A stretch of DNA of 64,000 nucleotides. Origin: Branchiostoma lanceolatum (taxonomy: Eukaryota; Chordata; Leptocardii; Amphioxiformes; Branchiostomatidae). Both the position numbers and the translations under genes were made by a program. This document shows positions 1-64,000 of the stretch, piece after piece. Each line of letters opens with the position of its first letter. The first letter of the stretch is position 1. The stretch spans positions 12,901,501 to 12,965,500 of the forward strand of contig NC_089727.1 of assembly GCF_035083965.1 (NCBI RefSeq), read 5' to 3'. The notes under the pieces are model-generated. The model did not search any database. It worked only from the letters and a program-made list of their open reading frames with translations, and was not told where the DNA came from.

Positions 1-3000
1 GGTGCCCGACGCATGCCGTCTCCGCCGCCGCTTGAGTCGACTTCGGCGACATGTCCCTCTGAATAAGTGAATCCACGAGAAAAGATCGCGACATCGTGTG
101 GGAAAAGACGAGAGCCCTTGTCAATTGAAAAATACTGTAAGACCGAGCGCACCCACGAGGTTTAAAACACGGAATAACAAAGTTTCAGTTCTTGCCCCGC
201 TTTTATACCTGCTCGGACCTTTACAGCTCACGTGGACTTCACAAAGGCGTTCGACGCGACGTATCTCTTCATTCGTTTCTGCATACGATTAACGTCACGA
301 AACGAAAGCAATAGAGGCTTTTCTATACAAGGGACATCTGATCCCTGAAAGGTTTCCTGGGTGCTATACAGGCCCGACGGTATTGTCTCCGCCTCATGTG
401 CGCACAATGTTACGTCGATTGGCGAGGTTTTCATCCAGTAGGAGTGAGGATGGCACGTGCTGTGGACGGCACGGCGACACCACCCGGAGTTCTAGGGCAC
501 TGCCTTCTGACCTCACCTCATGGAATTATAGACTCCGCGCCAGCCAAGGCGTCTTGAAGGGGAGCCACGCGGTTTATGGAGTTCCCGCCAAACCACAGAC
601 TTCATTAAAGCCTACCTTAGTGATTATCATTTATATTTCGAAGACATCGTTTCACGGTCTAACGGGCATGAATGGCAGGAGAAGGTAAACAACGGGCAGG
701 GGCGTTTTTGTTGACGCGCAGGCGCGGTAATCGTGTTTGTAAGGGGGAGACCTTTTCTTTCGTCTTGTCTGTTGATGCCAATTTTCTTCTCTTTTGTAAA
801 GCATAGCCATAGGGACGCATATACATGTATATGTAGTAGATCACTAGTCTCTACAAGACTGCTTGGGTTGATGAAAAGAAATGGTAAAAGAACTGCTCAA
901 ATAGGCTGAATAACCCAGCTTGTCAACATGCAACTCTATGGCGGGCAATGGGAAACTATTCAGCCTCCTTTATTCGTCAATTTTCACTATTTTCCCGGCA
1001 GCCCAATGAGTCTGGTAGAGACTATCAGATCGAAATGTTTCAGATTTTGGTGACGTCTGGTGACGTGAAAAATATAACAGTTCTTTTATCAACACAGACG
1101 AATTTTAGTAAGGTAATGATAAATCATATCAAACCACAGTGGCTTATACACACACACCATCGATGTATGAGATCATGTAAACCTACCAATGAGTCGACAT
1201 GTTTAGGGAAACGAAACTAAGAGCATGTATGGCTCTTGTTGCATTTTGCCATAAGTAAAACTTATAAAAATAAGTACCAGCTAATTTGATCGGAACACAG
1301 AGAGAATATTTTGTTTCATTGAATAGCTTCTTTGGTCAGTGGACAATCTGCTTCATCGTTAGAGTCATATCTTTCGAATCTTTTGTTGTTGTAACAAGTG
1401 CAGGAAAGTATACAAAAATCTCTGCAAAAACGGAAGGAATGAGCAGTTCACAAAAACAAGACTTATTCCATCGAGGGCATTTAAAAGAACTTTAAGTAGT
1501 TGAAGAAGAAGGACGAACATCACAAGACTTTGTTGTTATTTTCTCTGTCAGTATGGTGGAATAATAGATAACACATACGACCACCTATTTCATTCTATTG
1601 GACACAAAAGCGCGGTCCATTATTGTATTCTAGCTATATCGTAACAGAGTTCTTGGAAAGAGATGGAATTACGTCCACAATGCCCAAAAAAGTGAAAGCA
1701 CTGTGACAAAAAGCATCAATTAAGTGCCGATAGGCGTTGATATTCTAAGATTGCAAAAAGACTCATATGACGATGAAATTCACCATAACTCATTCAGGAC
1801 TTCTTCCCACATTGCGAGGAGCTTGGGAAAAGAATTATTGTAGGAAGAAAGGCCAAACATCCGACACAAATCAATTACCTTCGTGTTAAATCTACCGACA
1901 CTAAGTAACCCTTTGTCTTTGATATTGTTTGATAATGTGCACAGTGCCCGTGATCGTTCGCCCGTTGTTAAAAGGCGGTATTATAAATTATACCCACACA
2001 CGTGCCATCCATCTTTCCGTGTTGTTGTGTCCTTTTGTTTTCCGCTCGGACCGTAGCGGGTCTAACGATCCGTTGGTAGGATGGACGGCAGTTGAAGAGG
2101 AGAGAGAGTACAGATAAATGCACTCCCGTGATCTCGGTTTGATTGATTTAGAGACTGTGGGGTCAATTAAGTAATCATTCTCCGCTGACCTTTTTGATGC
2201 TGGTCAGAAGATGATCTAGATCATTAGCTTGAATGACACTTGTAGATTACAAGAGGAACTTAATTTTCCTTTGTTTACGGACTTGCTCGCTCCGTGTTAG
2301 GCGATCAGGGACTCTGGCTTTGTGCTGACGTGAATCTTGGGTGGTGTGTGCTGTTCGTCTTTGTTCTCGTTTGTCTTAATTGTAACGAAAGTGGTGAACG
2401 ATTGGTAGGCGCGTGTGAAAACAGCTACGACGTGCTTTTAGTTCTATTTGCAAACGTTAAATCGGGTGAATTTATGAACGAAAAATCGTCAAGTATTTTC
2501 TTCTGCTTATACCGACTAAAGAATATACGGCGAACCGCATTAATATACAGTTAGTCAAGACTAGCTTTCGTTGGATGTAAGATACGAATAAAATATGATG
2601 GTCTATAGATTTGCAGGGCAAATCATGATATTTTCACAGTCTTATCTTACTCTGTGTTTATTTCAGACAGACCAACCTTGCTACCTTTGTAATAGAATCG
2701 ACGGCAATACAATTGCAATTATAAAAACGGAACCGATCGCCTAACACAAAGACATGAAACAGATATTTTCAGCCAAAAAAAGACAACTAGAAAACCTTCA
2801 TGCTCATCAATATAGCTGTCCTGACAAGGGACACAATTGGGCGCCGTTCTCCTCAAAATCCCATCTTCTTTCCTCGTCAACTAGTAATTACAGCGTATGG
2901 GGGGAGGGGTGGAGTGTCTACGCAAACAGTGGATATAATTGTCATGATTAAAGTTGCTCTATGATTTTTTTCTCTGCGAACGTGTACTGTGCGTTCACCG

Positions 3001-4433
3001 TCTACTGCACATAGTCATATATTACAAGAAGAAGACAGTGGTTGTAATGCCGGAATCGTTGAAGGGAAGCCAGGCATTGTTTGACGCGAGATTCTCCCAT
3101 GGAAGAGCCGAGGCAGAAAAAAGGGGAAACATAGGACGTCGTGCTGGGACAATGAGACATACGTATGTTTCTACCACACCGAGATCCCGCGCCCTGTAAT
3201 CTATAACACACTGGGAGTGAACATCACCTGTCCTGAGGCGCCGAAGGTGTCTCGCGACACAAGGATCTCAGGGAAGGAGGACCCGTTCCCATGGAGAAAA
3301 GTTTGCCTTGTCCTGGCGAAGTCACTCAGAAGTAACATCGGTGAGGTGCTATGGTTACCGATTTCACGGCTAAATGAACATATTGAGAAGGGGCTGTGCA
3401 AAAAAAGATTAGTGCCACTCATGACCACAGCGAAACGCGTATCTTATCAAATTTCAGAATGTTTTTTTAAGAAGATACTTAAAAGAAATGATATTGTATC
3501 TTTATTCTTTCAGTGTCGTTAGTCCTCTTTCATGAGTATGACAGACAAAATATTCCTGTCAAAATGATAATTGATGAGCCACTGATTTTCAGTCAACTTT
3601 CCTCTATTTGATGTTTGAATGTTTTTTATTTGAAAACATAATCAAACATGGGCATTGGTATTTCTGAAAATTGTAACAACAAATTCTACAATTAGATGAT
3701 ATCTGTCGCCAAGTCTTGAAATATCATGCAGCTCCTAAAAGTTGAATCGCACATAGCTGAATAGAGTGATCCCAAATCATGTTAGAGACATTGGCGCTTT
3801 ATTTGCCCAGCGATCACTTCTGCTATAGGTAGCCGGTTCGATAGATAATAGAACTGAATGGAGTAGTACGCAGCGAAGTTGCTGACATAATATACACAAT
3901 AGGAAGATTTGATTTAGATAGATACATCGGTAATTCTGATTTACAATTCCGATAAAAGAAGTTGTCATTAAGACTTAAACTACAATACCAAGATCACGTA
4001 ATCGTGTAAAGCGTGGATCGTCGCGTTTCAATGGCAGAAGGCTGACAAGGGCCGTCAGCAGTTTCAGTAGTTATCACATTAGCCATCTCACTTCGCAAAT
4101 TGGATCATATAGCTGTAAGTACGGCCATCAACACGAGCCGGTTACTTACAATTATTGTAAACTACACCAGGGATAGAGATTCGTTCTTTTTTAGGTGCAC
4201 AGAAAGAATTTTGTGTGGAACACATTATAAAGTAGAAGATCAGGAAAACGTATTTACAAACCCTACTGCCTCTCTTAAGAATTTTAATCTGTATTCTATA
4301 GCTAACTTCAAAATTGTAAACAAATACAACTTGTTATATTGCATTTTCTGATGCTCACATTTTGATAATATTCTGTATACCAAGTGTACAATAGTGCATT
4401 TATCTTATACTCATAGCCTCTACAAAAATATCT

Positions 4434-4525
4434 AAGTGCACTGGTGCACCCACAGTCAATAATTAGGTGTACAGCTCCAATTTTAAGTGCCCAAAAGTGA
4501 TAGCATGCACCAATTTCGAGCCCTG
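4434..4525 (-). repeat. Dispersed GGTGCA-rich repeat ending in AGGGCTCGAAA
   Basis: Read on the minus strand, this starts with CAGGGCTCGAAATTG and continues into GTGCA-rich sequence. Two relatives lie in the window at 30528-30660 and 40054-40170 (plus strand). A CAGGG terminus is typical of hAT-type termini, so these may be remnants of a non-autonomous hAT. No target duplication was defined. Confidence 0.5.
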
Positions 4526-6109
4526 TACACTAGTAGTACTGTGGGCCAACGCACGGGATACATCTCACCAAATCGAATCAAAAATGATGTAAAGGAAAGA
4601 AAACAGCTCACCTCTTATCAGAAAAAATGGCGAAAAAAAGTGTGCATGCTATGAGATGGTGTAGAGAATAGCGCGGCTGGGCAGCTTTGTCCCGTGCCGA
4701 CCAATTTTCGGCTCAGCCTATCTAAATGAACCCCTGCGCATGTAAAAGGAAGTTACTTACGGATTTACCCCCTTCTACCCGATTAGCTCTTTTGTGAAGT
4801 TAGGAAACATAAGCCACAAGTTGAAGGTGCAAAGGGTCAAGACTCAAGAAGGCTAGCCCACTGCCAAACAACGGACACATCATTTAAGTCGTCCCCCCAT
4901 TTCCCTTTTTTCTCAAAAGCAGCACATGTTCTATATATCTTCCACTTGCACAGCGACAGTAAATGAGCGGCCTGTGATTTCGGACACTGATTTCGCTCAG
5001 TGGGTGTCCTCATTGTGACAGCCGCCAGGTAATGCGATTTCAGAACCAGATAGTATGCAAAACCTACGGACCAGAGAGATGCTATACCTCATTGAATATG
5101 GCCTGGAACAAAGGAAGGATGCATATCTCGATAAACAGCAATGTTTACAAGAATTTCAAAACTCTTTTCGTTTCTTTTCGTTGACAGCTATCGGGTGAAA
5201 CGTTGTACCAGACGCATAGTTTGTGGCGTCAGTGCGTGTCTGTGCCTGAGGGTATACAACTGCAGCCAACAGTCTTTCCATTCTTAATGTACTCCTCTTT
5301 ATTAACTTCGCAGAATGGCCGCCCTCCAACGTCTTCATCTCTTATCGTCAAACGTAGAGAAAAATCGGAGCGTCGTTCGTTCGGCACTAGACGGGTCGCT
5401 TAATGGAGAGAAGGTCGCTTCATCCTTTGTCGCATTTCTCATCAGCTGGTGCCAGTCCTTATCCAAACATATATTTATGTCCAGCGCACACAAGAGAAGA
5501 AAGCACATTAGCTGCATGCAAATGCACCAACTAATGTGGCGTCAGTGCCTAAAGTTATATCAGTGCTCACAACATTAATGTTCATAAAATCATTGTTTTA
5601 CATTTACATATTTGAAGAAAGAGACGTGTCCAATATTTCAGTGTCAATCTAAATGTCGGTTATATATGCCTGTGTCCATATTGTCGACGTCACATTATTT
5701 AAGAACTTTGCTACGTCCTGCGGTGACGATGTCTATCAAATGTATAGCTTGGCTTTGTGTTATGCATTAGATATGTATGAATTTAGAGAACGGAAAAAGG
5801 ATAAAAGACGGGTTGGGAACTTGACGGCACAGATATGCTACCGGGCAACGTATGCTAACATGGCCAATCAAGCCATACTAAGAATTCGTCTCTGCCTACC
5901 TCGTCACGACTTTGCACAAATAGAAAAGACATGATCGTTATAGCAATAGATATGGCAACGAAAATGTACGGAAAGAGGGAAGCAGGTGGTGAGAACATGA
6001 AAATAGGGACACATCTAGAGAAGGCTTCTGTTCTTAAGGTAGGACAGTAACTGATTTGTGAAAGGCTAAACTGAACAACCTTGGCACTAGAATTGACGTT
6101 TCAAGAATC

Positions 6110-6660
6110 ACAGACTGGCGTACGTATACCGGCTACACGACCATAAGCGCCGGTCCAGCGCTATTTCCACCCGACGACCGACCCATTGCCGGACCGGTCT
6201 GCCCTAATGGGGTCTTGCGTGGGTCAGTGATTTCAGTGGCTGGCGATCCGCCCTCTCATTTCCAGCCCCCGACGGCAAAGTGGTGGGCCTCAGAAAAGCC
6301 ACGTTTCCAGCGCGGCCATTGTTGGAGTGCTCCTCATGGAGCCTTGACCAATTAAGCTGACACGATTTGAAGTATGATAAATGAGCAGGCCTTCATCCGT
6401 TCTTTGGGATGCCTCATCGCGGTGGCCGCTGACAATACGGGGGTGCATTCAGGGGTTAATTACCGCATAGTTGGACCATATGGAGGTCGCGAAAACATTG
6501 CGAAAATTATTAAACTGTTGGGATAAACTTCGGAGCACCCTACCTCCTCGGCGCCACCAAAGAAATTACCCACGTGAGCCAAGTCATAAATTTCCTTGCC
6601 GGCCTAAAAGACACACATTTCTCTGTAAATCGAAGCCTTGTCATTGCCTATAAAGGTGAT
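6110..6660. promoter_or_regulatory. GC-rich non-coding block, candidate conserved element
   Basis: This block is more GC-balanced than its AT-rich surroundings and has no long open frame. It contains a SOX-like CCATTGTT near 6316, homeobox-like CAATTAA cores near 6350 and TTAATTA near 6457, and several CG-rich palindromic words. This composition suggests a conserved non-coding element rather than a gene. The call rests on composition and context only. Confidence 0.2.
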
Positions 6661-7474
6661 ACTGGTGTAAACACAGGAATATACAGAGGCAGTGATTCAA
6701 GGATGTTCGGAAAAGTATATTTCTATCTGAACTTGGAACAGATTTAGCAGAATTTGCAACAATTTACAAGTCTTGAAGTAACATTTACAAGTCTTGAAAC
6801 AGCATCAAGCCGGCCATAAAAACGGGTGCAACATAAAGGTACTTCAAATAGGAATATTTGACAGTTTGTTTGATTAATTATTACTCAGCTCAAAAGGACA
6901 ACAATCGTATATGTCTGTCAGACAGCATAAGATAACATTCGTCGTCATATAGTCAACTTCTACATTCAATAAATAGCGTGTATAGAAGTACACAGTGAAT
7001 AGATTTGACATAATAATTTTTGTAATATTTTCGAACTCCGATACTAAACTAGGGGATGGAGTGAAAGTAAACTGGGGAAACTCGTTCAGTAACGTTTCAT
7101 CTTCAAACTCAACACGTCGTACTTATAATATGCCCGAACATTACATTGTTCAAAACTGACACAGTTAAACGTATGGAATTCATATCGATGATCTACCTAT
7201 ACAAAGTTATAATATTCAATATAATCTAATAGAAAGAACATTAGCTTAACAGATCGCTCTTAGGAAGAATATATACGCACACGAAATAACAGATAGGAAC
7301 CGAGCTAACCGCACGTATCCTTTACGCTTTCCAACAATATTTCATTTAACATCGTTACCGAAACATGAACACAAAACTCCAATTTTTCAACATCTTAACT
7401 TAAAGGGAACGTGCAACTACAAACTCTAATTGACCTCATATGTAGAACCTTCAGAGGATTACTTTAAAAAATAT

Positions 7475-10400
7475 TCACTCGAAGAATCCAAAAACAGTAT
7501 CAGACTCGAACCAGGACAGCTCCTCTCCTCTCTCGGACGACTTGTTTCTTTTCTTTACTTGCTCCTTAGACTTAGGTGTCTTGTTCGGCCCTTGCTTCAC
7601 GTTCTTGTTCTTCTTACCCCAGGAGTCGGAGATGTGGACTTTGTAGGATTTATTTCCACGTGGTGTTGACGTCTTCGTTGCAGGAGACGCTCGAGCTTGG
7701 GCTCCGAACCTTGCAGCGGGTGACTTGCGGACAAAGGCGGGCGACTTGAGAATCCCATGGGAGGGAGACTTGTGAACCTGGGGTGATGCTTGCCCGGGGA
7801 CTTGTTGATCGCCGCGAGGTTTTCCGGACAGCAGGTCTTCCGGATCCAACTCCATGAGTTCGGATGTGGACGAGTTCGCCTCCGAGTCACCACCATCCAT
7901 CGATATTTCCACCGTCTTCTCCGTCATGACACGGCGTTTCTTCGGTTCGCTCTCGGGGCGCTTGATGATTCGTTGTAGTGGAGTCTTGTTCTGGATTGGC
8001 GTTGACGCGGCCAGGGGAACCATTGGATCTGTTTTTGGCACATTCTCCTTGCGAGAAATGTTTCTGCGCGCGGCATGCCTCTGATGCAGCGAGGCGGATG
8101 GAGGAGCGTTGGTCTTCGGCGTTGAATAATTCTTTGGCGTTGAAAAAGTCTTTGGCGTTGTAGGAGAGAGAGCATCAGCTTTGGCTTTCTCAAGATCTGT
8201 TCGGAGTTCTTTCAACTGGCCTTCTTTATCTTCGATGGTTTTCTTCAGCATGTCGACTTGCTGTTGGTACTCCTTTTGTCCTTTCGCAATCTCGTCTTTC
8301 TCCTTCTTAACGTCTTCTAACTGCTGTTGCACGCTTTGCAGTTGTGACATCAAGTCAGCGACTTGCACATCCTGTTTCTTGGAGGTTTGGTGCTCTTTCC
8401 TCATCTTCTCGATCTCCTTGTCTTTCTGGTTGACTATTTTCTGATTCTCGGCTTTGTACTTTTCCAGTGTGGCCGTCATTTCCATAATCTGCTGCTCACA
8501 ATGTGCTTGAACCTGTTTTTTATCTGTCGTTACACGTTGTACTTCATCTTTTGCGGTGGACAATTCGATCTTTGTGTCTTCAGCTGTCTTTTTCACCTGT
8601 GCGATCTCTTCCTCAAGGGACTTGGCCTTTTCTTCAAATCCATTTGACAGTTTAAGGTGAATACCAAGCTCTTTCTTCACGGTTTTGTTGTCTTGCTGAA
8701 GATCTTTTAGTTTGTTTGTCTTTTCAGCCACTTGTTTCTCTAGTGACTTAACACGGTTTTCGAGTTTAGTCATGGACTTCTTGTTGCTGTCTAGTTCGGT
8801 CTGAAGGGCTTTGGTACTCTCCTGCTGTTGATGTATCTTCCCCACTGCCTCTTTATCTTGTGCCTTAAGACTTTCTTCTAACTGTTTCAATGTGTCGTTT
8901 AAAGATACCTTCTCTTGGTTGACCTCATCAAGTGACGACTGAAGTGTGGATCGTTGTAGATCTGCTGCATTCAATTTGTCTTTTAATTCCTCATTGTCTC
9001 TCTGCAAGGAAGCCATTAGAGTCTGAATCTCCTCAAGATCACCCTGCGCTTTCTTAAGCTTTGCAGAGGTCTTGTCAACTTCGGCATCTTTAGTTTTCAG
9101 TTGCTGTTTCAATTCTTTCTCCTGCTTCTTTGCCTCTTTTTGGCGCTCAGCTGCCTTCTTCAAGTCATCTTGCAATATCTTGATTTCCTTATCCCTTGCA
9201 GCAGTAGTGTTAGTGAGGACTTTCACTTCGTCTCCTGTTACTTTCTTTTCTTTCTCAAGCATTGACAACTGTTCCTCTGCGTGTATTTTTGCATCTGTCA
9301 GGACCGCCACCGTAGTGCGTAGTTGTGACACTTGATCTTTCATGTTCTTCTGCTCTGTTTCAAGCACCATGATATTTTCCTTCAACAGCACTCCTTCAGC
9401 CTCAACTGCTGCCTTTTCTCCTTCCACTTTAGACTTTTCCTCTATCAGATTTTCATACTTTTTCTCTTGCTCATTTATTGATGCTTGCAACTCACCAATT
9501 CTTTGCTCAGCACTGAGATGCCTGGAAGACATGTCCTTTGTCTTAGTTTTCTCCACATTCAACTTTTCCTCTACTGTATCCAGCTGATGATTAATCTTGG
9601 TCACTTCGATTGAATGCTGTTCCTTCAACAGTCCAATGTGTGACTCAAGTTGCTCACAATCATTGGACACTTTTTGCAGCTGTGCCTCGGTATTGGTCAA
9701 CTCTCCCGAGATCTTCTCCATCTCCTTATCCTTGCTGAAGATCTTGTCACTTGCCTCTTGCAGCTGATCTTGAAGAGACTTGACCTCATCTTCCAGCTTT
9801 GCAACATGTTCCTCCAGCATGCTGCACTGTTGCTTCAGGTCACTGAGCTGAGCTTGCTTATCTGTGAGTGCACCTGTGAGCTTTGAAATTTCCATCTCTT
9901 TCTCAGAACATTGCTGTATCAAACCTTCAAGCCTTTTCTCCATGTTGACCTTCTCATTCTGGTAATCACACTTAACCTGGTTGAGCTCACTCACACTTTC
10001 CTTCACCTTGTTTCCGAGAACTTTTTCTGCCTCAGTATGATTGATGCGAAGGTTGTTGAATTTAGATGTCAACTCTTGGAGTTGGAACACCGTGTCATGC
10101 TGTAGGGACTGTAGCTCATCTCGGTTGGCTTCACACTTTCCCATCCTCTCCTCAACATTAGCAGCATGATCCTTGAGCAGGTAGCACATGTCTCGAGTGG
10201 CAGTGATCTTCTTCATGATCTCCACACGGCCATCTATCTCCTCCTGCAGCTTGGAGCTGAGATTCTCATTCTGAAGCTGCAGCTCAAGAATGGACTTGCG
10301 TTGTGAATCAATGGTTTGCTGAGTGTCCTGGATCTTCCTTTCTCTCTGCTGGATTTGCATCTCTGTCTGATGTTTCCATTTGTTGATCTTTTCTGCTTCC

Positions 10401-10627
10401 TTTTGAAGGCGAGAATGGAGGCTTGTCAGGCGCTCCCCACTGTGCATCTGCTGCCCAAGCCGCATGGGTGAAAGGGTTTCCATCTCCACTTCTTGCTGTT
10501 CTGTACCAATCTTGAAGAAGCTATGCTGATGCTCCTGTTGCTGGGGTGAGAGAGCCTTGAAAAACGGTTCTTGCTGATGAAACAGCTGCTGTACACCTTG
10601 CATCACTGGTGGACTTGTATTGTGTTT
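7475..10627 (-). CDS. SYCP1: Synaptonemal complex protein 1 (SYCP1), main exon
   Basis: SYCP1 is the transverse filament that zips homologous chromosomes together in meiotic prophase. One open frame of about 1,050 codons starts QKEAEKINKW-like at codons 104-113 of the full frame and runs as heptad-repeat coiled coil to about codon 849. It matches the SYCP1 N-terminal block, including QRKSILELQ and the ATRDMCYLLK region. The last 230 residues are basic and Ser/Pro/Lys-rich, with TPK and KSP repeats and a KKRRV patch; in the family this C-terminal end binds chromosome axes or DNA. Total length is close to the human 976 residues. The frame stays open back to 10714, but a CAG acceptor at 10628-10630 joins in phase to the upstream exon at 11509-11591. 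A CAG at 10654-10656 would not, and the first in-frame ATG inside the exon is at 10603. The true start is unresolved. Nearly the whole protein is in a single exon, unlike vertebrates. Confidence 0.9.
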   Translation of the reverse strand, partial: KHNTSPPVMQGVQQLFHQQEPFFKALSPQQQEHQHSFFKIGTEQQEVEMETLSPMRLGQQMHSGERLTSLHSRLQKEAEKINKWKHQTEMQIQQRERKIQDTQQTIDSQRKSILELQLQNENLSSKLQEEIDGRVEIMKKITATRDMCYLLKDHAANVEERMGKCEANRDELQSLQHDTVFQLQELTSKFNNLRINHTEAEKVLGNKVKESVSELNQVKCDYQNEKVNMEKRLEGLIQQCSEKEMEISKLTGALTDKQAQLSDLKQQCSMLEEHVAKLEDEVKSLQDQLQEASDKIFSKDKEMEKISGELTNTEAQLQKVSNDCEQLESHIGLLKEQHSIEVTKINHQLDTVEEKLNVEKTKTKDMSSRHLSAEQRIGELQASINEQEKKYENLIEEKSKVEGEKAAVEAEGVLLKENIMVLETEQKNMKDQVSQLRTTVAVLTDAKIHAEEQLSMLEKEKKVTGDEVKVLTNTTAARDKEIKILQDDLKKAAERQKEAKKQEKELKQQLKTKDAEVDKTSAKLKKAQGDLEEIQTLMASLQRDNEELKDKLNAADLQRSTLQSSLDEVNQEKVSLNDTLKQLEESLKAQDKEAVGKIHQQQESTKALQTELDSNKKSMTKLENRVKSLEKQVAEKTNKLKDLQQDNKTVKKELGIHLKLSNGFEEKAKSLEEEIAQVKKTAEDTKIELSTAKDEVQRVTTDKKQVQAHCEQQIMEMTATLEKYKAENQKIVNQKDKEIEKMRKEHQTSKKQDVQVADLMSQLQSVQQQLEDVKKEKDEIAKGQKEYQQQVDMLKKTIEDKEGQLKELRTDLEKAKADALSPTTPKTFSTPKNYSTPKTNAPPSASLHQRHAARRNISRKENVPKTDPMVPLAASTPIQNKTPLQRIIKRPESEPKKRRVMTEKTVEISMDGGDSEANSSTSELMELDPEDLLSGKPRGDQQVPGQASPQVHKSPSHGILKSPAFVRKSPAARFGAQARASPATKTSTPRGNKSYKVHISDSWGKKNKNVKQGPNKTPKSKEQVKKRNKSSERGEELSWFESDTVFGFFE

Positions 10628-11508
10628 CTGGTGCAGAAATGTGCAGCTGACTCCTGACAAGTAAAATGAAAATGTGCAGGCAACGTCTACACTAGCAAAT
10701 CGGTAACTGTTCAATCAATCTTAGATCAGTAAGGAATCTATCACAAGGCATCCACTGACATGGTGTAAAACTGTAAATATAGTATACTAGATATATCACA
10801 ATATATATGAATATATATAGTGACTTATAGTTATACACCATCCTGTCATATCAACATTCATCGTTCATTAATGTTTAGTCAGCAGCAGATACACTTGTGC
10901 TGATGATTTCATACAAAATCATATAGTGTAGTGTTATTGAATATTGGCAAAATTCAATTAATCAGACTCTTTTACAATTACAGTATATAATATTAATGTA
11001 TATTTTCTTTTCAATTGTACAGACAACAGTACTGAGCTTATACTTATAGTAATACACAAAATCCCTCTTTATTCTATAGACCAGCATGTACCATTCAAGA
11101 GGTCAGAAAGAGTGGTAGTCAAGCAGGCCATCAAGGAATAAACAAAATACAAATTACAATGACTTGATTACAGCCTTTTGTCAGAAGTGAATGGGGTAGA
11201 TGTCCTTGGTGCTGATCTGCTATTACTAATAGGCATTACCATTGTGTTTATGAAGCAATTTAAAGCCTGCAGCAAAATCAGATTACAACCAGACTATGTA
11301 TGGAGGGAAATTATATCAAAATAATATCGCAACTCTTTACTTTGATGATTTTTGGCATAGTTTACATAGGAGGAGAGGATGAGTATGCATTTTCATTGGA
11401 ATTGAATCTTCATTGGTCAAGATCTAACATCATTTTCATCTCAAACATCTTTCTTACATTTCTTCCCATCCTAACATTAAAGAAAGTATGCACAAAAAAA
11501 ACACTCAC

Positions 11509-11591
11509 CAGTATTTTGGTTCCTACTGTTATGGGGGTGGGAAGCGCAGAGGGTTGAAACCTTTCTTGGAGCTTAGTCAGCTTTTCTGCAT
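11509..11591 (-). CDS. SYCP1: SYCP1 upstream exon (candidate)
   Basis: On the minus strand a TTTCAG acceptor and a CTG/GTGAGT donor bound 83 nt. Read after two leading bases, it is open for 27 codons (begins AEKLTKLQERFQ). It leaves phase 0, matching the acceptor at 10628-10630 of the main exon. The other two frames stop early. An N-terminal extension of this size fits the family. Its coding status and the position of the start codon are uncertain, because no in-frame ATG is present in it. Confidence 0.5.
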
Positions 11592-13152
11592 CTGAAATGA
11601 GACAATATAAATATGTAATAATGTATATACTATTTGTACACGATCATTTTGTCTTTCACTTCTGGGCTGTCAGTGTACACTATAATCAGTTGGAGAACAA
11701 ATGAGTGTTAGTTTTTGAAATGATAGGCATCTTAGCTGCTGGGATGACAAAAGGATATCTCTTGGGATAATCCATTTGCCACACTACTCTTTGATAATGG
11801 CATTTGAAAGTTCAGGGGCACCTGCTATTTCCTTATTATTACCAGAGACAGACTCAGATAATTGTGAAATTATGTCCACTTAGTTGCATATCTGTGATTC
11901 TAATCTCGTATTTGAGTTACAATATACTAATAGTAATAGAATGATATGATCCAGCCTGGTATGATCAACAATTTGGCCAATTGATTTATTCCCAGTTACC
12001 ATCCAGTTTACAATCATTACAAATGAATCACTTCTTTAAAATCAATAGATTCAGTGTTTTCCAACTGACTGTGTCACAATGGAATGGTCATGGAACTGTA
12101 CAAGGATCAAAAAGACTTTGATATTGTTCCAATGAAATATTTGTGTCAACCTCATAAGGCACATGGTATACCTTTTGTCTTAATCTAAGCTAAACATCTA
12201 TTGACCACTGAAAAATCTATTCCAAACAGCGAAGTGTCACCTTTTGACAATGGACTGTACTGCATTGAAAACCAGATTGGTAACCATGTTTTCCTCACAT
12301 TTTCTGGCAGAGTGTCAAGGAAAAAATACACCACAATTATATGTATCTGTAAGACAATAGTTAAATATACAGGTAATATTGCTTAGCAGTTAATCATTAC
12401 TAAATACAAAACATTTTAGGCAAGAGGAAAACAGAATAGAAATGCAACAGGACACTTACTTTATCTATACCGCACACCTCAAACCCGATGCCTTATAAGG
12501 AGTGTCAGCAGGAGTTCATGTCCTTTTTAAGAACAAAAGATCATGTTACTAAGTTGACCCTACTTGTCTCCCAGAAGCTACCGTGTGTCACTACCATTTT
12601 ATTTGAACATTTCTATATTTTACAGGAGAGGTGATAATAACAACTAAAACGCCAATTGCACTGTAAAAGGTAACGTTACACTTCATCTTCATTTAGGATA
12701 CCCTCTAAAAACCCCTGAAGGGGTATCACTGAGTGACATAACATGAGGTAACCTAGTTCTCTATGTCTGTTTTTACTCCCCAAAACCCAATGGTAATCAG
12801 TGGAAGGGGGCGTGGCCGGGGAATTAGTTTAGAATCTAAAGCTGACAACTCGCGATTGGAATAGATGGCTATAGTAAAACAATACTATACCATAGGCGTG
12901 ATAAAACTGAAATATCTACAGGAGTCATATGTGTCTGAATACGAGTTGCGGTAACTTGTCATATTTAGATTCAGTGAAATTTTTACCTCCGTTCGAAATT
13001 CGAACAGGCTCGCCCTCCCACCAAAAATGAAGTTTACGTTTGGCAGAAAATTATTTCCTGGCCTCGCGGGAAGTTTGAGCCTAAACGCGTTGATATGTTT
13101 TTATTCCGATGCTAGTCATACATAGCTAACTGGAATAACAGTAGATCACTTA
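11592..13152 (-). other. Presumed SYCP1 5' intron
   Basis: This stretch is AT-rich with no recognisable exon. The only strong minus-strand donor near the promoter is AAGAA/GTAAGT at 13152-13153, which would end a short, probably non-coding first exon just upstream of it. Other splice-like sites, for example a GTAAGT complement near 12448, are not backed by an open frame. Confidence 0.35.
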
Positions 13153-13306
13153 CTTCTTGGGAGAAAAATCCCTGAAGAAAAATCCCTCTGTTCCTCCTCT
13201 CTGCAAAAATGGCGCCTCCAAGTCAAAATGTCGTCTGCAAGTGACGTCACTTCGAACTGCACTCCGGGAGATATTTCCCGGCATACCGTGCGCAGATGTT
13301 TCCATC
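13153..13306. promoter_or_regulatory. Divergent SYCP1/CHIC promoter with palindromic CRE
   Basis: About 150 bp separates the presumed SYCP1 first exon (minus) from the CHIC start codon (plus). The stretch is CpG-richer than its flanks and has no TATA box. It carries a perfect CRE, TGACGTCA, at 13242-13249, a GTGCGCAG word near 13288 resembling half an NRF-1 site, and AAAATGGCGCC and ATCATGGCGGAC words resembling YY1 sites. Full CREs commonly drive germ-cell genes, which suits SYCP1. Use of these sites is inference. Confidence 0.6.
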
Positions 13307-21130
<7,824 letters not shown>

Positions 21131-24100
21131 CCCTGAAGTGTGGCTGTACCAGTATACCTGTAGCACCATGGACTCCCCCTCCTGCAACCCTGCACTCATA
21201 ACATGGGAAACAGACTGAAGACTAAGTTATTAAAGCCCTGTTACAGAGTGATAAAATCATAAAGATTAGGCATTCAGGTAGATGATACTTAGTTTGGCCC
21301 ACTTTCCACAAGCTGAGTGACCGTTCAATTGGTTTTATAATTGGAATATGATGCACGGTGTAAAACTGTAATTCAAAAGACACAAAACCTTAAATTTATT
21401 CTTTGTCTGTGAAATTCTTTTTAGTGATTTAGTCGCTCAGTCGTTGCAGCCTCTAGTGAAAAGAGGGTGCTAAAGAACCAGTGCAACTGGGCAAATGGCA
21501 AATGTTCAGACAGACTTTTCGAAAATGCTTTTCAAAATCTCTGTCTCAGTGTCCATTTTTTTGTCCAATTGTAGCGATTCTATATCTAGTAACATCTACC
21601 TGGATACCTAATCTGTATCACTGTATTCAAATCCTTGTTTCCTGATTCAGCCAGTGTGGAAAACACTGAATGTCCTTGAATGTATGGCTCTGAGGCTGAA
21701 GCCACTTTTGAAGCCATTAAAGTTCTTTTTTTCTGGATTCAGAAATGACTAAGTAAAGACACATAATATTTTGTTATATTTGTAGTACTAAAGCAGCTAG
21801 AACCTTTCATTAGAATAAAACAAAATCATATCAGGAAATCCACTGCAGGGGAAAAATTGTGTGGTACATTGTATCTCTAGTTTCAGAGACTTCAGTATTT
21901 CTAGCATTGCTAGCTTCACTCTATAACATTTACACTGTTTTGATAAACCAGTAATCATTTCATAAGATTGAAAAGTTTCCTGTCATGTTCCAAGACATAT
22001 GTTGACATGATTCCAGTGGCAATGTTAAGTAATTGTTTTGTATCTTTCCGTTCTGTTCTGACATGTCTATGAATATGAGCAGCTCTACAAATACGAAAAA
22101 CACTTTTCAAAAGAAAAATGTACCTTGTTAGTATTACGTATAGTAAGAAGGTTAGCGGAAAGGACTTCCTTATTGTTAGAGATGCCTACAGTCATCCATT
22201 TCATTAATGTGTGTGTTGCAGTCTGCACATTACCATTTTCCATGTAGTAAACTTCTTCAGACGACTTGTCCCAAGACAAGTAGCACCAGCAATGTGAGTG
22301 TGTACACATAGTGATCTCTCTTGGTGCTACCATGTAGTTTAAACCAATGTGTGCATGTATGTATGTATGTATCTCAGGATGGCGGGTTGTCAGGAATTCA
22401 GCGGGAGATGAACTTTGTAAAGAGAAAAATGAGACCAACTGATTTGGTGAGTGGACCTAATGTGCATTAATGACTATAGTTAGTATCATGACCATGGTTG
22501 TGCTCATACATGTGTGTGATTCTTCAACCTGTGTCTTTCAGTACCAGCCAGAGAAAATGGTGGAAAGTACTTCGATGCAGTATGAATATACACCACCTTT
22601 TGCTCCTCAGATTTAAAGCATAATGCAAGTAGGGGTAGACTTATAATGCTATAATGTATTATCATTTTCTACAAAACTTGTTGCTTTTTTACACATTGTT
22701 TTTTGATATATATATTATTCCATTATGTTGTTATGACTCATGCAGATAGTTGAAATTGTTTTATTATTTAATATACATGTTTGAATGCAGTTAAGATGTT
22801 GATGCCTTCCCTATGGATGAATACAAATTATTAGATGATACAAATGTATAGAGTTAGAGATATGTTTATAAGATGTAGTATCCGAAGTTGCCTCGGCTGT
22901 AGCCAGTATAAGAGATGGTGGGTCTGTTGTCAGAAGGGTTGAACTACATTCTGGTTAATTGTGAAACACATGATTCAAATGCATTGGCACCGAGTATCTC
23001 ACAGATGTACCAATGTTGCATAATTCCTCCCTTCCCACATGTTTTTTTGGCAGTGCCTCAAAGGTGGAGCATTATATGTCTTATTGTTTTGGATTGTGAA
23101 GGTACTAAACATCTTGTCTTCACCAGACTACTTTGGTTGCTGAAAAGATAGAGGAAATTTGCAACGGGTGAATGATTTGTTAGAGAAGGATCGCTGGCAT
23201 TCGTTACTGGCTAAATACTCTCAAATTTTTCCTCCTACTGTAAATTGTGAAACTTTTGCGGTGGTTTTACTTTTTGCAGTTTTTGCTGTGGCCGCTTAAT
23301 GGTGAATTCATGGCACCACTAATTTGTCTCCCATATATGACTGTACTACAGAAATGTTTCAAATACAAACTTATAACACAACGAACATTTTCCCTCCTAC
23401 CGCACAATACAACCGCTGCAAAAGTAAATGAATTAACAGTATTTGGCCAATTTTGGCTATTTTTCTGACAACCAAAGAAGTGTAATGGAGACCAGTAAAA
23501 GTCCCAGAGATGTTGCCAGTTCAACATAGAGCTGCACTGATGTTTAAGTAACCATTTCTCCCAGTCAGGCACTTCTAAGTTATTTCAGGGGACGTAGTAC
23601 GTACATAGAAATCTTCCTGTAAGAGCATGCCTTATTTCCAGCTCTGTCCTCGGGATGAAGGGAAGGACTGTAAGTAGAGAAGATGTGGTATGATGGCAGA
23701 TAGGTTCTTAATAAAGACTATTGTTCGATCAACTACACAGATTTTGTCTGATGTCTTACTACATAAACAGGTTCAAACAGAGTTTAAGTACAGTCAAACT
23801 TTCCCAAGAAGAAAACTTGGGGACTGCTAAAATCTGGTCTATGTGGACAGGTGGTCACTATAGACAGGATTCTTAATGCTTGGGTAAATGGGGGAAATTA
23901 CCGGGACCACCAAAAACTGGTCTTTTTGTAGAGGCGGTCACTTGTGCAGGTTTGACCACTTTAAAAAAAAAATTTATTGCGCTATCAGAAAGAAAGCGAC
24001 AGTACTGTACGATAAACCATCATGCAATAAGTATGGGCTACAATTTCCAATGGAAAATTACAAATGAGTCTAAATTTCCCAGAAAGCCCCCATGACGTCA

Positions 24101-25123
24101 ATCAGTGTTAATGGGTAATATCAAGTCGGACCATTTGTTTGCTGAACACACATGGATATTTACAGGTGTCACCGACACTTACTGCGATAGGTGACCTCTG
24201 TACTTCAGTCCTCTGCAGGATTTATAGAAATCATTGAAAAATATGGTATGAATAAAGTTCATCGTGCTTATTTAGGTGGTTTAGGTCTTTTTACATCATT
24301 TACGATAAAGGGAAATTATATATAAGTTATGAAAAACTATGCAGAACCTGGCTGAACATTTTGATTTATGAATCCCTTTGTTATGAGGGGGGATTCCCCT
24401 GACGTTATCGTCAACAGTATACCTGAAACACCTCCTTTGTCGCCAGCGAGGTTCTCTCCAGGTACTGGTTCCTTTCCTTTGTTTATTATCTAGTGTGTCT
24501 CCAGGCTAGCTTTGATACTTTTCCTGATGTCGGTTTTAGTTGATATAGTTGGTAAGACTTTTAGAGTGGTCACAGGGAGTATTTCTGTGTCTAGAGTGAA
24601 GTAGACAGTCTACTTGGTCGACGTCTTGGTGTCGTAGAATTGTGAGCTTCGAAACTTTCCATAACGTAACGTTAACGGCTACAAGATTAACTTTCTCACC
24701 GAGATATGTAGGTAATGAAATTGTGAGTTACAAAAAGACAAAGTTCAGCTATCGACGATTCTGGTCAGCTGCTAATGGTTCCTATTATTCGAATTGGATA
24801 CATGTATGTGGCGTTCCCTACAAAGCAAACAGAATGTTTCAATGTCACATAACGTTATGTGTAGGCCGGTTAGGCAAATGTAGCATGGGTACACATTTAT
24901 TTTGGCGCATTTCATCCATGTTAGAAGGTGTAAAAGATACAAAACGGGGGATAGACTTACAAATATAAGAGCAAACCAGGTGACGCCACAAACCAGGTGA
25001 CGCCACAAACAAAAGTAAGAAAGTGAAACTACATATTTTACCCCTGCTTCACTCCTGACAAATCCCGCAAACCCGGTAATAATAAAGCTTGCTCCATATT
25101 TTGCAATAGGCATTCGTGAGAAA
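21131..25123. other. CHIC-caspase spacer, no gene seen
   Basis: The spacer covers the CHIC 3' region (an ATTAAA poly(A)-type signal at 21229-21234) and the caspase upstream region. It contains one M1 element (23236-23441). No open frame here resembles a protein I know. Confidence 0.5.
23236..23441. mobile_element. MITE-like element, family M1, intact copy
   Basis: Terminal inverted repeats TACTGTAAATT and AATTAACAGTA enclose about 206 bp. The left arm reads TTTTGCGGTGGTTTTAC and the right arm is its imperfect complement (ACAACCGCTGCAAAAGTAAA). It has no coding capacity. Confidence 0.7.
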
Positions 25124-26388
25124 ATGACGGAGGACACGAAAGAGCTGGTGGAACGATACATGGACGCCGATAGGAAATATGTACAACAAATGCAACGTAC
25201 TTTATGTCAACTGGAACAAAACCTGCGACAAGTGACAGCAGAGAGAGACCGTCTTGTCACAGCCAAGGACCTGGCAGACAAGAAGAGAATCCGTGCGACA
25301 AAGGAGAGGGATCGGGCTACCAAGGAAAGGGACCAAGCTATCGAGGAGAGGAACCAAACCAAAGTTGAGAATGAGCGGCTGAAGAAAGTTCTCTTCTCCA
25401 ACAAAACGGCACAAGTCTATGTGATGGGTCACTTTCCCAAGGGTGTTTGCATCATCATTAACAATATTAACTTCATGGGGCTGCCGCCAAGAGTTGAAGC
25501 AGAAGCGGATACAGGTAAGTTATACACATGTATGTGCAGAATCAGGCGCCACTGATTAACTGCTAACGTCATCAGCTTAAGTGTCATAAATGGTTTGTTA
25601 TTCAATTCCACAGAGGTAACTGCAGTATGGACAGCAAAAATAGGCTGCGTTTCAACACAGTTTAATTAGCCACCTACAATGTTGACAAGCAACATAGATG
25701 AGCTTTGATGCCAAGAAACAGTCTAGGGCTTACTTCTTTGGTAAAGTAACCGTTAGTTTAAGACTAAAATATCGCAATGTTCTGTTCAGGTCGTCTGGCC
25801 GATGTCTTCAGGGGTTTTGACTTCAAGGTGGTGACATTGCAGGATCTGGACCATTCCAAGATGGTGGACGTGATAATGAAACAGGGGAAAGGTGACCACT
25901 CGAACTACGACTGCTTCGTGTGCTGTATCATGTCGCACGGCACCACAGGGAAGGTTTTCTCCTCGAACGATGTTGGAATCGACATTCTCGAACTCATAAA
26001 ACCTCTCAATGCTAAACGCTGCGCTTCTCTAAAAGGAAAACCAAAGCTGTTCTTTATACAAGCATGTCAGGGCGAGAGGCATCAAAGCACAGAGCGTACA
26101 GATAGTCTGTTTGATGCCGCAGTCACCGGATCCACTTTCATCGCCAAAGAGGCTGACATTTTCTACGGCCTCGCCACTGTACCCGGGTATACAGCCATCA
26201 GGCATGACTACGGTGCGCCGTACGTGCACCATTTGGCGTGTACTTTTACAAAATACGGTAAAACTCACGACCTGCTGACGATGATGACGATGGTCAACGA
26301 AAACATGAACGCTAGTGAGCAGGGACGCTTGGTATCGTCCTTCCACTCGACTCTGAGAAAGAAGGTGTACCTTTGTGGGACTGTCTAA
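25124..26388 (+). CDS. Caspase-8-like cysteine protease with coiled-coil prodomain, two exons
   Basis: Caspases cleave after Asp in apoptosis and innate signalling. Exons 25124-25514 and 25790-26388 join at GATACAG/GTAAGT to TTCAG/GTCGTC, giving 329 residues. Residues 5 to about 95 form a charged coiled coil with repeated (A/T)KERD units and no death-effector or CARD fold I can see. The protease follows: P1-binding Arg123 in LPPR, catalytic His180 in MSHG, catalytic Cys223 in FIQACQGE, and the p10 start YGLATVPGY with Arg268 in the pocket. The short p20/p10 linker has Asp235 and Asp239 as candidate processing sites. HSNYDCFVCCIMSHG and LRKKV near the end resemble caspase-8 more than caspase-3/7. 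An AATAAA lies at 26679-26684. It is tail to tail with transporter gene A. The initiator class and partner are unknown. Confidence 0.9.
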
Positions 26389-26678
26389 ATTTACAGTTGA
26401 ACAGGCCACTGGGAAAACCATTTCACCTTACAAAGCAAAGTATGAAATTTGGTTTGGCTGACCGCATAGATACATCTTAGAGTTGAAACTAGGAAAAATT
26501 GAGGAAGAAGGCGTGCCCTTGTTGATACTGTTTGATACTACAGAGCGTCTAGCCAGAAAATAGTTCAGTCAAATTACAAAGTATGAAATTTGCCTAGGTC
26601 AAGCCCATGTACATACTTTTGAGTAGAATATGAATAATTCTTTCAGCCAACTCTATGAAAGAAAGTAACCTTTATGGC

Positions 26679-26684
26679 AATAAA
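26679..26684 (+). terminator. Poly(A) signal of the caspase gene
   Basis: AATAAA lies 290 bp past the caspase stop codon. It is the first canonical signal downstream on the plus strand that I noticed. Use is inferred. Confidence 0.5.
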
Positions 26685-26965
26685 TGAATATACTGAAATA
26701 GGTAACTAGCAAAACATGGCTTTAATATGCAGCAATGTGTGGCACTTGACAAGCATTTGATTTTGTGCTTTCTGTACAGCTCCATATGTTTGAGTGAAAA
26801 TTGAAGATTCAGTGCTGGCACAGATGCATACTACTAGTATAACATCATGTATATCCTTTGCCACTAGAGGGAGAAAGCGTCGGTGTTCTTTTCGTGTTTA
26901 GAATGTTTCTTTGCCTTTAGAATGGGTCTTAGCTATCTAAGTACAAACTGCATGTAGAATACGTT

Positions 26966-28016
26966 TCATCCTAACAGAGGTTTTTCTTCCCCACTTGATT
27001 GCCTGATGCTTGTTCTGGAAAGACAAAATAAGACACGTTAAAATACGACTCACAAATAGACTACACTGTCCATGGCACGGCATAAGATACAGTTCATTTA
27101 TATTTGTCTGTTATGACATACACGTGTAACAAAACTGTCGGTTGAAAGAATACTCTAAACCCAGCAACATGCTAGGCGCTAGGCGTAGTTGCTAGTTTTG
27201 AATGAATAACTGCAATATGCTGCAATAGTCTTGTAGTTGATCCTATCGAGACAAAAAATACCAAAGAATTTCTTACCTTTTTGATTTCTTGCAGGAATCG
27301 TAAACGTAGAATACAACCATAACTGTCGTCTGAAAAAGATGAAATGGAAAGAATGATTTCGTGCATTGGCACAACCCTTCAAGCCGTCAACCTTCAATCT
27401 TTTGTATAGATATTGATATGTGTGCGATGTTGATATAAGTTGCAAATCTTAAGAGTGGTGGTACCTCGTCTGTGTCTATGTTTAGCACATGGAGTATCAA
27501 ACAAAACATTTCACCGGAATTTGTGAGTTTTGTTATGGTCTGTTTATCGCTTATGATCTTGTCATGACACAAGTACTCCAAGTTCGCAACATTTACACAA
27601 TTGATTTTTAAAGGGCCACCAGAAAACATTGAGCAGTCGATCATGTAATGCAAAGACTTTATTTACAGAATGAACAAATAAAGATGGAGCTTACGTAAAA
27701 TAGAGCAAGTCCACCGAATGCTGTCGATGCCCAGGGTAGCCCAAACTGTTGTGCCAGGGCACTGCTCACTGTTGGTCCCACGAACTCACTGAGGAGTTTC
27801 AAACATCATTTTAAGAGAGTCCCGGACAGTGATCGTTTATGCTATACAGACTAATGTATTAAAAGCGGACACTGCAAAGTCATTTGTTACATTATACTTA
27901 ATACAGAATGATACACACGAAGAAATATCCTAGTACTGCTTAAATTTGTAAGAGGCACTTGAAGTATTTTCAATCCTGAATCATACCTACCCAACCGCGA
28001 AAAATGAGTAAACCAG
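26966..28016 (-). CDS. SLC18B1-like MFS transporter gene A, 3' part (cut off by insertion)
   Basis: This is the distal end of gene A, whose 5' part is at 45837-50488. Minus-strand exons: the right fragment of exon 12 (27991-28016, donor GG/GTAGGT), exon 13 (27695-27788), exon 14 (27277-27329) and the terminal exon 15 (26966-27014, stop TGA). Phases agree throughout. Exon 13 encodes EFVGPTVSSAL and FGLPWASTAFGG, the TM11-TM12 region of the major facilitator fold. Exon 14 finishes TM12 and turns basic (YDSCKKSK), and exon 15 ends SSGEEKPLLG, a cytosolic tail like the EE...LL end of human SLC18B1. Exons 13 and 14 have counterparts in gene B at 52904-52997 and 52640-52686. All exons here are open and have intact splice sites, so decay has not begun. 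Without the 5' part the fragment cannot encode a transporter. Confidence 0.9.
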
Positions 28017-28023
28017 CCCAGAG

Positions 28024-28839
28024 CACCCGTTACAAGTACCGTTTACAGTTGTAAGTGGTTAACGGTGACCACCGTTAGCCAGTTATAAGTGGACCAGGAG
28101 ACGTCTCCTGGCTCTTGAGATACAGCGTTAACGGTAAGGACAGGCCGGGAGAGATGGGTCACCGAGGCCATAGATAGTGGACTGTAGGAGAAGCCTCGCG
28201 ATATTTGGGAACGTGACCTCACGAGGGTACAGAACGGTGGCCGGGAGGCTACCGGGAAGTGGCCGGGATATTGTGTTTTCAGGCCCGCCGACCGTCCGGA
28301 TCGATCGCCGTAGGTCGTCCAGCAGCAAAACTCTGCCTGTTCCATGGTGAGGTGAGCAACTTTGGTTCATTTATACCGATTATTTTTATATTGAATAGGC
28401 ACAGATCCTCGTTAATTTGCAACTAGCTCGAGCTATGCCCGGCGCGTGTTAAAGGGGGAGGGGGGTGCACACATCACCGCGAGTAAAAATAGTATGGTTC
28501 TTTTTAGCCCACTGCTGTTGTTACTGGCCTCATTCATAATTTGGCCACGTTCATCCAGATCATACATGTATCAAAAACACAAAAGGTCGGTTTGTAATAT
28601 TCTAACTGGAGTACGTAAAGTAACACTAACAGACACAGAAGACTAGTCGAATCGACACAGTATCCAGGGTTCGCGGAAAAGGCTGGCCAGGCTACCCTAC
28701 CAGGCTTAGTATGTTACCCTTTCTGGGCCCCCAGGGGTATGCATAGGGGCTTGGCCTGTAATGGAATTTCCTAGAGGAAAAATGTGTCAATAAGCCAATT
28801 CACGGTTGCGACTACACATGCGCAATGTCAAAGGTGAAG
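28024..28839 (+). repeat. Left 816-bp terminal inverted repeat of the 17.8-kb element
   Basis: It matches the complement of 45021-45836 with identical length. Differences I saw include ACTCTGCC versus ACACTGCC, GATTATTTT versus GATCATTTT, GTCGAATCG versus GTCGAGTCG, and AAGCCAATT versus AAGCCCATT. Subterminal TTAACGGT words occur near 28058 and 28127, with an ACCGTTA complement near 28071, and a short palindrome CAGGAGACGTCTCCTG is at 28095-28110. Two open frames (100 codons read outward, 66 codons read inward) are shared by both arms but resemble nothing known. The inner boundary falls inside an older MITE (28789-28977). Confidence 0.93.
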
Positions 28840-29458
28840 TCCCATGAGACGTAAACAAAACCCGTCTGGACGTTGTTATGCAAATCTAGACAACGTTGAT
28901 AGGAGTACTGTTTACAAGCCAGGGGCCTTCACCTTTGACACTGCACATGCGTAGTCGCAACGGTGAATGGGCTTATTAATATTATATATTTATAATTGCA
29001 GAAAAATGGGATGAGAGAGCAATGAAAGAAAATAACAGCACAAACAACACTATGTATACATTGTGAAAACACAATCACACATGCTAACCCACAGAGAAAT
29101 GCACAAAGCCATTTGTTTTGAATTTGTTGTTTTGGTAAACAAAGGTCCTCCCCTTCAATCTTAATATTTGTTGACCGGTATATTCTATTGTATACTTGGA
29201 ATTTGTTTCAAACGGCTTTTCCTTCAGCACCACATCCCCCCCCCCCCCACCCCCCACCCACCCAACAGCAATATCATAGTTCATACGCTGATGCCTTCTG
29301 TCCAATTCACCCTCAGCTGGGATTGCTATATTTTATTGACCCAGTTTTTCCTTTTGAAAATTCTACTATGCGCAAAATCCCCATGCAGAGCCTTAAGGTC
29401 CAGAAAGGGTAGTCTGGCAGGGTAGCCTGGCCAGGCAGGCTAGCCTGCCTTTTTCCGC
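28673..29458. mobile_element. Inverted-repeat element with GCGGAAAAGGC ends
   Basis: The left arm GCGGAAAAGGCTGGCCAGG through a region like TTACCCTTTCTGGGCCC is inverted at 29375-29458, with CAGAAAGGGTAG, GGTAGCCTGGCCAGG and CCTTTTTCCGC. The arms are diverged, so it is older than the 816-bp repeats. Its left arm is included in the left 816-bp TIR and copied in the right one, while its right arm exists only here. Confidence 0.55.
28789..28977. mobile_element. 189-bp MITE straddling the inner end of the left TIR
   Basis: Inverted ends of about 50 bp run AATAAGCC(A)ATTCAC to the complement GTGAATGGGCTTATT, each followed by GCGACTACNCATGCGCAATGTCAAAGGTGAAG or its variant. The 816-bp TIR homology stops exactly after the left arm (28839). 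The right TIR carries only one arm (45021-45070). Confidence 0.65.
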
Positions 29459-29822
29459 AAATGTTGCAGTAGTATTTGGCAAGGAATCTGTCGGCAATTT
29501 CAAGTTACAGCCTACGTTAGGAAGGCCTCAATAGGAAATTGGAAGTAAAACTAAAAGCAACAACTATGGAAAATTCTGGATATCATTTATTCCATATCAG
29601 ATACGAAACAAGAAAGTTGTTCAGCCTTAGGGGAATGTTATGACACTTTTGACAGGTTTGTGATAAAATTCAATCAATCACCCATTGATGTATGTTGCTG
29701 AACTTGACAATGGTGATCATTAATGATTAAAAAGCTTCTCTTTTAAAAGGAAGGGGCAGCACTTTGATGATGTACATGTACTGTACATTCAAATGTGGAT
29801 GAATTTACTTTGAACAAGGAGG

Positions 29823-30051
29823 TTACTGTAATATTAATTCACTTTATATTCAATCAACTTCATGGTAGCAAAATATTTCAGGGTAAGGAAAATAGATATT
29901 TTCACTGAACTTTAACTTCACGGTGGTGACCGTGGCAAGTGTTTTACAGACAGGATGTGTGAAGGAATCATAAACGATTACACACGGTGATGATAAGTTC
30001 ACTGTACATAGAGAGATAACCGTTGAAATAGTGAACATAAAGTTACAGTAA
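29823..30051. mobile_element. MITE-like element with TTACTGTAA ends
   Basis: TTACTGTAATATTAATTCAC at the left is mirrored by GTGAACATAAAGTTACAGTAA at the right. The centre has CTTCACGGTGGTGACCGTGG. It resembles family M1 in plan but is diverged in sequence. It is non-coding. Confidence 0.55.
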
Positions 30052-30383
30052 AAGTAAAAGAAACCAATTACAGTATAGACTGCCTATAACCTTGCTTTGA
30101 ATGAAATGTATATGATATGTAGCTATTATAGTATCACATCAATGGGGCCTCCATGCATGGGGGCTGGGGGTACAGACAACACCTTATGCTTGTACTAAGT
30201 TGTAGATAAACTGTTGCCCTGTTCACATTCACCATAGTAAGAATGCTATAATGACGCAGCAAGCTATTGGCATACCCTGATCTTGGAATAGCTCATAAAT
30301 TGTATTCTTCCCTGTGACTATAGTAGACAGATCTCCATCTTTACTGCTACCTTGTCCCCCCAACGACCCAGAGGTCAAGGGAC

Positions 30384-30439
30384 TAGGTAGGTAGGTAGGT
30401 AGGTAGGTAGGTAGGTAGGTAGGTAGGTAGGTAGGTAGT
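30384..30439 (+). repeat. (TAGG)n microsatellite
   Basis: About 13 uninterrupted copies of the tetranucleotide. Confidence 0.95.
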
Positions 30440-30478
30440 AGGCTATACTAGTACTGCCTGTCAGCTATATACATTGTA

Positions 30479-30479
<1 letters not shown>

Positions 30480-30527
<48 letters not shown>
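30480..30527 (+). repeat. (CA)n microsatellite
   Basis: A dinucleotide run with one interruption (CAAACA), directly abutting the CAGGGCTCGAAA repeat at 30528. Confidence 0.95.
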
Positions 30528-30660
30528 CAGGGCTCGAAATACTTAGTGCTGGATGCACGTGCACTTTTGTGCTCCCCATATCGCTGTGCACTAATTTTAA
30601 ATGTGGGTGCACTCAAATAGTTTTATAGCATTCCATGTGTAACTGCACTACTCATGGTAC
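30528..30660 (+). repeat. GTGCA-rich CAGGGCTCGAAA repeat
   Basis: A relative of 4434-4525 and 40054-40170. It begins CAGGGCTCGAAATAC and runs into TGCACGTGCACTTTTGTGC. Confidence 0.5.
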
Positions 30661-31179
30661 ACTTGTACTAACTAACTAAGTACTAACTTACATATGTACA
30701 TGATCAGTTTACATGAATTACATGATAGAGCTTCTGACTGCATTCTTGAATTCTTTCCAATTTTGAAAATATTGGACCCATTCGTGTCCCTGGGGGCCTG
30801 CCCTGATGTTTTACTCATGATGCTCAAGATTTTGGAGGTTCATTCGAAGTGCACTGCGACAGCATAATTTGGGGATCATTTCTGATCATGGGAAGTTTAT
30901 GTGCAGAGTCTCCTTCATTTATTAGTCTGTTTGCTATTCTAGTACATTTATTTAACAATGTATCTGTACATGTACATGTATTCACGCCTGTTGTCATAGT
31001 CCAGTACCTTGCAATTCGATTTATGTATCTACTGCTATCTAGTTGTAACTTACAAGTTACATTTGTTCTGTCTTGCAGCTTCATTGGAAAGAGATATCCC
31101 AAGAGGCCTGGGAAGTACATCAACGGACAACTGCTGCAACTAGACGTCACATGTAGAATCACAGGCAGATCAGAAATAG

Positions 31180-31310
31180 TACTGTAAATGGACTTAAGTT
31201 TGCGGTGATTTAATTTTGTGGTAGGTTGAAAATGGAGTGTTAGCGGGGGTTTTGATTTCGCGATGGCGCTACTCAGTATACTTGTATGTAGTCGCATATA
31301 GATACTGTAA
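31180..31310. mobile_element. Degraded M1-type MITE
   Basis: TACTGTAAATGGACTTAAG plus GCGGTGATTTAATTTTG opens the element, and ATACTGTAAAG near 31310 may be the partner end. A separate M1 half (AAACCACCGCTAATATTTC) lies near 31697. Diverged copies. Confidence 0.4.
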
Positions 31311-32555
31311 AGTAACAAAAACACTAGTATTGGCGCCTTTACAGACAGCCAGTCGGAAACCATAACAAGACAAGGATGCTACAGATGGACAGACCAGTTG
31401 CTTTTGGCAGTGCTTGTGTGATCATTGTTAAAAAGTGACTTTTTTCCACACAAAAAAGCTGTCAAGGAATAGTACTGTAAATTAAGCCTTTAACTTGGCT
31501 TGATATTCTTAATAAATCTGTATTCAATGTTCGAAGATCGGGTCTGTGTTCTATTTGTGCCTTGTTAACAGGTGCCTCAAAAACATCTGTACAATGTATA
31601 ATACTAGTAACATACATGTACCACTAAGACAAGGGGTAGGTCAGCAGAAGACAAAAACGGTCGCAGTGAAGCAGCCACTGCAAAAACCACAAGCATAAAA
31701 CCACCGCTAATATTTCTGCATACAGTACACTTCACTGGATTTTTGTCCAGTGCCCCTGTGTGAATATCCATTGTCTTCAGAGTAGCTGCTCTATAACAGT
31801 GGTCGTATGCAAAATGCTACAGGCTAAAAACAATCCCCACAGCTAGGCTGGGAGGTGAAGTGGATTGTAGGCCCCTATGAAGACAATTGTACCAACAGTT
31901 ACGGAACTACATGTACCACTAGTTAACATTATAATTATTATGTTGTAAGATGATATTTGCGGCTGAAAGGCTGGTCAACTTGAAATGTTGACCTTGTTCT
32001 CAGAAGGGCAATTAGCTACAGCCTGTAATTCCAACTGCAGCAATTGTAGTATGTACAGTTTATATATTTGATAACTTACAGGCAGTACCTATTGTCGGCT
32101 ATAACTACTGCCCCCCTCCCCCATCGAATTCAAGCTTTACAGTTAGTTACAGTAAAGTTACAGTCCTCCCACGCCTCTTGGAGCCTATGGTGCGCCCATC
32201 TCCGATTCGCAGTCCTTGGGCCACACAACTTTGTGCAAGTCTCTGCAGCGGGGACTAGTCCGCTGGTAGTGATGTTGTGCGTTTAACTTCCATACCCATT
32301 TGCTGAGTGCTAAGCTGAAAAAGCAGTATGTACGGCCGGTGATTGTACTCAACACCTACTGTGTGCAAGGTGAACACTCTACCATTAGGTCATCGCACCA
32401 CTTTATACAGTAGTGGAGTATATATTCTACAGAAACTGGTGGGCAGCATACCCAATATGGGGGCAATATCATATCCAGCTGGCCAGAATCTACAGCCAGC
32501 CCCTGTAGAGATACTCTATAGAAAAGACAGTAACCATATTTGTAGGAGTAGATGT

Positions 32556-33240
32556 CATAGTAGAGATTGCGATTCAGGACAATCAGTGATTCTACTAACG
32601 ACAGATTGTAACCGAGATCTGTACTAGGACAATCGGCAATTAAATCTGCCCTAGGACAAACTCTGATTCAAACTCATCGGAGTCTATCCCTCCTGTACAT
32701 ACCCCTTGAAGTTTGCACATGTTGTGATTGGGAATAGTACATTTTTGCAATGGGGTGATTTTGGAATAGTCTATATTTGTGTGGAGAATAGATTTGGTAT
32801 ATGACTAGTAAAATGTACTGAAAAGGTGAGACACTGAGTAACATCTTGAGACCTCAAAATTTGCTTTGTTTGATCACCTTCCAATTGATATTTCACCGAT
32901 TATTAACCTTTTCATAACTTGATGAGAAATTTCTTTGTCAGTAAACATACATGGAATGTATCCGTTATGAAATATGAACTTATTCACCTAGAATAGTAAT
33001 TGTGAATGTAGGTAGTGTGCTAAAACTGATTGAAATGTTGTGCAATGATTAATTATATTTTCCAAAGCATGATCTAATGGTTATCAGAATTTCTCCAAGT
33101 AGAATCACTGTTTGTTATCAGGACAGATTGTGATCGCTATCTTTACTGCCGGTAGTGTAATTGTAGGTTCTAGGACAGACTCCGATCGTAATCTGTCCTA
33201 GGACAGTCGCCAATTGTCCTGGATTGCAATCTCTACTGTG
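32556..33240. mobile_element. 685-bp inverted-repeat element (CAYAGTAGAGATTGC ends)
   Basis: The left end CATAGTAGAGATTGCGATT and the following CAGGACAAT are mirrored by ATTGTCCTGGATTGCAATCTCTACTGTG at the right. Subterminal words GATTGTAACCGA, CTAGGACAATCGGCAATT and GATCGTAATCTGTCCTAGGA repeat the same theme in both arms. There is no open frame of note and no clear target duplication. Confidence 0.6.
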
Positions 33241-34473
33241 ACATATAGCTAATATCAAGGTGTATATTTAACCTCCTTGCTAATATATATGGCCTCCTGA
33301 TGGGCAAAGTTTAATTCTGGCATCTTTTTAAAGAAAATGTCACCCCCTCCAAGAACTTTCAATGGACAAACACTTCCCCACATGTATACATACACCCTGT
33401 GAATAGAGAACTATATACGCTGTAAAACTGAACTTTAAGAGCTGGTCTGGACCCATATTGGATACTTGTTTTGAAAGTAACAACATGCCCAACAGATGGT
33501 CAATTATTTGTTGATTTTGACAACCCTACCCATTTTGACTTTATAGTCTTTGATAATAGACATGCATATAGTGTGACATTTTATATAAAAATGTCCCAGA
33601 AGGTTGGGTACTTCTATCCCTTGGTTCTGACAATATAGCCAAAAATGCTACCAGTAGTCTTAAACTTTTAAAACATTTTAGTTTTTACATGTAGAATTTA
33701 AGGTCATGTGAATTTTATGTATATACAATAGATATTTGAGTCATGAGTGTGTATCTAACATGATTTTTCTATTAAATGGCTAGTAAACAGTTACTGTCAA
33801 GGACAGTTTTTTAGCTATTTGTTTGACTCTAGGTTCTAAAGACTGGCTGATGTATCCCAGGTAAGATTTGCATGGTTCTTAGATCTGGGGAATAGGTAAG
33901 GCAACTTCCACCTTATATTGGTGTGGCTCTTGGGACTCAACAACACCTAACAGGTAATGTTGGTATGGCTCTAAGAGCATCGGTAATGTACTATACCGGT
34001 TTAGATATAGCACACCAGTTGTGTACATGGGTAAGCAGAGGCTTAATCTTAATTTTCTCTTACTACTGTACAGAAGATTATGTAATGCTGGTGTGCCTCC
34101 TACAGCATATAGGACACATGACCAGGAAATATACCATGCTACTGAGGCACTAGGTAAGGCTCCATGCAGCACTGGTAGAATATACTGATATGGAGACCAT
34201 GTGAGGGCACAAGTAATGTTTGCATGGCTCTGGAGTCTGGAGACCAGGTACAAGTAATATTGCCTATTGAATATTCTGCAGGTACTACATCAAATACATA
34301 TACTTTAGGTACTCTTCTTCCAAGAATGTATCTCCATGATATATTATGTTACATATACCACAATGCATTTGTCATTAAAGCTGCACCCATTTGCTATCTT
34401 GTTTCCATCGTCTTTTCTAATGTCTTGTGTGTGCATTGTGCATAGTTTTATATATCAACCATGTTACTGTGTA

Positions 34474-35753
34474 CCCAACAAAGGTGTCATTGAGTCTGTC
34501 TAGACATGCCGGTCACAGAAATGTACATTTTAATGAAATAAACTCAAGGGGGGCCCCCTGAATGAAAAATCAGATTTTTGTGAATTTCGAAGACGTTAAT
34601 GAATTTGCCCAACAAAGGTGTCATTGAGTCTGTCTAGACATGCCGGTCACAGAAATGTACATTTTAATGAAATAAACTCAAGGGGGGCCCCTTGAATGAA
34701 AAATCAGATTTTTGTGAATTTCGAAGACGTTAATGAATTTGCCCAACAAAGATGTCATTGAGTCTGTCCAGACATGCCGGTCACAGAAATGTACATTTTA
34801 ATGAAATAAACTCAAGGGGGGCCCCTTGAATGAAAAATCAGATTTTTGTGAATTTCGAAGACGTTAACGAATTTGCCCAACAAAGGTGTCATTGAGTCTG
34901 TCCAGACATGCCGGTCACAGAAATGTACATTTTAATGAAATAAACTCTAGGGGGGCCCCCTGAATGAAAAATTAGATTTTTGTGAATTTCGAAGACGTTA
35001 ACGAATTTGCCCAACAAAGGTGTCATTGAGTCTGTCCAGACATGCCGGTCACAGAAATGTACATTTTAATGAAATAAACTCTAGGGGGGCCCCCCTAAAT
35101 GAAAAATTAGATTTTTGTGAATTTCGAAGACGTTAACGAATTTGCCCAACAAAGATGTCATTGAGTCTGTCCAGACATGCCGGTCACAGAAATGTACATT
35201 TTAATGAAATAAACTCTAGAGGGGCCCCCCTAAATGAAAAATCAGATTTTTGTGAATTTCGAAGATGTTAACGAATTTGCCCAACAAAGATGTCATTGAG
35301 TCTGTCCAGACATGCCGGTCACAGAAATGTACATTTTCATGAAATAAACTCTAGGGGGGCCCCCTGAATGAAAAATTAGATTTTTGTGAATTTCGAAGAC
35401 GTTAACGAATTTGCCCAACAAAGGTGTCATTGAGTCCGTCCAGACATGCCGGTCACAGAAATGTACATTTTAATGAAATAAACTCTAGGGGGGCCCCCCT
35501 AAATGAAAAATTAGATTTTTGTGAATTTCGAAGACGTTAACGAATTTGCCCAACAAAGATGTCATTGAGTCTGTCCAGACATGCCGGTCACAGAAATGTA
35601 CATTTTAATGAAATAAACTCTAGGGGGGCCCCCCTAAATGAAAAATCAGATTTTTGTGAATTTCGAAGACGTTAACGAATTTGCCCAACAAAGGTGTCAT
35701 TGAGTCTGTCCAGACATGCCGGTCACAGAAATGTACATTTTAATGATATAAAC
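34474..35753 (+). repeat. Satellite-like tandem array, 134/135-bp unit, 9.5 copies
   Basis: Units begin CCCAACAAAGRTGTCATTGA at 34474, 34608, 34742, 34876, 35010, 35145, 35280, 35414, 35549 and 35684. That gives nine full units and one partial. Each carries ACATGCCGGTCACAGAAATG, a G6C4-6 block and TTTCGAAGACGTTAAYGAA. Length varies only in the G/C run (134 or 135). Units differ by a few substitutions, so the array is young. There is no dyad-repeat or spacer pattern, so it is not CRISPR-like. Confidence 0.95.
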
Positions 35754-35805
35754 ATAAGGTAGGGGCCGCCCTGAACCAAAGAAGTAGATTTTGTTCAAGG
35801 CGAGA

Positions 35806-36244
35806 TATGAAATCCTACAGGAGAAATGTGTTTTATTAAATTTTGTTATTTCTGCTAGAAATGTTTGATTTATTATCGGAAATTTAACTGCTAGTAACTA
35901 CATAACCAATTGCGTTCATCCGTTGGGAATCCATACAATGTCTAAGTAAGCTTTTATTAATACGTCATCCAAATTTCAAAGAAATCCGTTGTATTCTAAG
36001 TGAGATATGAAACCCAAATGTTCCAGTCTCGCGCAAAGCTAGGCCGCGTTCCACCTGCTATCTTCCGGGGGGACTTCTCTAGATTGATTTTTTACCGCAA
36101 CTCACCGAAGTGCGTTTTCCTTTATAAAACAAGAAGGAAAGGATATTTTTCCATGAAACTTTGGCAAAAGTAAGTTGATATGCTTATCTATCTGTGCTGT
36201 CAGTAGTTTTGCTGTTCCGCTTTTCTGCTTGAAGATATAGGCCA
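35806..36244 (+). repeat. Direct repeat of about 435 bp, copy 1
   Basis: It shares CATACAATGYCTAAGTAAGC, CCAAATTTCAAAGAAATCCG, CATCTTCCGGGGGGAC (one variant base) and GTAAGTTGATATGCTTATC with copy 2 at 36412-36847. The spacing is about 604 bp. It is non-coding and lies just after the satellite array. Confidence 0.8.
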
Positions 36245-36411
36245 TTAATCTATCGTCATTTTGGGGCACGGTCAAAATTCCCAATCTAAAAAGTGCGGCA
36301 TATTAGAAAAATGATGTAGCGTTAGGGATCTACATCGTGCAATAGACATATCATCAATATAACTCTGTCAAGGACATTTCAGTGGTATTAGCACTACCTT
36401 GCTGAGTGTTT

Positions 36412-36847
36412 GCACTCAATTTTTCAGGAGAAATGCGAAGTTTTATTTGGCACTAGTGACAGGAATATATGATCTATGGTCAAAATATCAACTGTTAATC
36501 ACTCCATAACCAATTGTACTTATCGCTTTGGAATCCATACAATGCCTAAGTAAGCTTTCATGAATATGTCATCCAAATTTCAAAGAAATCCGTTGTATTC
36601 TAGGTGAGATTTGAAATTGAAGATTTTCCGGTCTCGAGCAAAGCGAGGCTGCGTTTCACCTGCCATCTTCCGGGGGGACTTTCTAGCTTGATTTCCTACC
36701 GCAACTAACGAAAGTGCGTTTTCCTTTATAAAACAAGAAGGAAATAATATTTTTCCATGAAACTTTCACAAAAGTAAGTTGATATGCTTATCTATCTGTG
36801 CTGTCAGTAAATTTGCTGTTCCGCTTTTCTGCTTGAAGATATTGGCC
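36412..36847 (+). repeat. Direct repeat of about 435 bp, copy 2
   Basis: It is diverged from copy 1 (35806-36244) by scattered substitutions, so this duplication is older than the nearby satellite expansion. Confidence 0.8.
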
Positions 36848-39377
36848 AAACAAAACGATTTATTTCATCCTAGCGACAAACGTTAGAACTGCAAAATGGA
36901 CCCGACAGAAAGTGTTTTTGTCGTCTTCTGCCGAGTTAAAAACCTTTCATTCGTCAGATAACCTTCCAAAAAAAGTTTAAAAAATAGTAAAAAATGTCTA
37001 TCGATATTTCATTCGTCCAATAGCCTTTACGTGCGTTTGATTGCATATATTTACAAACAACCTACGATTTATCTTTTCAGTCCAGAACTATAGATTTCAA
37101 TGTACAGTACTTGTAGTGCATAGACATTATTTTCCATGGGAGTCTGCAAAACAACCTTTCATGTTGTATCACTTTCTGGACGCTTACATGAAATATGTTA
37201 AAGACTTTCATTAACGAAATATGATCTCAGTTACAAAATTAGCATGAGCATATAGAAATATGCCAGCCGAATTTGAAAGAAATCATTTTTGTTCTATAGG
37301 CGAGATAAAACAAGCAACGCTTTCAAGCCCTGTACAATGTCAGAAGATTAAAGGAGTCCTAAATTCCGGGGGGGGGGGGAGTTATTTACCAATAGATGAT
37401 AGTTTTTCGAAGTAAAAAACGAATACTTATTACAATATATGATAAGTACCCACTAGTCCCGTGCGCATCAAAACGCATTCAGTATTTTACTAAATTCCCC
37501 ACATGATCCTCTATTTTCTTTTCACTGGAAGTACAGGATGATTTGATTGTCACCTGCCAGGTAGCTCGTGCCACTTGACGTGCTTTTCAGCACCAAGGAG
37601 TCAGCTGTGATCTTCAGCCAGAGGCCCCTCAAACGTTTCGTCCCTCAAAGGAGGTTATATCCCCCACGTACCCTGGTACGCCCTCAGCCTCACTGCTGCT
37701 CCTTAAGCCTCTTCGTTGTTACACTTATGCTGTCTCCTTCTTCCCCCAGGCCTTTCCTCTCCTTCTGGTCCATAACCAGAAGCTATATTTTTCCACTTCC
37801 TCTGCCATTCTTTTTATGAACTTTCGTGATACAATGTACATTCATGGCGTGATAAAAGAATGTCAGGGGGGCTAAGAAAGGTCTTATATGTGCCTTTATA
37901 TCTTATTAACAACTGGCCTTATGATTGTGCTAAGCCCCCCTTATTTATGCTAAAAATATTCACCATGAAGGAAGTGGGAATACGTATAGGGAATCCATGG
38001 GTAGGGTCTGAATTCTGTTCAAAGTCGGCTGATTATGTATTCATTGATACATAATCTAGTGGAAAATAACACTCCCTTCTAGAGTTTAGGACTCCTTTTA
38101 GTATGACTTATCCAAAAACATTACAACTTCAATAAATATATATATGCATATTGTGGCTTTGTTTTGAGTATTGTAGATAACTATAGATTACATGAAAAGA
38201 TAAAAACATCTGAATCGTCTTTAAAATCCTGCTGGCTTTATTGACTTAAACTCCAGAAGCACATGTTATGTTCGAAGACCACAGTTTATTTTATGCTGAC
38301 TTGACTGCAGTAGAATAAAGCAACAAAAAATGAATCCCATATCAACAACTTTTTACATAGAAAAGTGTTTGTGTTTGTACTTTTTATGTACATGTGCATA
38401 ACAAGGGTAACTTAGACTCATGCATAACACTTTGTAACAAACTGATATGGAAAGATTAAGCAATCTAGATTATTAAGATCATATCAACATCTTGTTACCC
38501 TCAACATGTAATTGTTACAGTAAAAATAAATAAATATGAGTCGGTATTGCAAGGCAAGACTCACATTAGGTCTCAGCACATACATCTGACATTGGCGCAA
38601 TGACCACATCAGTTTGAAGTGAATAGATCACAAAATGCACACAGCTTGAAATCAATTAATCAGGAACTGCTCAGATACCTATACATGTTCAACAGAGCAT
38701 CTAAAACACACAATTTATCCTAACTCCCCTGCAGCTACCTTACATTCTGAAGCTGTTCAATGGAATATTTGACAGAATATAGAAAACAACAGAGAGCGTG
38801 GCTTCCTTGTTTAATCAGTTATGCCTGAGGTGCCACTGACATGCTTTTTCCTGGGTCACCCTCCGTGTATGGATTGACTTTGGAATATACCAATATGTGT
38901 TATGATAACAGTCAAACAAAGACTAAAGAGGAAAACAATTCAATGCAATTCAAATTGGTTATGTACTGTATTATTGCATATAGAAATACATGCATGGGCA
39001 CAAACAACTGTCAAAGACGTGGACAATTACACTTACTGACAGCATATGTAGTCCTGGAATATGTATAAGTTACATATAAGAGACATGCAAAACGGGGGCA
39101 TTTTCTACTACATTTTTAATCTAATGAGGTTTTTTGGATTGAGGTGTGATTTTAAAAGCATGTGGATCAGAGTCATTGCCATTGTAATAATTACATACAT
39201 GTCTACAGTGCAATGGGAATTGAAATTGCAGGAAGGATTCATACATGTGTAAACTTTTACTAGCTGTTTGACAGACCCAATGCATTCTAAAAAAACTAGG
39301 ACTTGGTTGGTGTTGATACATGACTCCTCCATGCAGATGCAGGTAATCCATTGTTGCACTGTCAGCTTCTCACTCAC

Positions 39378-39434
39378 TGTCATCTCATGAGGACAGGGCA
39401 TTGATGCTCTGTCTGGGTTGAATATTGTCAGCCC
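39378..39434 (-). other. Exon-like fragment inside the 17.8-kb element
   Basis: On the minus strand a strong acceptor (TTGTTTCTATAG) is followed by 57 open nt (GLTIFNPDRASMPC...) and an ACA/GTGAGT donor, phase 0 to phase 0. The frame actually stays open to 39108. I do not recognise the peptide and found no matching neighbouring exons. It may be a captured exon or chance. Confidence 0.25.
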
Positions 39435-39620
39435 CTATAGAAACAACAAGAACAAAAAGGTGAAGGTTGGGTTAATAAAGACAATGCATTGTCTTTTTTC
39501 TAGTGCTTATAGTATGTACAAAAATACATAGGATAAGTGCAATGTATATAATGTCTCGTGACAACAATAGATACCTAATACACTACAGTGTAGTCTAAGC
39601 AGTCATAAGTTAAGTTTTTG

Positions 39621-39671
39621 ACACATGTCCCTGGGACTCCTCACTTATCAGAAACTCTGATCTAAATATGT

Positions 39672-39745
<74 letters not shown>

Positions 39746-39795
39746 CCCTGGGACTCCTCACTCATCAGAAACTCTGATCTAAATATGTCAGCACA

Positions 39796-39832
<37 letters not shown>

Positions 39833-39880
39833 CCCTGGGACTCCTCACTCATCAGAAACTCTGATCTAAATATGTCAGCA

Positions 39881-39937
<57 letters not shown>
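39621..39937 (+). repeat. Composite minisatellite: 60-bp unit plus (CA)n, three copies
   Basis: The unit CATGTCCCTGGGACTCCTCA ... AAATATGTCAGCA occurs at about 39624, 39741 and 39828, each followed by a CA tract of different length. Long THTH or VCVC open frames here are artefacts of the repeat. Confidence 0.95.
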
Positions 39938-40053
39938 TCCTACAATTCTTACTACATTTGTATAAAAAGGGAATAACATTCTGTTAGAATTCTCATGTGA
40001 TGATGAATACAGGAGAAGCTACTAGTATTCCATCTATACTGCCTTTGGCTATA

Positions 40054-40170
40054 CAGGGCTTGAAACAGTGGGTGCATGTGCACCTTTGTGCACTCAAAAT
40101 TGGAGCTATACACCTTATTTCTTACTGGTGCACCTACATGTAGGGTTTGTACTATAGTATATAGAATATT
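40054..40170 (+). repeat. GTGCA-rich CAGGGCTTGAAA repeat
   Basis: Third copy of the family at 4434-4525 and 30528-30660. It continues AGTGGGTGCATGTGCACC. Confidence 0.5.
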
Positions 40171-40790
40171 TTTTGAAATCTAAGTATCAGAAAAAGGAAT
40201 ACAACCATATACTTTATTTGATGAATTACTTGTTTGAAATTTTGAAGTCAGATATAGAACAACACTGATTTTGAGTTCTTAGAGCCCGAAGCAATTAACT
40301 TAATAATGTTTTGCTGACTTCAGGATGAAACGCAGTGCTGTGCTTTGTGGGTCACAAGGCCAATTGCATCATGGACTTACTACGTATACTGTGGGACTGG
40401 ATCATGTTTAGGTTAAGTTTACAGCTTTCTTACAATATTTGCAGACTTTTAAAAGATACTATCACTATATCAGTATGTATGGATGTGAATTATTCATTAA
40501 ATACCACTGGTCAAGCAGGCGACCTAATGAGATTAGACATAGGAGGAAGAATAATGTTTTTTCGTAGCAGGTTACAGTTCATATGATTATCCAATAATAA
40601 AGTGATGCGCTTTTTCTTATGCATCATAAGATCAATCAAGATTAGACTGTGAAAACATAAGCCCCTTGACTAAGTTCAACATGAAGGAGATCATACATGT
40701 GAAGGTAACCAATGTACATGTATACAGCACACCACATCCCCTTCTCGATAGTTCTTCTGCTTTCTTCAACAACAACAAAAATGTTTCTCA

Positions 40791-42600
40791 TGTTGGTGGA
40801 AAATCCTGTCCAGTCCGGACAGAAAAAACTCTGTCCATTCTGAAGAGAGGGTCTGCATGGGGGAGGAGGTGTCCTGTCCTGCATAGAATCAGAGATACTG
40901 ACTACGCCTAAAAATGAAAGTCTGTATCGACAATAGTCTACTATTTTTATTTCACTGTTAATCGTAGCCAGTCGGCTTTGCCATTAATTCTACATAGCCT
41001 GCTATTTGTTATCCTGAATTCTTCTTTCAGCATTACTGAGATTTTAATCGCAAGGCGTAGTCGAAAGACAACATTGCCCTATGAAAAGTTACAACAGGAC
41101 ATCTGGTTATCTTGGTTTCGACACAGTAAACATGCAAACTTTGGGTCTCAAAATGTAAGGAATTGCATTTGAGAGGGTTAGGATTTTATGAGGGTCTGCA
41201 TGGGGGGGTCCTGGCAACGCTTAACGGTAAATTCAGGCCAGCCGATAACGCTTAACGGTAAATTCAGGCCGGCCGATAACGCTTAACGGTAAATTCAGCA
41301 TTTTTAGAACATGAGATACCCCTAAAGACGACGTTTTTTTGCCACTTGTCGTCCTGATCTTGTGGCAAGAGACCTATTACGCTATGCCATTCTCGCACGC
41401 CTGCTCCGAACCCTTTACTGATTCGGCGGCGACAGGAAATTTCGTATTGGTGGGACGAAATGTTAATGATCACGATGACGAGCGCCGAAGGCGCGACGAA
41501 AATTTTGAAATCTTGACCCTCTGAAACGCTATTTCCTGCATTCTGAGGGGGGATTTTGCAGAAGAGTAAGCTAAGATTTATGACATCTCTATTTGAAAAA
41601 AAAAAATACAGAAGAGTTTCAGGTTGATTTTTGAGGGGCGTCACGCCCTCCAGTCCTCGCCGGAGCTGCGACATGCTCCCGGGGAAAATTCTTGACACCC
41701 TGAAACGCTATTTCTTGCATTTAGATGGGCAAATATTACTGGTAATGTAAGTTAAGATATCTCTGTTTGTGAAAAAATACAGACGAGTTTCAGCTTGCAA
41801 ATTGAGTTTTGGGGGTCGAAGCCCTCCGGACAATATTTTTCGACGGAGGCCCGGCATGCAGACGGAGAAAATTTTAAAATCTTGAACCGCGAAACGCTTA
41901 ATTTCCTGAATTTTAAGAAAACTTTGCTGGTAGAGTAAAAAATAGAAGTGTTTCAGGCACCCTACCGACATATTTTCGCCGGAGCCGTGTGCTCCTGGAG
42001 AAAATTTTGAAATCTTGACCCACTGAAATGCTTTCTTCTGCATAACGAGGAATTACTCAATAACACTTAACGTTGAATTCAGGATGACAAATAACACTTA
42101 ACGAAGAATTAAAACGGCCAGTAACGCTTCACGATTAATATTCCGATAACGCTTAACGGTAAATTCAGGGCGGCCGGTAACGATTAACGGTGAATCAAAA
42201 TTGCTCGTAACGCTTCACGAAAAAGGGCATGCAGACCCTCTTTTATAGGAGAGCATGCCAGACCCCCCTACATTGGTTGGCTGGAATGTCATGAATGCTT
42301 CGTATGCACCCCACCTCATGTCGATACGACATGTATTAAGGGTTAAGATTTGAGAGGGTTAAGATTTTCTGGGAGAGTATGCCCTCAGACCCCCCTACAA
42401 AATGGTTGCACCCTTGGGCCATTCATGATGCTGCGCTGCCAGTTCTATAGGAATGTGAACCACTGTTAAGCGTTGTCGATCCTCTTGAATTAAACTAAAC
42501 CTGCTGAATTTAGCTTTAAGTGTTGCCAGGAACCCCCATGCAGATCCTCTGGACATTTTTTTCTGCTGTCCGGACTGGAAAGGTTTTTCTGCCAACACAG
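40791..42600. mobile_element. 1.8-kb inverted-repeat element with subterminal TTAACGGT arrays
   Basis: About 70-bp imperfect ends: TGTTGGTGGAAAATCCTG ... GTCCAGTCCGGACAG ... GGGTCTGCATGGGG at the left is mirrored by CCCCCATGCAGATCCTCT ... CTGTCCGGACTGG ... GCCAACACA at the right. Inside are direct repeats of CGCTTAACGGTAAATTCAG (41218-41299, three copies, and four variants at 42060-42215). A degenerate tandem repeat of about 150-190 bp fills 41420-42031, each unit with CTGAAACGCTATTTC and GAGAAAATTTT-like words. Minus-strand frames in it (144 and 111 codons) are by-products of these repeats. Confidence 0.65.
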
Positions 42601-42744
42601 TTTTTCTCATCGGCCAATGCAGATCGTTGTGGTACCTACATGTACCTCAGGCAATAATAACTGGTTTACTTCTCACCACTAGGAGGTGGTCTTGTTAATG
42701 TGAATGCATTTAAGTTTGCATGGTTCTGATTTTGTGCTAAGGGG

Positions 42745-43314
42745 AAAATAGAGTGTTTGCGGTGGTTTTAAGTTTGCAGCAGTGCTATACTGTAGTCACA
42801 TACCTGATGATACCGCCACAGGAGGGGTGGATATAGGTTCGGCTTAATAAGGTCCGAGTCCAAGTTTAGGTCCAGGGACCTGAACCTGGACCTGATCCTG
42901 TCCAGTTGATGTTTTGTTTTATTAGACCAATATCAAGCATAGAGAATTAATACTGACAAGCAAAACTATAAAAGTTTCTTGGTGAGAAGACTTTCAAGAT
43001 AAACCAACGTGTTTGATATTTGAATGTTGCACTTATTTTAAATGCCTGTTTTTGTCAGAGGGTAGACTCAAAACACTTTTCATCAAATAAAATAGAAAAA
43101 TATATTTGTACTGTATTCATTTTTTTTTGGACTCAGGTTTTTGGCTCTCAGGTTTTTGGACTCGGTTTTTGGATGTTATATAGGCCTGAATCAGGTCCAG
43201 CAAACCGGTATCCACCCCTACGCCACAGTATTAGACAAAAATGTTTGCGGTGAAACGGTTGCCGTGAACACCATGAACATAAAACCACCGCGAACATTTC
43301 AAAATTTACAGTAT
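42745..43314. mobile_element. M1 MITE interrupted by a hAT-like MITE
   Basis: The left arm (GTGTTTGCGGTGGTTTTAAG) ends at 42821 and the right arm (AAACCACCGCGAACATTTC, TTTACAGTA) resumes at 43221. The intervening 399 bp are a separate insertion. Confidence 0.65.
42822..43220. mobile_element. hAT-like MITE with 8-bp target duplication
   Basis: The ends GAGGGGTGGATATAGG and CCGGTATCCACCCCTA are imperfect inverted repeats. They are flanked by CGCCACAG at 42814-42821 and 43221-43228. An 8-bp duplication with an AGGGGTGG-type end fits the hAT superfamily. There is no coding sequence. Confidence 0.7.
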
Positions 43315-44231
43315 TACTGACACAAACTAGTAGCATGTAAGTACGTGGACTGTAGTGAGATATAGTTTGGAGAGGTCAAGTGGGCTGTTTGCAGAAGTGT
43401 TTTAAAGATAGGGCACAATGTACAACACCACTCAACAGAGAGGCTAGCTATAGGGGCATGGTCAGGAATGCTTGCCTTGGCCTAGCCATGGCCATATGAG
43501 ACTATGAGTCTGTTGCTGTAGGGTATTGAACTGTTTGTCGTGAAATAAGCATGATCCAGGAAGTTCCCACAACTTGCAAGGGGATGGATGAAAATGATTT
43601 TGCCCCAAGTTTGTTTTTACTTGTGTACTGCTATGAAAGCCAAATGGAATGAAATTCGGTGAGGAAGAGCTAGTTGCTGTAAGGAGAGATAGGAGGAGCT
43701 TTTTCCAGAATAGACACTTCTTGCATGGAGGTGGTTACAATATCATTATTAATCATTTTGGGGGCAGTTTTGCCCGAAATGATGCTTTTTGCAATTGTCT
43801 TCCGTGACATCCTATGTAAGCCAAGTAAATTTGGTGAGGACTCAGGTGTAAGGTCTTTGCACCAGATATTAAAGGTGCAAATGATCATGGAGTAGTCCAC
43901 TTCTTAAATGGAGGTGATTTTTTGTATTTTTGGTGCCTGTAATACCCAGGTACCCTGCTAGGAAAGCTAAATGGCTTGAAATTTGCAGTGGGAATAACTT
44001 ACTAGTAATAAGGAAAGCATTAGTGGACAGTTCACTTTTCGCTAGGGGGTGGTTGAGAATGATTTTAAGTTTGCGATAAAGAGGTAACCGCAAAAACCTA
44101 GGTCACTGGCAACGTTGGTTTTGACTGTTTGATACAAATGTCATATGATTTCCAGTGTGGCTATGAGAGATCAGACCATGGACTTGATGACAATACATGT
44201 ACTAGTACTAGTAGTGGCTGAATCTTGTACC

Positions 44232-44422
44232 CTCTACCAGGCTCCGCGACAAGGCTGGGAAAATAGTAGAAATCGGCAAATAGAGTGAATAGTGTTCCAA
44301 GGGAGTTAGCTACTGAGAGAGGGTCCATGAGCTTCACTGTATAGCGGAGTACCACTGGCATACTTTCACTCTATTTGCCGATTTCTACTATTTTCCCAGC
44401 GATCTCGCGGAGCCTGGTAGAG
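44232..44422. mobile_element. 191-bp MITE with 57-bp inverted ends
   Basis: CTCTACCAGGCTCCGCGA ... TAGTAGAAATCGGCAAATAG at the left is mirrored by CTATTTGCCGATTTCTACTA ... CGCGGAGCCTGGTAGAG at the right with few mismatches. It is non-coding and comparatively young. Confidence 0.8.
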
Positions 44423-44769
44423 GCTATGAATCTTGTAAAACACATCCAAGGCTGCCCTAAAAATGTCACCAATTCATTCAAAAGTTATGGACCTCTTCTT
44501 GCGACCAATGTGAACATGGTCGGGCTTAAACAGGTGTGTCGTACGACAGGTTTCTATGACCTATCATCTGAAAATGACTTCTTGCATTTGAGGGACGAAA
44601 TTCAACAGGCTTTACGGTAATTTGAAATTGAATGCCTTTCGATTCCCAAACATGAAACAAAATCTCTGGTGGGAACACAGGTGTCAGCGATGTTCTTGTA
44701 ATCTTTTAGTTTATTTATAATTTGCTTATAGCTTTCCCCTTAATGTGAATGACATACTATATAGGGAAA

Positions 44770-44936
44770 ATTGAGTGTTTGCAGTTGTAACAATAGCGCT
44801 ACAGTCATACTAGTAAGTCGGCAAAAAGTTTTGCGGTGGTTTTAAGTTCGCGCTGAAAGTTCACTGCAAAAACCATGAACATCAAACCACCGCGAACATT
44901 TCTGCATTGACGGTATTTTGACCAACTTACTAACAG
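44770..44936. mobile_element. M1 MITE copy
   Basis: TTTTGCGGTGGTTTTAAG in the middle and AAACCACCGCGAACATTTC on the right mark the family. The ends are decayed. Confidence 0.5.
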
Positions 44937-45020
44937 TATCTCATTCTCGTACTAGCACATGTATCTCCCAGTCCCAGGTACTATGTGGTAAGTTTGGAGA
45001 TTCATACTGTCCTGTCCTGT

Positions 45021-45836
45021 CTTCACCTTTGACATTGCGCATGTGTAGTCGCAACCGTGAATGGGCTTATTGACACATTTTTCCTCTAGGAAATTCCATT
45101 ACAGGCCAAGCCCCTATGCATACCCCTGGGGGCCCAGAAAGGGTAACATACTAAGCCTGGTAGGGTAGCCTGGCCAGCCTTTTCCGCGAACCCTGGATAC
45201 TGTGTCGACTCGACTAGTCTTCTGTGTCTGTTAGTGTTACTTTACGTACTCCAGTTAGAATATTACAAACCGACCTTTTGTGTTTTTGATACATGTATGA
45301 TCTGGATGAACGTGGCCAAATTATGAATGAGGCCAGTAACAACAGCAGTGGGCTAAAAAGAACCATACTATTTTTACTCGCGGTGATGTGTGCACCCCCC
45401 TCCCCCTTTAACACGCGCCGGGCATAGCTCGAGCTAGTTGCAAATTAACGAGGATCTGTGCCTATTCAATATAAAAATGATCGGTATAAATGAACCAAAG
45501 TTGCTCACCTCACCATGGAACAGGCAGTGTTTTGCTGCTGGACGACCTACGGCGATCGATCCGGACGGTCGGCGGGCCTGAAAACACAATATCCCGGCCA
45601 CTTCCCGGTAGCCTCCCGGCCACCGTTCTGTACCCTCGTGAGGTCACGTTCCCAAATATCGCGAGGCTTCTCCTACAGTCCACTATCTATGGCCTCGGTG
45701 ACCCATCTCTCCCGGCCTGTCCTTACCGTTAACGCTGTATCTCAAGAGCCAGGAGACGTCTCCTGGTCCACTTATAACTGGCTAACGGTGGTCACCGTTA
45801 ACCACTTACAACTGTAAACGGTACTTGTAACGGGTG
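45021..45836 (-). repeat. Right 816-bp terminal inverted repeat of the 17.8-kb element
   Basis: Complement of 28024-28839, same length, a handful of differences. Homology starts at CTTCACCTTTGAC (45021), immediately inside which the sequence is CCTGTCCTGT and unrelated to the left side. It ends GTAACGGGTG at 45836, followed by CCCAGAG. Confidence 0.93.
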
Positions 45837-48800
45837 CCCAGAGACAACTCCGTACGTTGCGACGTTTTCTTCGAATCCGGCATCTCTGTGGAAAGCAAAC
45901 GTCTTAGTTAATAACGACAGGGTCATCAAGTATGATAGATGTTGTTTATGAATTATATCAAACCTTGCCTGTTCTTTTCACAATGTTGATGAAAAACTTT
46001 TGATACAAACGAGTATACGCTTGCTGATGCTAGTTGTTAGCTTCCAAAGCAACACAACTAACGAGGTTTGAATTCCAGTTCAATATAGACAGACAAATCA
46101 AGTGGTTGTCGGAGAGATAACCACACGTCACCTCTAAGAAAATGACCACACGTCACCTTGCTGCCCACAGTAATTCATTGTACACCGGCACGTAAGCTCC
46201 AAAGGCCACCGCCATCACTACCTGGCCGACGATAATGACCCAAAGTGATCTGAAAATCAAGATTTATCCGTTAGAAGATTAAACTGCTGAAAAAAAAACT
46301 GATGAACCACATCGAATTTGCCTCAAATTCTTGCAACTGTCACTTTGAGTAAATCACAATTGTTAATCTTCTTGTATGTTAAATTAACAAAATATATAGC
46401 CGCGGCGACTGTTGGAGGGATTACTTGCAAGGAAGAGAAGCTTTCCAACAGTCGTCGCGGCTACAAAATATAGAACTAAAGGATAAAGTAGGCTTACTTG
46501 GGCAAAACATGTCCGTACTCCGTCAAGAGTGGGGAAGGTCCAATTAGAACGCAGGAAACTGCAAACGTCACCATTCCCCCTGACGTCATGATTCGACTTG
46601 CACCCTGGGAAAACAACTAAAAGTTATTTCGTCTGAAGCTTGATATTTGCAAAAAGGACTGGAGTATCCTGCTCATGGTGATTTTGCAGTAATTTGATCA
46701 AAATTAAGACATCACCGTGGGTAAGTAACGTCCATACAAACGTATGTCAGCATTTCAGTATCTTATCTTGCATGTTACCACTCTTCCCCTGCACCTAAGG
46801 CGCCGTAAAATCTGTGTGTGAACTTTGCACTGTCTATATCTAAATTCCCCACCTCCTCTAGTTGGCTGCCTCCAAAACGGGGAAGCTTACACGGCAGAGA
46901 ACTACACATGTATTAATAACAAAGGACAACATCACACAGTTCAGGTGCAGAACTTCCATATTTAAGAATTGTACCTTACCTTTCAGTGTAAAGTTATTGA
47001 ATGAATTGTAGTTATTGAATGAAGTGTAGGGTTTCGTGAATGAATTGTAGAGTTATTGAATGAATTTTGATGAATTTTAAGAAATGCTCTTTGTCACACA
47101 CCCCAATTTACCCAGGCATAGCTGCAATGGTATTTGTGTGCACATGTCGCAAAGAAATCAGTAATTTGTCTATCTATCCATCTACAGTAAGAACGGTGTT
47201 CTAGAAGGACCTTCTTGTCGGCCAGCCAGCCCCACAGCGGCGCCAGGAGAGTGTAGACTCCGGACCGGAGCAGGAAGATCAGGCCTATCGTGGTGGGACT
47301 GAGGCTGAACTGTGGAGACAACATACTTGTATGTGTGAATGGTAACGCGTCACGTAGCAATATGCTACCAAACACACGACAGACGCTAAGCTATGGGACA
47401 TCACCAGGGGTGAATTTTAACGGGTAACGTAGCAGCCACGCATGGTAACAAACACATGCCTGAGACTAAACTGTGGAGACAACATCATGTGCATCTTAAC
47501 ATGTAACTTAGCAACCACATATGGTACCAAACACATGACTGAGACTTAACTGTGTGGACCAATATCATGTGTGAACGAAGCAACATCGCATCAATATGAT
47601 TTTGCAGAGTTTGTCGCTAATAGAGATGACATTTGAGTCAATACCTGGTTCTCGAGGAAAGGTTGAAGAATTGGATCCAAATATGACATGGCAGCAGCCA
47701 TGACCACCACTATGCCACCTGAAATCAGATGAATTCGTCCGTCTTTGAAATAATCAAATGTAACATCACATGTATGTGTGAACGTTACTCGTAAGCAAGG
47801 ATAACCACGAGGATATGGATACTTACATGTGACAATAACAGTTGGGATCTTCAACAGCTTCCATAGCTGTCCTGACTTCTGCTCCCCCTCCCTCTCATCT
47901 ACAGAAAACACATCAAAAGATATTACCTTTAAATATATGTTATGATGGTCAGTAGCGATGGATCTGACAGTGATAGGGAGATATTACCGGCTTGTCGAGG
48001 AACCAAGATCCACACTATCACCCCACAGGACAGCATCAGGCCTCCCATGGACAGGAACGGTAGTCTGAAGCCCCCTATCTGTACGGGTGAAAAGTGCATC
48101 TGTGAACCACGGCTGCATAAGCCTGGGTGCCATCCTATTTCTACCAGGGCTCCTACACTCGCTACTCTAGGGTAGCGAGTGTAGGAGCCACGGTAGAAAT
48201 AGGATAGCACCCAGGCTATGGCTGCATCTGTTCTGAAAGTATGAAAGGTCCTCTGTGTTGGTGGTCACGACATAGTAAGATACCCTGGAACACTTGAGCA
48301 AGGTAAGCTTGGAATATAAAGTTTGTAAACCGAATGACGTTCGCAAATATCTATAATCCGAACTTACTTTGTAAAGGAGACCTCCGATTGGCGGGCCAGC
48401 CATCATGCCGACTCCAGTGAAGATCTCCAAGATTCCCTGTGGCATGTATGTGACATGTGACATGTGGTTTATACTGTCTGAAACATCATTCTCAAGATCT
48501 CCTTCATTGCTATCTACAGCACAACGTCGGCTGTCACTGGAAGATGGATGCTTTTAGGAATTCGTAATAGGGTTGAGAGCATAAATTCATGACCGTTTCC
48601 AATCTTTTTGATGGAAAATTCATAACTGACACTTCGATGTTTCTGTTTGACCCTGGAAACCATACCCTTACAAACTGTCATAGAGTCTATCTCTGTTACA
48701 GTAAGATGGAAGACCACTAGTGGGAGGCGCATACTTGTCGTTCACTTTGACAACACTTGTTATCCATATATATAACAAACATGATCAAAAACATCCATCC

Positions 48801-50488
48801 ATACTTCTCGAGTTACGCTGCTCACACACAAACCCACAAACGACATCAAAAACATAACAATATTGGCAAAGTTAATATAACTGCTGAAATAACAAATAGG
48901 TCGTTACCATGACTTTCGCCACGTCGTTTGGAAACGCGTGTGTGAGAATTGTGGTGCTTGCCGTGGCGTACGCAGACACTCCCAGAGCCTCGGTCGTCCG
49001 GATAGCGATACAAAATACCACGAACGTGGTTCCTTCCATGTAGTCTAGGAACCTGTCAGGCGAAGACAAATCCTTCTACATAAAGAGGTACACAACAGCA
49101 GAAGATGGTATCATTTTTGATGGGAATGCTGATCTTAAGTATGTGTTCCAATGGGATAATTGCTGAGGATCCAGGTCAAATATGAAATAAACCTAGGAGA
49201 ATATATCAATTTTTTTGGATTCGGAAAAATGGTCACTCAAGAAATAAAACATATGCTTCTGGGGTTGTGCTATCCATTAAAACATGGTAGGTTAACTAAC
49301 ACGTTGAAATATATTGAATACATTTTGGTAAGTCTATAGTCATTGCTAAAATGATAAACACGTATGAAAAAGAAAAAAAAATGCAAAAAAAAAACAAACC
49401 AATCTAGATTAATCATCGCTTGTCTAAAATTCTGTGAAATTGTAAATCTTACCCGAATAGGATGGAGGCACATCCGGTCACGAATATCCCCGTTATCAAC
49501 ATGAACCTTGACCCTATAACTGCCACCTAGAGCAGGGGAGATGTATTGCACCGTCAAATGCATTTTATGAATAAGTATGTGTCATGGTTAGCAGAGGAGA
49601 AAGAATTTCGTAGTATTTCTATGGATGGCACTGATATGATTAGAATGCGCAATACAAATCTTATCGGATGTTGTGACGCGAAAATTCCCAGGGGCGTTTG
49701 CTGGACATGATTCTTATTTTGAAGTAGCTCTAAGATGTAATTGTAGTAGATGTTGACGCCTGCATACTCACATATTTCCCAAGGACTGTCCCAGACAAGA
49801 AAGCGATGACGGCGTAACAACCAAAGATGACACCCACGACAGTCTGGGACGCGCCTCTTTGAATAGCCTGGAATTATGAATTTATTTGGACTTTATCGCA
49901 CATTTTTGACACACTGGGCTAAGTACAGGTCACAAGGAAACATGTTCAAAGTTGATATAAGGGAACAGATATATTTTGAGATGGAAGGCTTGTCTAGCTG
50001 CATTAGAAATATTAATTTGTACATGTAACAGGTCTGCAGCTACATAGTGTATAATTTACATTCTATAACAAAATGACATTCGTCCTCCAATTTATAAGTT
50101 GGTGAACATACAACGAACATATGGATATAATGTATTCCGTTATGCAAATTGACGAGACTTACCATATATGTATGTATAGACTACTCACCTCATTCGGAAA
50201 GAAAGGCGAGATGATTGAATACGTCGCGAATCCTGCAAAGTTGACAACACCGATGCTGACGAAAGTCAAGATCTCAATCTTTGAAGCGTTCCTTAAGCTC
50301 AAACGTGTCGAAGTACGTGTCACATCTTCCGCTTGGGTCTCTGTATCGTTAACAGACACTGCGTCTTCTTCAACTGTCACAATTCCGTATGTTTCTTGGC
50401 CTTGAACGTGCGCTGGGTTTTCTGGTGACGACACAGCCTGTGCTCGTACCAGGCGTTCAGTGTCCGAATGTCTGCTCTTTTGACTCAT
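45837..50488 (-). CDS. SLC18B1-like MFS transporter gene A, 5' part (exons 1-12a)
   Basis: SLC18B1 is the vesicular polyamine transporter, a proton-driven 12-TM major facilitator. Minus-strand exons: 50189-50488, 49772-49867, 49453-49526, 48908-49052, 48368-48436, 47988-48078, 47827-47898, 47645-47718, 47211-47309, 46498-46604, 46157-46249 and 45837-45885 (exon 12 fragment). All junctions are GT/AG and phase-consistent. The ATG at 50488 is followed by a 70-residue polar cytosolic tail before TM1 (YSIISPFFPNE). Exon 2 has RGASQTVVGVIFGCY, exon 4 HAFPNDVAKVM, exon 5 GPPIGGLLY, exon 8 SYLDPIL, exon 9 the loop motif GWLADKK, and exon 10 LIGPSPLL. With the 3' part at 26966-28016 the gene has 497 codons including stop (human 456 residues). 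The substrate is inferred from family only. Exon 12 is broken by the 17.8-kb element after GVVSG. Confidence 0.92.
46396..46463. repeat. Hairpin in gene A intron 10
   Basis: ATAGCCGCGGCGACTGTTGGA is mirrored by TCCAACAGTCGTCGCGGCTA across a 27-bp loop. It is probably a tiny MITE. Confidence 0.75.
48119..48219. repeat. Near-perfect 100-bp palindrome in gene A intron 5
   Basis: GCCTGGGTGCCATCCTATTT with CTCCTACACTCGCTAC is mirrored by GTAGCGAGTGTAGGAG with AAATAGGATAGCACCCAGGC around a TCTAG centre. It is likely a foldback MITE. The structure would form a strong RNA hairpin in the gene A transcript. Confidence 0.85.
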
Positions 50489-51360
50489 TTTTCGGGATCC
50501 CTTTGAAAGACGTGGCGAAACTGAACAGCTACCGGTCGTCTTCGAACATGTGTACGTCAGATTTCGGGGAGTACGAACAATCCAGGCTCAAATCCAAATC
50601 TATCTCTATGTACCAAAGACCTCCCAGTGAACCAAGCCCTGCTACATATACAGCTTGTTCCAATGTGTATTTGTTTGGCATGATAAGGCCCAAACCTCAT
50701 TAAACATGTTTGCCAAGTCTTGGACACCGTTTTTCGCACCTGCATGATCTGCACCCGTACTGTATAATTGAGGACGTCATATCTGCTCGCTAATACGCCT
50801 GCTACACTTACTTGTTCACGATCGCTATGTCTAAACTTCCATAACGTATGGTTCCACACGCTGCTGTCTGCTGCTTACATACTCTAACGTATCATACTAT
50901 ATTAGCATTGCATCATACTATGTTATACCGCCACCGGATGTTAAGCACTTGGACGTCATTTGACCCCGAGGGTCAACAAAATACGCCCCCACTAGTATTT
51001 CTTGTTGTGCATAGGTGTACGTAAGGAAGTTAATCATTAACATCAGAAGTGGCACAATACCCTGTCTACCAAAAGCTAAAGCCCCTGTCACACTTGTGCG
51101 TATATACAAGTCCGCATGAGTTGTTTTTGGTTTACTTAATCCAAAAAAACGCAGGGCCCTAACAACGGACTGCAGTGCACGTGAGGATGGCATATGGATA
51201 ATATTTGTTCTAAATATGTGAAATTCGAAGATTATTCAAAACTTTATTCTAATTCTTAGACAGGAAGGATTTGTAAGTTTCTAATTTACCATTCTCGTTT
51301 ATTTGAAATCAAAATCTTCATACATCATATATTAGAAGAAAAAATCAGACGAGAACTCCA
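50489..51360. other. Gene A upstream / gene B downstream spacer
   Basis: Only 872 bp separates the gene A start codon from the gene B stop codon. The spacer includes half of a MITE (51078-51122, CCTGTCACACTTGTGCGTAT) whose full form is at 61249-61466. The gene A promoter should lie here, but I see no clear core element. Confidence 0.5.
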
Positions 51361-54300
51361 TTAAGGTGATGTCAGGACTTTATTGTACGTCAGGACCAAT
51401 CCTTGAACTTCCTCCTCGGTCAATGGTCCAGCACGGCATCTGCAAAAAGTACGGTTTCCACTATTTGACAAGTATTTCCAAGCGGCAGCATTATATTAGC
51501 GAACGTTGAACAAACTAGTTCCAGATAAAACAAGAGTTCCACGACCTCATATCTCCATGAACAATTCAATTCATGCAAATGACTTACACATTTGCATAAT
51601 ATATGCTTGGTCATAAACATCTTTATCTAACTTACACATGTTGCAATATTGACAGTCCTATAGTTTTCCAATTAGATGAATTATGTTATTTTTCCATTTA
51701 TTATGCAAATTAGGAATTTATTTGCATAGTTGGTATCTGTTGATGCTCCACTTTCCATAAACTATATATGTTACATGTATTTGAGTCTGATAATGAAAAA
51801 CACTGCAAATATAGATTTTCCTCATTAGCTATGCAAATTAAGTCACAATTAGCATAACTTGCACTACATTATGTATATCTCTGTCTAAGCTACCTGCATA
51901 CTAAATATCATATTGACAGTCCTATAATTTTTCAATTAGGATGAGATATGGTGTTTTGCATTAATTATGCAAATAAGGAATTTATTTGCATAATTGGTAT
52001 CTGTTGATGATCCACTTTCCATAAACTACATACGTTACATGTATTTGAGCCTGATAATGGAAAACACTGCAAATATAGATTTTCCTCATTAGCTATGCAA
52101 ATTAAGTCCCAATTAGCATAATTTGCACTTCATCGTTTATATCTCTATCTAAGCTACTTGCATACTAAATATCATGGAAATCCGTTGTTCCTTTGTTCAG
52201 TTATTCTCCTTAGAAGATTTTCACAAAAACGCCCCTGCAGTTCCAGAGGAAGCTGCTAGGGGGCCCAAACCTACACCACTTCTTTATTACATCGCAAGCT
52301 ATCTGCCACCCAAAAATCAAGACCACATCATGTCCAGGTCAAAAGATACAAAAATTGCAGTTATGCTGCAGTACCAAGGTCACATACCAGGGGGGGCCCA
52401 AAATTGACCTTGAACTTTGGCTTCACAACACCTGCCCACATACCAAATATCATCGTAATCCATCAAGAGATTCTTGAGTTATGCTGACTACAGTAGTGTG
52501 GAAACACAAACAGACAGGCAGACAGACAAACAAACAAACAGACAGACAAACAAACAAACACACACACAGACACACCCAAAACTATATCTCCATTTTTCAT
52601 GGAGATAACAAGAAAACTCAGGGATCTGACAAGTCTTACCTCTTGCACACGCTTTCACAGATGGTGAAAGTGAGCACCAGCAACATCTACAATTCAAAAG
52701 TAGTTATGGTTTTATCAATCCTATTCAATCATAAAATCAAAATTCAAATGTAGTTGTGATTTTTAGATGTATACAAACATAATTTTAGATACAACGAAGC
52801 ATCAAATACAAACTATAGATACAATGAAACGTCTCTCCTTACATTTCAATCGTTGATCAACTAGACATCAGAAATTTACACCCTCACAATTTAAAGTACT
52901 TACGGAAAATAAGATAAACCCTGAGAATGCCGTTGATGCCCACGGTAACCCGAACTTCTCTACCAGCGCACTGCTCACTGTCGGACCAATGAAAGTTCTG
53001 CAATATCAGAGAAGAGCATGTCGTTTTACAGGAGATTCTGTGCGATTTTACTACAGCAGTGCTTCGCACATGTTGTAGGTGGTAATGATATGGTTTATCA
53101 GTATGACGAACAGTTACAAGGGAAAGTAAGATCTGCCACATGTACATTTAGCAATTATATCCATTTCGTCCGTTAGTGTTGTACAAGTAATGTACCCCGA
53201 AGTAGGCAGAGAAGTATAGATACATATTTCCATGGATGAATAGTAACTTACCCCATGCTCATAAATGCACCAAAAATCCCGGACACCAGGCCGTAAGTAG
53301 CGAAGTCGATCTCCATCCCTGTATCACTTTAAACAACAAAAACGGCAACAAAATTCAAAACAAGGGGCCCTGCTGGGTACTTCACGGGCTGTTTTTTTTG
53401 TTCTTTGGGTGTGATCCCTACGTGGCCCCGTCGGACACCCTGCGGCCCGGCCTGGATCCCGAATCATTATAGGTTTGCGTAGCAAACCTTTGTTGGATCC
53501 GTTGTCATGTGTGTTGGCCGCCATCTTGAATTGTGACGTCACAGGGTCGCCATACCATTTTCTTTGGAGGGTTTTTTGGGGGTCGCTAGCGTTCTCTCTA
53601 TTTCTAACAAATCGGCACACCACTATCACACATTCAACTCAAATAAAAAGAAAAAAAAATAGTACCAATTCATATTCATAAAAAGACCCCGTAATCGCTA
53701 AACTAACATAGCAAACCTGAAGTGTATGTAGCACAAATACTTAACTCTAGTTTAACTCATGATCAGACTTTAATAAACTTAACGCGGAACCCGGTAAAAA
53801 ATAGACGCCGTGAGCTATGCGAGAAATACATGATCCGAATACATGTTGATGATGGCAGGAACTAATGTTGTTACCTGGCCGCCCAGAGCATCACGTTGAA
53901 GAGAGGTGCTGACACTAGACCGACGGACAGCGCCAAGACTACCATACCGATGATATTCATCCACATTGTTCTGGAAAAAAAATGGAGAAAAATGTGCCTC
54001 ACCTTTGGCATATTTCATGTAGCACATATATACTTTATTACAACAGTTAGATAACTACCGAATTCTTGTAATTACGTACTCTCGTGGCTTGTTTGCTTTT
54101 AATAGAATCACTGCACCAAAAGTGGGATTTACTAATAGCGACCAGCTGCATTTGAGTCTGGAAATAGTTGCCAATAGCAGCCACTACTGCTGGTATTACT
54201 AAACTAGCCTGGCATGTATCGCTATTGGTAAAATCTACTTTTAGTGTTGTGAATGTATTGCAATATATAATAGCAATATCGTAGCTAGAAGCGTACTTAG

Positions 54301-57300
54301 GCAGGAGAGTGAGGTAGTCTGTGAGGAGGGGGGACGGTCCTATAAGGAGTGCCCCGGCTGAAAGCACCAGCAGTCCTAATATCATCATGATCCTCACATA
54401 TTTCTGTAAGATCAACAAGCAACCATCAGACAAAACAGAGCACTACGTGCTTACAGTTCTTTAGCACCCAAAATAACAAGAGTTCGGAGACCTCATATCT
54501 CCATGAACTATTCTGAATATACGTATATGAAGGTTAGACATCCAGGTAAACAATATATACAGAAAATTCAAACTCTACAAGTGGATAAAATTCGTAGACT
54601 TAATTTCAGAATCAAGTCTCCGGAATAAAGTCTCCGGAATTAAATCTCCGAATTAAGTCTCCGAATCTTATACAGTAGTAGAGTTTGAATTGTCTTTATA
54701 TATTCTGATTATGCTGAGCCCTATAATGGCAATAACTGAAAAGATAGATTTTCCTCACTAATTATGCAAATCAAGTCCTAATATGCATAATTTGCACTTC
54801 ATTATGTACCTCGCTGTACGGTCCAAGCTACTTGCATACCAACTATAATGGGAATCCGCCATTTGCAGTTGCGTAGCAATCTGCAGTTGCGGAGCAATCT
54901 GCTAAGGGGCTCAAACCTATAGCATTTCTATTTACGTTTTTTTTTTCTATGTTTAACACCATGCCTTAGCTTAGCAGCTGACCCGTATCTATATAGTAGG
55001 GCGCTGGCGAGGGACACTAAGGTGGCGATTAATACAAGTCTTAAATTTGCATTTGTCCTTAAGAGTCACAATGTCCTGTGGCAGAGAGTTCCAGAGTTTA
55101 ACGGTGGCTGGGAGGAAGGTTCTTCTGTGTGACGTTGTGGACGACTTGACAGGTTCCAGAGCGTTGCAGTGTTGTGATCTTGACAAGCGGGTTTCACGTC
55201 GATGTACGTACGGTCCCGGGAGTAGGCTGATGAGTGGTGAAGGAGCGTTGTTGTTGTACATGCGATGCAGGAGAGTGAGGGCCCCCACGTTTCTACGTTG
55301 TCCCAGGGGCTGAATCTGGTTTCTGTCCAACTCATCTTGTGGGAGATTTATAAGTCTTATGGCTCTTCTTTGAATTGCATCAAGCAGGTCTAGTGATGTG
55401 GGGCAAGCTCCCATCCAAACTGTAGAGGCATATTCCATGCAGGATCGCACCATACTTTTGTAGATGGTGGCTCTCTGTTGTGGAGTCAAGTAAGGGGCGG
55501 CTCTTCTCAGAAGTCCCAGGCGTTTTCCTGCATCCGTCGCCATCTTTTTTATGTGGTGTGTCCAGGACAGTTCCTTTCGGATCGTTAACCCTAACAGTTC
55601 AGCTTCATCTACCTCTTCAAGAGTAGTATCCATGAAGTTGAGCTCGGGATGGTTGCCTTCGGCGTCTTTTAAATTGCTGACTGTCAGGCATTTGCACTTA
55701 GATGCGCCGAAGAGGACGTTCCAGCAATCTGCCCAGTTCTGAATTTTTTGCAAATCTGTGTTCAGCGACAGAGCTGCTCTGGCCTCTCTATGATTCTCAT
55801 GATCGATGAGTCGTCGGCGTACAACATTGCTGTGTTTGTTAACTGTTCTGTCAGGTCATCAATGTAAATGATGAAGAGTAGGGGACCAAGGATTGAGCCT
55901 TGGGGGACTCCCGTGTTTATGAGTCTGGCGGTAGAAGTTTTCCCGCTGATTGTTGCTTTTAGTTCTCTGTCTGCAAGGTAGTTCTCAAACCATTTGAGCA
56001 CGTGACCGTCCACGCCAATGGCTTTCATTTTTGCAATTAACCCCCTGTGCCATACGCGGTCAAAAGCTCGACTTATATCGAGGCATATCAGTCTGCTTTC
56101 CTGTCTTTTGTCCTTGGCATCATGTAAATGTTGAGTGACGTATGTCAGTGCATCTGCAGTGGAATGACCAGCCCTGAAACCAAATTGTTTGTCGCTTATG
56201 AGTCTGTTCTTGTCGATGTGCTTCCACAGTGCTTTGTTTATGATCGCTTCCATAACTTTGCTTATTATGCAGAGAAGAGAGATTGGTCTGTAGTTGTTTG
56301 GGTCATGTTTGCTGTTCTTTTTGTGCACGGGGATTACGTGGGCAACTTTCCACTGCTTTGGCATGTGATGTTTGTTCAGTAAGAGCTGAAATAGCTTGGC
56401 TAGGGGTCTGGACAGCTCCGGCGCAGCATGTTTCAAGACTCTGGCAGGTATTGAGTCTGGACCCGTGGCCTTGCTGATGTCGAGCTTTGTTAAAACTTTT
56501 CGCACTTGTTTCGGCCAAAATACTATCTTCTTCAGTCTAGATGCAGTTTTACTCTCTACCTGTGGGACGTCTTTGTCGTTCTCGTCTTGAGGGATGGTGG
56601 ATTTCTCTGCGAAGATGTTTGCAAAGCATTCTGCTTTTTCCTCGGAGTGAATATATGATTGATTTTCAGAGCTCAGGAGTGGGATGTCACATTTGCCTCC
56701 TTGGCCCATCAGTCTCTTAGCAGTCCACCACCAGCTCTTACTTCCCTTTTTGAGGCCCGTGGTCATTTTCTCTTTGACTCTCTTTTTGTGATTGTTAATG
56801 GCTTTCCTGGTAACATAGGTATAGCTGTTTCTCGCCTTGTTGTATATTGACCGAGATTCTGGGGTTTTCTTTGCTTTGTACTGACGCCAAGTTTTATGTT
56901 TCTTCTGCAGGGCCCTTTCGCATGATTCGTTGTACCATTCCGGTTTTCCTGTAAAGATTCGTAGTGTCTTTTTCGGAATATGGTGTTCCATAGCCTGCTG
57001 TATTGTTTTTGTAACGTTAGTGCACGACAGCTCTGGGTTGTCTGGGCCCAGCATGGTGTCCCACTTTGCTTGTGCAAGTTCATTCCGGAGAGCGTCCCAA
57101 TCAGCTTTCTGGTAAATCCAGATTTTCCTTGGAGTGGTTTTCTCCTGAACCGGAGAGCATGATATTGAAGTGCTTAGCAGGTAGTGGTCTGACTTGCCTA
57201 TTTCGGGATCAATTTGAACCTGAGTGCAGATGCTGGGTGCATCACTCATAATGAGGTCAAGTCTATTTCCTTTACGGCAGATAACGTAACAAGTTATCTG

Positions 57301-60300
57301 CCACCAAAATATCATAGCAAGGTCAAAGATAAAAAAGGAAGCTCTGTTGCAGTACCAAAGTCAAATACCAGGGAGCTCAAAATCGACATTGACCTTCGTC
57401 TTTCCAACACCTACCCACATACCAAATAGTATCATAATACATCAAGAGGTTCTTGGATTATGCTTACTATAATCGAATATACGGAAACAATAATACACAG
57501 ATGCACAGACCCAAAACAATATCTCCATTTTTCATGGAGATGAAGATTGGATTTGAGTTTAGCTGTCCTGTTTACCTTTTTGTCGGCCAGCCACCCCCAT
57601 ACCGGCGCACAAACTGCGTACACTGAAGCGAAGAGCAGGAAATACAGACCGACTTGCGCAGGGGTAACATTGAACTGTGAACATTGAACATGAACCATTC
57701 TTTAGTCATTACGATTCACAGATAGTCCTGTAACACATTGATAAAAGAAAAGTTGTCCGTATGGTTAATATAAAACCTAGTACAGATAATTCACAATGAG
57801 AGTTCCACGGCCCCATACCTTCTCCGACTGATCATGATGTTAGCCTTTGCGACTGGCATATCATAAATGTTTCTCATCTATTATGCAAATAAGAACCTCA
57901 TTTGAATTATGTCAGTTGATCATCTTCTATACCCAGTCCTATAATGGAATGCAGCGGGTTTATAAGATTTCAGCTATGCAAATTAGCCCCTGATTTACAT
58001 AATTAGTTTATGATTTTGTCAATCATCACTGTCTACATACCGAATGTCATGGATCCGTCAACCCCTCCTTGAGTTATTCTCTTTCAAATTTTGTAACGAA
58101 ATCGGCTCCTGCAGTTCCAAAAAAGCCGCTAGGAGGCCCAACCCTACACGACTTACTCTCCCTCCCAAGAGATTTCTACCACTCAGAAGTCATGACCATA
58201 GCATGTTCAGAACACGAGAAGTTCAGAAGATCATATAGGATGGGGAAATAATGAAAAACCAGAATTTACCTCTTTTGTTACGTATGGCTGAAACACGGGG
58301 TAAAGATACTGAACGGTACAGAAAAGCACAACGGTTACTCCACCTACAAAAAGGAAAAACAGCACATATGTTGAGTATAGGTACATGATAAAGCTCTGTT
58401 GGGCAATGTTACAAAAGTCTGTGGTGAGAACAGAAGATCATAGTAATGTTGAGCTCATTGTCAGTCTCTTTTACTTTAGTATCGCGTATATCAATGGAAT
58501 CGATTGTCGCAAACACAACAATGACAACCAAACAATGTAATACTTTGAAGAAAATGAAGCACAAAACGAAAAAAAGAAACTCGGACCCAAAACATGTTTC
58601 AAATTCAAAGCTGTCATTTCGATATTTAGTATCATGAAAACAATGAAATAGACCTTGAAAGCATTTTACCAGTAACGGTCCTTTTTGTCCTGTATTTTTA
58701 TCACATTTTTTGTCTTAATGGATTTTCGACAAGAAATATACGACATATTTTCAAATACGTACAGGCCATGATGACAGTTGGGATCTTTAGCAAGGAAAGT
58801 AGAGACACGACTTTTCCCTCTTCCTGTTCATCTGTACAAAAACAGCAAATGATGTTAACACATACTATGAAAAGGATAGTATATACGCAGAAACATACAT
58901 AGAACATCTAGAGTATATATTTAAAGTCGGCAAAATGAGTCTTGTTGTGTTATCTATGGGAAAGAAATAATCTACAGCAAGGTAAATAAGACCTTTCGTC
59001 GTTACACAATAGTCAGAGAATGAGAAAAGCCCGATCTACGCTGTATATGTTGCTAAGAAATATGAGAGAAAATTCAGTGTGTGTCCACTTTTTGTTTATC
59101 ATCAACTGGTTCGGCTGCCTGAACCAATTACAGACCTTCATTTCTATTGGTTATACAGCAATGACGTCAGTGTCAATTTGAAAGGGCGCTATATTGTAGT
59201 TACGTTAATGGCCCGCTTACCTGTCTGTGTTTGCGGTGACACAACGAATGGCCAGTGACATGTAACAACGGAATAAACCGCCAAGTGGGTCATTAAGGTA
59301 ATTCCGCTCACCGACTTGGGTCGGAACCAGGACAGCCAACACCGCACAGCAGCAGAGCATCATACCCCCGACCGTGAAGAACGGCAGTTTGAACCCGCCG
59401 AGCTGTTGTTATCAGAACAAGATAACATGACAACAATGTCTGTGCCTAAAACTAGAGTTCCGGGATCTCACACCTTCGCCAAATGATGTTAACCTTTATG
59501 ACAGGCACAGATAGGATTCGACAGTAGCGAAACCAGGGATCTGACTTTCAACGGCCCACTGCAATCCGATGTCCTCGAATATAGATCGACAATATTACCA
59601 AGGCCGAATAATTATACGTTTCCCTCATGAATCATGTAAATTAGACCAGGATTTGCATCATAATCTCGTTACGCTAAGGTACCTACATGTCAAAAACAAT
59701 TAACATAAACCAACCCCTGTTTTAGTTATTCTCTTAGAAATTTTTTTATCAAAAAGGCTTACTGCAGTTCCAAAAAAAGAGCTGACACTGCCCCAAGTGC
59801 AGAACACGAGATATCAAAACCGAAGGTTCCGCTGCAGTATTATAGAAAGCCGCCAGACTTCCCAAAATCAAACTTCGTTTTACCCTTATCACCCAACCTA
59901 CTAAATGTCATGAAGATCCATCCACAGTGTCTTGAGTTATGCAGTTTACAAACACATGGAGATTTATCAACATATTGTTGAGTTATGCTTTTTACACACA
60001 CACACTAATCTACAATGGAAAGTTTTTGTGGTCGAGTTATCGGACTAATACTAGATGACACAATACGATGCCTCTAGTGCAGTTCATCCTTTCATACCAT
60101 CATCACACTAAAAGACAATGAATGTGCAGTTCACTTACGCCCAACACAGAATGTTCACGTGAAAAAGAGTCATAAAAGACCTGGTTACTCACGTTGTAGA
60201 GGACACCCCCGATGGGAGGGGCTGTCATCATGCCGAGTCCTGAGAAGATCTCCAGGACCCCCTGTATTCGCAAGTAATACTTTGATAAACAGCGTCTTAA

Positions 60301-63300
60301 ATATAACGTTGAGTGTACAAAGTGCTGTAGCACACACAGAACCTTCCCATGGATTTGCTCCCGACCACTCCTACAGCCCCTTCTCACTGGACCCGCGGCA
60401 CGCTGGCGACGTACGTCGCTGCGTCCTAAACTGGATTTGTGTTACCCTTGACTTTATAATGGGAATATCATTCAAAACGTATGACCAATAACACAACAAA
60501 ACAAACAAAGCTTAAAAAGATTCGTTTTGTCGATGAAATTCGGTGAGTGCTTTGTCAATTCGATCGCGGGTGCCGCGGGTCCAGTGAGAGGGGGGGGGGG
60601 GCTTAAGGTCCACATTCCACTTGACGGCGATCGCCCTGCGACTTCGCTGCGACCTTCATTGCAATTCGTGTAACCCTTGACTTAATATGCGTTATGATAA
60701 TCGTTTGTAGAAGAGTACTGATGTTCTGTTCTATTACGTTATTTATATATATCTCAAATGGCTTGATATGCTCATTGCTCAGGTCAGGTGTAAGACCAAA
60801 AGGACAAAGGCAAGATTGAACTATACCATGACTTTCGCCACATTGTTGGGAAACTCGTGGGTCAGGATGGTTGTCGCTGCAGTCATTTGTGCGGAGACAC
60901 CCAGGGCTTCCATAGTGCGGATGGCAAAGCAGAAGGCGATAAATGTTGCTCCTTCCATGTACTCTAGAAACCTGTATGTGAAGATGGTGAGAGCAACATA
61001 GACATATATTAGACATGACAGACTATCCAGGCCATAGGGTCAATGGAAGAGGCTACTAATTCACGGGGAGGTATAATTGTGAAAACACAAACAGACTAAA
61101 ATTATATATAATATAAATAATCATATATTTTCCATATGCTAGTCACGTTCAACGTAGAATGAGAATCAATAGACATATGAAATTCTGTTATCAAACCTTG
61201 TTACATAATCAATGAACTACAATCAAAGTATATATACGAGAAACGTTAGGGCCCTGTCACACTTGTGCATATATGCAAGTTCGCATGAGTTGCGTATTAA
61301 CACATTTTTGTTTTGGGCTAGGTTTGCAGCCAAAGACGTCATTTCTTTGGTTCGATACGCTGCACAACGGTGGGTCAAGGAAGAAAACAACTTCTTCCCT
61401 GTAAACTTTACATAAACTCCAAAAAAGTTCATGCGCAACTCATACGCACAGGTGTGACAGGGCCTTTAAATGTTTTAAGGAGGCCTGAGATCTTCGAACT
61501 CTTGTTCCACATTGGATTACTTCACCAAATCAAGAGGGAAAAGTTGGTCCTTTACTAAAATTTCAGACTTACCCAAACAACAGCGAACAGCTCCCTGCCA
61601 CAAACGTGCCGCCGATCAGCACGAACCTTGACCCGACGGTGGTGATCTGTGGAATGAAAATTACGCGAGCTGAAAACTGCTGCGAGCGTGCGAATAAAAT
61701 AAAAATTGGGAAAAAAAACTTGCTTTCATAACAAAAATCTACGTGTTCATTGACAAGAAGAATGAACAAACTAAGCATACAGGGTATGGTATACCGAATA
61801 ACAGATTCGTCATCTCTGTTATTTCACATCTTCTTCATTGACTTTGAAGTTTACTTTGGCATTCTACGACATTAGTATCCGTTTTCCGCAAGATCTTTTT
61901 GAAATTTACAACAGATATTTTATCAATTTGCAGCTTCTTTGTACAATTTACAGTATGGCCGAAAACGTTTTTGTTACCTTCGCCGAGAAGGTTATGCAGA
62001 GGGTAGCGTTTGTGTGTATGTATGTATGTAATGTACAGCATAACTCGAGAAGGCTTGGATGGATTGTCTTGATATTTGGTAGGTGGGTAGGTCTTGATGA
62101 GACTAGGAAATTATTAGATTTTGGGTCCCCTAGCGGCTTGTTATGGTACTGCAGCGGAACTTCCTGTTTTGATATCTCGTGTTCTGGACATGCTATGGAA
62201 CTGATTTTTGAGTGGTAGATAGCTCTTTGGACAGAGAGTAAGTGGTATGGGTTTGGGCCCCCTATCGGCTTTTTTGGAACTGCAGGAGCAGGTTTTGCAT
62301 CTGACTTTGAAAGGGAATAACTCAAGAAGGGCTTGATGGATGGCAATGATTTTTGGTAAGTAGATAGCTTGAGTGATGATGAACATGATTAGATACTTTT
62401 TATGCAAATCGGTATCTAATTTGCATAATTAATGAGGAAAGTTTATACATCCGCCAAATTCCATGATAGGACTCTGAAACATGTGACATATGTAAGTGAG
62501 GAAGAGAGAAATATTAATTAATATGAACTATGTAAATGAAGACCTCATTTGCATAATTAATGAGAAAATACTATAACTCAAGATGGGCTTGATGGATGGT
62601 CATGATTTTTGGTATGTCGATAGCTTGTGTGATGCTTAGAATGATTGGCCGATAATTATGCAAATCAGATTCTAATTTGCATAATTAATGAGGCCCCTTA
62701 AAAAATCTGCTTTGTGCCATGATATGACTATTCAAATTGTAACTTAGGAAGAGAGGAATGTTGAAGATAGAAAATATGCAAATGTGGGCCTAATTTGCAT
62801 ACTTAAATGAGAAACTAGTATAATTCCATACTGGTAAATGGCGGAAATTTCATGCATTTAATACTTTTTTTGTGGCATCGGGAATTTATGTGAATGTGAA
62901 CATCGTTGAATCAAATTATGCTGATAAGGGCCTCATTTGCATAATTGATGATCAATATTAGCATCACCTTCTTTGTTAAGCTCATACTTTGTTAAGCTCA
63001 TACTTTGGACATGTCATATTTTAAGACAATCAACTGGTATGATTTATAATTGATGAGAAATACTCCTAATACGTCAGTCACAATGGTTAAAATCATTTGG
63101 CGAAGGTATGAGGTCGTGGAACTCTAGTTGTTTTTGAAACAGACGAAAATTGATGCGCGCGTGGATATCATCAATGTAATGAAATCAACATGGCCTGATA
63201 TACCCATGGCGTTGTTACATAGTCGACGAGCTACGCCATCTGTTGATCGCCAGTGGTCGCTGGTATTTTTCGCCCTATCGTATCAAGCGGGGCTCGTTGA

Positions 63301-63566
63301 CCTGTGACTGATAGCGGCAGATCCCTTAAAATTAACGCGATGACCGAGCGAACACGAGGCGGATTGCTGATTATGTCATTTACAGCTCGAATGCTCGTCG
63401 ACCAATCGATTTTTGTGCTGTGTGACAGGAGCGACGTGTACGCAATGTATAGGTATAAACGAAAACTCACAAATTTCCCGAAGACCAGCCCCCCTAGAAA
63501 CTGGACTGCACTAAAACATCCGAATACAAATCCCACTGTTGTCTGCGATGCCCCTCTTCGTAGAGC
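51361..63566 (-). CDS. SLC18B1-like MFS transporter gene B, exons 2-15 (5' end off window)
   Basis: Tandem paralogue of gene A. Minus-strand exons: 63471-63566, 61573-61646, 60827-60971, 60193-60261, 59312-59402, 58763-58831, 58270-58343, 57576-57674, 54297-54403, 53875-53970, 53252-53326, 52904-52997, 52640-52686 and 51361-51439 (stop TAA). The frame holds for 405 codons. Ten exons match gene A in length exactly and all junctions have the same phase. Motifs: RGASQTTVGFVFGCF, EFPNNVAKVM, APPIGGVLY, GWLADKK, LIGPSPLL, and an intact 75-nt exon 12 (ATYGLVSGIFGAF). No exon-1 counterpart (polar tail plus TM1) is found up to 64000, so it lies beyond the edge. The terminal exon is supported by phase and a TTTTTGCAG acceptor only. 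A LINE sits in the intron after 57576. Substrate unknown; vesicular amine or polyamine transport is inferred. Confidence 0.9.
51532..52611 (-). repeat. R1 repeat copy in the last intron of gene B
   Basis: An inverted R1 copy starting AGAGTTCCACGACCTCATA and ending CTCCATTTTTCATGGAGATAA, a hairpin as in the other copies but with a different stem. It holds an internal tandem duplication (about 51640-51860 and 51900-52110 share the same order of ATGCAAATTA blocks) and a CAGACAGACAAACA simple repeat at about 52505-52575. Confidence 0.7.
53471..53488. repeat. AGGTTTGCGTAGCAAACC hairpin
   Basis: A short perfect inverted repeat in a GC-richer stretch of gene B intron (about 53380-53600) that looks like a separate small insert. 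Nothing more can be said from the sequence. Confidence 0.4.
54481..54936 (-). repeat. R1 repeat copy, left part (split by LINE)
   Basis: Starts AGAGTTCGGAGACCTCATA. The text stops at TTCTATTTACG, where the LINE poly(A) begins. It resumes at about 57290 with TAACAAGTTATCTGCCACC. In the copy at 51532-52611 these two pieces are contiguous. Confidence 0.7.
54937..57289 (-). mobile_element. 5'-truncated non-LTR retrotransposon (CR1/Jockey-like)
   Basis: The minus-strand element ends in a short A tract (plus-strand T run at 54937-54945) and has lost its 5' half. Only the last endonuclease motifs (GNRLDLIMSD, GKSDH) remain before the reverse transcriptase. It inserted into an R1 copy, whose halves flank it, within the intron of gene B between 54403 and 57576. 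No long target duplication is visible; at most a few bases (ACG) are shared. Confidence 0.85.
54989..57284 (-). pseudogene. LINE reverse transcriptase, frameshifted
   Basis: The first frame (down to 55762) holds the end of the endonuclease, a linker, and the RT fingers and palm: KATGPDSIPARVL, NNYRPISLL, FRAGHSTADAL, LDISRAFDRVWH, GVPQGSILGPLLF and the catalytic LYADDS. It stops at 55762. The remainder (54989-55753, about 254 codons: CWNVLFGASKCK, WMGACPTSLDLL, AIRLINLP, LWNSLPQDI) continues in the next frame. A one-base shift after ERPEQ near 55780 explains this. RT and thumb are otherwise intact, so the copy is recent but dead. It covers about the last 770 residues of a family whose full ORF2 is roughly 900-1000. 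Confidence 0.88.
57290..57545 (-). repeat. R1 repeat copy, right part
   Basis: Continuation of 54481-54936 after the LINE: TATCTGCCACC, TTGCAGTACCAAAG, CAAATACCAGGG, ending TCTCCATTTTTCATGGAGAT next to gene B exon 9. Confidence 0.7.
57799..58255 (-). repeat. R1 repeat, partial copy
   Basis: GAGTTCCACGGCCCCATACC start, ATGCAAATAAG blocks and the GCAGTTCCAAAAAAGCCGC module, truncated before the terminal hairpin. Confidence 0.6.
59452..60020 (-). repeat. R1 repeat, diverged partial copy
   Basis: CTAGAGTTCCGGGATCTCACACCTTCGCC start, then the GCAGTTCCAAAAAAAGAGC module and ATGAAGATCCATCCACAG near the end. It is older than the other copies by eye. Confidence 0.5.
60378..60602. mobile_element. MITE with CTCACTGGACCCGCGG ends
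   Basis: CTTCTCACTGGACCCGCGGC at the left is mirrored by GCCGCGGGTCCAGTGAGAGG at the right, enclosing AT-rich sequence. Right next to it a similar GC-rich CTTGACGGCGATCGCCCTGC block starts (60617-60660), perhaps half of a related element. Located in gene B intron 4. Confidence 0.75.
61249..61466. mobile_element. MITE with GGCCCTGTCACAC ends
   Basis: AGGGCCCTGTCACACTTGTG, CATATATGCA and CGCATGAGTTGCGTA at the left are mirrored by GCGCAACTCATACGCACAGG and TGTGACAGGGCCT at the right. Half of the same element is in the spacer at 51078-51122. Non-coding, in gene B intron 3. Confidence 0.8.
61977..63127 (+). repeat. R1 repeat, second full-length copy
   Basis: Begins CCTTCGCCGAGAAGGTTATG and ends AGGTCGTGGAACTCTAG. 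It is collinear with 17259-18385 over its whole length, with one extra segment (CCCCTATCGGCTTTTTTGG, about 62258) missing from the first copy. It lies in gene B intron 2. Confidence 0.85.
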
Positions 63567-64000
63567 CTACAGGGCGGCAACAAGTAGAACGCTGTGAGCA
63601 AAGGCTAGATTATACACACAGAATTGTATATCATCCAAAGCGACCAATGGCGAAACTCAGGTAGAAAGTTAATATATGGGCAAAAAGTCGAAAGGTTCCT
63701 TGAACAGAAAAGAAAGAGGGCGTGTGTGTGTGTTTTCGCGAACTTATTTATCCTAACTACATCTTAGTCCTCCACAGCGTACACTACAGTTAACAATCCG
63801 ATTACACCGAATATGCGTGAGTCTTTTTTGTAACGACGCATTCTATGGCCTCTTCTCGGCTGGGGAACCCCGCTGTCTGCCGCTGGAACGACCTATCCAG
63901 TGGATGTTAGGCGGGCCGCTCTAAACTCGACGGCACGGGACGAGAGTGAATCCCTTGATTTATCAAGTTCCCACTCATATCTCTGTCCTCCTCTATCGCT
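63567..64000. other. Right edge: gene B intron 1, no exon seen
   Basis: I looked for a minus-strand exon resembling gene A exon 1 (polar tail then YSIISPFFPNE) and found none. The region is unremarkable apart from a short GT run near 63723. Confidence 0.4.

Follow-up and report, generated by a model that had tools for sequence, protein, structure and literature searches.

We show here that a block of 17,813 bp (bases 28024-45836) interrupts a coding exon of an SLC18B1-type transporter gene, lying between 816-bp inverted arms and a perfect 7-bp duplication, CCCAGAG, within the 64,000-nucleotide stretch of amphioxus DNA analysed as a whole (hereafter the window). These features support the insertion of one unit into the exon with a 7-bp target-site duplication (TSD), and because the block sits between inverted ends and the duplication in an otherwise intact exon, the whole 17.8 kb is read as having been inserted at once. 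The event is apparently fairly recent, and the inserting agent was most likely a cut-and-paste transposase. On balance, we lean towards the element being a single, very large, non-autonomous cut-and-paste DNA transposon with long terminal inverted repeats (TIRs), moved in trans.

The boundaries of the element are sharply defined (Table 1). It opens with CACCCG at 28024 and finishes with CGGGTG at 45836. Of the 816 positions compared between its two arms (28024-28839 and 45021-45836), 4 are mismatched, and similarity stops abruptly on the inward side. An eighth matching base, G, is found at 28016 and at 45836; since the G at 45836 is the last base of the element itself, we read the TSD as 7 bp with symmetric ends. 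Within the window, an exact 7-mer was shared by a random pair of positions in 212 of 2,000,000 draws. The left arm carries five matches to ACCGTTAAC (at most one mismatch, two of them overlapping), all within its first 112 bp. No match was returned for the first 25 bases of the arm against viral_contigs or for the arm against phages, as expected for animal DNA. Both features looked for in a TIR DNA transposon are thus present, namely inverted repeats (816 bp, 4 mismatches) and a TSD at a restorable site (CCCAGAG).

Table 1. Coordinates of the element, its parts and the interrupted gene within the window.
Feature	Coordinates	Strand	Remarks
TSD, left copy, CCCAGAG	28017..28023	.	
TSD, right copy, CCCAGAG	45837..45843	.	
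Left TIR, 816 bp	28024..28839	+	opens with CACCCGTTACAAG
Right TIR, 816 bp	45021..45836	-	closes with CGGGTG
Interior, 16,181 bp	28840..45020	.	CpG-poor, composition near left flank
Probable older nested repeat	28669..29460	.	diverged inverted ends (GCGGAAAA...); inverted pieces 28927-28977, 29333-29434
Tandem array, 134-bp unit	34474..35792	.	within interior
Nested 1.8-kb repeat	40791..42597	.	38-bp inverted pair at ends, 84%
Nested 199-bp MITE-like repeat	44228..44426	.	62-bp ends, 94% complementary
Host gene A, SLC18B1-like MFS transporter	26966..49867	-	14 recovered exons, broken by element; 5' start outside trace
Split exon, first 49 nt	45837..45885	-	one duplication copy included
Split exon, last 26 nt	27991..28016	-	

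Joining 45885-45837 to 28016-27991 yields an exon of 75 nt, the 11th of the 14 recovered in gene A, with acceptor ACAG and donor GTAGGT, and together with the 13 others it gives a reading frame that is open over 1,191 nt. The rejoined gene product aligns with SLC18B1 (PDB 9d7u) at an E value of 1.4e-67, crossing the junction without a gap, and matches Pfam MFS_1 (1.9e-46). Left unrepaired, the exon reads into the element for 12 codons and then meets a stop. In the paralogous gene B (52.9-63.5 kb) the counterpart exons are collinear with those of gene A, and ATYGLVSGIFGAFMSMG is unbroken. The initial annotation is borne out in its account of the CCCAGAG copies, the CACCCG and CGGGTG ends and the equal inverted arms; its proposal that removing the insert and one CCCAGAG rejoins a 75-nt exon is upheld by the splice sites, the open frame and the gap-free alignment, and the likeness it saw to gene B and the SLC18B1 family is confirmed by the collinear exons, PDB 9d7u and MFS_1. 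As a separate observation, the exon phases suggest that skipping of the broken exon would leave the frame intact.

The same features bear on whether the arrangement could be an assembly artefact or an ordinary intron, with the exon halves joined otherwise in life. The basis is one assembled sequence, yet the perfect duplication, the exact exon repair, the splice sites and the unbroken paralogue all argue against this account, which we regard as very improbable. That the block might be removed precisely, as a newly formed GT-AG intron, was considered and rejected, as the gene-sense duplication and first element bases, CTCTGGGCA, contain no GT.

The interior was searched for coding content. No transposase domain was found in the element by six-frame Pfam scans (12 of 12 half-frame scans), in agreement with the initial annotation, which had recognised none, and the only Pfam matches, all below curated cut-offs, were VWA_N2 (0.84), HMD (0.13) and MLD (0.16). 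Polymerase, integrase and capsid likewise gave no Pfam match that passed the cut-off, whichever frame of the element was scanned, and PDB scans, which covered 29500-44501 of the interior, returned nothing at an E value of 0.1 (six of six six-frame scans). As a positive control, the same six-frame Pfam scan recovered the neighbouring caspase domain (1.8e-36); it missed the short exons of the transporter, a failed control that left only a sub-cut-off Babuvirus_MP match (0.75) in the right flank, and a transposase split into short exons could for that reason be overlooked. On the + strand of window positions 1-9002, the Pfam scan gave only DUF1410 (0.6), below cut-off. Neither Rfam (at gathering thresholds) nor tRNA matches were found within the window.

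The longest stop-to-stop frame of the interior, 184 aa at 30824-31378 on the - strand, is a point against the preferred reading of a non-autonomous transposon; it exceeds shuffle values of 97-136 (ranks 1, 11, 21, 31 and 41 of 50, the nine highest falling outside the comparison). Cysteine-histidine patterns of BED-like form occur four times in the element against a mean of 0.7 in 30 block shuffles, whereas no BED or other zinc-finger domain was detected there by Pfam; the THAP C2CH pattern is absent from the element. This frame, the excess of BED-like patterns and the lack of Pfam matches above cut-off in the element or PDB matches in 29500-44501 would suit an autonomous giant belonging to a class not yet described, its transposase unrecognised or divided over short exons. 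We judge such an element improbable, given that no frame in 17.8 kb exceeds 184 aa, that the interior holds nested repeats and tandem arrays, that Pfam sees no BED or zinc-finger domain, and that a 7-bp duplication with long arms has precedent. Polinton/Maverick elements are of similar size with long arms, and are distinguished by a 6-bp duplication, AG ends, a protein-primed polymerase and an integrase. A decayed Polinton or other virus-like element would account for the length and the arms, but the 7-bp TSD, the CACCCG ends and the missing polymerase, integrase and capsid matches make this origin exceedingly improbable, and Polinton/Maverick membership was rejected on the 7-bp duplication, the ends and the lack of a polymerase match.

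Older repeats are nested in the element. A fragment of a different, older repeat seems to make up the inner part of each arm (approximately positions 646-816): in the left arm this part coincides with the first ~171 bp of the nested repeat at the arm's inner edge, the right arm stops inside its own copy, and the nested repeat is complete on the left side only. It is surrounded only by 5-bp direct matches, giving no duplication, and its CpG observed/expected ratio is 0.46 against 0.93-0.99 for arm positions 1-645. In the nested 1.8-kb repeat, the motif ACCGTTAAG is carried by internal repeats, and TTTCTCAT may be an 8-bp direct repeat; by eye, the likeness of the ends extends further than tabulated. 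The MITE-like repeat is bounded by a perfect direct repeat of 9-11 bp, TGAATCTTG(TA). The CpG ratio of the interior, 0.52, equals that of the left flank, to which its trinucleotide profile is also closest. Arm positions 1-645 lie above the interior mean in CpG ratio, yet among 400 pieces of 645 bp drawn at random from the interior, 12.75% have a ratio of at least 0.96, so the contrast is only supportive; the arm-interior trinucleotide distance of 0.287 falls within the spread of same-size interior pieces (median 0.250, 95% at 0.389) and is therefore uninformative. Separately, comparison of the directly oriented arm with the left part of the interior gives somewhat high scores (z of 2.7 and 3.4).

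A rival account is a composite origin, in which a smaller long-TIR transposon had two truncated copies, inverted relative to each other, that happened to lie on either side of 16 kb of ordinary chromosome; transposase acting on their outer ends would then have moved the whole as one block. The interior does resemble old host DNA, being CpG-poor, nearest to the left flank and host to a MITE with its own duplication; the nested repeat is whole at the left but cut off at the end of the right arm, as would follow from truncation of the right copy, and there is precedent in Ising's composite TE, where large DNA was moved between foldback transposons (PMC6431247). Against it, a search of the interior for the 16-base end CACCCGTTACAAGTAC, allowing 3 mismatches, found no inner terminus, although one that had decayed further would escape at this threshold, and equal arms differing by 0.5% require two near-identical remnants or later conversion. 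Macro-transposition by two inverted small copies, as first proposed, is thus without support for complete copies, no inner terminus being seen at that threshold, and survives for truncated ones as a possible if rather unlikely rival.

For the preferred single, dependent transposon, we envisage that a DDE transposase encoded elsewhere in the genome would bind motifs repeated close to each end, for which the ACCGTTAAC-like matches are candidates, then excise the block and join it to a target with a 7-bp stagger, repair of which would duplicate CCCAGAG. Recombination or conversion may then lengthen the arms, make them alike and spread part of the nested older repeat into both, and the interior could be old DNA, with no recognisable coding sequence, gained through repair filling or capture. 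More broadly, amphioxus may harbour a family of gene-less long-armed giants by which 16-kb stretches of ordinary chromosome are picked up and relocated in cut-and-paste fashion, via a P-type or undescribed transposase, and which has lately been active enough to break intact genes, a generalisation we hold as doubtful. In our judgement, natural cut-and-paste units this large, made of ordinary-looking DNA and devoid of a transposase, are seldom caught at a site so well resolved. Should further copies and empty alleles be found, the locus would directly exemplify how a large block is mobilised, with the transporter gene broken in at least one haplotype, and the element's long arms and nested repeat make the growth of such arms testable. 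No published description of the element appears in titles and abstract openings among the matches listed, Repbase and most subscription literature being outside their scope.

Several known systems resemble the element in part. Ends of hAT transposons start with CAG or TAG, and CACCCG differs from these. No hAT transposase was matched by Pfam in the element, as would also hold for a non-autonomous copy, and an example command from the Repbase paper implies that some hAT families are annotated with TSDs of 7 bp. The hAT element hobo has an 8-bp TSD of the type NTNNNNAN or GTNCGNAC (PMC3276498), compared with 7 bp and symmetric ends here, the 8-bp reading GCCCAGAG having no T at position 2. Dada elements, with TSDs of 6-7 bp, include Dada-1_BF listed for Branchiostoma floridae; Dada-U6 and Dada-U1 are without TIRs and all Dada with definable termini lie in small-RNA genes, and Dada was rejected on the 816-bp TIR, the protein-coding exon target and the absence of a small-RNA match in the window. 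Foldback elements share the long inverted arms, but the Foldback-like Tm1 has 9-bp TSDs, and no pair of complete arm elements is seen here. Further comparison literature on transposons was drawn on (PMC3688188, PMC2775673, PMC3573991, PMC7776569, PMC3706591, PMC4455052, PMC3169594).

Judged by the length of its TSD and its long arms, the element comes closest to the P superfamily, of the 1360/Galileo type, a tentative assignment at a likelihood short of even and lowered by the 7-bp hAT families on record. The remaining likelihood is divided among hAT, MULE and an undescribed superfamily, and the call is read from TSD length and end structure only, as the transposase was not found. Within P, 1360 has a modal TSD of 7 bp with target GTTNAAC, and the P element has an 8-bp TSD with target motif GTCCGGAC (PMC3276498), its 31-bp TIRs being unlike the arms seen here; Galileo of Drosophila has a 7-bp TSD with target GTANTAC and has recruited TE fragments into both ends (PMC4168063), much as the arms here seem to have taken in part of the nested repeat. 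CCCAGAG fits none of GTANTAC, GTTNAAC or GTCCGGAC and forms no clear palindrome, as judged from one site. The claim of the initial annotation that no known class fits was therefore too strong, given 7-bp members of the P superfamily (1360, Galileo) and the implied 7-bp hAT families; its overall interpretation stands for one-unit insertion, the 7-bp duplication and no recognisable transposase, and fails for the absence of any fitting class. Galileo differs from the element in size, three tabulated copies measuring 296-1,541 bp against 17.8 kb, and in target, and the two are likened by structure, not by end sequence. No THAP-DDE transposase match was found in the element, which blocks a claim of P membership but leaves the Galileo likeness standing, because the D. 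mojavensis copies with the longest TIRs are also without a transposase gene. Galileo further shares the 7-bp TSD (8 bp in three D. willistoni copies), TIRs of hundreds of bp to 1.2 kb, and internal or TE sequence drawn into both TIRs. Overall, the element seems to be related to known cut-and-paste transposons, as a giant that depends on others for its movement, and does not seem to form an entirely new class.

The data are accounted for by the real insertion of an unusually large transposon with long terminal inverted repeats, apparently recent, into a conserved transporter exon at a well-resolved site. The inverted arms of the element differ at only 4 of their 816 positions (99.5% identity), their likeness ends abruptly past the arms, and the element stands as one block with inverted ends, a flanking CCCAGAG duplication and a restorable site, bearing out the arms and the 7-bp duplication reported in the initial annotation (see table). 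An eighth duplicated base is obtained only if the element's own last base is counted, and an exact 7-mer was common to 212 of 2,000,000 random point pairs in the window, or about 1 in 10,000.

Positions of the element, its flanking duplication and the repeats nested in its interior
Feature	Position	Characteristics
Element	28024-45836	Between inverted arms of 816 bp
CCCAGAG duplication	28017-28023 and 45837-45843	One copy on each side of the element
1.8-kb repeat	40791-42597	Imperfect inverted ends TGTTGG...CCAACA
MITE-like repeat, 199 bp	44228-44426	62-bp ends, perfect 9-11 bp duplication TGAATCTTG(TA)

Fourteen minus-strand exons of the host transporter gene (gene A), spanning 49867 to 26966, fit together via AG acceptors and GT donors, including an unusual donor, GTCCTT, after exon 47309-47211. 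The resulting 1,191 nt are open up to the final stop, and the product matches SLC18B1 (PDB 9d7u; E 1.4e-67, residues 3-374) as well as vesicular amine transporters and Pfam MFS_1. The insertion site falls in the 11th of these exons, between VVSG and LVYS codons whose segment aligns gap-free to SLC18B1, and the paralogous gene B (52.9-63.5 kb) carries counterpart exons in the same order, with this exon unbroken; together with the open 14-exon join, these results uphold the earlier proposal that a transporter exon has been split. As found, the frame continues for 12 codons within the element before a stop. Gene A being otherwise open in the part recovered, and the arms nearly identical, the evidence points to a recent insertion, although arm likeness could also be maintained by conversion between the arms.

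Several other features lie nearby. A caspase (Peptidase_C14) domain (about 25792-26370, plus strand, E 1.8e-36) lies past the 3' end of gene A on the opposite strand, and a gene A intron holds a hairpin-like inverted sequence, near-perfect and about 90 bp long (48122-48215), seen by eye and also as a self-match. The long stretches 17129-18382 and 61802-63124, oriented alike, resemble each other piecewise by about 50-100% in translation and are probably copies of one dispersed repeat, with related pieces near 51.7-52.5, 57.3-58.2 and 59.7 kb.

The inserted transposon is without a recognisable gene. Scanned in six frames as 12 half-frame pieces, with stops written as X, it had three sub-threshold Pfam hits (E 0.13-0.84) but none that passed a curated cut-off, and six scans across 29500-44501 gave no PDB match at E 0.1, in agreement with the initial annotation, which had recognised no transposase inside; open frames reach 184 aa at most. 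As a control, the same Pfam scan recovered the left-flank caspase domain (E 1.8e-36 over 193 residues) and would thus be expected to reveal a transposase domain of similar size lying in a single exon; it missed the short transporter exons, so a transposase in short exons could escape it. The interior carries a 134-bp tandem array and CA runs, its CpG ratio is 0.52, as in the left flank, compared with 0.74 in the right flank and 0.93-0.99 across the arm's outer 645 bp, and its trinucleotide distance to the left flank (0.076) is smaller than for the other nine segment pairs compared; its composition suggests old DNA of an ordinary chromosomal type. Among its nested repeats, the 1.8-kb one has a possible 8-bp direct repeat, TTTCTCAT, with a five-base offset at the right end, and internal ACCGTTAAG copies resembling a motif in the element's arms. 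The duplication around the MITE-like repeat has a length that we take to be MULE-type.

Arm positions 660-816 are found again, diverged and inverted, at 28927-28977 and 29333-29434 within the left interior. The inverted arm scored z 31.5 and 20.0 against the left interior (two scoring schemes, 30 shuffles each), and at most 1.5 in both orientations against the right interior, two middle regions and two flanks. The best interpretation of the two pieces makes them opposite ends of a single older repeat of about 28669-29460, although no duplication was seen around it. As the left part of this repeat is common to both arms and the right arm ends within it, either arm growth has taken in a nested repeat or the right end represents a left-type end, copied in truncated form. 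In D. willistoni, Galileo is described as having taken TE fragments into both of its ends (PMC4168063), and in D. mojavensis its TIRs as having expanded via recruitment of internal sequence (PMC3573991).

The initial annotation had also suggested macro-transposition by two inverted copies of a small element. Two complete copies find no support as movers, since a search of the interior for CACCCGTTACAAGTAC with up to 3 mismatches turned up no inner terminus (the sole third match, with 3 mismatches, lies outside the element at 50019-50034); composite movement by two truncated copies is a possible account. For the block as a whole, a transposase from elsewhere would bind repeated sites near the ends, after which the block would be excised and would integrate at its target with a 7-bp stagger. 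Our guess at candidate binding sites is ACCGTTAAC, which with at most one mismatch has 22 matches in the window where 10.8 would be expected (none of 100 shuffles reached 22), comprising 5 in the outer 112 bp of each arm, 5 in the nested repeat at 41.2-42.2 kb and 7 outside the element.

Membership of the P superfamily is a tentative assignment that we consider somewhat doubtful, and we do not file the element there: its site lacks the 1360/Galileo target motifs, and the THAP transposase of that superfamily was not encountered in it. The modal TSD is given as 7 bp for 1360 (PMC3276498), and Galileo has a TSD of 7 bp (PMC4168063), so the earlier view that no known class fits is not supported. 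The modal TSD is 8 bp for P and the hAT element hobo (PMC3276498), and a command given as an example in the paper on Repbase implies that some recorded hAT families have TSDs of 7 bp (PMC4455052). Dada, described as targeting small-RNA genes, has TSDs of 6-7 bp, but Dada-U6 and Dada-U1 are without TIRs, in contrast to the 816-bp arms here. With the caution that transposons are not classifiable by TIR length (PMC3573991), the 1360/Galileo kind is the nearest in form when the duplication and the long arms are taken together.
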